Assembly: GCA_018262095.1 (NCBI GenBank) | Contig: JAGTRW010000054.1 | Location: 1-50,045, forward strand | Direction of reading: 5' to 3' | Source: Pseudomonadota bacterium | Lineage (GTDB): Bacteria > Pseudomonadota > Gammaproteobacteria > Burkholderiales > Rhodocyclaceae | Length of the DNA: 50,045 nucleotides | Shown here: positions 1 through 50,045 of the stretch, in pieces | How positions within the stretch are numbered: the stretch's first letter is position 1 | How the letters are laid out: every line of letters starts with the position of its first letter | Program-made: the position numbers and the translations under genes | The notes under the pieces: model-generated | What the model was told of the DNA's origin: nothing | What the model saw: the letters and a program-made list of their open reading frames with translations, nothing else | The model's database searches: none

Positions 1-1
1 G

Positions 2-295
2 AGCGAGATCACCGCGGCGTCGGAAGAGCAGACGACCGGCGTCAATCAGATCAGCCAGGCGATGACGCAGCTCAACAGCGTGACGCAGCAGAACGCGGCG
101 TCTTCCGAGGAGCTTTCGGCGACCGCCGAAGAAATGAGCGCGCAGGCCGAAAGCCTCAAGGATCTGATGGCGCAGTTCAGGGTCGCTGACGGCGGGGCGT
201 CGTCTGCACCGCGCGCGGCCAAGGCGGCGAAGGCCCCGGCGGCGAAGAAAACCGTTGCCGCCAATGCCGGGATGGCGGATTTTGAACGCTTCTAG
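2..295 (+). CDS. Methyl-accepting chemotaxis protein, C-terminal fragment
   Basis: The reading frame is open from the first bases of the window, so only the last 97 residues of a chemoreceptor are present. The visible part is the descending helix of the cytoplasmic signalling domain, with the glutamate/glutamine/alanine-rich methylation-helix pattern (SSEELSATAEEMSAQAESL) followed by an Ala/Lys-rich linker. The protein ends in DFERF, which fits the consensus x-[HFYW]-x-x-[HFYW] of CheR/CheB-tethering pentapeptides. It lies 10 bp before cheW and is part of a che cluster. Family assignment is secure from this helix; the ligand-binding half lies outside the window, so the stimulus is unknown. 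Confidence 0.93.
   Translation, partial: SEITAASEEQTTGVNQISQAMTQLNSVTQQNAASSEELSATAEEMSAQAESLKDLMAQFRVADGGASSAPRAAKAAKAPAAKKTVAANAGMADFERF
104..147 (+). repeat. Direct repeat copy 1, MCP methylation helix
   Basis: These 44 bases are identical to 2047-2090 in the next chemoreceptor gene; extending left, 92-147 and 2035-2090 differ at only two positions. The identity covers a methylation-helix segment and exceeds what protein conservation alone would need, which suggests recent duplication or gene conversion between the two receptors. Confidence 0.9.
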
Positions 296-305
296 GGAGT
301 TGGCC

Positions 306-854
306 ATGAATACAGAACTGCAGCTTGCTGCTGCCCCCCGATCGCCGGTGGTGGCCAAGTCGGGGATCGGCGACGGGATCGCGACGGGGCAGCCGTATCT
401 GGCCTTCCGGCTGGCCGGCGAGGTCTATGCCATCGATATTCTGCGCATTCGCGAAATCATCGAATACACGCCGCCGACCACCGTCCCGATGATGCCGCCG
501 TCGCTGCGCGGCGTGATCAATTTGCGCGGCGCGGTGGTGCCGGTCATCGACCTCGCGGTGCGCTTTGGACGCGAGGCCACCGGCGTTGGCAAGCGCACCT
601 GCTTTGTGATCGTCGAAGTCGAGCACGAAGGCGCGACCCATGTTCTCGGCCTGATGGTCGACGGCGTGAACGCCGTGATGGAGATCGGTGCTGCCGACAT
701 CGAACCGCCGCCGTCGTTCGGTACCCGAGTCAATGCCGAATTTATCGCCGGAATGGCGCGCGTCGATGGCCGCTTCGTGATCATCCTCGACATTGCCCGC
801 GTGCTGTCGATCGAGGAAATGGCGGCGATCAAATCGGTCGATAGAGCCGATTGA
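306..854 (+). CDS. cheW: Chemotaxis coupling protein CheW
   Basis: This 182-residue protein is a single CheW domain that would link chemoreceptors to the CheA kinase at the cytoplasmic face of the membrane. After a roughly 30-residue variable N-terminus comes the typical core: YLAFRLAGEVYAIDI, IREIIEY, VPMMPPSLRGVINLRG and VPVIDLAVRFG. The ATG at 306 is preceded by AGGGAG at proper spacing; an upstream TTG in frame lies inside the preceding receptor gene and is unlikely. It sits between two MCP genes and upstream of cheB, consistent with one che operon whose cheA and cheR would lie outside the window. Confidence 0.95.
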   Translation: MNTELQLAAAPRSPVVAKSGIGDGIATGQPYLAFRLAGEVYAIDILRIREIIEYTPPTTVPMMPPSLRGVINLRGAVVPVIDLAVRFGREATGVGKRTCFVIVEVEHEGATHVLGLMVDGVNAVMEIGAADIEPPPSFGTRVNAEFIAGMARVDGRFVIILDIARVLSIEEMAAIKSVDRAD

Positions 855-987
855 CGAATGCTGGTGATTGGTTTGCAGCAGCAGCGGTAGGTGGTTTTTC
901 GCAGTTCGTGCCGGAAGACAGTTTGCTTGGGCTGTCAGATTACGATGGCTGTTGAGATTGAATATTTTCCGACCAAAGGAGACTCAA

Positions 988-2241
988 ATGTTTTCAACCA
1001 TTAAAGCAAAACTGATCGCTTTAATCGCCGTAGCCATGGTCGCGATCGTCAGTATTTCGGCAACTGGCTTCATCGGCATGCGCAATGGAAGCGACGCGGT
1101 GAGGCAATACAGCGAACACCGTATGCCGTCGCTTTATGGATTGATGGAAATCGCCCGCGGTCAGCTCAGAGTGCGGGTCAATAACCGCGATTTGGTGCTG
1201 CTCGAAAATGACCCGGGAGCGCAAGCCAAAGTGAGCAAATTGCTCGAAGAAAGGTTGTCCGCCTTAGGTCAGATCGAAAAGGGCGGGAAGATCTACGAGT
1301 CGCTTCCGCTGGGGTCGGAAGAAGCTGAAGTGTGGAAGCAGTTCAAGAGCAATTGGAGCGAATTTCTCAAGCTGTGCAACGACGTCAACCCGGAAATGGA
1401 GAGGCTCGCCAAGGCCAAGTCGCCAAAGGAGCTCGTTGAGATCTTCGGCGAGATAAAGAAACTCATCGCCAAAGTCAGAGTCAGCGCCAGCGCCTTGCAG
1501 CTTACGCTCGACAAGCTGATGGAAATGAACGATCGCCAGGCGGCATCGTATGCGCAAAGCAGTGCGGCGTTGATGAGTACGATGACGGTGACGACCAACA
1601 GCGCATCAGGCATCGCCATCCTGCTGATTCTCTTGATCGGCCTGTATGTTTTCCGTAGCACGATGAAACAGTTGGGCGGCGAGCCGGGGGTCGCCGCCGA
1701 GGTCGCCAACCGCATCGCGCTGGGCGATTTTACGAGCAAGATCGAGCTTAAGGCTGGAGACAGCGGCAGTCTGATGGCTTCAATGCAGCAGATGAGCGAG
1801 AAGCTCTCGGAGACGATCACTCAGGTTCGCACCACGGCTGAGGAACTGACCAACGCCTCGACTCAGGTTTCATCGACCTCGCAGGTGCTGTCGCAGGCGA
1901 CTTCGGAGCAGGCGGCGAGTCTCGAGGAGACGACATCGGCGATCGAGCAGATGTCGGCGTCGATCGCGCAGAACACCGACAACGCCAAGACCACCGACGG
2001 CATCGCGCGCAAGTCGTCGGAAGACGCGCTGGCCAACGCGGCATCGTCCGAGGAGCTTTCGGCGACCGCCGAAGAAATGAGCGCGCAGGCGGTCAATCTG
2101 ATGGAAATCATGGCGCAGTTCAAGGTCGTCGGCGACACCACGATGCGCATGGCGACGCGTCCCGCCAGTACGTCGCGGACCACTTCGGCGAAGCGCCCGG
2201 TCAAGGCAAGCGAGGGTGTCAACGATTTCGAGAAATTCTGA
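988..2241 (+). CDS. Methyl-accepting chemotaxis protein lacking the signalling hairpin tip
   Basis: The 417-residue protein has TM1 at about residues 8-30, a helical periplasmic domain of the four-helix-bundle type, TM2 at about 206-223, a HAMP-like segment and part of an MCP signalling domain. The ascending helix (ASLEETTSAIEQMSASIAQN) runs to about residue 349 and then joins directly to the distal descending helix (NAASSEELSATAEEMSAQA). The highly conserved tip found in the other two full receptors of this window ([20 protein letters not shown]) is absent, with roughly 130 residues missing in frame. The tip binds CheA and CheW, so normal kinase control is doubtful. The protein ends in DFEKF, a CheR/CheB-tether-like pentapeptide. 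The ATG at 988 follows AAAGGAG. Confidence 0.88.
   Translation: MFSTIKAKLIALIAVAMVAIVSISATGFIGMRNGSDAVRQYSEHRMPSLYGLMEIARGQLRVRVNNRDLVLLENDPGAQAKVSKLLEERLSALGQIEKGGKIYESLPLGSEEAEVWKQFKSNWSEFLKLCNDVNPEMERLAKAKSPKELVEIFGEIKKLIAKVRVSASALQLTLDKLMEMNDRQAASYAQSSAALMSTMTVTTNSASGIAILLILLIGLYVFRSTMKQLGGEPGVAAEVANRIALGDFTSKIELKAGDSGSLMASMQQMSEKLSETITQVRTTAEELTNASTQVSSTSQVLSQATSEQAASLEETTSAIEQMSASIAQNTDNAKTTDGIARKSSEDALANAASSEELSATAEEMSAQAVNLMEIMAQFKVVGDTTMRMATRPASTSRTTSAKRPVKASEGVNDFEKF
2047..2090 (+). repeat. Direct repeat copy 2, MCP methylation helix
   Basis: This is the second copy of the 44-base identity with 104-147. It begins about 12 bases after the junction at which the hairpin tip is missing, so the repeat may be connected with the deletion, or with assembly collapse. 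Confidence 0.9.
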
Positions 2242-2329
2242 GCCGCGCCATGAGATGAGGGTTTCTGAATACGCCATAACCCAGCCAAGCGCCAAAAGGC
2301 CGGGGTGAGTCGCCAAGGAAAGGGTAGGC

Positions 2330-3403
2330 ATGGGAAAAGAAATCAAGGTCATGGTGGTCGATGACTCGGCGGTGGTGCGCAAGGTGATGAGCGCCATCCT
2401 CGAGCGAGATCCCGATATCCGGGTCATCGGTGCGGCGCCTGACCCGATCTTTGCGATCGACAAAATGCGTCGCGAGTGGCCTGACGTGGTCACGCTCGAT
2501 ATCGAGATGCCGCGCATGGACGGCATTACCTTCCTTTCGCAACTGATGGCCGAGCGGCCGACGCCGGTGGTGATCTGCTCGTCGCTGACCACCAAGAATG
2601 CGGAAACGACCTTGCAGGCGCTGGCGGCGGGCGCGGTATCGATCATCACCAAACCGGGCCTCGGGGTCGGCGATTTTCTCAAGGATTCGAGCGACGATCT
2701 GATCGCCGCCGTCAAGTCGGCGGCGCGCGCCAATATGGGGGCAGTGCAGCGTAGCGCGCAATTGCGGGCCCCGATTCGCGAACCTGGTGTGACTTCCGGG
2801 GCGGCGCCGCGTCTGGCGATGGCGCAGACCACTGAGCGCCTGGTCGCGATCGGCACCTCGACCGGCGGCACGGTCGCGCTCGAGCATTTGCTCACCGCGC
2901 TGCCGCGGGTGGCGCCGGGGATCGTGATCGTTCAGCACATGCCGGAAATGTTCACGGCGGCCTTCGCTGCGCGGCTCGACAGCCTTTGCGAGATTAACGT
3001 GCAGGAAGCCAGGAACGGGCAACGCGTCTTGCCCGGGCTGGCGCTGATTGCTCCCGGCGGCAAACACATGCAACTGGCGCGTAGCGGCGCGCAGTATGTG
3101 GTCGAGGTCAAGGATGGCCCGCCGGTCAACCGCCATCGGCCGTCGGTCGATGTGCTGTTCCGTTCGGTGGCCAAGTACGCGGGCCGCAACGCGATGGGCG
3201 TGATCATGACCGGGATGGGCGACGACGGGGCGCGCGGACTCAAGGAAATGCACGATGTCGGCGCCTTTACGCTGGCTCAGGACGAGGCCAGTTGCGTCGT
3301 CTACGGCATGCCCAAGGAGGCCGTCAAGCATGGCGGCGTCGATCGTTCATTGCCACTTTCAGCGCTGGCCGGGGCTATTTTGCGCGGCCGCGATGGCGCT
3401 TGA
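2330..3403 (+). CDS. cheB: Chemotaxis response regulator protein-glutamate methylesterase CheB
   Basis: This 357-residue CheB demethylates (and deamidates) receptor glutamates during adaptation. Residues 1-125 form a receiver domain with the acidic pair D11-D12, phospho-acceptor D57 and K108. After a linker, residues 165-357 form the methylesterase domain with catalytic S177 in GTSTGG, H203 in QHMP and an aspartate, likely D299, in GMGDDG. All key residues are present and the length is normal. It follows the tip-less MCP by 88 bp, with AAAGG and then GGGTAGGC before the ATG. Its partner CheR is not in the window. Confidence 0.97.
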
Positions 3404-3447
3404 CCGCGCTGATCGACAGCGCGCTGAAAAACCGACCGCTGGTCGAT

Positions 3448-3478
3448 AGCACGGGCGCTGCTGCCAAGCCCGCGTGCT
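3448..3478. terminator. Hairpin between convergent cheB and DUF599 genes
   Basis: An inverted repeat (AGCACGGGC pairing with GCCCG-C-GTGCT, one bulged base, 11-base loop) lies between the cheB stop and the stop codon of the convergent DUF599 gene. It may terminate transcription from both sides. There is no strong T run, so the call is tentative. Confidence 0.4.
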
Positions 3479-4182
3479 CAGCGTTCGCCGTAGTCGGTCA
3501 GCGCCTTGAGTACCGGCGAAGAAAACTCGCGGCGCGCCAGGACGATGACGATGATCATCGTCGAGACGATGAAAAGCCACGGTGAAACCATCCATGACAT
3601 AACCGCCATGCCGAAATAGTAGGCGCGCAGGCCGCGATTGAAATCGTTGCCGGCACAAGAATTGACCGCGGCAAACTTCAGCGCATGGTTTTCCAGTTCT
3701 TCGCGGCTGGCGTCGTGGGGCACCGACCCGAGGGTGATCGAAAGCAGATTGAACTGGCGCAGCGACCAGGTGAATTTGAAGTAGGCGATCACGAATACGC
3801 CGAGCAGAACGAGCAACTTGAGTTCGGTCGCTTCGCGCGAGATGACGCGTGAAAAGGGTAGTTCCGAGGCCGCGTTCATCAACTGGTCCATGGTCCCCAG
3901 CGCGGCGAACAGCGCGGCGATGATATAGATCGAGGTGTTGGCATAAAAGGACAGGCTGGGCAGCAGGTTGCCGATCAAGGCGACATCGACGATGCGCGGG
4001 TCTCGGCCAAGCATCACCCGTGCCCAGCCCTGGCGAAGCTTGTGCGTCTCTTCCATCAGGCTGGTACGGCCAGTCCAGCCGCGCTCGACAACCTGCTCAT
4101 AACCAAACCAGCAGATCAGAAACCAGATCAGCCCGAGCCAGTCAGGCCAGGAGAATTTGGTAAGAAAGTTGGCAAAGGACAT
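3478..4182 (-). CDS. DUF599 family membrane protein
   Basis: The 234-residue protein shows four hydrophobic segments (about 12-28, 80-95, 122-140 and 202-224) and the conserved central region of DUF599 proteins, including the GNLLP, ANTSIYII and FNLLS stretches and a polar block with NHALKFAAVNSCAGNDFNRGLRAYYF split over two helices. It is predicted to be an inner-membrane protein; its biochemical role is not established for the family. I use the ATG at 4182; a TTG three codons upstream is also possible and neither has a strong ribosome site. The long AT-rich region upstream would hold its promoter. Confidence 0.8.
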   Translation of the reverse strand: MSFANFLTKFSWPDWLGLIWFLICWFGYEQVVERGWTGRTSLMEETHKLRQGWARVMLGRDPRIVDVALIGNLLPSLSFYANTSIYIIAALFAALGTMDQLMNAASELPFSRVISREATELKLLVLLGVFVIAYFKFTWSLRQFNLLSITLGSVPHDASREELENHALKFAAVNSCAGNDFNRGLRAYYFGMAVMSWMVSPWLFIVSTMIIVIVLARREFSSPVLKALTDYGER

Positions 4183-4536
4183 GATCGGCAATCCAGGCGT
4201 ATTCGTCAGGCCAATAGTTTCTCACGAATCCCGAGAAGCACTGCGTCGTCGTCGAAGAGCGTGTTGTACCGCCTGTCTGATGGCCGAGACCGTCGTCTTG
4301 GTCGTCGAAACGAGCTTGCATCAGCGCCGTGCCGGCAAAAAATGACTTGTCAAGACTTGACTTATCAACAAATTGCAAACGCCAACGATTTATTACGTTG
4401 CAACAGTGAGTTAGCGCTTTGGTGGCTGGTTAAAATAAATTAACCGATAATAAACAACGGGTTATGATTTGCTTAATAAATCCGCAAAGTAAGGCAAAGC
4501 CTTGTCTGACAGGCACTTGGCACGCTCTTTCCTCTT

Positions 4537-4571
4537 TCATCCACAGACTTATCCACAGAAAATGTGGACAA
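4537..4571. other. Cluster of three DnaA-box-like sites
   Basis: A perfect consensus DnaA box (TTATCCACA) lies at 4549-4557. A one-mismatch copy (TCATCCACA) is at 4537-4545 in the same orientation, and a one-mismatch copy in the opposite orientation (reverse complement TTGTCCACA) is at 4563-4571. The last two form an 11-bp-arm inverted repeat with one mismatch. The cluster adjoins an AT-rich stretch, as in origins or DnaA-titration sites. No dnaA, dnaN, gidA or parAB gene is near, so function is unproven. Confidence 0.6.
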
Positions 4572-4612
4572 GTCAAAGTCCGCTCAATGGATGATGGTCT
4601 TACTCCTGCAAG

Positions 4613-4629
4613 TTAATGTAATACATTAA
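4613..4629. promoter_or_regulatory. Palindrome TTAATG-N5-CATTAA
   Basis: This is a perfect inverted repeat with 6-bp arms and a 5-bp centre in the AT-rich region, the size of a typical dimeric-regulator operator. No gene starts close to it on either strand, so its target is unclear. Confidence 0.4.
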
Positions 4630-4738
4630 TGCAAATAGGGTAATTTACTCGTTTGGGGTAGCCGATGTCATGGCTGTCGGTCGCGGGAAAACGGCGATCT
4701 GTGCGAGCCCGCCGACGACATCGGCAAGAATTGAGCTT

Positions 4739-5290
4739 TCAGCCGACGTGGCTTTTTACCCAGCTCACGTAACGATCCATCCAGCCTTGCAGGAATTTCC
4801 TGCTCTCGGTGCCGATCTCGCCGGACGCGTCGAAGAGACCGTCCTTGGCTTGAACGAAAGCCTCAGGCTGACCGAGCGTCTGCACGTCGAGGTAGGCCAG
4901 AATATTGCGCAGATGTTGTTGCGCCATCGCCGTACCGATGGCGCCGACGGAAACGCCGAGCACGCCGGCCGGCTTGCCGGCCCAGGCGCTCTGACCATAG
5001 GGGCGCGAGGCGTGGTCGATGGCGTTCTTGAGGACGCCAGGAACAGAACGGTTGTATTCGGGGGTGACGAACAGCAGCCCCTTGGCCGCAGCGATTTCGG
5101 CCTTGAGCTTGATCACCGACGGCGGCGGGGTGGCGTCGTTGTCCTGGTTGTAAAGTGGCAGGTCACCGATGTTCACCTGCGAAAACGAGAACTCGGGCGG
5201 CGCCAGTTTGGCGATGGCGTCGGCGAGCTTGCGGTTGAATGAATCGCGGCGAAGGCTGCCGACGATAACGGCAATCGGATATTGACTCAT
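4739..5290 (-). CDS. NADPH-dependent FMN reductase (chromate/quinone reductase type)
   Basis: The 183-residue protein is a flavodoxin-like fold reductase that would use NAD(P)H and FMN to reduce quinones, chromate or similar substrates in the cytosol. The FMN-phosphate loop is near the N-terminus (GSLRRDSFNRKLA, residues 10-22), and the family motif TPEYNRSVPGVLKNAIDHAS follows in the middle of the chain. I place the start at the ATG at 5290, which has AGGAGA just upstream; the frame stays open further upstream but without a better start. It is a single gene between the AT-rich region and the SYLF gene. Confidence 0.9.
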   Translation of the reverse strand: MSQYPIAVIVGSLRRDSFNRKLADAIAKLAPPEFSFSQVNIGDLPLYNQDNDATPPPSVIKLKAEIAAAKGLLFVTPEYNRSVPGVLKNAIDHASRPYGQSAWAGKPAGVLGVSVGAIGTAMAQQHLRNILAYLDVQTLGQPEAFVQAKDGLFDASGEIGTESRKFLQGWMDRYVSWVKSHVG

Positions 5291-5392
5291 GGAGATCTCC
5301 TGTTGAGAGTGGTGCGTAGTCCAGGGTAGTGCAGCCTGAACGATCGTGCCAGGCGCGAAGCCAGGCGCCATCGTCAGCGCTCACGTCAAATC

Positions 5393-5420
5393 AGGCCCGG
5401 CTTGGACCTGTGGCCAGGCC
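5393..5420 (-). terminator. Possible terminator after the SYLF gene
   Basis: CCCGGC-T-TGG pairs with CCA-G-GCCGGG across an 8-base loop with one wobble pair, 13 bp beyond the SYLF stop codon. No clear T run follows on the minus strand, so this is a weak call. Confidence 0.35.
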
Positions 5421-5433
5421 GGGATCAATCAAC

Positions 5434-5997
5434 TCAACGCTTGATCGGCGAGATCTTGGTTCCCTCGATCGAGAGCGTCGCCATCAGGCCCTGCTGGTCG
5501 AAGATGAAGGCGTAGGCATCGTCCTTGAGCGTCGACGACGACAGATTCTTGGCGACACCTTCATTGACCACCACCACGTTGGGGCCGACGCCAATTTCCC
5601 ACCCCTTTGACTTGTCGAGGTATTTGACGGCCTTGTCGCTCATCAGGAAGACGACATAGCTATACGACTCGGCGCCGGCCTGCCAGCCCCACGACGCGGT
5701 AACCGAGTTGTAGTAGCCGGAGAACTTTTTGTTCTTGGTCAATACGCCTTCACCGTAGGCGCCGCCAAAGATCAGTCCGGCCTTGACGATGTTCGGGAAA
5801 ACGAGGATCGCTTTGGCGCGCTTGCCCACCGCTTCGGCGGCCGGGTTGCTCTGGTAGAGCTTCTCCAACGCCTGCGCAGCGTCCTTGTTGAGGTCTTCGG
5901 CGGTCGCCGCGCCGGCGTGGGTGCTGACGGCGGCCAGCGAAACGGTGGCAGCGGCCACCAGCAGAAGATTCTTGATGATGCGTCCGAGGGGGATCAT
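5434..5997 (-). CDS. SYLF (Ysc84-type) lipid-binding domain protein, exported
   Basis: The 187-residue protein starts with a signal peptide (hydrophobic LLLVAAATVSLAAV, cleavage near residue 30) and continues as a SYLF/Ysc84 domain with the typical AKAILVFPNIVKAGLIFGG, SWGWQAGAESYSYVVFLMS and GPNVVVV stretches. SYLF domains bind phosphoinositides in eukaryotes; in bacteria they are periplasmic or outer-membrane-associated proteins of unclear role. The ATG at 5997 has AAGGAAA upstream. It is divergent from the phospholipase gene. Confidence 0.9.
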   Translation of the reverse strand: MIPLGRIIKNLLLVAAATVSLAAVSTHAGAATAEDLNKDAAQALEKLYQSNPAAEAVGKRAKAILVFPNIVKAGLIFGGAYGEGVLTKNKKFSGYYNSVTASWGWQAGAESYSYVVFLMSDKAVKYLDKSKGWEIGVGPNVVVVNEGVAKNLSSSTLKDDAYAFIFDQQGLMATLSIEGTKISPIKR

Positions 5998-6315
5998 TTT
6001 GATTTCCTTTAGCTTGAATTGAACTGCGTGACAGGAAAGCAGGTGTTTCGCCGGCATCCGAACGGCAGGCTCGGCTAGGCTGCGCCTTGAATTCCGGCAT
6101 GCAGCTTAGGTCGCAGCGCGCCGCCGCACGGTGCGCCAGCACACAGAGCAGCCTATTTCAGCAGAGCGGCCTGGCGAGGGGGCGCGCTATGTTGGCCAGC
6201 GCACCGACGTCGGGTGCGACGTTGCCGCATAGTGCGGCCGAGCGTGAATCTGTGTCGCTAAGCCCTCCCAACCTCCCCTTGTCAGGGGCGGCGAATCCTC
6301 TGACGAAAGCCTCTC
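5998..6315. other. Divergent promoter region, 318 bp
   Basis: This region separates the SYLF gene (minus) from the phospholipase gene (plus). I see no gene in it. It contains one copy of the recurring palindromic element at 6190-6206, oriented toward the phospholipase gene, followed by a CGTCG/CGACG inverted repeat. Confidence 0.6.
6190..6206 (+). promoter_or_regulatory. Recurring palindromic element, copy upstream of pldA
   Basis: The sequence TGTTGGCCAGCGCACCG matches the shared element at 109 bp before the phospholipase start. The flanks CGCTA on the left and ACG on the right are also shared with the copy at 44748, so the match extends beyond the palindrome. Confidence 0.55.
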
Positions 6316-7383
6316 ATGCCGTACGTTTCCGGGAACCTGTCCGCCGCGCTTCTCCTTGCCGCAGTGCTGCCGACGCTGGCCATCGGCCAGGACGTGAGCT
6401 GCGCGGCGATCGCCAGCAACGCCGAGCGCTTGGCCTGTTACGATCGCGCCTCGCTGCTCGCCATCACGGCACCAGCGACGGTCGACGACGTCAAAGCGCC
6501 GGCCGAGCGCGGCTTGAAGGACCGCCTGGCGACCTTCAATTCAGGTGAGAACGACCGCCTGCGCAGCCACGGGTCGGCGCTGACCGACCAGTGGGAACTC
6601 GATGCGCCGAGCCAGCGCGGCGTTTTCGTGCTGCGTCCGTACAAGCCGATTTACCTCCTGCCGCTGAGTTACACCAACAACGTCAATCAGTCGCCGTCCT
6701 CTGCGGCGATCGGCCACGGTGGCGCTGAACAAGGCAATCTGGACGCCGTCGAGGCCCGGGTCCAGTTCAGCCTGAAGACCAAGGCGCTCGAGAATCTGTT
6801 CGGCGACAACGGCGATCTGTGGCTCGGCTATACCCAGTCGTCGCGCTGGCAGGCATATAACAGCGATCTTTCGCGGCCTTTCCGCGAGACCGATTACGAG
6901 CCCGAAGCGATGCTCGCCTTCCACACCAACTACGAGTTCCTCGGCTTCAAGGGCTCTTTGGCGAGCATCGGCGTCAATCACCAGTCCAACGGTCGCGCGC
7001 TGCCGCTCTCGCGCAGCTGGAATCGGGTGATCGCCCAGGCCGGCTTTGAAAAGGACGACTGGATGGTGCTCGTTCGCCCGTGGTGGCGGATACCCGAGAG
7101 CGAGAGTTCAGACGACAATCCGGGAATCGAGAACTATATCGGCCGCGGCGAGCTGATCGTCGCGCGCCAGTGGCAGGGGCAAGTGTTTTCGTTACAGGCG
7201 CGCCACAGCCTGCGCGGTGGCGAAAATTCGCGCGGTTCGGCGCAATTGGCTTGGTCGTTCCCGATCGCCGGCGACCTCAAGGGTTACGTTCAGGTGTTTT
7301 CGGGTTATGGCGAAAGCCTGATCGATTACAACCACCGGCAAACCGTGATCGGCGTCGGGGTCTCGGTGTTCGACTGGTATTAG
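6316..7383 (+). CDS. pldA: Outer-membrane phospholipase A (OMPLA)
   Basis: This 355-residue protein has a signal peptide (about 1-24), a short domain with C29 and a RLACYDRA motif, and then a beta-barrel OMPLA domain from about residue 100. OMPLA hydrolyses phospholipids that reach the outer leaflet of the outer membrane, as a Ca2+-dependent dimer. The catalytic triad is visible: H222 and S224 in NHQSNGR and N236 in SRSWNR. The C-terminus ends in aromatic VFDWY, as expected of an outer-membrane barrel. The N-terminal RLACYD segment is an addition to the barrel. It stands alone, behind a copy of the recurring palindromic element. Confidence 0.93.
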   Translation: MPYVSGNLSAALLLAAVLPTLAIGQDVSCAAIASNAERLACYDRASLLAITAPATVDDVKAPAERGLKDRLATFNSGENDRLRSHGSALTDQWELDAPSQRGVFVLRPYKPIYLLPLSYTNNVNQSPSSAAIGHGGAEQGNLDAVEARVQFSLKTKALENLFGDNGDLWLGYTQSSRWQAYNSDLSRPFRETDYEPEAMLAFHTNYEFLGFKGSLASIGVNHQSNGRALPLSRSWNRVIAQAGFEKDDWMVLVRPWWRIPESESSDDNPGIENYIGRGELIVARQWQGQVFSLQARHSLRGGENSRGSAQLAWSFPIAGDLKGYVQVFSGYGESLIDYNHRQTVIGVGVSVFDWY

Positions 7384-7404
7384 CCGCGGCGAATAGATTC
7401 GTCC

Positions 7405-8883
7405 CTAAGGCCTGACGACGCTCTTGTTGAGCGCGGCGATAGCGGACTCGAACTTGGCGAAACGCTCGTCGAGCTGCTTGAGCAGGCGTTTTTTCTCGTT
7501 CGCCGGCAGGAACGAATAGCGCAGGCCGTTGTACGAGAGTTTCTTGACTTCGGCGTAGTCGGGCTGGTAACGGCTGGCGAAAAGGACGTATTCGTTGGTC
7601 AGCGTGTTGCGCGAGACGCCCGCATCGTCGGTCGACAGCACCAACGGCACGGCGTACTTGCGGTATAGCGTAAGCGGATGCGATTGCCCCTTGACGCCGA
7701 GGATGAAGTCATTGCTGGTGAGGTTGATTTCGACCGGAAGGTCCTGATCGCGCATCGTTTTGATGATCGCCAGCGCGTTGGCTTCGTGCGCCAGATCGAT
7801 GCCGTGGCCGATGCGGTCGGCGCCGGCAATCGTCAGCGCCTGCTCGATATGAAATTTGAGCCCCTCGGGCGGAACCATGCCGAGCGCCAGTTCGCCTGCA
7901 TGCAGCGCGAGTTTGACCTGCGGGTATTGCGCCTTGAGGAAGCGGAACATCTTCATGTGCAGCGAGTAGTCGCGCATCGAAACGTTCTGGTTTTCAGCGC
8001 CGACGATGTTGACCCCGACGATCAGCGGGCTCGCGCTGGCGGCCTTGAAACCGGCGAGCAGCGAGGAAAAGACTTGCGACGGCGCGAGCAGGCGGACGAC
8101 GTAGGTCTGATAGCGCATGGTGAATCGCTCATCGTCGATGCCGGCGCTGCTCGCCTCGGTGCGCGCGACGTGATCGGCGATTTTCTGTTTGAAGGCCGGG
8201 TCGTTGTCCAGAGCGATCGCCTGCGAGCGGAAAATGGCGCTCAATGATTCGTCGTCGTCGCGCGCCTGCGCGACGGCCTGGTCGAAAGCATCGTTCGCTA
8301 TCGCCGGTGCCATCTTGAACATCGTTTCTATATAGCTGACGTTTTCGGCAATCGCGCGCTTCTTGATCGTCTGCAGGCCTTCGTCGAGATGCGTGCTGGA
8401 GACCGGGCCAAAATAGCCGAATGTCTCGAAGAACTGGCGGTCGGGTGGCGGCTGGAGCGCGCCGTGGTTGGCAAAATCCTTGCTCGACCAGCGCTGCAGC
8501 AGTTCGCGATAGAGCAAATCGTTGGCCACGATCTCTGCCGCTGACAGGCACTGGCGCGTCGCCGCGTCGAGTTGGCGCTGGGCGGTGATCAGTTCGGGAT
8601 CAGTCTGGATTCGGTAGCTTGTCTGGTCGATGCAAAAGCCTTGTCGTTCAACCCATTCAAGGTACTGCTCGGCGTAGATCGCTCCCGAGTAGTGGTGGTG
8701 CAGGTCGCCGCCCTTGGGCATTTGGCTGAAGAAGAGCGTCAGTTCGGCGAGCTCGACCGGGTCGGCGAGCAGTCTGGCCAAGTGGCGTGCGGTCAGTGTT
8801 TGATTGGTCGGCGGTGCAGCGTCAACGTGGGCGCCGCAGCACAGCGCGAGGATCAGCAGCAGGCGCAACAGGTAGGTTTTCAT
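7405..8883 (-). CDS. Exported adenosine deaminase family protein (ADGF-like)
   Basis: The 492-residue protein has a signal peptide (1-22, cleavage after VDA) and a metal-dependent deaminase TIM barrel. The zinc ligands and catalytic residues of the adenosine/AMP deaminase superfamily are present: H62 and H64 in LHHHYSG, H328 and E331 in HAGE, H360 in RIGHG, and D419-D420 in LSTDDAG. The extended N-terminal region and the MPKGGDLHHH context resemble the secreted ADGF/CECR1 group more than cytosolic Add. It probably deaminates adenosine or a related purine in the periplasm; the exact substrate is inferred. It is convergent with pldA, with 21 bp between stops. Confidence 0.87.
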   Translation of the reverse strand: MKTYLLRLLLILALCCGAHVDAAPPTNQTLTARHLARLLADPVELAELTLFFSQMPKGGDLHHHYSGAIYAEQYLEWVERQGFCIDQTSYRIQTDPELITAQRQLDAATRQCLSAAEIVANDLLYRELLQRWSSKDFANHGALQPPPDRQFFETFGYFGPVSSTHLDEGLQTIKKRAIAENVSYIETMFKMAPAIANDAFDQAVAQARDDDESLSAIFRSQAIALDNDPAFKQKIADHVARTEASSAGIDDERFTMRYQTYVVRLLAPSQVFSSLLAGFKAASASPLIVGVNIVGAENQNVSMRDYSLHMKMFRFLKAQYPQVKLALHAGELALGMVPPEGLKFHIEQALTIAGADRIGHGIDLAHEANALAIIKTMRDQDLPVEINLTSNDFILGVKGQSHPLTLYRKYAVPLVLSTDDAGVSRNTLTNEYVLFASRYQPDYAEVKKLSYNGLRYSFLPANEKKRLLKQLDERFAKFESAIAALNKSVVRP

Positions 8884-8931
8884 CGTACTTGTCCAAAAAA
8901 GGAGGGGGCTAGCGCGAATCGAATAGGCCGC

Positions 8932-10338
8932 TCAACCCCCCGGCGGGTGCCAGCCGCCGTCGGCGGCGATCAGCGCGTCGGCCGCAGCCGGCCCCCAGCT
9001 CTGGCGCGCGTAAGGCTCGACCTGCGGGTGGTCGACAAGCACCGGTTCGACGACCGACCACGCTGCTTCGACCGCGTCCTGGCGGATGAACAGCGCGCCG
9101 TTGCCGGCCATCGCGTCGCCGAGCAGCCGCTCGTAAGGCGTTTCCTCGCCAGGGCGTTCGTCGAGCAGAAAGAGCTCGCGTTGCTCGCCGATGAACTCCT
9201 TGCCGGCGAGTTTGACGCGCGCTGCGAGGGCGACCGCGGAACTGGGCGACAGGCGGAAACGCACGTAGTTGGCCAGCCCGTCGGCCGGCGCCGAGTCGGC
9301 GAACAGCCGCTGCGGCGGCGGTTTTAGCGCGACGATGACTTCGGCGGCAGTGCCCGCCAGGCACTTGCCCGAACGCACGTACCACGGCACGCCGGCCCAG
9401 CGCCACGAGTCGATCGACAGGCGCAGCGCGCAGAAAGTCTCGACGTCCGAGTCGGCGGCGACGCCCGCCTCGCGCCGATAGCCGTCGTATTGGCCGCGAA
9501 CCACGTCGGCGGGCTGTAACGGGCGCATGGCGTGAAAGACTTCGGCAGTTTTGTCGTGGATCGCGCCGTAGCCGCGATACGCCGGAGGTTCCATGGCGAG
9601 CAGCGCGACCAGTTGGAACAGGTGGTTCTGGATAACGTCGCGCAGGCAGCCGGCGGTCTCGTAAAACGCGCCGCGCCCCTCGACGCCGAAGTGCTCGGCC
9701 AGCGTGATCTGAACGCTGGCGACGTGATCGCGGTTCCAGATCGGCTCGAGGAACGAGTTGGCGAAACGGAAATAGAGGATGTTCATGATCGCTTCCTTGC
9801 CCAGGAAGTGATCGATGCGGAAGATAGCCTCTTCCGGGAAAACCGAGCGTGCGATACGGTTGAGTTCGCGCGACGACGCGAGGTCGCGGCCGAAGGGCTT
9901 CTCGACGATCAGGCGCGCCCCGTCGGCGAGGCCCGATGCCCCCAGCCCCTTGATCATCGTCTCGAACAGTGCCGGCGGGATCGCCAGGTAGTGCGCCGGA
10001 CGGCGCGCATCGCCGAGCGCCAGCTTGAGCGCGCTGTAGGTCGACGCCTCGTTGTAGTTGCCGCTGACGTAGGAGAGGCGCGAGAGCAACTGTTCGAGCG
10101 CGCGTGGGTCGTCGATGCCGCCGCTGCCACTGTATTCGCGGATGCTTTCGGTCGCCCGCCGGCGCAGCTCTTCGATGCTGAGCTTCGACGACGCGACGCC
10201 GATCACCGGAACACTGAGCGCGCCGCGCCTGGCCATGGCGTAGAGCGCCGGGAAGATCTTCTTGCGTGCGAGGTCGCCGGTCACGCCAAACAGCACCAGC
10301 GCGTCGGAATGTTCGGTGTCGCCTTCATTTTTGTACAT
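8932..10338 (-). CDS. zwf: Glucose-6-phosphate 1-dehydrogenase
   Basis: This 468-residue enzyme oxidises glucose-6-phosphate to 6-phosphogluconolactone with NAD(P)+, feeding the pentose-phosphate or Entner-Doudoroff routes. The Rossmann motif [10 protein letters not shown] is at residues 18-27, EKPFGRDL at 146-153 and the active-site signature RIDHFLGKE at 174-182. The length is slightly below the usual 480-500. No pgl, edd or gnd gene is next to it. It is divergent from the Aer-like receptor with a 326-bp intergenic region. Confidence 0.96.
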
Positions 10339-10664
10339 CTTTGCGTCAGCCTTTCATGTTGGTCGGGGCGCTGCGTAACGGACAACGATCGATCCGCGAT
10401 CGCCAAGCTGCATTTTCCGCCAAGAGGATACGCCTTTCGATAGCGCTGCGCTGGATGCGAAAATCGTGCACGCAGAGCTGTTGGGAAAGGCCGCGCAGCA
10501 GGTATGATTCGTCCGGCGTTTTCGAGTTCTCCTGGGCGGCCAGGGGGCAAGCCTCGCAAGCCGTCGTACCCATCACAATGTGACGCTTCCAGCGCTTTGC
10601 TCGCCAGCCGTCCCCAGACCAGGAATGCCCGGAAACGAGCCTCCTAACGAAGAAAGATGCGATC
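10339..10664. other. Divergent intergenic region zwf / Aer-like gene, 326 bp
   Basis: No gene is supported here. The only structure I see is a CGATCG pair separated by 5 bp (10386-10402), 48 bp upstream of zwf, which could be an operator. The segment must carry both divergent promoters, but no clear consensus boxes are visible. Confidence 0.5.
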
Positions 10665-12299
10665 ATGAAAACGAACCTCCCGGTAACCCACGTTGAAACG
10701 CTTCTGCCCGAGGGCGAGTTCATCTACTCGAGCACCGATCTCAAGGGGGTGATCGTCGAGGCCAACGAGGCTTTTGCGAAGATCAGCAACTTCTCGCGCG
10801 AGCAAATGATCGGCCAGTCGCACAATATGGTGCGCCACCCCGACATGCCGCCCGAGGCCTTTGCCGACATGTGGCGCGACCTCAAGCTGGGACGGCCGTG
10901 GCGTGGCATCGTCAAGAACCGGCGTCAGGACGGCGGTTTTTACTGGGTCGTCGCCAACGTCTCGCCGGTGCGCGAGAACGGCCAAGTGGTCGGCTATCAA
11001 TCGGTTCGCGTCCGCCCGACGCGCGCTGAAATCGACGCGGCGCAGGACGCCTACCGGCGCATCAGCGCCGGCGACAAGTCGCTTGAGATCAAGAACGGGC
11101 GGGTGGTCAGGCATCGCGCGGCATGGCTCAACGCCTTCCTCTCGCTGCGCTCGCAAATGATGCTGGTCGGACTCGCCGCGCTGCTGCCCGCGATCGATGC
11201 GCTCAGCGATCAGCTCGGCGGTCCGACGCTGCCCGGCATTGCCGCGCTGCCGCTGGCCGTGTTGACGATTGCCTACGCGCTTTTCTTCCTGCTGATCTAC
11301 GCACCGCGCACCGCGCGTGACCTCAATATTGTTTCGGACTGGCTTGAACAGGTGTTGTCGACCGGCGACCTGCGCCATCGTCTCGATTTGCGCCGGCGCG
11401 ACGTGATCGGCAGCATCGCGCGCAAGGCCGACAAATTCGCCTCGTCGATCCAGGCGACCATCCAGGGAATCGCCGATACCGCGCAACAGGTCGCGGCAGC
11501 GACTGATGACGTTCAGGCGGGAGTCAAGAGTTCGCACGACTCGGCGGTCAAGCAGAGCGAGGCGACCTCGTCGGCCGCCGCGGCGATCGAAGAAGTCACC
11601 GTGTCGATCGGCGAGGTCGCCGCGCACGCGCGGTCGACGATGGAAACCGCGACGCAGACCGGCGAAGTGTCGCGCCAGGGAAGCGAGATCACGCGCAACG
11701 CCAGTCGCACCATCGAATCGTTGGCCAGTACCGTGCGCCATTCGGCCGAGCAGGTCGAGTCGCTGGGTCAGCGCTCCGTGGAGATTTCCCGCGTCACCGA
11801 AGTGATCAAGGAAATCGCCGACCAGACCAATTTGCTGGCGCTCAACGCGGCGATCGAAGCGGCACGCGCCGGCGAGCAGGGGCGCGGATTTGCGGTGGTT
11901 GCCGACGAAGTGCGCAAGCTCGCCGAACGCACGACGCGCGCGACGCAGGAAATTGCCGCGATGACGCAGAGCATTCAAGACGAAACGCAGACCGCCGTCG
12001 ACGGCATGCGCTCGGGCGCACAACAGGTCGCCGACGGCGTCGAACTGGTCAATGCGACCGAGGAATCGCTGCGCCAGATCAACGTCGAAATGACCAAAAC
12101 GACCGACATGGTCGGCGAGATTTCCAACGCCTCGGACGAGCAGCAGGCGGCGATGGTCGAAATGGCGCAGAACGTCGAGCGTGTCGCGATCATGACCGAA
12201 CAGAACGTCGCGGTGGTCAACCAGACCGGCGCCACCGTCGACTATCTGAACGCCGCCGTCGTTCGCATGCGCAAGGCGGTCCAGCAGTACGGCGTCTGA
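10665..12299 (+). CDS. aer: Aer-like PAS-containing chemoreceptor
   Basis: The 544-residue protein begins with a cytoplasmic PAS domain (about residues 20-120, with [20 protein letters not shown] and the conserved MVRHPDMP motif of Aer). Two membrane helices follow at about 160-215, then a HAMP-like region and a complete MCP signalling domain whose tip [20 protein letters not shown] is intact. Aer proteins bind FAD in the PAS domain and mediate energy or redox taxis; FAD binding is inferred from the family. Unlike the receptors at 2 and 988 it has no C-terminal tether pentapeptide (it ends QQYGV). It has its own promoter region opposite zwf. Confidence 0.92.
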
Positions 12300-12307
12300 G
12301 CCGGCGC

Positions 12308-12718
12308 TCAGCGCGTCCGCCGAGCGTCGAGGCTCCAGCCGCCGGCGCCGTTGGCCGCCAGCACCAGCAAGCCACCGACCACCGCGATGTTCTTCATGAA
12401 CAGCAGTTGGGTGACGAACTGCTGCGCCGCGGGTGCGGCCCAATAGGCGTGAAAGAAGAACGAGGCGACCAGCGTAAATAAGGCCAGCACCAGTGCCGCG
12501 ATGCGCGTGCCGAATCCGGCCAGCAGCGCTAGGCTGCCCAGGATCTCGACGGCGAGCGCCAGGGCGGCGCCGAGCGTCGGCGCCGGCAGGCCGACCGAAG
12601 CGATATAGCCGACGGTGCCGGAAAAGCCCGTGAGCTTGCCGATTCCGGCGGGCAGGAACAAGGCGACAAAGAGCAGGCGGCCGATCAGCGAGAGGGTGTT
12701 TTGAATTGAAGTGGACAT
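12308..12718 (-). CDS. DoxX family membrane protein
   Basis: The 136-residue protein has four hydrophobic segments and the DoxX/YphA pattern RLLFVALFLPAGIGKL, followed by VEILGSLALLAGFGTRIAA across two helices. DoxX-family proteins are small inner-membrane proteins often linked with redox or thiol metabolism; the precise role is unknown. The ATG at 12718 has AAGGAA upstream. It lies 81 bp downstream of the F420-reductase-like gene on the same strand, with a strong hairpin between them. It is convergent with the Aer-like gene. Confidence 0.88.
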   Translation of the reverse strand: MSTSIQNTLSLIGRLLFVALFLPAGIGKLTGFSGTVGYIASVGLPAPTLGAALALAVEILGSLALLAGFGTRIAALVLALFTLVASFFFHAYWAAPAAQQFVTQLLFMKNIAVVGGLLVLAANGAGGWSLDARRTR

Positions 12719-12763
12719 CGTGGATTCCTTGAAAACGAGATCGATTGGGAAAATGCCTTGCGT

Positions 12764-12790
12764 CATTGCCGGGGCGTCGCCCCGGCAATG
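12764..12790. terminator. 12-bp perfect hairpin between oxidoreductase and doxX genes
   Basis: CATTGCCGGGGC pairs perfectly with GCCCCGGCAATG around a 3-base loop, 9 bp after the oxidoreductase stop codon. It lacks a T run but is stable enough to attenuate transcription into the DoxX gene or to protect mRNA ends. Confidence 0.6.
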
Positions 12791-12799
12791 AACGATGGC

Positions 12800-13432
12800 T
12801 CAGGCGCGGCTGATCCAGGTCGGCGCGATCGAGGTACCCAGGCCCGCGCCGTAAGCCAGGTAGATGTTGAGGCCGGCGAGCGGTTCGAGGTAACGCGCGT
12901 TCTTCAGCCCGCCGGCATCGATCGTCGCAAAGCCCATGCTTTCGGCGAGCGTCTTGGCGGCGTCTTTGCCGCGCAGGCTGTCGCTGGCGACGAAAACCGG
13001 CACCGTTTGACCGTTGCCGAAGTCGGCGCCTTCGCCCAGCACCTGCGCCAGGACGGTGTTGAAGGCCTTGACGATTTCTACGCCGGGCAAGGCCTTGGCG
13101 ATTTCTTCGGCGGCCGAAGTGCTGTAGCCGAGCGTCAATCCCATGTAATCGGCAGTCAGCGGGTTGCTGATGTCGATCACCACCTTGCCGGTGAGATCGC
13201 CGGCGCTCTGCAAGGCATCGACGGCGTCGCCGTAGCCGGTGGCGAGGATCAGGACGTCGGCCGAAGCCGCCGCGTCGGCGATGGCGATGGCGCCCACCCC
13301 GGTGTGGGCGGCGGCAAGCGCCTGCGCTTTTTCAAGGTGGCGTGCGGTGACGCTGACCTGATGGCCGGCGCGCGCGAGTTGTTTGACGAAGGCCGAGCCC
13401 ATGTTGCCGGTGCCGATAACGGTGATTTTCAT
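12800..13432 (-). CDS. NADPH-dependent F420 reductase-like oxidoreductase
   Basis: This 210-residue protein has a Rossmann fold with GTGNMG at residues 7-12, VVIDISNP in the middle and VEIVKAFNTV afterwards, the pattern of the NADP-dependent F420-reductase (NpdG) family. Betaproteobacteria generally lack F420, so it probably acts on another cofactor or substrate with NADPH; this is inference. The ATG at 13432 has AAGGAAGATC upstream. Two inverted repeats lie within 65 bp before the start, suggesting a dedicated redox-responsive regulator. It precedes doxX. Confidence 0.85.
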   Translation of the reverse strand: MKITVIGTGNMGSAFVKQLARAGHQVSVTARHLEKAQALAAAHTGVGAIAIADAAASADVLILATGYGDAVDALQSAGDLTGKVVIDISNPLTADYMGLTLGYSTSAAEEIAKALPGVEIVKAFNTVLAQVLGEGADFGNGQTVPVFVASDSLRGKDAAKTLAESMGFATIDAGGLKNARYLEPLAGLNIYLAYGAGLGTSIAPTWISRA

Positions 13433-13748
13433 GATCTTCCTTTGAGTCGTTTAAGTGGGTCTGTATTGCAGACCGTGCACTCGCTGTGCAGTGCATGGCG
13501 TGGACTCTATTGAATCTTCGGAAGATGATAAACACTCTGATGTGGTATTAATTATTTCACTTTAAGGGATAGTCTGTCGATTCTTGGCGTTGCAGACTTT
13601 CTCTGCAGCGGTCGACGCCGGCCGCTTCGGCATTCTTCATCTGACACCGTTATGCGACGAGTTCATGGCGATACACGCCAAGCAGGCGCTCGACGCGATC
13701 GTCGCCGGACGCGCCGGGGCCTCGCCCGGCGTCGCTCGATTTGACGCG
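13433..13748. other. Intergenic region upstream of the oxidoreductase gene, 316 bp
   Basis: The half nearest the oxidoreductase holds two inverted repeats (13458-13474 and 13476-13495) and an AT-rich stretch at 13520-13565 suited to a minus-strand promoter. The other half (13584-13748) has an open frame on the plus strand with a TTG start but no family resemblance and no ribosome site; I do not call it a gene. Confidence 0.5.
13458..13495. promoter_or_regulatory. Tandem inverted repeats, candidate operator
   Basis: GGTCTG-N5-CAGACC (13458-13474) is followed immediately by TGCACT-N8-AGTGCA (13476-13495). Both are perfect and lie 26-63 bp before the oxidoreductase start, where a repressor or LysR-type activator of reductase genes would bind. 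No regulator gene is adjacent. Confidence 0.5.
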
Positions 13749-15374
13749 CTACACCGCGTGTTCGTGGGTCTTGAAGCCGGCCAGCGCCGTTGACATCGTC
13801 TGCGAAACGCCTTCAAGCTGGGTGGCGATCGTCGCTGCGATATCCATCTGATTGGCCGTACTGTCGCCCGAGATGGCCAGCGATTCCATGCTCTGCGCGA
13901 TATCCTGGGACGCTGCCGACTGCTCAGCGACCATGTTGGCGACCTCGTCCGAGCCGACGGCGACATCGGTGATCAAAGCGTCGATTTCATTGAGGCTGAG
14001 TTGTACCTTGGACATTCGCTCGACGCAGTCGCGCAGCGCCTCTTCGCTGCCGGCCATGGCCATCGATACCTTGTCGGATTGTTCGCCGAGGTGTCCCGTG
14101 TTTTCGCGAATCGAGCTCGCCGTTTGGTCCGATCGCGTCGCCAATTTACGAACCTCGTCAGCGACCACGGCAAAGCCTCTTCCCTGTTCTCCGGCTCGCG
14201 CCGCTTCAATCGCGGCGTTAAGCGCCAGCAGGTTGGTCTGACTGGCGATTTCGGAAACCAGGGCCACCAGATCGTTGATTTTGCCGACGTCGTTGATGAA
14301 CGATTGGGTCATTTCGCTGACCGCGGCAATCGAGTTTTGGGTATTGTTTAACGAAACGGACAGACTTGTCAGATCGACGACCCCTTGCTCGGTCCGTTGC
14401 TTGACCGACTGCGAGGACTCCTTGGCGTGCGCGGCGTGTCCGGCGACCTCGTTGATTGACACCGAGATTTGTTCGACAGAAGCCGCCACCTGGCTGGTCA
14501 CGTCTTGTTGCGAGTGTGCCTGCTGGTTGGTCTGGTGCACGACCGATCCCAGGCTATGGGCTGAAGACCCCATCTGACCGGCCTCTGCCTTGAATTCGAT
14601 GAACATATTGTGCAGCTTGCCCAGGAAGACGTTGAACGCTGTGGCCACGTGCGCCAGTTCGTCGCCGCTCGAATCGTCAAGGCGCACCGTCAGGTCGCCC
14701 TTGCCGCTGGCCAGCCCTTGCGCCATGGCAAGGAAGGCGCGCAGACGATTCGAGACGATGGTGCGAATCGCGTAGGCCAGGCCGATCGCCAGCAGCACGA
14801 TGCCGACGAGGCCCACGCCGATCAAGACATAGACCATCTGGTGGGCCAGTTCGAGCATCTCGTCAGCCGAACTGTAGTCGATGCCGACGAAGATCGCGCC
14901 GCGGGTGCCGTTGGCGAACGAGACGGGCAGGTAGCTGGCCATATGCAGCCGCTGAAACAGGGTGACTTGTCCGGAGAACTCGCTCCCGGCGGCGAGCGCC
15001 GTGGCTGCCGCCGAGCCGGGGTCGAGTGCCGTACCGATGGCGCGGCTGCCATCTTCTTTTTTCAAGGTGGTGGCGGCGCGCACGTATTGGCCGCCCTTGA
15101 AGACGAACAAGGTGGCGACTGTCTTGCCGCCATTCGACGAGGCGTCGAGCAGGTCCGCCTTGGACAGCGCTTGTTCTGTCCATTGCGCTTCGTCGTTGAA
15201 CAGCCCTTTCAATGAGTGCGCCAGCGCGCTGGTCTGCGAAGCCAGCGCTTTGTCCGTCAGTTGCGGAATCATCGAGACTTGAATGAAGCTGACGATGGCG
15301 GCGATCACGATCGCCGCCGAAATACACGACCAGAACAGCAATTTACTCGAAATGGATTTGTTGAGGCTTATCAT
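13749..15374 (-). CDS. Methyl-accepting chemotaxis protein with periplasmic Cache-type domain
   Basis: The 541-residue receptor has TM1 at about residues 12-34, a periplasmic domain of about 145 residues resembling single-Cache domains (with the [20 protein letters not shown] and GTALDP pattern), TM2 at about 181-203, a HAMP domain to about 257 and a full MCP signalling domain. The hairpin tip [20 protein letters not shown] is intact. The C-terminus is KTHEHAV, without a tether pentapeptide. It would sense a small extracellular ligand and signal to CheA; the ligand is unknown. A 6-bp-arm inverted repeat lies 15 bp upstream of the start. Confidence 0.93.
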
Positions 15375-15735
15375 TTTTATTCCCTGTTAGACAAACGCTT
15401 GTCTTGCTGATTACCGAATTCCGGCCCGCGGGGCCTTCAAACCTGGGCAACTCGCCGTCGGCGCGACGCGGTCCATCCGTCGAAAAGCAGCCTGCAGCGT
15501 CGGAGCGAGACTGCGCAGATAGACGCTGGCTCCTTTGCTAAGCAAGCGCAGTATCGAAGGCTCGTCGTGTATTCGCAACACGAAGCTGCCAAAAGTGAGA
15601 GCGCTTGTGTCAGTTTGTAACAATTCGCTCAAATTTGACCAAGCCGGGAACGCTGCCGCCTGGCCCTGCCGGGCGGTTTGAATGGTCGTGGCCGATGCGC
15701 TGGGGGCTAAAGCAGAATTCTGGCCGAGCCCGCAC
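15375..15735. other. Intergenic region between VIT and MCP genes, 361 bp
   Basis: No gene is supported. An inverted repeat lies at 15389-15404 beside the MCP start. An imperfect CCGCC/GGCGG hairpin at about 15656-15678 could end the VIT transcript. A minus-strand frame (15411-15632) opens with TTG and has no recognisable features. Confidence 0.5.
15389..15404. promoter_or_regulatory. Inverted repeat AGACAA-N4-TTGTCT
   Basis: A perfect 6-bp-arm inverted repeat starts 15 bp upstream of the Cache-type MCP ATG. It would lie in the 5' leader, as an operator or RNA hairpin near the ribosome site. Confidence 0.4.
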
Positions 15736-16437
15736 TCAAACGACTGCGCCGAACAGCGCGCCGACGCCGGCGGTGCTGGCCATCGCCAGCGCTCCCCAGA
15801 AGGTGACGCGCCTGGCGCCGACCAGCAGGCTGGCGCCGCCGGCGCGCGCGGCGACGGCGCCGAGCAGCGCGAGGAAGACCAGCGCGGTGGTCGCGACGCA
15901 GGGGATCAGCAGCCAGCCGGGCGCCAGCGCGCAGACCGCCAGCGGCAGCAGCGCGCCGATTGCGAAGCTGGCGGCCGACGATAGCGCTGCCTGCACTGGC
16001 TGTGCGGCGAGCGTTTCGGAAATGCCCAGTTCGTCGCGCGCGTGCGCACCCAGCGCGTCGTGCTGCATCAACTGGGTGGCAACCTGTTGCGCGAGTTCGG
16101 GCGCCAGTCCGCGCATGACATAGATCGCCGCCAGTTCGCGGTGTTCGGCGCCGGGATTGTCTTCGAGTTCGGCGCGTTCGCGCGCCAGGTCAGCGTTCTC
16201 GGTATCGGCCTGCGAATGGACCGAGACATATTCGCCGGCGGCCATCGACATGGCGCCGGCGACCAGCGCCGCGACACCGGTGAGCAGGATGCTGGACTGA
16301 CTGGCGCTGGCCGCAGCGACGCCGACCACCAGGCTGGCCGTCGACACGATGCCATCGTTGGCGCCGAGTACTGCGGCGCGCAGCCAGCCGATGCGATCGG
16401 TACGGTGACGTTCGGTATGGCGGCGTGGCGAAATCAT
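15736..16437 (-). CDS. VIT family Fe2+/Mn2+ transporter
   Basis: This 233-residue membrane protein belongs to the VIT1/CCC1 family. The first helix carries GANDGIVSTASLVVGV and the second carries GAMSMAAGEYVSVHSQAD, both diagnostic; a hydrophilic metal-binding region (about 75-140) and three more helices follow. It would export or sequester Fe2+ or Mn2+ across the inner membrane. It lies 102 bp downstream of the Rieske gene on the same strand, so it may be the last gene of the suf transcription unit or a separate iron-homeostasis gene. Confidence 0.9.
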   Translation of the reverse strand: MISPRRHTERHRTDRIGWLRAAVLGANDGIVSTASLVVGVAAASASQSSILLTGVAALVAGAMSMAAGEYVSVHSQADTENADLARERAELEDNPGAEHRELAAIYVMRGLAPELAQQVATQLMQHDALGAHARDELGISETLAAQPVQAALSSAASFAIGALLPLAVCALAPGWLLIPCVATTALVFLALLGAVAARAGGASLLVGARRVTFWGALAMASTAGVGALFGAVV

Positions 16438-16539
16438 GGTCTGATCACTTCTGGGCGTTGTTTGGCCGCGGTGTCTGTCGGCGGAACGGCCATTGTAGCG
16501 GGTCGGGCGAGGTGCGGTGGTCGCCGTCGGGCCGAGCGG

Positions 16540-16860
16540 CTAATCCCAGCGCGCGTCGCGCACCTGAACCATGCCGTTCTCGATGCGTAGCGCAAAGGTC
16601 GCGAGCGGCTCGTAGGCGGGCGGCGTCAGGACCGCGCCGGTCTTGATCGAAAAACGCGCGCCGTGGCGCGGGCAGACGATTTGCTCGCCGTCGAGCGCGC
16701 CGCCGGTCAGCGTGCCGCCGTCGTGCGTGCACTGGTCCTCGATCGCGTAGTACTCGCCGGCAAGATTGAAGACGGCGACCTGGGTTCCGTCGACATCGAG
16801 CGAACGATATTCGCCGATCGCGAAATCGTGCTGGGGAGCGACATCAATCCAGTCCGACAT
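16540..16860 (-). CDS. Rieske [2Fe-2S] ferredoxin-like protein of the suf operon
   Basis: The 106-residue soluble protein is a single Rieske domain. The cluster ligands are C44 and H46 in CTH and C63 and H66 in CPRH. It resembles the ferredoxin subunits of non-heme iron oxygenases, but no oxygenase is encoded nearby. It starts 9 bp after the sufT stop and has GGAGA before the ATG, so it is co-transcribed with suf genes. It may supply electrons during cluster assembly or be a client of the system; this is inference. Confidence 0.9.
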   Translation of the reverse strand: MSDWIDVAPQHDFAIGEYRSLDVDGTQVAVFNLAGEYYAIEDQCTHDGGTLTGGALDGEQIVCPRHGARFSIKTGAVLTPPAYEPLATFALRIENGMVQVRDARWD

Positions 16861-16869
16861 GCTATCTCC

Positions 16870-17214
16870 TCACAATAAGCCGAGTTGCAGTTTGACGTGC
16901 TCGGGAATGAGCTCCATGCTCCAGGGCGGTTCCCAGACCAGCGTGACATGGACTTCGCTGACGCCTGGCACTTCGCGCAGGCGATCCTCGACGGTCCCCG
17001 GAAAGGTCTCGGCGACCGGGCAGCCCGGCGCCGTCAGCGTCATGCCGATGGCGATGCGTCCTGGCGGATCGATTTCGAGCGCGTAAATCAGGCCCAGGTC
17101 GTAGATGTTGACTGGGATTTCCGGGTCGTAGATGGTGCGCAAGGCGGCGATCAGTGCTTCGCGCAACTGCGGGGTTTGCTCGTTGGCGACGGCATCGGGT
17201 GACTGGATATTCAT
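16870..17214 (-). CDS. sufT: Fe-S cluster assembly/maturation protein SufT (DUF59/MIP18 family)
   Basis: The 114-residue protein is a DUF59 domain with the family blocks AALRTIYDPEIPVNIYDLGL, MTLTAPGCPVA (conserved cysteine) and VHVTLVWEPPWS. SufT supports maturation of Fe-S proteins under high demand. The ribosome site GGAG lies within the 3' end of sufU, and only 3 bp separate the two genes. The position directly after sufU is the usual suf arrangement. Confidence 0.92.
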   Translation of the reverse strand: MNIQSPDAVANEQTPQLREALIAALRTIYDPEIPVNIYDLGLIYALEIDPPGRIAIGMTLTAPGCPVAETFPGTVEDRLREVPGVSEVHVTLVWEPPWSMELIPEHVKLQLGLL

Positions 17215-17217
17215 CGC

Positions 17218-17660
17218 TTACTCCGTAGTGGCTGGCTGGTTCTGGTTCTTGAGCGCGGCTTGCAGCGTGTGCCAGGCCAGCGTCGCGCACTTGACTCGCG
17301 CCGGAAACTCGCTGACTCCGGCGAGCACTTCGAGCTTGCCGAGTTCGGGGTGCGGCGCGTCTTCGGGCGTCGTGACCATGTGGTGAAAATCCTCGAAGAG
17401 GTCTTCGACTTCATCGATTTTCTTGCCCTTGAGCGCCTCGGTCATCAGCGAGGCGGAAGCCGTCGAAATCGCGCAACCGCTGCCCTTGAAGCTCAGGTCG
17501 GTGATGACGCCGTGCTCGACCTTGAGATAGACCGTGAGCTGATCGCCGCACAGTGGATTGAAGCCGTCGGCCTGATGGTTGGCGCAGTCGAGCACGTGGC
17601 AATTGCGTGGCTTCTTGTAGTGGTCGAAGATCACGTCCTGATAGAGTTCGCGCAGATCGC

Positions 17661-17664
<4 letters not shown>
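17218..17664 (-). CDS. sufU: SufU-type Fe-S/sulfur-transfer protein
   Basis: This 148-residue protein belongs to the SufU branch of the IscU/NifU family. C39 and D41 (NPLCGDQ), C64 (GSGCAIS) and C126 (RVKCATLAW) correspond to the zinc/cluster ligands, and the longer spacing between C64 and C126 is the SufU hallmark. In SufU systems it accepts persulfide from SufS and passes it to SufBCD. Its start overlaps the sufS stop by 4 bp (ATGA), which implies translational coupling. No sufE or sufA is in the operon. Confidence 0.93.
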
Positions 17665-18919
<1,255 letters not shown>

Positions 18920-18923
<4 letters not shown>

Positions 18924-20260
18924 GAAAGCTCCCTGATGCGTTCGCCCTGCGGCAGCCGCGCCAACAGGATCTGTTCAAGACGGGTGCGCAGCGACGTGAC
19001 GCGGATGCGTTCGATGAGGTCGCCCGCGAAGGCGTGCACCAGCAGGCTCCTGGCCATCGTCTCTTCGATTCCGCGCGCGCGCAGGTAGAAGAGCTGGTTG
19101 TCGTCGATCTGGCCGACCGTCGCGCCGTGCGTGCATTTGACGTCGTCGGCGTAGATTTCGAGCTGCGGCTTGGTGTCGACTTCGGCGTCGCGCGACAGCA
19201 ACAGGTTGTGGTTGGCCTGCCGGGCGTCGGTCTTCTGCGCGCCGGGATGGACGATGACCTTGCCGTTGAACACCGCGCGCGAGTGACCGTCGAGAACGCC
19301 GCGATACGTCTCGCGGCTGGTGCCGTTGGCCTGGGCGTGGTCGATTCGCGTATGGTTATCGACGTGCTGGCGACCGTCGACCAGATAGAGACCGTCGAAC
19401 GTCGCGTCGCAGCCGGTCGCCGCGAAGCGCGTGCTGATGTCGTTGCGCGCCAGCAGCGCGCCGAGGCTCACCGAGTGCGACGAGAGGCGGCTGTCACGCG
19501 CCTGCAGCGCGTGGATCCCGGCGATATGGAAGGCTTGCGGCGCTTCCTGCTGCAGCTTGTAGTGTTCGATAGCGGCGTTGGCACCGGTGAAGATCTGGGT
19601 GAGCGTATTGGTCAGATAAACCGTGCCGTCGGCGCCGGCATAGTGCTCGATCACCGTCGCTTGTGCGCCGTCTTCGGCGACGATCAGATTGCGCGGGCAG
19701 ATCAATGCCCCCGCAGCGCCGGCTTGCGTGGCGATGAACAGCAGATGGATCGGCTGCTCGACGACCGTTGCGCGCGAGAGATGCAGGTACGCGCCGTCGG
19801 CCATGAAGGCGGTATTGAGCGTGCCGAAGACGGTCTGGCCATTGTCACTGCGGTCGTCGGCGAGATAGGGTTCGAGCGCCTCGGGCGCACTTTCGAGCGC
19901 CGCGGCGAGGCTCTTCAGCGTCGCGCCGGCGGGCAATCGCCCGGGCGCCGACAGCGTCGGGCGGTAGCGACCGTTGACGAAGACCAGCAGATGAAAGGCG
20001 CCGGTCAGCGCAAACTGCTCGACCAGCGCGGCCGCTGCCTGGTCGTGACCGCTCTGCGGCGACATGGCGACGAAGGCGCGTTTCTCGATCGCCGCGACGC
20101 TGGTGTATTTCCACTCCTCGTCGCGCGCGCCGGGGAAGCCGTTCTGCGCGAAGCGCTCGAGCGCCACTTGGCGCGCGCTCACCAGCCACGGTACGCGCGC
20201 ACCGGGAAGCGTCGCCTGCGTGCGCGCGAAGTCGGCGAGCGTATGGTCGCGCGCGTTCAT
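18920..20260 (-). CDS. sufD: Fe-S cluster assembly protein SufD
   Basis: The 446-residue protein is the SufD subunit of the SufBC2D scaffold. The N-terminal helical part carries PGARDEEWKYTSV, and the C-terminal beta-helix part has the diagnostic DDVKCTHGATVGQID and QLFYLRARGI stretches with the conserved histidine in KCTHGA. It acts in the cytosol with SufB and the ATPase SufC. It overlaps sufC and sufS by 4 bp each, so it is translationally coupled. Confidence 0.96.
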
Positions 20261-21036
20261 GATTTGGCCGCGGCGTGAGCGGCGGTGGTCGGTGCGCTTT
20301 CTTCGAGCCAGCCGTAGCCGCGTTCTTCGAGTTCGAGCGCGAGCTCCTTGCCGCCGGTACGAACGATCTTGCCTTGCGACAGCACATGAACGAAGTCGGG
20401 AACGACGTAGTCGAGCAGGCGCTGGTAATGGGTCACCAGGATCATCGCGCGGTCGGGACTGCGCAGCGCGTTGATTCCTTTGGAAACGACCTGCAGCGCG
20501 TCGATGTCGAGTCCCGAATCGGTCTCGTCGAGGATCGCGAGCTTCGGTTCGAGGATCGCCATCTGCAGGATTTCGTTGCGCTTCTTCTCGCCGCCGGAAA
20601 AGCCCTCGTTGACCGCGCGGTAGAGCAGGTCGTCGTTCATCTCCATGAGCGCCATCTTCTGCTTGATCAGCGCCAGGAATTCCATCGCGTCGAGTTCGGG
20701 CAGACCCCGGTGCTGGCGGACGGCGTTGAGCGCGGCCTTGAGCAGATAGACGTTGCTGACACCCGGGATTTCGACCGGGTACTGGAAGGCCAGGAAGATT
20801 CCTTCGCGCGCGCGGATCTCGGGCGAGAGCGGCAGCAGGTCGCGGCCCTGGTAGAGCACTTCGCCGGCGGTGACCTTGAACGTGTCGCGTCCGGCGAGCA
20901 CCTGCGCCAGCGTGCTTTTGCCCGATCCGTTGGGGCCCATGATGGCATGCACTTCGCCGGCATTGACCGTCAGATCGAGGCCGCGCAGGATGGGTTTGTC
21001 TTCGACGCTGGCGTGCAGCTTGCTGATTTTCAACAT
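20257..21036 (-). CDS. sufC: Fe-S cluster assembly ATPase SufC
   Basis: This 259-residue ABC-type ATPase powers the SufBCD scaffold. Walker A GPNGSGKS is at 34-41, the Q-loop glutamine at 85, the signature FSGGE at 146-150, Walker B with D170-E171 and the H-loop histidine at 203. The open frame continues far upstream through the sufB region, but homology begins only at MLKISKLHAS, so I place the start at the ATG at 21036, preceded by AAGGAAA. It starts 20 bp after sufB and overlaps sufD by 4 bp. Confidence 0.97.
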   Translation of the reverse strand: MLKISKLHASVEDKPILRGLDLTVNAGEVHAIMGPNGSGKSTLAQVLAGRDTFKVTAGEVLYQGRDLLPLSPEIRAREGIFLAFQYPVEIPGVSNVYLLKAALNAVRQHRGLPELDAMEFLALIKQKMALMEMNDDLLYRAVNEGFSGGEKKRNEILQMAILEPKLAILDETDSGLDIDALQVVSKGINALRSPDRAMILVTHYQRLLDYVVPDFVHVLSQGKIVRTGGKELALELEERGYGWLEESAPTTAAHAAAKS

Positions 21037-21056
21037 GGTTCTGTTTCCTTGGTGGA

Positions 21057-22495
<1,439 letters not shown>

Positions 22496-22499
<4 letters not shown>

Positions 22500-22978
22500 G
22501 ATGTCTCTCCTGTGGTCTGCCGGTGCACGACGCGCTGCCTCTGCGGACGCAGATCGGCAAGGCTCATCGTGTCGACGACCGGCTCGCTCATCTGCTGCAA
22601 ACTGATCTGTTCGAGAGCTTCGAGCATGATGCGGCTGATCCGGTGCCAGTGGCTGTGAACCTGGCAGCGCAGTTCGTGGCCGCACAAGCCGGGCCCCGCG
22701 CTGCACTGTGTCATGCCGAGCGGACCGTCGATGGCGTTGATGATCTGCGCCGTCGAAATCTCGGCCGGCGGCCGCGCGAGCTTGTAGCCGCCCTTGGCGC
22801 CGCGCAGCGACTGAACGAGTCCTTGGCGGATAAATGTCTTGAGCAGCTTGCTCACCGACGGAACCGGCAAACCGGTGAGCGAAACGATCTCGGCGACGCT
22901 CTGCGTCCGCTCGGGTTCTCTCGCCATCGTCGTCAGCACGATCGTTCCATAGTCAGCCATTTTGCTAATTCTCAACAT
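22496..22978 (-). CDS. Rrf2 family regulator of the suf operon
   Basis: The 160-residue protein has an N-terminal winged helix (residues 1-80, [23 protein letters not shown] and RGAKGGYKL) and three cysteines C92, C99 and C105 that could hold a [2Fe-2S] cluster, as in IscR and related Rrf2 regulators. It is the first gene of the suf operon and its stop overlaps the sufB start, so it probably senses Fe-S status and controls its own operon. A palindrome over the predicted promoter is the likely operator. The last 35 residues are basic and variable. Confidence 0.92.
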
Positions 22979-22995
22979 GTCCTGGTCTTCATCAG

Positions 22996-23024
22996 AGTAT
23001 ACGGGACCAATATAGTTCTATATA
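22996..23024 (-). promoter_or_regulatory. Predicted suf operon promoter with overlapping operator
   Basis: On the minus strand a good -10 box (TATACT, 22996-23001) lies 18 bp before the regulator ATG. The -35 position (23019-23024, TATATA) is poor. A perfect palindrome ATATAG-TT-CTATAT at 23010-23023 covers the spacer and -35, so bound regulator would block polymerase. This fits autorepression by the Rrf2 protein; direct binding is inferred. Confidence 0.55.
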
Positions 23025-23082
23025 TTTGAAGTCGCAAATCGTCTTTGAAGCGCACGCCGATTATTTGCCCTCGGCACCAAGA

Positions 23083-23106
23083 GAACTGTTCGTCAGCGAA
23101 CAGTTC
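23083..23106 (+). promoter_or_regulatory. 24-bp perfect inverted repeat upstream of ldhA, copy of the recurring element
   Basis: GAACTGTTCG and CGAACAGTTC form 10-bp arms around TCAG. Its core at 23087-23103 (TGTTCGTCAGCGAACAG) is the most symmetric copy of the element repeated in this window. It ends 75 bp before the ldhA start. The half-site spacing (CTG-N12-CAG) differs from the LexA box (CTG-N10-CAG). Confidence 0.65.
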
Positions 23107-23181
23107 GGGTTGCGTCTTCGCGACAATCCGTTGCTGTTCGATTCGCCACGGTCAGTGAACACTTTTTTAGGAGCCTCTCTC

Positions 23182-24177
23182 ATGAAAATTGCCGTATTCA
23201 GCGCCAGGCGTTACGACCGGGAGTTTCTGAGCGCCGCCAATTCCCTTGCCGGCCATCAACTCGCTTTTTTCGAGGCGCGCCTCGAGGCGCAAACCGTTGC
23301 CCTGGCCGCCGGATGCGAGGCCGTTTGTCTGTTCGTCAATGATCTCGCCGACGATGTCGTGCTCAAAGCGCTGGCCGCCGGCGGAACGCGCCTGGTGGCG
23401 CTGCGCTGCACCGGCTTCAACAACGTCGACCTGAAGGCCGCGGCAGACTGCGGGATCAAGGTCGTGCGTGTCGTGAGCTATTCGCCGTATGCGGTCGCCG
23501 AGCACGCCGTGGCGCTGTTGCAATCGATCAACCGCAAGATCCACCGCGCCTACAACCGCACGCGCGACTCGAACTTCGCGCTCGACGGGCTGCTGGGTTT
23601 TGACCTCAACGGCAAGACCGTCGCGGTCGTCGGCACCGGCAAGATTGGTCGCATCTTTACCAAGATCATGCTCGGCTTCGGCTGCGAAGTGCTCGGCTAC
23701 GATGTCTTTCACTCGCCCGAGTTCGAAGCGCTCGGTGCGCGCTATGCCGCCGCGGCGGAAATCGGCGAGCGCGCCGACATCATTTCGCTGCACTGCCCGC
23801 TGACGCCCGAAACAAAGCACATCGTCAACGCGCATACGCTCTCGCGCGTCAAGCGCGGCGCCTTGCTGATCAATACCAGTCGCGGTGCCCTGGTCGATAC
23901 CGAAGCGGTGATCGAAGCCCTGAAGAGCGGGCAACTCGGCGGGCTGGCGCTCGACGTCTATGAACAGGAGGCCGATCTTTTCTACCGCGATCTGTCGAAT
24001 ACGGTCGTTGACGACGACGTCTTGCAGCGCCTGCTGTCGTTTCCCAATGTCATTGTCACCGGCCATCAAGCGTTCTTTACGCGCGAAGCGATCAGCACCA
24101 TCTGCGAAACGACGATCGCCAGTGTCAGCGAGTTCGCCGCCGGTTTGGCGTTGTCCAACGAGATTCTGGCGCCCTGA
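23182..24177 (+). CDS. ldhA: D-lactate dehydrogenase (NAD-dependent, fermentative)
   Basis: The 331-residue enzyme belongs to the D-2-hydroxyacid dehydrogenase family and reduces pyruvate to D-lactate with NADH. The nucleotide motif GTGKIG, the NTSRGALVD segment with the substrate arginine, the glutamate in DVYEQEADLF and the histidine in GHQAFFT are all present. YEQEADLFYRDLS is typical of LdhA rather than of glycerate or phosphoglycerate dehydrogenases. I place the start at the ATG at 23182, after TTAGGAG; the frame is open 52 codons upstream but that part is not conserved in the family. It is divergent from suf. Confidence 0.94.
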   Translation: MKIAVFSARRYDREFLSAANSLAGHQLAFFEARLEAQTVALAAGCEAVCLFVNDLADDVVLKALAAGGTRLVALRCTGFNNVDLKAAADCGIKVVRVVSYSPYAVAEHAVALLQSINRKIHRAYNRTRDSNFALDGLLGFDLNGKTVAVVGTGKIGRIFTKIMLGFGCEVLGYDVFHSPEFEALGARYAAAAEIGERADIISLHCPLTPETKHIVNAHTLSRVKRGALLINTSRGALVDTEAVIEALKSGQLGGLALDVYEQEADLFYRDLSNTVVDDDVLQRLLSFPNVIVTGHQAFFTREAISTICETTIASVSEFAAGLALSNEILAP

Positions 24178-24229
24178 TCACGCCGCCACGGCGCAGCGCA
24201 GGTCGGCCAATGAACGTGGCGGTGGGCTG

Positions 24230-24246
24230 CGTGGGCTGGCGTACAG
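24230..24246 (+). promoter_or_regulatory. Recurring palindromic element, copy before the CxxC membrane protein
   Basis: CGTGGGCTGGCGTACAG lies 66 bp before the gene at 24313. With its flanks it agrees closely with the copy at 41338 (GCGT-GCTGGCG-ACAGAC). It is one of the weaker copies on the left arm. Confidence 0.4.
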
Positions 24247-24312
24247 ACCGGCAGGGGAACGCTCGCTACCTTGAGGCCTGACCGTTAACGCGACGGCGAT
24301 CAGGGGGGTACG

Positions 24313-24876
24313 ATGAATTCAGGCAGAGCCCGGCGACTGTCCGGTCGGGAAAATACCGTGCCGGACGCCGCCGGCAGCGAGCTGTCATGGCTCGGTCGCT
24401 GGCGCTGGAATGTCCTGGCTGCGCTGTTCGCCGCCTTGCTGCTGGTCGCGCTGACCTTGCGCCGCTGGCGCCGAGGCGAAGTCAGCGACGTCATCGACGT
24501 CAGCCGGCAGCGCCTCGGCATCCGGGTCGCGCTGGCGATCGTCTTTGTCTCGTCGGTGCTCACTGGCGTGCTGGCGCTTTTTCCGCTGGCCAGCGACCAG
24601 GCCAACGCCGCGCCGATGGTATCGGAAGCGGAAGCGGTGGCCTATCCGGTGCGCGAAGCGGGCAGCGATCCAAAGTGTGCGCAATGCGGCGTCGTCGAAT
24701 CGACGCGCGAGCTTGCCCGGATTGCCGAGACGTCGGCCAAGGGCGTCGAGCTTACCGTGCGCATGAAGGACGGCGCGAGCCACCTGTTCATCGCAGCGAG
24801 TTCCGAGAGCTCGGCGAGTTGGCGTGCCGGCGAGCGCGTGATCTTCATCGACGGCAGAAATCTCGCTGGCGAGTGA
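24313..24876 (+). CDS. Unknown membrane protein with periplasmic CxxC domain
   Basis: I do not recognise a named family. The 187-residue protein has two hydrophobic stretches (about 33-49 and 72-92) flanking an Arg-rich loop. A C-terminal domain of about 90 residues contains KCAQCGVVES and an ELTVRMKDGASHLF strand pattern with SWRAGERVIFI. This C-terminal pattern resembles that seen after glycine-zipper domains in other betaproteobacterial envelope proteins. The CxxC pair could form a disulfide or bind metal or haem, but a single CxxC without CH argues against c-type haem. A copy of the recurring element lies upstream. Confidence 0.7.
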   Translation: MNSGRARRLSGRENTVPDAAGSELSWLGRWRWNVLAALFAALLLVALTLRRWRRGEVSDVIDVSRQRLGIRVALAIVFVSSVLTGVLALFPLASDQANAAPMVSEAEAVAYPVREAGSDPKCAQCGVVESTRELARIAETSAKGVELTVRMKDGASHLFIAASSESSASWRAGERVIFIDGRNLAGE

Positions 24877-25116
24877 TGCCGGGGCCGGTGAAGGCCCGAG
24901 GAATACTTCGCGGCAGGGTCGAAAAAACGGCCCCGATCATTGAATCTCTTCTGTGTGCGGCAACAGACAGACCACGCAGGACTCTCTCCCTAAGCTGCAA
25001 ATGGTCGGAGCCAGGTGCGCAATCGCTACCGTGGCACAGCGTGCTGCTGCAAGGCAGAACGCTTGGCGAAGACTGGCCGTAACGCATTTCCCCATCCATT
25101 TATACAAGGAATTCTC

Positions 25117-25728
25117 ATGAACACTTTCAATATCAAAATGGTCGCTCTGGCGATCGGTTTCGCCTTCAGCGCCGGCGCCATGGCGCAGACCATCAGCAAG
25201 ACCGAGTACAAGGACAGCAAGAGCAAGATCAGCGCCGAGTACAAGAGCGCCAAGGCCAGTTGCGCCGCGCTCTCGGGCAACGCCAAGGATATCTGCGTCG
25301 AACAGGCCAAGGGCCAGGAAAAGGTCGCCAAGGCCGATCTTGAAGCAAACTACAAGCCAAGCACCAAGAGCCATTACGACGCTCGCGTCGCCAAGGCGGA
25401 TGCCGACTATGGCGTCGCCAAGGAAAAGTGCGACGACGTGGCCGGCAACGTCAAGGACGTCTGCGTCAAGGAGGCCAAGGCTGCGCAAACGGCGGCGATA
25501 GCTGACGCCAAAACGCAGAAGACGACGGTTGGCGCCAACGCGGTGGCCGCCGAAAAGACCGCCGAAGCGCGCAGCGATGCGAGCGCCAAGGGCAGCGAAG
25601 CGCGCAAGGACGCTGCGGCAGAAAAGACCGAGGCGCAGTACAAGGTCGCTCAGCAAAAGTGCGACACCTTTTCCGGTCCGACCAAGGACGAGTGTCTGAG
25701 CAAGGCCAAAGTCAGCGCCGGCAAGTAG
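25117..25728 (+). CDS. Exported Lys/Ala-rich protein with three Cys-X10-Cys repeats
   Basis: The 203-residue protein has a clear signal peptide (1-23, AMA cleavage) and a mature part rich in Ala and Lys, strongly helical. Three repeats share the plan Y-x-x-A-x-x-x-C-x5-G-x3-KD-x-C-x4-AK: cysteine pairs C49/C60, C105/C116 and C182/C193 each span exactly 11 positions. Each pair could close a disulfide across a short turn in a helical hairpin. It is probably periplasmic. I know of no assigned function. The ATG at 25117 follows AAGGAA, and a UUCG-capped terminator follows the gene. Confidence 0.8.
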   Translation: MNTFNIKMVALAIGFAFSAGAMAQTISKTEYKDSKSKISAEYKSAKASCAALSGNAKDICVEQAKGQEKVAKADLEANYKPSTKSHYDARVAKADADYGVAKEKCDDVAGNVKDVCVKEAKAAQTAAIADAKTQKTTVGANAVAAEKTAEARSDASAKGSEARKDAAAEKTEAQYKVAQQKCDTFSGPTKDECLSKAKVSAGK

Positions 25729-25733
25729 TACAC

Positions 25734-25753
25734 GTGCGGGATTCGTCCCGCAC
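25734..25753 (+). terminator. UUCG-tetraloop terminator hairpin
   Basis: GTGCGGGA and TCCCGCAC pair perfectly (8 bp) around TTCG, giving an extra-stable UUCG tetraloop in RNA. It starts 6 bp after the stop codon and is followed about 14 bp later by a run of T, so it probably ends or attenuates the transcript before the glycine-zipper lipoprotein gene. Confidence 0.65.
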
Positions 25754-25789
25754 TGGCGACAACCCCCTTTTTGAGACAGAGGTAGTCCA

Positions 25790-26095
25790 ATGAAAACGAA
25801 CCATAGATTTATACCCTGCGCCATCGTTACCGCGCTCTTGCTCGGCCTCGGCGGCTGTGCCGGGATGTCCAACCAGGACAAGAATACCGCCATCGGCGCC
25901 GGCGTCGGTGCCGTCGGCGGCGCGGTACTGACTGGCGGCGGTGCGCTCGGCACCGTCGGCGGCGCTGCCGTCGGTGGCGTCATCGGGGCGGAGCGCGCCG
26001 GCAAGGAAGTCGATAAGGCCGCCGACAAGGTCGGCCAGCAGATTGAAAAGGCCGGTGAAAAGGTTCAGGACGCGGCCAAGGGTAGCCAGAAATAA
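25790..26095 (+). CDS. Glycine-zipper lipoprotein (OsmB/SlyB-like)
   Basis: The 101-residue protein has a lipoprotein signal ending LGGC (C23 would be lipidated), then a Gly/Ala-rich zipper (residues 34-66, repeated G-x3-G) and an amphipathic Lys/Glu/Gln helix to the end. Such proteins sit in the outer membrane and are often induced by osmotic or envelope stress. It lies between two other envelope-protein genes in the same orientation, suggesting related roles. Function is inferred from architecture only. Confidence 0.82.
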   Translation: MKTNHRFIPCAIVTALLLGLGGCAGMSNQDKNTAIGAGVGAVGGAVLTGGGALGTVGGAAVGGVIGAERAGKEVDKAADKVGQQIEKAGEKVQDAAKGSQK

Positions 26096-26145
26096 GCCCG
26101 CGCCAGAAGCGCTGCCGCGACGTTTGCGTCCTACTGGAGAGCATC

Positions 26146-26943
26146 ATGACCTCACTGTTGAGAAACGTCCTGGCCGTCGCTAGCATGGCGGTCGCTGTGC
26201 AGGCCGTCGCCCAGGTTACCTTTTACGAAGATCAGGGCTTTGCCGGCCGCTCGTTTACCACCGAAAGCGAGATCGGCAACCTGCAACGCTACGGCTTCAA
26301 CGATCGGGCCTCGTCGGCCGTTGTCGAGGACGGCCGCTGGGAGGTTTGCGAGGCCAGGCGCTTTGCCGGTCGCTGCGTTGTCCTGTCGCCGGGAAGCTAT
26401 CGCTCGCTCGCCGCGATGGGGCTCAATGACCGCATCTCGTCGCTACGCGAGGTGGCGCGCGAAGCGCACATCGACGATGCGCCGCCGGTCGGCAACGATT
26501 ACCGCCGCGCCCGTGACGAGCGGCTCTATGCCGCCGATGTTACAGCGGTTCGCGCCGTGGTCGGGCCGCCCGAGCAGCGCTGCTGGATCGAACGTCGACA
26601 GGTCGTCGAGGAGCGAACGAATAACAGCGTTCCCGCAACGATCGCCGGTGCCGTCATTGGCGGCATCCTCGGCCATCAGGTCGGCGGTGGACGCGGCAAT
26701 GATCTGGCCACCGCCGGGGGCGCGGTCGCCGGCGCGTTGGTCGGCAACAAACTCGGCAGCGACAGCGGCGGCCAGCAGCTGAGCACGCGCGATGTCGAGC
26801 GTTGCGCCAGCACGCCGAGTCAGGCGCGACCCGAGTACTGGGACGTCTCCTACGTCTTCCGCGGGCAGGCGCATCGCTTGCAGATGAGCGAGCCCCCGGG
26901 CGCGACGGTGTGGGTCAACGAGCGCGGCGAGCCCAGGTCGTAG
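26146..26943 (+). CDS. Exported beta/gamma-crystallin plus glycine-zipper protein
   Basis: The 265-residue protein has a signal peptide (1-22), then two Greek-key motifs of a beta/gamma-crystallin domain (about 24-105; VTFYEDQGFAGRSF and WEVCEARRFAGRCVVLSPG). A linker, a glycine zipper (about 163-203, AGAVIGGILGHQVGGGRGND) and a C-terminal domain with C216 follow. The crystallin domain is usually Ca2+-binding and stabilising; the zipper suggests outer-membrane insertion. It starts 50 bp after the lipoprotein gene with CTGGAGAG upstream, so the two are likely co-transcribed. Confidence 0.88.
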   Translation: MTSLLRNVLAVASMAVAVQAVAQVTFYEDQGFAGRSFTTESEIGNLQRYGFNDRASSAVVEDGRWEVCEARRFAGRCVVLSPGSYRSLAAMGLNDRISSLREVAREAHIDDAPPVGNDYRRARDERLYAADVTAVRAVVGPPEQRCWIERRQVVEERTNNSVPATIAGAVIGGILGHQVGGGRGNDLATAGGAVAGALVGNKLGSDSGGQQLSTRDVERCASTPSQARPEYWDVSYVFRGQAHRLQMSEPPGATVWVNERGEPRS

Positions 26944-27158
26944 CGCTTGGCTGCGGCGGATAGCGCAGGCGCTTGACGCCAACTCGCATGGCCTATTTCA
27001 ATCCGCCTGGGCTATGACAAATAGCGTAATATTCGTCGCGTGGGTCGCCAGTCAGACGCTCGCAGCGAGGCGTGCTGGTCTAGGGCGGGACGATCGGCTT
27101 GCCGCCGCACAGCGGCGGGAAATTCCGTGGATCACGGGAGTTGAAATGGGATTGAGCG

Positions 27159-29231
27159 ATGACTTCTCGGGATGACCGACTCGAACCTAGCGAAGAACTG
27201 CGCCGGCGCGCCAAAGCGGTCGTCGACGGCCAGGCGGCCAAAGTGGACGGGTCGTGCGATGTGCTGTCGCCCGAAGCCATCCGGCAGATGGTGCACGAAC
27301 TGCGGGTGCATCATATCGAACTGGAAATGCAGAACGACGAGCTGCAGCGCGCACAGCTGGCGCTCGACGCCGCGCGAGCGCGTTATTTCGCGCTCTATGA
27401 GTTGGCGCCGGTCGGTTACTGCACGCTGAGCGGAAGCGGTCTGATTCGCGAAGCCAATCTGTGTGCCGCGACCTTGCTCGGCGTCGCGCGAGAAGCGCTG
27501 GCCAATCAGCCGATCCTGAGTTTCATCGAGAGCGAAGACCGCGACATTTTCTACGTTCACCGCCGACGGCTCATCGCCAGCGGCCAGCCGCAGGTCTGCG
27601 AGTTGCGGCTACACCGGCCCGGCGACTCGTCGCTGTGGGTGCGCCTCGAATCGACCGTCGCTCGCGAGCTTGACGGGGTGATGGTGCTGCGCGTGGTGCT
27701 CAGCGATATCAGCCAGCGCAAGCGCACGGAAGCGGTGTTGCAGGCCAGCGAGGAGCAGTACCGGTGTTTGGCCGAGGATATGCCGATTTTCGTCGCGACC
27801 TTTGACGCCGACGGCACGCTGACCTATGTCAACGAAGCGATGGCCTCCTTGCTCGGGAAGACTCGCCGGCAACTGCTCGGTCGCAAGATTTTCGATTTCC
27901 TGTCCACCGGCAATCGGTTGCTGGTCTGCGAGCGCCTGAGCGTGCTCACGCCGCAACAGCCGATCACCACTTACGAGCAGGACTATCTCAAGCCAGGCGG
28001 CGCGAGGGCGAGCAACCAATGGACCTGCCGCGCCTTTTTTGACGCGGCCGGCAATGCCGTCCGTTTCCAGACCGTCGGTCGGGATACCTCCGAGCGCAAG
28101 GCCTTCGAGACGGAACTGCTTGCCGCCAAGCGCGCCGCAGAGCGCGCCAACCGCGCCAAATCGAGTTTTCTGGCCGCCGCCAGCCACGATTTGCGCCAGC
28201 CCTTGCAGGCCATCAGCCTGTTCAACGACGCGCTGCTCAGAAGCGGATTGAATGCCGATCAGAAAAAAATCAGCGAATACCTGACCTTGTCGATTCATTC
28301 GCTGGGCGAACTGCTCGGCGCCTTGCTCGATATTTCGCGGCTCGACGCCGGTATTGTCCCAATGAGCCCGGAAACCATCGAGGTCGAGAATTTCTTTTCG
28401 CGCATGGCGGCCGAACTGTCGCCGATGGCTGAGCGCAAGAACCTGCGCTTCATGCTCTTTTGCCCGCGCCGCGAAACGGCGATCATGACCGACCGCAAGC
28501 TGCTCATGAGCCTGCTCGGCAACCTGATCGGCAATGCCATCAAATATACCGCGCAGGGCGGCATTCTGGTGGCGGTGCGTCGCCGCGGCGGGCAGGCCGT
28601 CGTCCAGATCTGGGATACCGGAATCGGCATCGCGCCAGAACACCTGAACCACATCTTCGACGAATATTTTCAGATCCAAAATTCCGAGCGCGATCGGACC
28701 AAGGGGCTGGGGCTCGGGCTGGCGATCGCCAAACGCCAGTCCCGCTTGCTTGGCACCGACATCGTTTGCCGATCGCGGGTCGGTCGCGGCAGCGTCTTCG
28801 AATTCTGCCTGCCGCTGGCCGGCAAGGGGCGCAAGAAGGAAGGCGGTCCGCTACGCAAGATCAGAGCGGCACGCGATCGCGTCGAGCGGCATGCCGTCGT
28901 GGTCGAGGATGACGCCCTGGTCGTCGGGGCGATCAAAGCCTCGCTGGAGTCGGTCGGCATGCGGGTTTCGACGTACTGCAGCGCCGAGCAGGCCTTGTCG
29001 AATCCGGACATCGCCGCTGCCGACGTCTATATCAGCGACTTCCGCCTGCCGGGGGCAACCGGCGTCGAGTTTCTGGCGGCGATCGGGCAGCGTTCGACCA
29101 GGCCGTTCAAGGCCGTGATCTTGACCGGCGATACCTCGCGCGAGCGCGTTGCAGAATCAGAACTTTCGGGGTGGCCGGTGCTGTTCAAGCCGATCAAGCT
29201 CGCCACGCTGTTATCGGCGATCGCCGCCTAG
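27159..29231 (+). CDS. Hybrid sensor histidine kinase (PAS-PAS-HisKA-HATPase-REC)
   Basis: The 690-residue protein has an N-terminal helix (about 37-75, LSPEAIRQMVHELRVHHIEL), two PAS domains (about 75-190 and 200-315), a HisKA domain with phospho-accepting H343 in ASHDLRQPLQ, and an HATPase with N459 in LIGNAIKY, DTGIGIAP and a GLGLGLAIAKR lid. A C-terminal receiver (about 577-690) has E583-D584-D585, phospho-acceptor D627 and a terminal lysine in LFKPIK. No membrane helix is seen, so it senses an intracellular signal. No partner regulator gene is adjacent, so its output target lies elsewhere. Confidence 0.93.
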   Translation: MTSRDDRLEPSEELRRRAKAVVDGQAAKVDGSCDVLSPEAIRQMVHELRVHHIELEMQNDELQRAQLALDAARARYFALYELAPVGYCTLSGSGLIREANLCAATLLGVAREALANQPILSFIESEDRDIFYVHRRRLIASGQPQVCELRLHRPGDSSLWVRLESTVARELDGVMVLRVVLSDISQRKRTEAVLQASEEQYRCLAEDMPIFVATFDADGTLTYVNEAMASLLGKTRRQLLGRKIFDFLSTGNRLLVCERLSVLTPQQPITTYEQDYLKPGGARASNQWTCRAFFDAAGNAVRFQTVGRDTSERKAFETELLAAKRAAERANRAKSSFLAAASHDLRQPLQAISLFNDALLRSGLNADQKKISEYLTLSIHSLGELLGALLDISRLDAGIVPMSPETIEVENFFSRMAAELSPMAERKNLRFMLFCPRRETAIMTDRKLLMSLLGNLIGNAIKYTAQGGILVAVRRRGGQAVVQIWDTGIGIAPEHLNHIFDEYFQIQNSERDRTKGLGLGLAIAKRQSRLLGTDIVCRSRVGRGSVFEFCLPLAGKGRKKEGGPLRKIRAARDRVERHAVVVEDDALVVGAIKASLESVGMRVSTYCSAEQALSNPDIAAADVYISDFRLPGATGVEFLAAIGQRSTRPFKAVILTGDTSRERVAESELSGWPVLFKPIKLATLLSAIAA

Positions 29232-29373
29232 GCGCCACGCGCAGCACCATGCCGGCTGGCGATCGCTGTTGCGCAATTGCAGGCGCCGCGTCGATGGCGC
29301 ATGATTACATCCTTCGGGCGCCGTGGCGCGTCATTGGCAATCGCCGCGCCCGGTCAAAAGCAAAGGATCAGTC

Positions 29374-30081
29374 ATGGAGCTCATTGCCACGAGCGCATTC
29401 TGGATCGGTCTGCTCAAGATCATCTGGGTCAATATCCTGCTCTCCGGCGACAACGCCGTCGTCATCGCGCTGGCCTCGCGCTCGCTGGCTCCGGCGCAAC
29501 AGCGACAGGCGGTGATCTGGGGGTCGGTGGCGGCCATCGTGATGCGCGTGCTGCTCACCCTGTTCGCCGTCCAGTTGCTGCAGTTGCCCTGGCTCAAGGC
29601 GGTCGGCGCGGTATTGCTGGTGTGGATCGGCATCCAGCTGATGGTCGACGAGGGCGGCGAGGGGCGTATCAAGGAAGCCGGTAACCTGCTCTGCGCGATC
29701 AAGACGATCCTGATCGCCGATCTGGTGATGAGTCTGGACAACGTGCTGGCGGTTGCCGCCGCAGCCGAGGCCGCGCTGCCCGAAGCCAGGTTGCCGCTGG
29801 TCGTTTTCGGCTTGGCGCTGTCGATTCCGATCGTTATCTTCGGCAGCAGCGTGGTGCTCAAACTGATGGAGCGTTTTCCGATCATCGTCACGCTGGGGGC
29901 CATGTTGCTCGGCTGGATTGCCGGCGAAATGCTGGTCAAGGAAGACGTCGTGGCCAACTACACCGATGAGCGCGCCGTCGCGCATTGGCTTTTCTACCTC
30001 GGCGGAGCGCTGCTGGTCTTGGTCGTCGGCAAGTTGAGGGCGCATGGCGCCGCGACGCCCGAGCGCAATACGGCCACCTGA
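29374..30081 (+). CDS. TerC family membrane protein (YjbE-like)
   Basis: The 235-residue protein has about seven hydrophobic helices and the two diagnostic acidic motifs SGDNAVVIALA and SLDNVLAVAAA of the TerC family. Members export manganese or are linked with tellurite resistance and metal loading of exported enzymes; the short YjbE-type form here is most like Mn2+ exporters. The ATG at 29374 has AAAGGA upstream. It is a single gene. Confidence 0.9.
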   Translation: MELIATSAFWIGLLKIIWVNILLSGDNAVVIALASRSLAPAQQRQAVIWGSVAAIVMRVLLTLFAVQLLQLPWLKAVGAVLLVWIGIQLMVDEGGEGRIKEAGNLLCAIKTILIADLVMSLDNVLAVAAAAEAALPEARLPLVVFGLALSIPIVIFGSSVVLKLMERFPIIVTLGAMLLGWIAGEMLVKEDVVANYTDERAVAHWLFYLGGALLVLVVGKLRAHGAATPERNTAT

Positions 30082-30092
30082 ACCGCTTGCTA

Positions 30093-30109
30093 TGCGCGCC
30101 AACGTACAG
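30093..30109 (+). promoter_or_regulatory. Recurring palindromic element, copy upstream of the DUF2934 gene
   Basis: TGCGCGCCAACGTACAG, preceded by CTA as in the copies at 6190 and 44748, lies 121 bp before the start at 30231. It overlaps an inverted repeat CGCCAACG/CGTTGGCG (30097-30120, 8-base loop) that could also serve as a terminator for the TerC gene. Confidence 0.4.
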
Positions 30110-30230
30110 AGCCGTTGGCGTAATTGGCTTAGTCTTTTGATCATGCCGAGGCGTTGCCCCGCTAGCGCGTCGCGATGTGCGCCGCGTTGTTGATCGCAGC
30201 TTTGCAGCAAGAACCAGACAGGAGCCAGCC

Positions 30231-30539
30231 ATGAAAACCAGGCGCAAGACGGCAAACAAGCACGAAGGCGAGATTTTCGGCGCCACCGACTTCCACCGCG
30301 AACGCGTTTCGCAGGAGCAGGCCACCGCAGCCAAGAACGAGGCGGCGAACCGTCCCCAAGGAACTTACGAATACGAGCAAATGATCGCTGAAAATGCGGT
30401 TTTCAACCCCAAGCAGATGATCGAGGATGCGGCGTTTTTCATCGCCGAAAGGCGCGATTTCGCGCCTGGATATGAGCTTGCCGACTGGCTTCAGGCCGAA
30501 GCCGAGGTCGAAACCAGGCTGGCCGCCGGCGCTGCCTAG
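30231..30539 (+). CDS. DUF2934 domain protein
   Basis: The 102-residue cytosolic protein ends in a DUF2934 domain (about residues 60-95) with the typical IAERRDFAPGYELADWLQAE motif. The N-terminal part is basic and disordered. The function of DUF2934 is unknown; it is common in betaproteobacterial and cyanobacterial small proteins. The ATG at 30231 follows ACAGGAG. A copy of the recurring element lies upstream. Confidence 0.88.
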   Translation: MKTRRKTANKHEGEIFGATDFHRERVSQEQATAAKNEAANRPQGTYEYEQMIAENAVFNPKQMIEDAAFFIAERRDFAPGYELADWLQAEAEVETRLAAGAA

Positions 30540-30548
30540 ACTCGCCGC

Positions 30549-31022
30549 TTAGAGATCGAGCTGCAGTTTTCCGGGGCTGATCTTTACGCTGGAAACCTGC
30601 TTCTCGATCGGGGTTTCGGCTCGGTAAATCTCGATGCCCTCCAAGGCGGGCAACAGGCTCTGATTCGCGAGCAACTTCACCAGTTCGGTTTGTTGGGCAT
30701 CGACGCCGGGAACGTTCAAGGAAATCAGGGACATTTTTGTCGCCAGCAAGGACCCCGTGTCCTGCCGCCATTTCGGTGTCAAATTCGCGCAGAAGCTGAT
30801 CTGCCGCGGATAGATCTGCGGACGAGCAACGGCACAGAAGCTTGCGTAGCCTTCGAGCAAGCTCACCTGCAGCGACGCCAGATGTAGATCGCTGTATTTC
30901 TTTTCGGCGAGCTTGGTCGCGATAAACTGGTTGAGCATGCTCTCGGTGATGTCGAAGGCAGCGGCGCCTGTCGATATCAGCAGCGCGGCCAAGGCCGCGA
31001 CATAAGGCTTTCGACTGGTCAT
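30549..31022 (-). CDS. DUF1439 (YceB-like) exported protein
   Basis: The 157-residue protein has a signal peptide (about 1-22, ISTGAAAF cleavage) and a DUF1439 domain with the MLNQFIATKLAEKKY start and QISFCANLTPKW centre. E. coli YceB is a lipoprotein of this family; here no lipobox cysteine is present. The role is unknown, though the fold suggests lipid binding. The frame is open far upstream, but that part overlaps the rhomboid gene in another frame, so I use the ATG at 31022. It lies 17 bp after the rhomboid gene. Confidence 0.82.
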   Translation of the reverse strand: MTSRKPYVAALAALLISTGAAAFDITESMLNQFIATKLAEKKYSDLHLASLQVSLLEGYASFCAVARPQIYPRQISFCANLTPKWRQDTGSLLATKMSLISLNVPGVDAQQTELVKLLANQSLLPALEGIEIYRAETPIEKQVSSVKISPGKLQLDL

Positions 31023-31039
31023 CGGCTGGGCTCGGCGAT

Positions 31040-31615
31040 TCAACGGCGTCGCTTCCAGAAGCGCATGAAAAAATACCCGCCGACCAGGCCGCCCAGATGC
31101 GCGAAATGGGCGACCCCTTCCTGCGTTCCGGTGACGCCGAGCAGCAATTCCAGTGCGCCATAGACGGCGACGAACAGCGGCGCCGGCAGCGGTAGCGGAA
31201 GGAAGAGCAACATCAGCCGGCGGCTCGGGAATAGCCGCGCATACGCCAGCAGCAGACCGAACACCGCACCGGATGCGCCGACGGTCGGGTAATCGGCGCC
31301 GGTCAGGGTGGTCACCAGCAGTTGCAAAGCCGCTGCCGACAGCGTACAGGCCAGGTAATAGCTCAAGAATCGGCGTGTTCCCCAGACCCGTTCGACGTCG
31401 CCGCCAAACAGGTACACCCCGTACATATTGAACAGCAAATGCGGCAGGCCGGCATGAACAAAAGCGTAGGTGATCAGCTGCCAAGGCAGGAAGCGAGGAC
31501 CGAAGGGCCACAAGGCGAGCAGCGAAGCGAGCGAGCCGCCCAATACGCTGTCGGCAAAAAAGACGAGGACGTTGATGACGATCAACGCTTGGGTGACAGG
31601 GGGAAGGGAGAACAT
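31040..31615 (-). CDS. Rhomboid family intramembrane serine protease
   Basis: The 191-residue protein has six hydrophobic helices. The catalytic serine is S115 in GASGAVFG and the catalytic histidine is H173 in HFAHLGG, with N63 in LLFNMYG stabilising the transition state. It would cleave membrane-protein substrates within the inner membrane. I choose the ATG at 31615 (MFSLPPV), since the preceding 18 in-frame codons are polar and not conserved. It is probably co-transcribed with the DUF1439 gene. Confidence 0.92.
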   Translation of the reverse strand: MFSLPPVTQALIVINVLVFFADSVLGGSLASLLALWPFGPRFLPWQLITYAFVHAGLPHLLFNMYGVYLFGGDVERVWGTRRFLSYYLACTLSAAALQLLVTTLTGADYPTVGASGAVFGLLLAYARLFPSRRLMLLFLPLPLPAPLFVAVYGALELLLGVTGTQEGVAHFAHLGGLVGGYFFMRFWKRRR

Positions 31616-31775
31616 AGGCGGCCTGCGGGTTATTGGTGACGGAGTGAGCCGGTGCTCGGCATGGGCCATGTTGGATCGATCGCCGGAATCTCAAGGTGCC
31701 CGCGCGATCGGTTCGCTTGGCGCGCTGCCCGGTATTCTACCCCGGCATCGATGGGGCTATCATGGGCGGCTTTTA

Positions 31776-32852
31776 TTGAGCGAGATCGCCACTTTGAAGG
31801 TCCTGCGGCGTTTTTACCCGGTGGCCGCATTCCTCTGCGGATTTGTCTGGGACGCGCTGACCATCGGCCAGCGCGTCCGCGTCGTCGATCTGTGGCGCCT
31901 CGGCGCTTTCCTGTTCGGCGCCGGTCTGCTGATCCTTTGGCTGGCTTCCCGCGACGCCAGAAAGGCGCTTGCGCCGGCTGATGGCAAGGGGCTGCGCGGG
32001 GGTCTGGCCGGGTTCAGATGGCAAGCGCCTTATTTGCTGCTGCAGTTCTTCTTCGGCGGGATCTTTTCAGCGCTTTTCATCCTCTATTTCAAGAGCTCGG
32101 GCCACCTGGGTTCGTGGCTGACCGTGACGCTCCTCGGCCTGTTGCTGGTCGGCAACGAATTTGCCGGCAAACGCTACGGCCGACATTTCACGCTGATTTG
32201 GGCCTTGTTTGCGCTCAATTCGATCCTGCTCTTCAATTTCGCTTTGCCCAATGCCGTCGGTAGCCTCAATCCCTGGTGGTTCTACGTCTCGACCGGGCTC
32301 GGCATCTTGTTGGCCCACCTGCTGTGGCGAGTCGCCCCCGGGCAGCCCGGACGGATTCTTCCGGCCTGGCTCTTGGCTGTTGCGCTGCTGTTGGCCTGGA
32401 GCCTGGACATGATCGCGCCGGTCCCGTTGGTCAAACAGGATCTGGCGGTCGGGAACGAATTTGTCCGCGACGGTGATCGCTATCTGCTGCGCGTCGAACA
32501 GGCGCCAGCCTGGCAAATCTGGCGCGACCAGGCGCTCACGGTTCATCTCGCCGAGGGCGAGAAGCTCTATGGCGTATCGGCGGTATTCGCGCCGCTGGGC
32601 GTCACGGCCGCGCTCGAACATCGCTGGGAGGTGCACGACGCTCAGGGCTGGCGCGTCGTCTATCGTCGGCCTTTCCTGAGTACCGGTGGGCGGGGGCGCG
32701 GTTTCCGCGGCTACTCCTGGGTGCTCAACCCGCAGCCAGGCGAGTGGCGTCTTGTGGTGGCCACCCAGGATGGACGAACAATTGGCATCTTGCCAATGAG
32801 CGTCGAGCGCGGAATACCCCCGCCAGAGGCCACGCGGACCCGGGAATTCTGA
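31776..32852 (+). CDS. DUF2914 domain membrane protein
   Basis: The 358-residue protein has about seven hydrophobic helices, starting with FYPVAAFLCGFVWDALTI, and ends in a soluble DUF2914 domain (about 255-350) with HRWEVHDAQGWRVVYRRPF and GRGFRGYSWV. The biochemical role is unknown. The frame is open upstream of the homology without an ATG near it, so the start must be a non-ATG codon: TTG at 31776 or TTG at 31794. I give the former; it could be 6 codons shorter. It is divergent from the rhomboid gene. Confidence 0.8.
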   Translation: MSEIATLKVLRRFYPVAAFLCGFVWDALTIGQRVRVVDLWRLGAFLFGAGLLILWLASRDARKALAPADGKGLRGGLAGFRWQAPYLLLQFFFGGIFSALFILYFKSSGHLGSWLTVTLLGLLLVGNEFAGKRYGRHFTLIWALFALNSILLFNFALPNAVGSLNPWWFYVSTGLGILLAHLLWRVAPGQPGRILPAWLLAVALLLAWSLDMIAPVPLVKQDLAVGNEFVRDGDRYLLRVEQAPAWQIWRDQALTVHLAEGEKLYGVSAVFAPLGVTAALEHRWEVHDAQGWRVVYRRPFLSTGGRGRGFRGYSWVLNPQPGEWRLVVATQDGRTIGILPMSVERGIPPPEATRTREF

Positions 32853-32903
32853 TCGTTCGCCGGGGATGGCGTCGCTGCCGCGAGGCCGTCGGCCGCCGAC
32901 GGC

Positions 32904-33326
32904 TCAGTTCGATTTTTGCACCAGCCGGTTGTCGACTTCCCTGACGCCTGATACCGCCGCCGCCAGACCCTTGGCGCGTTGGCTGTTGGCCGGCGTATCG
33001 ACCGATCCACTGAGCGTGACGACGCCTTTGATCGTATCGACGCTGATTTGCAGCGTCTTCAGACCCGGTTCGGCAAAGACCGCCGCCTTGACCTTGGCCG
33101 TGATCTCGGCGTCGTCAATCGCCGCGCCGGTCTTGGCGCTTTGTTCGTCCAATTTGTTGCCGATCTTGTCGACCGTCTCGCCGATCTTGTTGCCGGTGTC
33201 GGTCGCGCTCTGGTCGATCTTCTTGCCGGCGCTCTCTGCCGGACCCGGCTTGCTGTCGCAGGCGGCGACGCCGGCGATGAGCAGCAGGGCGATGCCGATC
33301 AATTTTAAACTTTTCAGGATTTTCAT
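32904..33326 (-). CDS. BON domain lipoprotein
   Basis: The 140-residue protein has a lipoprotein signal with C23 (GVAAC), a charged helical linker (25-68) and a BON domain (about 70-138; ITAKVKAAVFAEPGLKTL and GVVTLSGSVDT). BON domains bind phospholipid and occur in OsmY and other stress proteins. It would be anchored in the periplasm. A copy of the recurring element lies 157 bp upstream in the same orientation, and a similar BON lipoprotein at 44903 has a nearly identical copy, which suggests co-regulation. Confidence 0.9.
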   Translation of the reverse strand: MKILKSLKLIGIALLLIAGVAACDSKPGPAESAGKKIDQSATDTGNKIGETVDKIGNKLDEQSAKTGAAIDDAEITAKVKAAVFAEPGLKTLQISVDTIKGVVTLSGSVDTPANSQRAKGLAAAVSGVREVDNRLVQKSN

Positions 33327-33483
33327 TTTGCAGTCCTTTCCAGACCTGTTTCTCGCGCCAAAAGACTTCGCCTCATTTGTGGCGGATCAAATGAAACCGT
33401 TGCGCTGATGCGTCGTGCCCTGCGCTACCGCCGACCAGGGCAAGCCCCGGCACTTCAACTATCGCCGGAACGCCGGCGAAAGT

Positions 33484-33500
33484 CGGTGCGCTGTCGAACA
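33484..33500 (-). promoter_or_regulatory. Recurring palindromic element, copy upstream of a BON lipoprotein
   Basis: On the minus strand this reads TGTTCGACAGCGCACCG, differing at one base from the copy at 44748 before the other BON gene. In both cases a second GC-rich inverted repeat and a short ATAG or CTAT motif follow within 30 bp downstream. Confidence 0.6.
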
Positions 33501-33585
33501 CAGGCGCAGGCTGGCGGCCAGGCTGACGAATGTCGCTGACGCGATGCGACCACGGTCGATGTCAGGGATTGCGTCGCCGTTTCCC

Positions 33586-34110
33586 TTAGTCGAATTTCGA
33601 TTTCGAGCGGCACGCGGCGGACGTCAAGTCAATCGCTTTGGCCAGCCGATTTCTGGAAAGCTCGTCGCCGATTCCGAAGATCAATCGTGCAATGCTGTGC
33701 GCTGGCTCGACCAGCAGTCCGCCTTCAACCGAGAGCATGTGAAAAAATACAAATTGAATTTGATGGCCACGCAGAATGCTCAGCGTGCCATCGCCGACTT
33801 GTGATTTTTCGACAACGGACCAGTCGATATCGATCTTTGTGCCGTTCTTCAAGGTGATTCCGGAATGGCAGACAAGATCCCGGTATTGATCAACGAGAAA
33901 ACTCTCGTAGCCAAGAATTTCTCCGCTTCGGCTTCTCGTCTCATAGATGGCAGTCACGCCATTGCTTTCGACCAGCGCTGCGAAATACTGGTGGGCGTCG
34001 CGAATCGTCGGCGCGGCGGGGTAGGTGTCAGCCGCAGAGGCATTCAGGCAGGCGAACAGTACGCCGAGCACGGCGAGTCGATAGCTCGATGAGCTTTGTT
34101 TTCCGGTCAT
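33586..34110 (-). CDS. Unknown exported protein
   Basis: I do not recognise a family. The 174-residue protein has a signal peptide (about 1-28, LAVLGVLFACLNASA) and a mature domain of about 145 residues with two or three cysteines. It has the pattern ESNGVTAIYETRSRSGEILG, then DWSVVEKSQVGDG and IQFVFFHM. It is probably periplasmic. The ATG at 34110 has GGGACC upstream. It stands between the BON gene on the same strand and the divergent small membrane protein gene. Confidence 0.68.
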   Translation of the reverse strand: MTGKQSSSSYRLAVLGVLFACLNASAADTYPAAPTIRDAHQYFAALVESNGVTAIYETRSRSGEILGYESFLVDQYRDLVCHSGITLKNGTKIDIDWSVVEKSQVGDGTLSILRGHQIQFVFFHMLSVEGGLLVEPAHSIARLIFGIGDELSRNRLAKAIDLTSAACRSKSKFD

Positions 34111-34219
34111 TGGCGGGTCCCGTCCAATTATTCGATGGCAGCGCCAGGGGCTAGGTTTTCCACCGTTCCATCCCGCAGGCTGCGCTATCACGAGACTGGG
34201 GCGTCGGCGAGCGAGCGTC

Positions 34220-34236
34220 TGTTCGCTGCCGAACGA
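34220..34236 (+). promoter_or_regulatory. Recurring palindromic element, distal copy before the lmo0937-type gene
   Basis: TGTTCGCTGCCGAACGA is a less perfect copy, 62 bp upstream of the better copy at 34282. It shares the left flank GCGTC with the copy at 41301. Confidence 0.35.
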
Positions 34237-34281
34237 AGCGAGCTGACCGCCTTGTCCGGGCGGCATCAGGCGCTGCGCCTA

Positions 34282-34298
34282 TGTGCGTCGGCGCACAG
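34282..34298 (+). promoter_or_regulatory. Recurring palindromic element, proximal copy before the lmo0937-type gene
   Basis: TGTGCGTCGGCGCACAG has perfect 6-bp arms (TGTGCG/CGCACA) around TCGG and ends 103 bp before the start at 34402. The left flank CGCCTA is shared with other copies. Confidence 0.6.
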
Positions 34299-34401
34299 AA
34301 TCCGCACGCTGGCTGGGCGACCATGGTGCTCTGTCGCTCCCCAGCGCAGGCCAAGCAGCAAGTGCTGCGGCGTGCCTGAATCAACTCGAAAGGAATTGGC
34401 C

Positions 34402-34545
34402 ATGCTTTACACCGTCGCCGTCGTTCTCGTCATCCTCTGGCTCCTGGGCCTGATGACCTCCTACACCCTGGGTGGGCTGATCCATATTCTGCTGGTCATC
34501 GCGCTCATCTCGATCCTGCTGCAGGTCATCGGCGGCCGCCGCTGA
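34402..34545 (+). CDS. lmo0937 family small membrane protein
   Basis: The 47-residue peptide has two hydrophobic helices separated by the TSYTLGG turn and ends IGGRR, as in lmo0937/DUF5670 peptides. These are tiny inner-membrane proteins of unknown role, often stress-linked. A strong ribosome site (AAAGGAA) precedes the ATG. Two copies of the recurring element lie upstream. It is easily missed because of its length. Confidence 0.85.
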   Translation: MLYTVAVVLVILWLLGLMTSYTLGGLIHILLVIALISILLQVIGGRR

Positions 34546-34852
34546 ATGCGTCGCCTGGAAATTCCGCAACGCTAGGCCTGTTCATCGTGCGCTCAGTCAC
34601 CCGACGGTTTTGGAAGTGCTGCTTCGCGCCGATGACTGCTCAGTCGAGCAAGCAGAAAAAGAAAGGGAAGCCATGTCTACGCAAGAACATGCGCCACAAC
34701 CGTCAGTGCTGCGCCAAGGGCAGGCGAGCGCCTGTCGCCATTGGGCGCCGATCGTCGCGCCTGAATCTGCGGCACGGCAGGAAACGCCTGCTGTCGCCCA
34801 AAATCCAGCCGCTGCGTCGGCCCCCCGCGGCGAGCGCAAGTCATAGTCGAGG
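34546..34852. other. Region between lmo0937-type gene and cbpA, 307 bp
   Basis: Apart from one possible short gene at 34673-34846, nothing is supported here. No copy of the recurring element is clear. Confidence 0.5.
34673..34846 (+). CDS. Possible small hypothetical protein upstream of cbpA
   Basis: A 57-codon frame begins at an ATG with GGGAAG at good spacing and ends 6 bp before the cbpA start. The product would be a Pro/Ala/Gln-rich, probably disordered peptide with no domain. Position and ribosome site favour it; composition and lack of family argue against it. It may be only a leader for cbpA. Confidence 0.35.
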   Translation: MSTQEHAPQPSVLRQGQASACRHWAPIVAPESAARQETPAVAQNPAAASAPRGERKS

Positions 34853-35797
34853 ATGGTGATGGAATTCAAGGACTACTACCGCATCATGGGGGTCGCGCGC
34901 GATGCGACGCAGGATGAAATCAAGCGCGTCTACCGTCAACTGGCGCGCAAGTATCACCCCGACGTCAGCCAGGCGCCCGACGCCGAAGTCCGTTTCAAGG
35001 AACTCGGCGAGGCGTACGCGGTGCTCGAGGATCTTGAAAAACGCGCCGCCTACGACCAGCTCGGCAGCCATTGGCAGGCCGGTCAGGACTTCCGTCCGCC
35101 GGACTGGAATGCCGGATTCGAATTTTCCGGCGGCGATGTTGACGGCAATTCCGGCCAGAACGCGGGTGATGGCGACTTCAGCGATTTCTTCGAAGCGCTC
35201 TACGGGCGTGCTGGCGCAGCGCGGTCGATCGCCGTTCACCTCGCGCGGTGAGGATCATCACGCCAAGGTGCTGATCGATCTCGCGGATGCCTATGCCGGC
35301 GCCACCCGCACGATCACCTTGCAGCGACCTGAAACCGGCGCCGACGGCCGCGTCGCAATGCATCGGCACCAGCTCAAGGTGACCATCCCGCGCGGCGTCC
35401 ACGCGGGGCAGCACATCCGGCTGAGCGGACAGGGCGCGCCCGGGGCAGTCCGGTGACCTCTACCTGGAAGTGGGTTTCAACCCGCATGCGCATTACCGCG
35501 TCGATCAGCGCGACGTCTATCTCGACCTTCCCGTCGCCCCTTGGGAAGCCGTGCTGGGTGCCACGGTCAAGGTGCCGACGCCGAGCGGCGTGATCGAGCT
35601 CAAGGTGCCGGGGCTCGCTCGCCGGAGGCAAACTGCGGCTCAAAGGTCGTGGCATTCCGGGGGCGACGCCCGGCGATTTTTACGCCGTGCTGCAGCCGGT
35701 GCTGCCGCCGGCCGACAGTGCCGCGGCCAATGCCTTCTATCTCGATATGGCCGGGCAGTTCGCCTCGTTCGCGCCGCGTGCCGGACTTGGAGTGTAA
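34853..35797 (+). pseudogene. cbpA: Curved DNA-binding protein CbpA (DnaJ-class), interrupted by three frameshifts
   Basis: CbpA is a DnaJ-like co-chaperone and curved-DNA binder. The J domain with H35-P36-D37 is intact, but the frame breaks three times: at the GGG run 35204-35206, the GGGG run 35442-35445 and the GGGG run 35610-35613. Removing one G at each place restores a continuous family-like sequence ([47 protein letters not shown]) of 313 residues ending at the TAA at 35795-35797, the normal CbpA length. All three errors are +1 in G runs, which looks like sequencing error, although a real decaying gene is possible. cbpM follows directly. Confidence 0.85.
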
Positions 35798-35799
35798 GC

Positions 35800-36126
35800 A
35801 TGGAAAACGAAGATCCCCGCAGCTTGCCGCAACTGAGCAGCATCATTCTCGAAGAACTGAGCGAGTTGACGCTGGCTGAAGTCAGTCACGCCTGCGCGGT
35901 GCCGGTCGACTGCATCGTCGAGTTGGTCGCCGAAGGGCTGCTCGACCCGCGCGGTGGCGTGCCGCACCGCTGGCGTTTTTCCGGCACTCACCTGCGGCGC
36001 GCGACGGTGGCCCTGCGCCTGCGGCGCGAGCTCAGCGTCAATCTGGCCGGCGCCGCGCTGGCGCTGCAACTGCAGGGCGAAGTCGACGCCTTGCGCACCC
36101 GCTTGCGGATCGTCGGCGTTTCTTGA
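35800..36126 (+). CDS. cbpM: Chaperone modulator CbpM
   Basis: The 108-residue protein is a MerR-like CbpM that binds the J domain of CbpA and inhibits its chaperone and DNA-binding activity. It has the LTLAEVSHACAVPVDCIVELVAEGLL helix pattern in two parts, followed by WRFSGTHLRRATVALRLRREL. The ATG at 35800 starts 2 bp after the restored cbpA stop, so the pair is coupled. An intact cbpM supports the view that cbpA is functional and its frameshifts are artefacts. Confidence 0.92.
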   Translation: MENEDPRSLPQLSSIILEELSELTLAEVSHACAVPVDCIVELVAEGLLDPRGGVPHRWRFSGTHLRRATVALRLRRELSVNLAGAALALQLQGEVDALRTRLRIVGVS

Positions 36127-36388
36127 TCGGGCCGGCGGCGGCCGGCGACGCCCTTGTTCGCTTGGCGATGCCCGCGTGCCGGTCAAGCGACGATCGTCGG
36201 CGCGCGTTGGCGGGGAACTTTTTTGAAACCGGGAAAATCAAAAAAGCGAACCCCTCCCAGGTTCATTCGTCGGCCGGCACTCGTCATTTCACACGGCCTA
36301 CGCGGCGTCGCTCGACGCTGACGCGGTTGCTGCCTCGCCTGTCGTCTCCGGCTTGTTCGCCGGCCTCATTTTCTTCCAGGAGTTGACC

Positions 36389-36859
36389 ATGAGCAATGAC
36401 CCGAAATCACACCCCACTGCGCTCGGGCGCATATCTCGGCTGGCCTTGTTGCTGCTCGCTTCGGCGAGTCTGCATGCGCAGCAGGGGATCGTCCTCAAGG
36501 GCGAGGCCGAGGTGCCGCCGGTGACGACCGCGGCCACTGGCTCCGGGCAGATCACCGTCCTGCCCGACCACAGCGTGAGCGGCACGATCAAGGTGGCGGG
36601 GATTGTCGCCACCGCCGCGCACATCCACCACGGCGTTACCGGCAGCAATGGACCGGTGATCGTTCCGTTGAGCAAAGTCTCCGATGAAACGTTTAGCGTT
36701 CCGCCGGGGGCCAAGCTTAGCGATGAACAGTATGCCGGTTATCTGGCGGGCGAGCTCTACGTCAACGTGCATAGCGCGGCAAATCCAGGCGGCGAGATTC
36801 GCAGCCAACTGACGCCGCCGATGGCGGCGCCGAAAGCAGCGCCGCGCGCCGGCTACTGA
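36389..36859 (+). CDS. CHRD domain exported protein
   Basis: The 156-residue protein has a signal peptide (about 1-31, LASASLHA cleavage) and one CHRD domain (about 33-140) with GEAEVPPV, AAHIHHGVTGSNGPVIVPL and LYVNVHSAANPGGEIRSQL. CHRD domains occur in chordin and in many bacterial secreted proteins; the function is unknown. The ATG has CAGGAG upstream. A diverged TGTTCG-like element near 36150 may be a degenerate copy of the recurring element. Confidence 0.92.
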   Translation: MSNDPKSHPTALGRISRLALLLLASASLHAQQGIVLKGEAEVPPVTTAATGSGQITVLPDHSVSGTIKVAGIVATAAHIHHGVTGSNGPVIVPLSKVSDETFSVPPGAKLSDEQYAGYLAGELYVNVHSAANPGGEIRSQLTPPMAAPKAAPRAGY

Positions 36860-36947
36860 GCGGCGAAGGCGGGCTCGAGCGCCGCGCCCCGTGCCGACTT
36901 GGCGATCGAGGACTGCGCCCCGGCCAAGACCATTGAAAGGATAAATC

Positions 36948-37400
36948 ATGAGCAGCAGCACCAAGGTCACGTCAGACCTGCGGATTGAGCCCTACCTCTT
37001 TTTCGACGGCCGCTGCGAAGAGGCGATCGAATTCTATCGATCGGCGCTGGGCGCTCAGGTGGACGTGCTGATGCGCTACAAGGACAGTCCGGAGCCGCCT
37101 CCTCCGGGTAGCCTTCAACCCGGATTCGAGAACAAGGTCATGCACTGCAGCTTTAGCGTCGGCCAAAGCAAGATCATGGCTTCCGACAATTGCCAGCCCG
37201 GTGTGGGCTTTTGCGGTTTCTCGCTCTCGCTCGCGCTGCCGAACGAAGCCGAGGCCGAGCGGGTGTATGGCTTGCTCGCCGACGGCGGGCGGGTGACGAT
37301 GCCGCTCGGCAGGACGTTCTGGTCCCCCTGCTTCGGCATGCTCACCGATCGCTTTGGCGTCGCCTGGATGCTGATCGTTCCGGCTCGCGCCTCGCCCTGA
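36948..37400 (+). CDS. VOC family protein (PhnB/glyoxalase-like)
   Basis: The 150-residue protein has the PhnB-type VOC fold: PYLFFDGRCEEAIEFYRSAL at the N-terminus, a central VMHCSFSVGQSKIMASD strand block, and the C-terminal GMLTDRFGVAWML signature. Members bind metal and act on small substrates or are non-enzymatic; this one cannot be assigned a substrate. The ATG follows AAGGAT. It lies 88 bp after the CHRD gene. Confidence 0.92.
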   Translation: MSSSTKVTSDLRIEPYLFFDGRCEEAIEFYRSALGAQVDVLMRYKDSPEPPPPGSLQPGFENKVMHCSFSVGQSKIMASDNCQPGVGFCGFSLSLALPNEAEAERVYGLLADGGRVTMPLGRTFWSPCFGMLTDRFGVAWMLIVPARASP

Positions 37401-37419
37401 TTGCCCGGCGCGTCGCTCG

Positions 37420-38547
37420 ATGAGTCGCGAGATGGCCGGCCGCACCGTCGCCAACGACAAACCCGATCGGGACGACCGCGCGTCGGGCTGTCCGCTCGGA
37501 TCGATGCGACCACCTGGCCCGCAGCTCAGCGAGGATTCCTTCCGGCGCGTCGTCGAGTGGGCGCCGAGCGCGATGATCATGATCGATCGCCAGGGAATCA
37601 TGGTGCTGGTCAACGCGCAGGCCGAGCAGATGTTCGACTACCGTCGCGAGGCGCTGATCGGGCAGCCGGTCGAAATTCTGGTTCCCGAACGCTTCCGCCA
37701 CCACCACCGCCAGTTCCGTGCCGGCTTCTTCAGCGATCCGCGGCCGCGGCCGATGGGGGTCGGGCGCGACCTCGCCGGTTGTCGCTCCGACGGCAGCGAG
37801 TTCCCGATCGAGATCGGGCTCAATCCGCTCGATACCGAGGCCGGCGGCATGGTGTTGGCGTCGATCATCGACATCACCGAGCGCCAGCGCGCCCAGCAAC
37901 GCCTCGAAGACGCGCTGCGTGAAAAGACGGTGCTGCTCAACGAGGTTCACCACCGCGTCAAGAACAACTTGCAGGTCATTACCAGCCTGCTCAATCTGCA
38001 GGCCGACCACGCCGCCGATGCCAGGCTGCGCGCGATCCTGACCGAGAGTTGCGGACGCGTCAAGGCGATGGCGCTGACGCACCAATTGCTCTACGAACGC
38101 AAGGACTTTTCGCGCATCGATCTGGGCGACTACCTGCAGCGCCTGGTGCAGTCGATCCGTGCCACCTATCGCGCTGCGGGCGGGCGCATCACGCTCGACC
38201 TCGCTTTGCCGCAGGCGCCCATTCACCTTGACCTGGAACGTTCGATTCCGTGCGGACTGCTGGTCAATGAGCTGGTCACAAACTCGTTCAAACATGCGTT
38301 TCCCGGGGAACGTCGTGGGCAAATTGCGATCCGATTGAATGAGGATGGCAGTGGCCGGATTTGTTTCAGCGTCGCCGACGACGGCATCGGTCTGCCGCCT
38401 GAAGCGGTCTTGGCGGACAGTTCGTCGCTGGGTCTGCAATTGGTTCCGCTGTTCGTCGATCAGTTGCACGGCGCGCTCGAAATCGAGCGCGCTGGCGGAA
38501 CCTTGTTTCGCGTCAGTTTTCCGGTGCAAAGCGCCGGAAAGGAGTGA
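37420..38547 (+). CDS. PAS-domain sensor histidine kinase (HisKA_2 type)
   Basis: The 375-residue protein has a disordered start, a PAS domain (about 40-155), a HisKA_2 domain with EVHHRVKNNLQ (phospho-accepting H177) and an HATPase domain with NELVTNSFKHAF, DDGIGLPPE and SLGLQLV. It lacks membrane helices. It ends just before the gene for a receiver-GGDEF-EAL protein, whose ribosome site overlaps its stop region, so that protein is the probable phospho-target. The start could be 4 codons later (ATG at 37432); no strong ribosome site is seen for either. Confidence 0.9.
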   Translation: MSREMAGRTVANDKPDRDDRASGCPLGSMRPPGPQLSEDSFRRVVEWAPSAMIMIDRQGIMVLVNAQAEQMFDYRREALIGQPVEILVPERFRHHHRQFRAGFFSDPRPRPMGVGRDLAGCRSDGSEFPIEIGLNPLDTEAGGMVLASIIDITERQRAQQRLEDALREKTVLLNEVHHRVKNNLQVITSLLNLQADHAADARLRAILTESCGRVKAMALTHQLLYERKDFSRIDLGDYLQRLVQSIRATYRAAGGRITLDLALPQAPIHLDLERSIPCGLLVNELVTNSFKHAFPGERRGQIAIRLNEDGSGRICFSVADDGIGLPPEAVLADSSSLGLQLVPLFVDQLHGALEIERAGGTLFRVSFPVQSAGKE

Positions 38548-38549
38548 AT

Positions 38550-40997
38550 ATGAGTGCAAGACTGCCGGCGAATCTGATGCTCGTCGAGGACGAGCGTGTC
38601 GTCGCCTTCGACCTCAAACGGCAGCTGCAGGGCTTCGGTTACCGTGTCGACGCGGTCGTCGCCAGCGGCGAACAGGCCATCAGCCAGGTTGATGCCGCGC
38701 CGGAGCGGCCCGATCTGGTGTTGATGGACATCCATCTCGAAGGCCGGCTCGACGGCATCGAGGCGGCGACCGAGATTCGCGCCAGACACCGAATTCCGGT
38801 CGTCTTCCTGACCGCCTACGCCGAGGACGACACGCTGCGCCGCGCGCTTGCCAGCCGCCCCTTCGGCTATCTCGTCAAACCGTGCGAGGGCCGCGAATTG
38901 CACGCCACGATCCAGATGGCGCTGGCGCGGCGTGACGACGAGTTGGCCGTTGAACAAAGCGAGCAACGCCTGAAGCTGGCGCTCGCCGCCGGTTCGCTCG
39001 GGGTTCTCGAGTGGAGTCCGAGCGCCGACCGCATGCAGGGCGATGCTCACCTCGGGGCGTTGTTCGGCAACCCGTCGACGCCGCTCGACGAACCATGGGA
39101 GGCGTTCATCGCGCGGGTTTCGCCGGCCGACCGCGAGCGCGTGCACGCGGCGCTCAATCCGACCTTGGCGGGCGGCGAAACGGCCCATATCCTGTTTCGC
39201 ACGCAGGGCAACCATGTGCCGCCGCGTTATGTGGAAGCGCATGTCAAGGCCTACGGCGGCGTGCCGGCGTCCGGTCGGGTGGTCGGCATCCTGCAGGACG
39301 TGACCCTGCGACACGACAACGATGAGCGGCTGCGCCAGTCGAGCGTCGTTTTTCAGGCGACCGCCGAGGCCATCGCGATCACCGACGCGCGCGGGCTGGT
39401 GGTCAGCGTCAACGCGGCTTTTTCGCGTATCACCGGTTACGCCGAGAGCGAAGTCGTCGGTCTCGATCCCGAGCCTTTGCTGCGTATCAGCCCGGGGCCG
39501 GAACGCTACGGCTGTTGCCGGCAGTCGGGAATGGCCGAGTTCTGGCACGGCGAAGTGCATTGCTATCGCAAGTCGGGCGAGGCTTTTCCCGCCTGGCAGA
39601 GCGTCAGCGCCGTGCGCAATGCCGGCGGCGAGCTCACCCATTTTGTCATGGCCTTTTCCGATGTGACGGCAATTTACGAGGCCCAGCAGAAACTTCACTA
39701 CCTCGCGCATCACGATTCATTGACCGGACTGCCCAACCGCCTGCTGTTCGAGGATCGGCTGCAGAACGCCATCGTCCAGGCGGCGCGCAACGAACAGCGC
39801 TGCGTGTTGCTGTTTCTCGATCTCGACGGCTTCAAGATCATCAACGACACGCTCGGCCATGCTTTCGGCGACGAATTGTTGCGCACCATCGGCGAACGGC
39901 TCAGGAGCGTGCTGCGCAGCAGCGATACGGTCGCCCGCCTCGGTGGCGACGAATTCGTGGTTCTGGCCGGCAGCACCAACCCGGATTACGCGACGCAGCT
40001 GGCGCAGAAGATTCTCAATCAATTGCGGGTGCCGATCGAGGTCGCCGGCGAACTGCTCACCGTCACCGCCAGCCTGGGCATCGCGGTGTTCCCGGACAAC
40101 GGTGCCGACAGCCAGCAACTGATGCGCGCCGCCGACATGGCGATGTACACGGCCAAGGCCGCGGGGCGCAACCGCTATCACTTCTACGCCGAGAACATGT
40201 CGGTGCAAACGCGCGAGCGGATGGATGTCGAGCAAGGCTTGCGGCGCGCCATCGAAACCGATCGGCTGGTCGTCCATTACCAGCCGCGCGTCGATCTCGA
40301 CGGGCGGCGGATCGTCGGCGTCGAAGCGCTGGTGCGCTGGCTGCATCCGGAGCGCGGCATGATTTACCCCGGCAGCTTTATCGCCGTCGCCGAGCAGAGC
40401 GACATCATCGAGCAGCTCGGGCGCTGGGTGCTGCGGCGCGCCTGCGGCGAAATGCTCGAGTCGGTCAGCGCCAGCGCCGCGCGCGGCGAGAACTTCCACG
40501 TCGCGGTCAATGTGTCGGTGCGCCAATACCTGTGCGACGATTTTGTCGCCGTCGTCAAGGCGGTTCTCGACGAGACCGGTTTCCCGGCCGCCGCGCTTGA
40601 ACTCGAAATCACCGAAAGCGTGCTGCAGACGACCGAACGCAGCCTCTTCGTGCTCAAGGCGCTCGACGACATCGGCGTCGCCGTCAGCATCGACGATTTC
40701 GGCACCGGCTATTCGTCGCTGAGCGTGCTGCGCGACCTGCCGATCAAACGCATCAAGATCGATCGCTCGTTCATCGTCGATCTGCCGGCAAGCGAGAGCC
40801 AGCGCGCGGTGGTCGAGGCGATCGTGACCTTGAGCCGAGCCATGCACATGTCGATCACCGTCGAAGGCATCGAGCGCGCCGAACAGGCCGACGTGCTGCA
40901 GCAACTCGGCTGCCAGGAGGGGCAGGGCTATTTCTTCGCCCAACCGTTGCCCCTGGCCGCGCTGCTGCAACAGGTCGGTGCCTCGGCGAGCCGCTAG
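38550..40997 (+). CDS. Response regulator with PAS, GGDEF and EAL domains (c-di-GMP turnover)
   Basis: The 815-residue protein has a receiver (1-120; phospho-acceptor D60 in LMDIHLEG), one or two PAS domains (about 135-375), a GGDEF domain with intact GGDEF at 465-469 and an EAL domain with E592-A593-L594. Both c-di-GMP synthesis and breakdown motifs are kept, so it may be bifunctional; motif presence alone does not prove activity. The kinase upstream is its likely partner. I use the ATG at 38550 with GGAG 5 bp before it; an in-frame GTG at 38544 is less likely. It overlaps the convergent DUF3309 gene by 4 bp. Confidence 0.94.
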   Translation: MSARLPANLMLVEDERVVAFDLKRQLQGFGYRVDAVVASGEQAISQVDAAPERPDLVLMDIHLEGRLDGIEAATEIRARHRIPVVFLTAYAEDDTLRRALASRPFGYLVKPCEGRELHATIQMALARRDDELAVEQSEQRLKLALAAGSLGVLEWSPSADRMQGDAHLGALFGNPSTPLDEPWEAFIARVSPADRERVHAALNPTLAGGETAHILFRTQGNHVPPRYVEAHVKAYGGVPASGRVVGILQDVTLRHDNDERLRQSSVVFQATAEAIAITDARGLVVSVNAAFSRITGYAESEVVGLDPEPLLRISPGPERYGCCRQSGMAEFWHGEVHCYRKSGEAFPAWQSVSAVRNAGGELTHFVMAFSDVTAIYEAQQKLHYLAHHDSLTGLPNRLLFEDRLQNAIVQAARNEQRCVLLFLDLDGFKIINDTLGHAFGDELLRTIGERLRSVLRSSDTVARLGGDEFVVLAGSTNPDYATQLAQKILNQLRVPIEVAGELLTVTASLGIAVFPDNGADSQQLMRAADMAMYTAKAAGRNRYHFYAENMSVQTRERMDVEQGLRRAIETDRLVVHYQPRVDLDGRRIVGVEALVRWLHPERGMIYPGSFIAVAEQSDIIEQLGRWVLRRACGEMLESVSASAARGENFHVAVNVSVRQYLCDDFVAVVKAVLDETGFPAAALELEITESVLQTTERSLFVLKALDDIGVAVSIDDFGTGYSSLSVLRDLPIKRIKIDRSFIVDLPASESQRAVVEAIVTLSRAMHMSITVEGIERAEQADVLQQLGCQEGQGYFFAQPLPLAALLQQVGASASR

Positions 40998-41152
40998 ATC
41001 CTGCCCAGCAGCAACAAAATGAGCAGGATGACCAGCACCAGTCCGATGCCGCCGCTCGGGCCGTAACCCCAGCTGCGGCTGTGCGGCCAGCTGGGAATGG
41101 CGCCGATCAGCATCAACACCACGACGATCAGCAGAATTGTTCCTAATGACAT
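40994..41152 (-). CDS. DUF3309 small membrane protein
   Basis: A 52-residue peptide reads MSLGTILLIVVV, a polar PSWPHSRSWGYGPSGG loop and a second hydrophobic LVLVILLILLLLGRI helix, the DUF3309 layout. A strong ribosome site (AAGGAGA) precedes the ATG. The function is unknown; such peptides often sit beside stress genes. It is convergent with the GGDEF-EAL gene, overlapping its end by 4 bp, and shares its upstream region with the divergent DUF883 gene. Confidence 0.85.
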   Translation of the reverse strand: MSLGTILLIVVVLMLIGAIPSWPHSRSWGYGPSGGIGLVLVILLILLLLGRI

Positions 41153-41300
41153 TTGAGATCTCCTTGCGGTAAGCGCTAACCAAAGGGCAATGCCCTCTTG
41201 GCGGCGGTGTTTCAGTTCGGCGCGTACGGCGGCCTGCCTTGGTTGCGCTGGCTATCGTCGACACCTTGCCGCCAGCTTGCCGGTGGCAAGACGGCGCGTC

Positions 41301-41317
41301 TGTACGACAGCGCACAG
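41301..41317 (+). promoter_or_regulatory. Recurring palindromic element, distal copy before DUF883
   Basis: TGTACGACAGCGCACAG lies 163 bp before the DUF883 start. It is followed by CCAGC-CC-GCTGG, a second inverted repeat, as at 44748. Confidence 0.6.
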
Positions 41318-41337
41318 TGTCCAGCCCGCTGGTCGTG

Positions 41338-41354
41338 CGTTCGCTGGCGCACAG
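41338..41354 (+). promoter_or_regulatory. Recurring palindromic element, proximal copy before DUF883
   Basis: CGTTCGCTGGCGCACAG lies 126 bp before the DUF883 start, 37 bp after the start of the previous copy. Confidence 0.5.
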
Positions 41355-41480
41355 ACGGCCGTTGCGCGGCGCGGCAGGATTCAACACAGAGAACCCGTCC
41401 GCTTGAGGGCGCCGTCTCATCCCCCGGGCGATGGCGCGCTTGAGCGCTGACCCCGTCTTTCACCTGTCACAGGAGGCATC

Positions 41481-41816
41481 ATGAGCAACGCATTTAACAG
41501 CAGTAACGTCCAGCGCAGTAAGGAAGCCCTGGTCAACGACCTCAAGGCCATCGTCGGCGACGCCGATGCGCTGCTCACGGATATCGCCAGTGCGACTTCC
41601 GAAGAGCTGGCGGTGGCGCGCCAGAGCATCGAAGCCAAGCTGGCCAACGTCAAAACGCGAATCGACGACGCCCGTCTGGTGGTCACCCGCAAAGCCTGCG
41701 GCGCCGCCGAAGCGACCAGCGAGTACCTCAGCGAGAACCCCTGGAAAGTGATCGGCGTGGCGTCGCTGGCCGCTCTCGTCGCCGCCTTGCTGGTCTCTCG
41801 CCGTTCGTGCAAATAG
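41481..41816 (+). CDS. DUF883 family protein (ElaB/YqjD-like)
   Basis: The 111-residue protein has an amphipathic helical N-terminal part (1-80) and one C-terminal membrane helix (about 88-107, VIGVASLAALVAALLV) preceded by SENPWK, as in ElaB/YqjD proteins. E. coli relatives are stationary-phase inner-membrane proteins that bind ribosomes. The ATG follows AGGAGG. Two copies of the recurring element lie upstream, in line with stress control. Confidence 0.92.
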   Translation: MSNAFNSSNVQRSKEALVNDLKAIVGDADALLTDIASATSEELAVARQSIEAKLANVKTRIDDARLVVTRKACGAAEATSEYLSENPWKVIGVASLAALVAALLVSRRSCK

Positions 41817-41872
41817 CGCCGCGGCGCCGAACATGACGGTGCCGCAGGTCAATTCTCGAGAGGACTCCAGTG

Positions 41873-42151
41873 ATGATTTCCAGGCGCTTCACGCTGCTCG
41901 TTGCACCGCGCGACAACTTCGGATTTTCCGCCTGCGGGCGCGCTTGTCCGCGCTGTTCGTCGGCGCTGTTTCGCGTCGCACCGCGACTTGCCGATCTGCT
42001 GCTGGGTCTGTTCATTCCGCTCCACCGCTACCGCTGCATTTCCTTGCAGTGCAGCTGGGAAGGGAATTTGCGCGAGCAGCGACACGCTTTTTTGCCGCAG
42101 GTCATCGGCGGCAAAACGAAATGTCCCGTGTCTTCGACCAAGAGCTTCTGA
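41873..42151 (+). CDS. Small Cys-rich (zinc-ribbon-like) protein
   Basis: The 92-residue protein has CGRACPRC (three cysteines at about 21-28), a hydrophobic segment DLLLGLFIPL and then HRYRCISLQCSWEGNLRE, a pattern I have seen in small betaproteobacterial proteins with a paired-cysteine ribbon. It may bind zinc. The upstream AGAGGA suits the ATG at 41873 or a GTG one codon earlier. It is 56 bp after DUF883. Several other frames are open across this stretch, so the call rests on the ribosome site and the cysteine pattern. Confidence 0.6.
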   Translation: MISRRFTLLVAPRDNFGFSACGRACPRCSSALFRVAPRLADLLLGLFIPLHRYRCISLQCSWEGNLREQRHAFLPQVIGGKTKCPVSSTKSF

Positions 42152-42237
42152 GTTTGTCGACCGATGAATCGACCTGGACATTTTTCCCGCATCGGGCTTC
42201 CCACGCTCGCCGCTGAAGTGTCTGGGGAGCCAGGTTC

Positions 42238-44721
42238 ATGATCGATCTGCCGATTTCTGTGCTGATCGTCGAAGACGATGCTGCCGATGTGCGGCTGATC
42301 AAGGATGCCTTGGCCGGCACCGGCAGCAGCCCGTTTCTCCTCGACTGGGTGACGCATCTGTCTGCCGCGCTCGAACGCTTGGCCGGCGGCGGCATCGACG
42401 TCGTTTTGCTCGATCTGACGCTGCCCGACGCGCAGGGGATCGACGCCTTCGATCGGGTGTTTGACGCGGTGCCCGGGGCGCTGATCCTCATCCTGAGCAG
42501 CGCGAGCAACGAAGATGTCGCGCGCCAGGCCTTGCGGCGCGGCGCCCAGGACTATTTCGTCAAAGCCCATGTCGACGCCTACTGGCTACCGCGTGCGCTG
42601 CGTTACGCGATCGAGCGGCGCGACGCGCGCGACCGACTGCAGGATAGCGAGGCGCGCTTTCGCGCGATGAGCGATGCCTCGCCGCTCGGCATCTTCGTCG
42701 CCGATGCGCAAGCCAGTTGCGTCTATACCAACGCTGCTTATCACACGATCTCGGGACTCGATTTCGAACAGGCGCTCGGCAGCAACTGGATGAAAGCGAT
42801 CCACCCGGAAGACCGGCCGCGGGTTCTCGCCGAGTGGCGCGCTGCGGCGATGGGTGAGGAGCCGTTCCAGACCGAATATCGGTTCTTGCGTGACGATCGC
42901 AGCGTGGTGTGGACGCGCGTCAGCAGCGCGCCGCTGCTTTACGGCCGGCACTTCAACGGTCGCGTCAAGACGGTCGAGGACATCAGCGAGCGCAAGGCCG
43001 CCGAATTCAGGTTGCGCGCGGTCGAAGCCGCGCTGTTCGATGAGAAGGAGCGCGCCCAGGTGACGCTCAACTCGATCGGCGACGCCGTGCTGAGCACCGA
43101 CCTGCAGGGCCACTTGAGCTATATGAACGTGGTCGCCGAAGCGATGACCGGCTGGTCCTACCAGGAGGCGATGGGGCGTTCGCTGGCCGATGTCTTCCGG
43201 GTCGTCAACGGCACCACCCGGCGCACGATTGCCAATCCCGCGCTGCTCGCCATCAGCGACGACCGGACCGTCGAACTGGCCGGCGATTGCGTGCTCATCC
43301 GCCGTGACGGCGTCGAGTTCGCCATCGAGGATTCGTCGGCGCCGATCCACGACCGCGACGGTCAGGTCAGCGGCGCAGTGATCGTCTTCCACGACGTCAG
43401 CGCGTCCAAATCGATGGCGCTCAAGATGACGCACCTCGCCCAGCACGATTTTCTGACCGGCCTGCCCAACCGGGTGCTGCTCACCGAGCGGCTGACGCAG
43501 GCGATCCGCTTGGCCAGCCGGCACCGCAGGCAGGTCGCGCTGCTCTTCCTCGACCTCGATCATTTCAAGCACATCAACGACTCGCTCGGCCATGCCGTCG
43601 GCGACCGCTTGCTCGAGTCGGTGGCCAGGCGGCTGGTGTCGTGCGTGCGCGCCACCGATACCGTATGCCGCCAGGGCGGTGACGAGTTCGTGATCCTGCT
43701 CGCTGAAATCGAAAAGCCACACGACGCGGCGCAGATCGCCGAAAAGCTGCTCGCCGCTGCGGCGCTGCCGCACCTGATCGGCGAGCGCGAACTGCACGTC
43801 ACGCTGAGCATCGGTGTCAGCGTCTACCCCGACGACAGCGTCAGCTGCGACAGCGTGCTGCAGAACGCCGACACCGCGATGTATCACGCCAAATCGTGCG
43901 GGCGCAACAACTACCAGTTCTTCAAGGCCGACATGAACACGCGCGCGGTGCGCCGCCTGGCCGTCGAAAGCAGTCTGCGCCGCGCCCTGCTGAATCAAGA
44001 GTTCGTGCTGCTCTATCAGCCGCAGATCGCCATGGCGTCGGGCATTCTGACCGGCGCCGAAGCGCTGATCCGCTGGCTCGATCCAGAGCTCGGCTTGATC
44101 TCGCCGGCGCAATTCATCCCGATCGCTGAGGAATGCGGGCTGATCGTTCCGATCGGCCGCTGGGTGCTGCGCGAGGCGTGCCGCCAGGTCAAGGCCTGGC
44201 TCGCCGCGGGACTGTGCGCCGTACCGGTGGCGGTCAATGTCTCGGCGCTCGAGTTTCGCGACAAGAATTTTCTGGCCGGTCTGGCGCAGACGCTCGCGCA
44301 GACCGGGCTGGCCGCGCGTTATCTCGAAGTCGAGCTGACCGAAGGCGTCATCATGCACAACGCGCAGGCGTCGGCGTCATCGCTCGCGGCGCTCAAGGCG
44401 ATGGGCGTCAAGCTGGCGATCGACGATTTTGGCACCGGTTATTCGAGCCTGAGCTATCTGCAGCGCTTCCCGATCGACACCTTGAAGATCGACCAGTCCT
44501 TCGTGCGTGACGTCGCCACCGACGCCGACGCGGCGGCGATCGTCAGCGCCGTGATCGGCATGGGCCTGGGCCTGCGCTTGCGGGTCGTCGCCGAAGGCGT
44601 CGAAACTCGGCAGCAGGCCGACTTCCTGCTCGCCAGACAATGCGCCGAAGGGCAGGGCTATCTCTTCAACCCGCCGCTGGCGGCCGCCGATTTCGCGCGC
44701 CTGCTGGGCGGCGCACCGTAA
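42238..44721 (+). CDS. Response regulator with PAS, GGDEF and EAL domains (second copy type)
   Basis: The 827-residue protein has a receiver (1-120; D59 in VVLLDLTLP), PAS domains (about 135-260 and 270-395), GGDEF intact at 480-484 (QGGDEFVI) and EAL intact starting at E608 (GAEALIRWL). It could make or degrade c-di-GMP. It has the same architecture as the protein at 38550 but only moderate sequence similarity. No kinase gene is adjacent, so it may share the kinase at 37420 or the hybrid kinase at 27159. Confidence 0.94.
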   Translation: MIDLPISVLIVEDDAADVRLIKDALAGTGSSPFLLDWVTHLSAALERLAGGGIDVVLLDLTLPDAQGIDAFDRVFDAVPGALILILSSASNEDVARQALRRGAQDYFVKAHVDAYWLPRALRYAIERRDARDRLQDSEARFRAMSDASPLGIFVADAQASCVYTNAAYHTISGLDFEQALGSNWMKAIHPEDRPRVLAEWRAAAMGEEPFQTEYRFLRDDRSVVWTRVSSAPLLYGRHFNGRVKTVEDISERKAAEFRLRAVEAALFDEKERAQVTLNSIGDAVLSTDLQGHLSYMNVVAEAMTGWSYQEAMGRSLADVFRVVNGTTRRTIANPALLAISDDRTVELAGDCVLIRRDGVEFAIEDSSAPIHDRDGQVSGAVIVFHDVSASKSMALKMTHLAQHDFLTGLPNRVLLTERLTQAIRLASRHRRQVALLFLDLDHFKHINDSLGHAVGDRLLESVARRLVSCVRATDTVCRQGGDEFVILLAEIEKPHDAAQIAEKLLAAAALPHLIGERELHVTLSIGVSVYPDDSVSCDSVLQNADTAMYHAKSCGRNNYQFFKADMNTRAVRRLAVESSLRRALLNQEFVLLYQPQIAMASGILTGAEALIRWLDPELGLISPAQFIPIAEECGLIVPIGRWVLREACRQVKAWLAAGLCAVPVAVNVSALEFRDKNFLAGLAQTLAQTGLAARYLEVELTEGVIMHNAQASASSLAALKAMGVKLAIDDFGTGYSSLSYLQRFPIDTLKIDQSFVRDVATDADAAAIVSAVIGMGLGLRLRVVAEGVETRQQADFLLARQCAEGQGYLFNPPLAAADFARLLGGAP

Positions 44722-44747
44722 GCGGGTTGGCCGCCGCCGCTACGCTA

Positions 44748-44764
44748 TGTGCGACAGCGCACCG
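44748..44764 (+). promoter_or_regulatory. Recurring palindromic element, copy upstream of a BON lipoprotein
   Basis: TGTGCGACAGCGCACCG lies 138 bp before the start at 44903. It is followed by CCAGC-GCC-GCTGG and GCTGGCTATCGT (44779-44790), the latter identical to 41247-41258. The flanks CGCTA and ACG match those of the copy at 6190. Confidence 0.6.
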
Positions 44765-44902
44765 ACGCCGCCAGCGCCGCTGGCTATCGTGCAGGGGAGG
44801 TCTCGAGACGGTGCGCCGCGCCGTAGCGCAAGCCTTTGGGGACGACGCTGCGCAGTACGGCAAGCGTCGGAGCTGCCCTGCATTTCCTCTGGAGAAGCGA
44901 CC

Positions 44903-45217
44903 ATGAAACAACTCAACAAATATCTTTCAAGCATTTTTCTCGCCGTCATGCTGGTCACCGCGGTCGGTTGCGCATCGACCTCGAAGCAAGAGGGAACCGG
45001 CGAGTACGTCGACGACAGCGTCATCACCACCAAGGTCAAGGCGGCGATCCTCAACGAGCCGACGCTCAAGGTCGCCGAAATCAACGTCGAGACTTTCAAG
45101 GGCGCGGTCCAATTGAGCGGTTTCGTGAGTTCGCCGACGGCAATGAACAAGGCGGTTGAAGTGACGCGCCACGTGGCCGGCGTCAAATCGGTCAAGAACG
45201 ACATGCGCATCAAGTAA
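44903..45217 (+). CDS. BON domain lipoprotein
   Basis: The 104-residue protein has a lipoprotein signal with C23 (TAVGC) and a BON domain (about 36-104; VITTKVKAAILNEPTLKV, GAVQLSGFVSSPT). It would be anchored in the periplasm and resembles the osmotically induced BON proteins. The ATG has GGAGAAG upstream. The similar BON lipoprotein at 32904 shares the upstream element but has an extra charged linker. Confidence 0.92.
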   Translation: MKQLNKYLSSIFLAVMLVTAVGCASTSKQEGTGEYVDDSVITTKVKAAILNEPTLKVAEINVETFKGAVQLSGFVSSPTAMNKAVEVTRHVAGVKSVKNDMRIK

Positions 45218-45295
45218 TTGAGGCTGATCTCGGCCGCGGCGCGAGCGTCAAGGCGCTGCGGTCCAGCGCTAACCAGAATTCGATAGAGGCTGCCC

Positions 45296-46270
45296 ATGCG
45301 GCTGCTCACCTGCACTGTTCGCCCGCGCGCGCTTGCTGCCTGCCGGGGGCTGGCGCCCTGGCAAGGTCGACTGCGGATGGTGTTCAGAGAATCGTTCGCC
45401 GCCTGGTTTGATCACCGCGCCGGCAGCAAGAGCGCGGCGCTGGCCTTCTATACGCTGTTCTCGATGACGCCTATCCTGTTGCTGGCGATTGCCGTTGCCG
45501 GCTACGTGTTCGGCGCCGACGCTGCGCAGGGGGCGATCGTTGGCCAGGTCCAGGGGCTGGTCGGGCCGAATGGCGCACAGGCCATCCAGGCGCTGCTGGC
45601 CGCGGCGCGTGATCCGGCGTCGGGTTTGCTGGCGACGCTGATTGCCGGCGTCCTGCTGCTGGTCGGTGCGACCAGTGTCTTCGTCGAGTTGAAGAACAGC
45701 CTCGACGAGGTGTGGGAGATCGAGCGCTCGGCGCAGTCGTCGTTCGGCGAATTCGTCAAAACCCGCCTGCTGTCTTTCGGCCTGGTGCTGGTGCTGGCTT
45801 TCCTGCTGCTCGTTTCGCTGGTCGTCAGCGCCGCGCTGGCGATGCTCGAACCGCTGCTGCAAGGTTTTGTCGGCGGGATGCCGAGCAGTTCGGTGCTGTT
45901 GCTGGCAACGCTATCGATGTTGTCGACGATCGTTTCTTTCGCCGTCATCGCCAGCATGTTCGCCATCATCTACAAGACCTTGCCCGAGGCCGCGCTGTCG
46001 TGGCGCGACGTCTGGATCGGCGCCGTTTTCACCGCGGCGCTGTTCAACCTCGGGAAATACGCGATCGGCCTGTATCTGGGCAACAGCGGCGTCGCCTCGG
46101 GCTTTGGCGCCGCCGGATCATTGATCGCCGTGCTGCTGTGGGTCTACTACTCGGCACAGATCTTCTTTCTCGGCGCCGAATTTACGCGCCAGTACGCGCT
46201 GCGCTTTGGCAGCTTGCAGCAGGAGCGACAGCGCGTCGCTCGCATATTGTCCAATCGAAAGGCGCACTGA
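45296..46270 (+). CDS. YihY/virulence factor BrkB family membrane protein
   Basis: The 324-residue protein has about six membrane helices and the YihY/BrkB features SKSAALAFYTLFSMTPILLL, LVGATSVFVELKNSLDEVWE and GSLIAVLLWVYYSAQIFFLGAEF. It was once called ribonuclease BN, which is now considered wrong; the role is unclear. Its stop is followed after 1 bp by the GTG start of the glucan synthase, so the two are translationally coupled. Confidence 0.92.
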   Translation: MRLLTCTVRPRALAACRGLAPWQGRLRMVFRESFAAWFDHRAGSKSAALAFYTLFSMTPILLLAIAVAGYVFGADAAQGAIVGQVQGLVGPNGAQAIQALLAAARDPASGLLATLIAGVLLLVGATSVFVELKNSLDEVWEIERSAQSSFGEFVKTRLLSFGLVLVLAFLLLVSLVVSAALAMLEPLLQGFVGGMPSSSVLLLATLSMLSTIVSFAVIASMFAIIYKTLPEAALSWRDVWIGAVFTAALFNLGKYAIGLYLGNSGVASGFGAAGSLIAVLLWVYYSAQIFFLGAEFTRQYALRFGSLQQERQRVARILSNRKAH

Positions 46271-46271
46271 A

Positions 46272-49200
46272 GTGAATATCGGCACCCGGTTCCTCAGGAA
46301 TTTCCACCTATCGACGGTAAGGGCGCTGGTCGACGACACGCCGCTGCTCGACGAAGAATCCCCGTTGCGCGCTGAATTGTTCAGCACCGATCAGATGGCG
46401 CAGCACGGCAAGGCGCTGGCCGCCGCGCACCGTCTGGCGAGCGGGCGGGCGCCGGATCAGCTGCTGCTGCGCCTGGCCGCCAACGAAGGCGTGCTGGTCA
46501 GCGTCTGCAATCTGCTCGCCGCGGCGGTCACCGAGAAGCGCCGGATTGCGCCTGCCGGCGAATGGCTGCTCGACAACTTCTATCTCATCGAAGAGCAGAT
46601 CCGTACCGCCAAACGGCACCTGCCCAAAGGCTACAGCCGCGATCTGCCGCGCCTGGCCGATCCGCTCTCGCCAGCTCCCGGGCTGCCGCGCGTCTATGTG
46701 CTGGCGCTCGAAATCATCGCGCACGGCGACGGCCGCGTCGATGCCGAGGTCCTCAATCGCTTCATCGCCGCCTACCAGAGCGTGACGCCGCTCAAGCTCG
46801 GCGAGCTGTGGGCGACGCCGATCATGCTGCGCCTGGCGGTGATCGAGAATCTGCGCCGGGTCGGCGGGCGCATCGCGACCAGCCGCGGCGACCGCAACCT
46901 GGCCAACGTCTGGGCCGACCAGATGAGCGAGACCGCCGAAAATGATCCTCAGGGGCTGATCCTGGTGATCGCCGACATGGCGCGTTCGAGCCCGCCGCTG
47001 ACCAGCGCCTTCGTCGCCGAGCTGGCGCGCCGGCTGCAGGGGCGCGGTCCGGCGCTGGCCTTGCCGCTGACCTGGATCGAGCAGCGGCTCTCCGCGTCGG
47101 GGCTGACCATCGAGCTGCTGGTGCAGTCGGAGAATCAGCAGCAGGCCGCCGACCAGGTCTCGGTGAGCAACAGCATCGGCAGTCTGCGGCTGCTCGGCGC
47201 GGTCGATTGGCGCGTCTTCGTCGAGACGCAGAGCGCTGTCGAGCAGACCTTGCTGGGCGACCCCGCGGGCGTCTACGGCGCGATGGATTTCGCGACGCGC
47301 GACCGCTATCGCCACGCCACCGAGGCGATCGCCAAAGCGGGGCAGCTGAGCGAGGGCGAGGTCGCGCGTCAGGCTGTCGTACTGGCCACGGTGGCCAAGG
47401 ATACCGGTAGCGCCGGCGATCCGCGCCAGCGCCACGTTGGCTATTACCTGATCGGCAAGGGCTTGGCGCAACTCGAGACCCTCGCGCAACAGCGGTTTTC
47501 CGCCAGGCAGCGCGTGCGCCGAGCGGCGGCGCGCATGCCACTCACGCTCTATCTGGGTTCGATCGTTCTCGGTAGCGCGCTGCTCGCCAGTGGGCTGTTC
47601 GGCCGCGCGCAGCCGCTAAACGCTGCCGGCTTCTGGGCCGGGCCAGCGCCCGCCGCAGCCCTTGAAGTCCTGTTCGGTGGCTTGCTGCTGCTCGCCGTGA
47701 GCCCTTTGGTGGTGGCCCTGGTCAACTGGCTGGCGAGCCTGCTGGTGACGCCGCGCGCGCTGCCGCGAATGGATTTTTCCGACGGCATCCCGTCGTCTTC
47801 GCGCACGCTGGTGGTGGTACCGACCATGCTGACCAGCGCCGCGGGCGTCGGCCACCTGATCGAGGCGATGGAGGTGCGCTTTCTGGCCAATCGCGACGAC
47901 CACCTGCACTTCGGCTTGCTCACCGATTTTGGCGACGCCGACCAGCCAGCGCTGCCCGCCGACGAAGCGCTGGTGCGCCTGGCGCAGGCGGGAATCGACG
48001 AACTCAACGAAAAATACGCGCGGCCGACCGGCGGCGGCGACGTCTTCTTCCTGTTCCATCGCGCGCGGCGCTGGAATCCGCAGCAGGGCGTGTGGATGGG
48101 CTACGAGCGCAAGCGCGGCAAACTGGCCGACCTCAATGCCTTGCTGCGCTCGCCGGCACCCGGCGGCGAAGCAGGGAGCGACGCTTTTTCGCACCTGGCC
48201 GGAGACATTGCGGTGCTCGGCGACGTCAGGTACGTGATCACCCTCGATACCGACACCCAGCTGCCGCGCGATGCGGCGCGGCAATTCGTCGGCACCATGG
48301 CGCATCCGCTCAACCGCCCGCTTTACGATGCGGCAAAAGGGCGGGTCGTCGACGGCTACGGCATCCTGCAGCCGCGCGTCGCGATCAGCCTGCCGGGGAC
48401 CAACCGTTCGCGTTACGCGCGGCTCTACGGCGGCGAACCGGGAATCGATCCCTACACGCGCGCGGTTTCCGACGTCTACCAGGACCTGTTCGGCGAAGGG
48501 TCGTTCATCGGCAAGGGGATCTACGACGTCGACACCTTCACGCAGGTGCTCGGTGGCCCGCAGACCAGCCGTTTCCCCGAGAACCTGATCCTCAGCCACG
48601 ATCTGCTCGAAGGCTGTTACGTGCGCTCGGGGCTGCTCAGCGACGTGCAGCTCTTTGAGGATTACCCGGCGCGTTACGACGCCGACGTCAGCCGCCGCTA
48701 CCGCTGGATTCGCGGCGACTGGCAACTGGCCGGCTGGCTGTTGCGCAGCGTTCCGGGAAGGGTGAAAGACGAGGCGCGGCAGAAGAATCCGCTGTCGGCG
48801 CTGGCGCAGTGGAAGCTCTTCGACAACTTGCGGCGCAGCCTGGTCCCGGCGGCGCTGACGCTGCTGCTGGTGCTCGGCTGGGGGGGGCTCGCCGCGCCGG
48901 CCTGGTGGACGCTGGCGGTGCTCGGCGTCTTGCTGATTCCGACGTTTTGCGGCGCGCTGCTCGAGACCTTTCAGCCTCCCGCTGAGATCCTGCTGCGCCA
49001 GCACCTGGCGACGGTTGCGCGCGCGGCTTCGCGGCGCGTTCGGCAGGTGGCGTTCGAACTCGCCTGCCTGCCGCACGAAGCCGGCTACAGCCTGCAAGCG
49101 ATCGGTCTGACGCTGTGGCGGACGGTGGTGACACATCGTCTGCTGCTCGAGTGGAATCCGTCGGGCGAAGCCGAGCTCAAGGCGGCGGCGCGGGGCCGCG

Positions 49201-50045
49201 GCGAATTGGGAGAACTCGTCGCCGCCGCTCGCGCGATGTGGGCAGGGCCGCTGATCGCCGTCGCGGCGGCCATCCATCTTGGCGGCAGCCGGCCGGCGGC
49301 GCTCGTCGTCGCGGCGCCTATCCTGCTGCTGTGGCTCGCGTCGCCGCTGCTCGCCTGGTGGATCAGTCGTCCGCTGGCGCGCCGCGCGGCGACGCTGACG
49401 CCGAGTCAGACGAATTTTCTGCGCCGCTTGGCGCGCCGCACCTGGGCTTTTTTCGATACCTTCGTCGGTCCCGACGATCACTTCCTGCCGCCCGACAACG
49501 TTCAGGACTATCGTACTGCCGCGATCGCGCACCGCACGTCGCCGACCAACATCGGGCTGGCCTTGCTGGCCAACCTTACCGCCTACGATTTTGGCTACCT
49601 GGCGGCCGGGCCGCTGGCGCAGCGTACGGCCGATACCCTGCGCACGCTGGCCGGACTTGAACGCTTCCGCGGACACTTCTACAACTGGTACGACACGCAG
49701 ACGCTACAGCCGCTGGCGCCGTTCTACATCTCGACGGTCGATAGCGGCAACCTCGCCGGCCACCTGCTGACGCTGCGCGCCGGGCTGCTCGCCGTCGCCG
49801 ACGATTCGATCGTCGGCGAACGGCTGTTCGACGGCCTGTCCGACACCTTGGGCGTTCTCCAGGAAGCGCTGGCGGCGGTCGCCGGCGAGTCCGCGCCGAA
49901 CCGGGTCGCCGCCGCGCTGGGCGAATTCGCGCCGGCGCTCGACCGCATTTTGGCGTCAGCGCCGCACGATCTGGCGGCGACTCGCGCGGCGCTGGTCGAG
50001 CTCGCCAGCGGCGCCGAGCAGGTCGTCGCTGCCTTTGGCGTCGAC
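46272..50045 (+). CDS. ndvB: Cyclic beta-1,2-glucan synthase (NdvB type), 5' part
   Basis: The frame runs open to the window end (1258 codons). The N-terminal part (LFSTDQMAQHGKALAAAHRL, LLDNFYLIEEQIR) is typical of NdvB. Membrane helices appear near residues 425-445 and 470-495. A glycosyltransferase domain follows (GT84-like) with ITLDTDTQLP (DxD), FIGKGIYDV, LSHDLLEG and RYRWIRGDWQ. After further helices comes the start of the glucoamylase-like domain (FFDTFVGPDDHFLPPDN, SPTNIGLALLANL). Such enzymes polymerise UDP-glucose into cyclic glucan for export. The start is GTG with AAAGG inside the end of the YihY gene. The remaining phosphorylase domains lie beyond the window. Confidence 0.94.
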   Translation, partial: MNIGTRFLRNFHLSTVRALVDDTPLLDEESPLRAELFSTDQMAQHGKALAAAHRLASGRAPDQLLLRLAANEGVLVSVCNLLAAAVTEKRRIAPAGEWLLDNFYLIEEQIRTAKRHLPKGYSRDLPRLADPLSPAPGLPRVYVLALEIIAHGDGRVDAEVLNRFIAAYQSVTPLKLGELWATPIMLRLAVIENLRRVGGRIATSRGDRNLANVWADQMSETAENDPQGLILVIADMARSSPPLTSAFVAELARRLQGRGPALALPLTWIEQRLSASGLTIELLVQSENQQQAADQVSVSNSIGSLRLLGAVDWRVFVETQSAVEQTLLGDPAGVYGAMDFATRDRYRHATEAIAKAGQLSEGEVARQAVVLATVAKDTGSAGDPRQRHVGYYLIGKGLAQLETLAQQRFSARQRVRRAAARMPLTLYLGSIVLGSALLASGLFGRAQPLNAAGFWAGPAPAAALEVLFGGLLLLAVSPLVVALVNWLASLLVTPRALPRMDFSDGIPSSSRTLVVVPTMLTSAAGVGHLIEAMEVRFLANRDDHLHFGLLTDFGDADQPALPADEALVRLAQAGIDELNEKYARPTGGGDVFFLFHRARRWNPQQGVWMGYERKRGKLADLNALLRSPAPGGEAGSDAFSHLAGDIAVLGDVRYVITLDTDTQLPRDAARQFVGTMAHPLNRPLYDAAKGRVVDGYGILQPRVAISLPGTNRSRYARLYGGEPGIDPYTRAVSDVYQDLFGEGSFIGKGIYDVDTFTQVLGGPQTSRFPENLILSHDLLEGCYVRSGLLSDVQLFEDYPARYDADVSRRYRWIRGDWQLAGWLLRSVPGRVKDEARQKNPLSALAQWKLFDNLRRSLVPAALTLLLVLGWGGLAAPAWWTLAVLGVLLIPTFCGALLETFQPPAEILLRQHLATVARAASRRVRQVAFELACLPHEAGYSLQAIGLTLWRTVVTHRLLLEWNPSGEAELKAAARGRGELGELVAAARAMWAGPLIAVAAAIHLGGSRPAALVVAAPILLLWLASPLLAWWISRPLARRAATLTPSQTNFLRRLARRTWAFFDTFVGPDDHFLPPDNVQDYRTAAIAHRTSPTNIGLALLANLTAYDFGYLAAGPLAQRTADTLRTLAGLERFRGHFYNWYDTQTLQPLAPFYISTVDSGNLAGHLLTLRAGLLAVADDSIVGERLFDGLSDTLGVLQEALAAVAGESAPNRVAAALGEFAPALDRILASAPHDLAATRAALVELASGAEQVVAAFGVD

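Follow-up and report, generated by a model that had tools for sequence, protein, structure and literature searches.

A 20-bp palindrome upstream of envelope and stress genes in a Rhodocyclaceae bacterium: candidate operators of a Crp/Fnr-type activator

The window, i.e., the whole stretch of 50,045 nucleotides analysed here, comes from a Rhodocyclaceae bacterium and carries, besides pldA and ldhA, genes of the Ysc84, Rrf2, BON, DUF2934, DUF5670, DUF3309 and DUF883 types (Table 1). An earlier note listed ten copies of a palindromic element upstream of such genes. It was found that the element is a 20-bp palindrome, TNTGTRCG-N4-CGYACANA, with the TGTnn-N6-nnACA dyad spacing that defines Crp/Fnr-type operators. 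A classical LexA box had been excluded by the CTG-N12-CAG spacing, rightly so: the E. coli LexA box is CTGT-N8-ACAG, while the element is CTGT-N10-ACAG with a conserved inner CG and differs in both spacing and sequence. The spacing also rules out a LuxR-type lux box, which is CTG-N10-CAG within 20 bp.

Table 1. Palindrome sites in the window, with the -10 box and the gene that each site faces or adjoins. Percentiles are ranks of the -10 box among shifted controls.
Site	Strand	Score	-10 box	Percentile	Gene
6128..6147	-	8.1 (weak)	TAAGCT 6103-6108	top 0.1%	Ysc84-type, 5434-5997(-)
6188..6207		11.1			between Ysc84 gene and pldA
23085..23104		19.5			between Rrf2-type, 22496-22978(-), and ldhA, 23182-24177(+)
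24228..24247	+	10.5	TACCTT 24267-24272	.004	CxxC membrane protein, 24313-24876
24952..24971	+	9.7	TAAGCT 24991-24996	.000	25117-25728, no Pfam match found
30091..30110	+	19.1	TAGTCT 30130-30135	.005	DUF2934, 30231-30539
33483..33502	-	16.7	GATAGT 33458-33463	.000	BON lipoprotein, 32904-33326(-)
34218..34237	-	15.5	CAGTCT 34193-34198	.005	33586-34110(-), no Pfam match found
34280..34299	+	25.3	GACCAT 34319-34324	.003	lmo0937-type peptide (DUF5670), 34402-34545
41299..41318	-	24.4	CAAGCT 41274-41279	.006	DUF3309 peptide (PF11752, 1.7e-23), 40994-41152(-)
41336..41355	+	18.0	CAGGAT 41375-41380	.012	DUF883, 41481-41816
44746..44765	+	18.7	TATCGT 44785-44790	.000	BON lipoprotein, 44903-45217

The pattern of the earlier note matched the window 30 times with up to three mismatches, against 8.3 expected, and none of 100 shuffles reached 30. 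An early search pattern with an NCRG centre was misleading, since 18 of the 30 loci fetched with it lay in genes; thus it was dropped and symmetric forms were adopted. Training on 80 loci from other genomes, of which two (L110 and L172) belong to the same genus, yielded a symmetric matrix that gave 12 sites in the window at a score of at least 8 (100 Markov sequences: mean 0.28, maximum 2), ten at 10 or more (Markov mean 0.11, at most 1) and eight at 12 or more. The cut-off of 10 recovers precisely the ten listed copies, and the lower one adds two weaker sites, at 6128 and 24952. As had been claimed, the copies lie outside genes: all 12 sites are intergenic according to a home-made gene caller, which underlies the intergenic calls throughout and left 6.6 kb of the 50-kb window intergenic. 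None of 48 perfect cores (TGTNCG-N4-CGNACA) lies in a gene. The stated range of 65-165 bp before a start codon was not exact; measured from the centre to the start of the gene assigned here, the ten copies lie at 75-166 bp, or up to 172 bp if the site at 41299 is assigned to the DUF883 gene.

What does each site face? Most of the earlier target list stands, namely the CxxC protein, DUF2934, the BON lipoproteins, the lmo0937-type peptide and DUF883, with ldhA as a possible target, but pldA is weak. The site at 6188 has no good -10 box at the class II distance (percentiles.42 on the plus and.044 on the minus strand), and a second, weaker site near pldA (6128) faces the Ysc84 gene. Some assignments changed: the sites at 34218 and 41299 face the minus-strand genes given in Table 1, while that at 41336 does face DUF883. 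The direction of the site at 23085 is ambiguous, with -10 percentiles of.006 toward the Rrf2-type gene, which belongs to the suf operon, and.10 toward ldhA. A kept orientation had also been claimed. Ten sites have an assigned target; by my own reading, the NCAG-like strand is turned toward it in six of them and away in four (6128, 24228, 41299 and 41336), and the orientation rule was rejected because the centre of the palindrome is symmetric across genera. As for the flank GCTGGCTATCGT, reported near both 41247 and 44779, the -10 box of the last site in Table 1 accounts for the copy at 44779, but no scoring site was found at the matching distance from the copy at 41247.

In a class II activated promoter, the activator site is centred at -41.5, i.e., the -10 hexamer starts 29.5 bp downstream of the centre. 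In the window, 11 of the 12 sites have in one direction a -10 box within the top 1.3% of shifted controls. Among 82 single-direction sites, TANNNT occurs at offset 29 in 27 and at any other offset from 10 to 79 in at most three; in held-out sites, the A/T pair lies at the fixed offset in 22 of 31 and at other offsets in four or fewer. The spacing from palindrome to -10 box is thus the class II Crp geometry with the centre at -41.5, counted from predicted transcription starts.

Conservation upstream of orthologues, whose absence the earlier note had named as refuting, is patchy; within the loci covered, neither this condition nor the other one named there, equal density inside genes, refuted the regulon. 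Among near-full-length BON2 orthologues of at least 75% identity, five of eight have a site (four of seven when the window's own gene is excluded); for zwf as a control, the figure is 1 of 25. Ysc84 orthologues, own included, reach only two of nine. Among all BON-family matches, the fraction is 9/25. Orthologues of the BON lipoprotein at 44903-45217 in G018, G013, G009 and G010 have both a site and a -10 box upstream. Sites were also found upstream of relatives of ldhA in G015 (L284:6643 and 6714), of the CxxC membrane protein in G022 (L038), of the lmo0937-type peptide in G018 (L285:6724) and of the DUF3309 peptide in G041 (L026), and the odd half-site CAGACAG of the site at 24952 recurs upstream of a relative in L097. 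Conservation is uninformative for the Rrf2/suf side of the site at 23085, since the relatives in 40 genomes are few and distant (four, at 43-49% identity). The DUF883 protein, used as a query against the genome contigs, gave no match.

Is the palindrome tied to a regulator gene? A dyad search to which the motif was not supplied was run on 289 kb of intergenic DNA from the neighbourhoods of 80 crp genes, which had been selected by protein similarity only. The top dyad was GTGCG-N4-CGCAC (26 vs 0.60 expected), followed by GTACG-N4-CGTAC (14 vs 0.17), TCTGT-N10-ACAGA (13 vs 0.24) and TGTGC-N6-GCACA (14 vs 0.47). In 785 kb of coding DNA, the first occurred five times (1.94 expected) and the other three not at all; the four-base dyad GTGC-N6-GCAC was twofold enriched in coding DNA also (43 vs 21.9). 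The FNR/DNR box is TTGAT-N4-ATCAA; this candidate was set aside, as the site sequence differs and its dyad is absent among those listed by the search. In 20 further crp regions sharing less than 1% of sampled 40-mers with the training loci, the matrix found 66 sites at a score of at least 10, of which 64 fell in 104 kb of intergenic and two in 285 kb of coding DNA, so the density inside and outside genes is far from equal; two of these regions (G239 and G331) were already known at selection to hold a strict site. In 18 control stretches 200 kb away, no site was found at 10 or more and one at 8 or more.

Sites adjoin Crp/Fnr genes in L040, L019 and L043, and sites near a gene of the subfamily occur in Propionivibrio, Accumulibacter, Massilia and Nitrosospira. 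Of 79 loci, 33 carry a site scoring at least 8 in the 600 bp preceding the crp match; among other nearby genes, 132 of 708 have one. By a rough count among the matches listed, 5 of 43 strict sites lie within 2.5 kb of a crp gene, against 0.12 expected. When the targets were clustered, one cluster with 34 of 174 assignments had a Crp/Fnr protein as its representative. One single Rrf2-like protein was seen among the target clusters listed. The link has gaps. Four of the first 20 crp neighbourhoods lack a site, and 17 of the 80 crp loci have none at 12 or more, including L106, L108, L113 and L115, whose Crp proteins share 80-85% identity with the query. In all 11 loci from L106 to L116, the 600 bp preceding crp are without a site. 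The subfamily gene or a near relative (E<=1e-40) is present in 100 of 300 genomes of the order. Strict motif and gene coincide in 53, with 47 having the gene only, 55 the motif only and 145 neither; this association is moderate only (odds ratio 3.0, p 2e-5, kinship ignored).

The recognition helix of the subfamily is LGVRREG(V/I)TEA or a close variant. The source genome encodes three such regulators, one of them a single-domain protein (on contig C60) and the others PAS-GGDEF fusions (C6 and C18). The single-domain protein has a Crp-type helix-turn-helix, HTH_Crp_2 (PF13545, 1.1e-13, 51.4 bits against a cut-off of 27), which the fusions share (9e-14 and 1e-12), and an N-terminal match to the cyclic-nucleotide-binding-like beta-roll (PF00027) that falls just below the cut-off (27.0 bits against 27.5; 20.6 in the C6 fusion). 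Its AlphaFold model (pLDDT 87) matches CRP, FNR, GlxR and NtcA structures, and Foldseek aligns about 220 residues to CRP/FNR structures. All 44 single-domain sequences compared have CNRHH ... CECY without variation, and the two fusions have CNRYH or CTRYH in place of CNRHH. With at most one mismatch, the palindrome occurs at 17 places in the source genome, seven of them on the window contig, three on the C60 crp contig and two on C6, where the crp fusion is some 0.1 and 4 kb distant; one of the 17 (C35) is inside a gene, with C51:89011 left out of this gene check. The site of the C6 fusion has TATAGT one base nearer than the rule. No site was found upstream of the single-domain crp gene or adjoining the C18 fusion, and the window contig yielded no crp gene.

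It is unlikely that another regulator from the same neighbourhoods binds the site, for example, the sister Crp type with the helix GVRRVGVTKAA. This type is often beside the main type. Near the strong sites of G044, the search turned up nothing but a truncated sister-type gene, and there are clusters of sites, that of the window included, with no crp gene found alongside. The source genome, however, has many sites, while a search at E<=1e-20 gives only the three relatives, all with LGVRREG(V/I)TE helices; the same search does detect the sister type elsewhere (L083, 1.4e-56; L085, 8e-49). Among the 45 target clusters listed, judged by their first residues, no other regulator was recognised with at least two members, and the spacing and -41.5 geometry are of the Crp/Fnr-site type.

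The earlier note had left the choice between one dimeric regulator and a special promoter class. The latter, with the palindrome as the -35 region for an alternative sigma factor, would fit the fixed distance to the -10 box and the C that precedes this box in 36 of 82 sites, a trait of RpoS promoters. It is very unlikely, because a 20-bp dyad-symmetric element over about -51 to -32 resembles an activator site and the link to crp genes would be left unexplained. That the palindrome acts in mRNA as a 5'-UTR hairpin is hardly credible. It lies upstream of start codons and can pair (6-bp stem, 4-nt loop), but in several window copies the fourth base pair of the stem does not match (A/C at 41301, T/C at 33484 and 6190), and the centre precedes the -10 box by 29-30 bp, so the palindrome is not transcribed from that promoter; an RNA hairpin was rejected on this ground. 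The dimeric regulator is the supported choice, and its probable class is Crp/Fnr.

The E. coli CRP site is TGTGA-N6-TCACA. The two systems share a 16-bp dyad, outer TGT/ACA, a 6-bp inner spacer and the centre at -41.5 with a -10 box, whereas the half-site here is TGTRCG instead of TGTGA. R-E of the helix here presumably occupies the positions of CRP R180-E181, and an E presumably stands at that of CRP R185, another difference. The nucleotide-binding domain is borderline here, unlike in CRP, and this subfamily is not known to have a cAMP role. The fold is shared with the GlxR, NtcA, DNR, CRP and FNR structures (profile matches: GlxR 7e-9, NtcA 4e-8, DNR 2e-5), but identity is about 16-22%, and no close relative was found among nine solved sequences at E<=1e-4. 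Crp/Fnr motifs were reportedly described by Matsui in 2013 and could include this palindrome. Bcam1349 of Burkholderia cenocepacia is also said to be of Crp/Fnr type. It is a c-di-GMP-bound activator of exopolysaccharide genes (PMC3584217), and here, too, GGDEF fusions occur along with a gene for exopolysaccharide export; the accessible part of that paper gives no motif for comparison. RedB of Rhodobacter capsulatus was placed in a previously uncharacterised Crp/Fnr subgroup, and its motif, as given in the excerpt available, is 12 bp, non-palindromic and A-rich, unlike that found here (PMC9603854). Meta-regulon work on CRP/FNR proteins, which includes Rhodocyclaceae MAGs, used matrices for CRP, FNR, DNR, NnrR and MalR from earlier studies; the superfamily is in common, but the palindrome is absent from the accessible portion of that work (PMC8510549). 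The evolution of Crp/Fnr is treated, in the portion available, in PMC12531629. In the literature on Crp/Fnr regulators that was searched, the motif and the regulon were not reported, although spelling variants such as 'CRP/FNR' may have been missed, and the string TGTRCG returned only papers that are primer-like by title. This agrees with the earlier suggestion of an unrecognised regulon.

The sites, their intergenic placement, the crp-gene link, the -10 spacing and the domain content were computed directly. From these sequence features, the copies are probably operators of an activator regulon of the Crp/Fnr superfamily for envelope and stress genes, to which I give a probability of roughly 0.86. 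A homodimer would bind TNTGTRCG-N4-CGYACANA centred at about -41.5 and would recruit RNA polymerase to a promoter with a -10 box and without a -35 box. The acting protein may be one or more of the C60 protein and the C6 and C18 fusions. The regulon would comprise genes for the envelope, stress and exopolysaccharide, joined in many other species by the gene of the regulator itself. The predicted switch very probably recurs in many related bacteria. A wider reading is tentative: the subfamily may be an unrecognised Crp/Fnr branch of Betaproteobacteria and some Gammaproteobacteria that runs a class II envelope-stress and exopolysaccharide programme, with a signal sensed via the conserved cysteines and histidines and/or cyclic-di-GMP, the latter being a candidate because the PAS-GGDEF fusions suggest it. 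An abundant Crp/Fnr subfamily, for which no description was found in the literature searched, would thereby gain a predicted DNA motif, promoter architecture and target set, and genes mostly known by DUF names (BON, DUF883, DUF3309, DUF2934 and lmo0937-type) would be tied to one predicted switch.

The earlier note had described ten copies of a 17-bp palindrome before stress-type genes. It was found that its pattern, at up to three mismatches, matches 30 places in the window (8.3 expected). A site matrix was trained on 80 loci outside the genome of the window, of which two belong to the same genus. At a score of at least 8, this matrix gave 12 sites in the window, compared with a mean of 0.28 and a maximum of 2 in 100 trials on first-order Markov sequence; at 10 or more, it independently recovered exactly the ten copies (0.11 on average in Markov sequence). 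All 12 sites are intergenic according to the gene caller used here, and the window has 6.6 kb of intergenic DNA. The window spans bases 1-50045 of contig C42, in a draft genome of 4.8 Mb. In the collection concerned, the genus counts as Propionivibrio, since two of its other members, G018 and G009, show no difference from contigs of Propionivibrio sp. Bin178 and Propionivibrio limicola over the stretches that were compared.

In the first set of intergenic copies, drawn from this genome and its relatives, three adjoin a Crp/Fnr-type gene (L040, L019, and L043). A first matrix, built from sites of this genome and its relatives, was applied to 20 neighbourhoods of crp genes (the Crp/Fnr subfamily with the helix GVRREG(V/I)TEA), and 42 sites were found, two of them inside genes, while four neighbourhoods were empty. 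The 80 crp loci of the later matrix (L106-L185) were picked by protein similarity alone, as the top 80 among 593 confirmed ones. I searched their 289 kb of intergenic and 785 kb of coding DNA for gapped palindromes without the motif as input. It was revealed that the top four five-base dyad families of the intergenic DNA are all parts of one word: GTGCG-N4-CGCAC (26 observed, 0.60 expected; 5 and 1.94 in coding DNA), GTACG-N4-CGTAC (14 and 0.17), TCTGT-N10-ACAGA (13 and 0.24), and TGTGC-N6-GCACA (14 and 0.47), the last three being absent from coding DNA. The shorter dyad GTGC-N6-GCAC occurs at twice the expected number even in coding DNA (43 vs 21.9). The consensus is TNTGTRCG-N4-CGYACANA, whose middle favours C-T-A-G, and none of the 48 perfect cores lies in a gene. 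With the score raised to at least 12, 63 of the 80 loci hold 160 sites, all intergenic, a descriptive count because the same loci trained the matrix. The 17 loci without such a site speak against the proposed link, and several of them are nearest to the single-domain protein of this genome. Of 79 loci, 33 have a site scoring at least 8 in the 600 bp before the crp match; for the other genes of these neighbourhoods the figure is 132 of 708. Over 300 genomes, the strict motif and the gene coincide only moderately (53 both, 47 gene only, 55 motif only, and 145 neither, kinship being ignored), and some strict matches may be chance matches inside genes. In G049 (C1:473773-477209), nine copies of TGTGCGGCAGCGAACMG spaced at multiples of 60 bp look like a tandem repeat, not a regulon. 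A second palindrome, TTGGGC-N12-GCCCAA, is over-represented in the intergenic DNA of L106-L185 near the same crp genes (TGGGC-N12-GCCCA, 12 observed and 0.33 expected).

Are the sites equally dense inside genes? I assessed 20 other crp regions from 100 crp-bearing genomes, chosen for long contigs and having less than 1% of sampled 40-mers in common with the training loci; two of them (G239 and G331) were known at selection to contain a strict site. The density is not equal: 64 of 66 sites scoring at least 10 are intergenic, and every region has at least one, while 18 control stretches 200 kb off on the same contigs have none at this score and one at 8 or more. GTGCG-N4-CGCAC again came first among the dyads (13 vs 0.22) and was absent among the six listed for the control stretches. 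A third palindrome, about ATTCCCG-N6-CGGGAAT, was seen in the intergenic DNA of L216-L235 (TTCCC-N8-GGGAA, 7 vs 0.09).

In the 82 training sites with one possible target direction only, TANNNT begins exactly 29 bases past the site centre in 27 cases, and at most three times at any other offset from 10 to 79; 61 of the 82 have A at -11, and 59 have T at -7. In the held-out set, the A/T pair is at the expected place in 22 of 31 sites and elsewhere in at most four. Since the -10 box sits at a fixed offset from the palindrome centre, this centre is placed at -41.5, where CRP and FNR sit at class II promoters. When window sites were scored with a -10 matrix in two directions against 4100 shifted controls, 11 of 12 had one direction in the top 1.3% (about 0.3 of 12 expected by chance); site 6188 had neither. 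The flank at 44779 in the earlier note is one of these -10 boxes.

Most of the targets named earlier (CxxC, DUF2934, two BON, lmo0937-type, and DUF883) were retained, but pldA and ldhA are only possible targets; the well-scoring -10 of site 23085 faces an Rrf2-type gene, not ldhA, and the target there is possibly either ldhA or the Rrf2/suf operon.

Predicted target genes, and sites additional to the ten copies
Feature	Location	Remark
Ysc84-type gene	window	PF04366
CxxC membrane protein gene	window	no Pfam match
Gene	window, 25117-25728	no Pfam match
DUF2934 gene	window	
Two BON protein genes	window	
Gene	window, 33586-34110	no Pfam match
lmo0937-type gene	window	PF18919
DUF3309 gene	window	PF11752
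DUF883 gene	window	PF19029 above, PF05957 below cut-off
CsbD-like gene	C5, same genome	name from reading
PAS-GGDEF-fused Crp gene	C6, same genome	
Polysaccharide export gene	C6, same genome	PF02563
UDP-sugar dehydrogenase-like gene	C49, same genome	name from reading
Extra site	window, 6128-6147	matrix score at least 8
Extra site	window, 24952-24971	matrix score at least 8

Targets of the 80 loci were clustered by single linkage and named from their first residues. The largest cluster, whose longest member is a Crp/Fnr protein, takes 34 of 174 assignments in 25 loci, followed by PAS-type (19), glycine-zipper (8), BON-like (8), SYVSGGVG protein (6), CsbD-like (6), DUF883-like (4), and lmo0937-like (3) clusters. 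A conserved V(S/A)YVSGGVG protein, probably secreted, is found near crp genes and sites in L019 (C60), L087, L088, and L105.

Conservation before orthologues holds in part. Homologues were taken by protein only in 40 relatives, and 450 bp upstream were inspected. BON-family matches have a site in 9 of 25 cases (two of the matches being from this genome); among near-full-length matches of at least 75% identity, this genome included, it is 5 of 8, with the -10 in place (CTATCGTG, CTATGGTG, CTATCCTG, TTACCCTG, and CTATGCTA). The control gene zwf of the same window has a site in 1 of 25 tested (score 8.2, without a -10; one further was too short), but the Ysc84 gene has one in only two of nine matches, this genome included.

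Which protein would bind the sites? On the contig of the window itself, no crp gene turned up. The genome has three subfamily members, a single-domain protein on C60 and PAS-GGDEF fusions on C6 and C18. The former carries an HTH of the Crp type (PF13545, 1.1e-13), and its cyclic-nucleotide domain is borderline; a model from its Propionivibrio relative (mean pLDDT 87) matches structures of mycobacterial CRP, GlxR, FNR, and NtcA at about 16-22% identity. When the helix GVRREGVTEAA is placed on a solved Crp/Fnr protein by the best profile alignment, R-E falls on R-E, and an E stands opposite an R; this E-for-R change would fit a changed half-site. An alignment of 44 Crp/Fnr sequences (A2) shows no variation at C138, H141, H142, C215, and C217 or in the motifs CNRHH and CECY, and a metal or redox sensor is possible. 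No site was found upstream of the C60 gene or beside the C18 fusion gene; the C6 fusion has one, which lies 89 bp before the start of the gene and has its TATAGT nearer by one base than the rule. The sister Crp type, whose helix GVRRVGVTKAA was read in L083 and L085, adjoins or is near the main type in G007, G009, G017, and G022 (e.g., L085 and L094), and in G044, which has strong sites, the only crp gene found is a truncated one of this type. It is unlikely to bind the sites here, because none was found in this genome at a threshold detecting it elsewhere. In G017 (C3:1173-2202), two zwf fragments near a sister-type crp, one with an internal stop, are a broken zwf copy.

The analysis shows the sites, where they lie, their association with crp genes, their distance from the -10, and the domain content; it is inferred from these that one or more of the three main-type regulators would bind the palindrome and activate the targets, presumably upon a stress signal. 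The Crp-type HTH, PAS, and GGDEF combination, confirmed with Pfam, occurs twice in this genome (L269:4680-7181 and L270:480-2705) and may directly link a DNA-binding regulator to cyclic-di-GMP, while the GGDEF signature appears degenerate by reading (GGRIGDK). Since neither the motif nor such a regulon was found in the literature searched, including PMC8510549, PMC3584217, PMC9603854, and PMC12531629, as far as the available parts of these sources go, the suggestion of an unrecognised regulon is upheld, and I rate the putative regulon as a new regulon, not a new kind of system.
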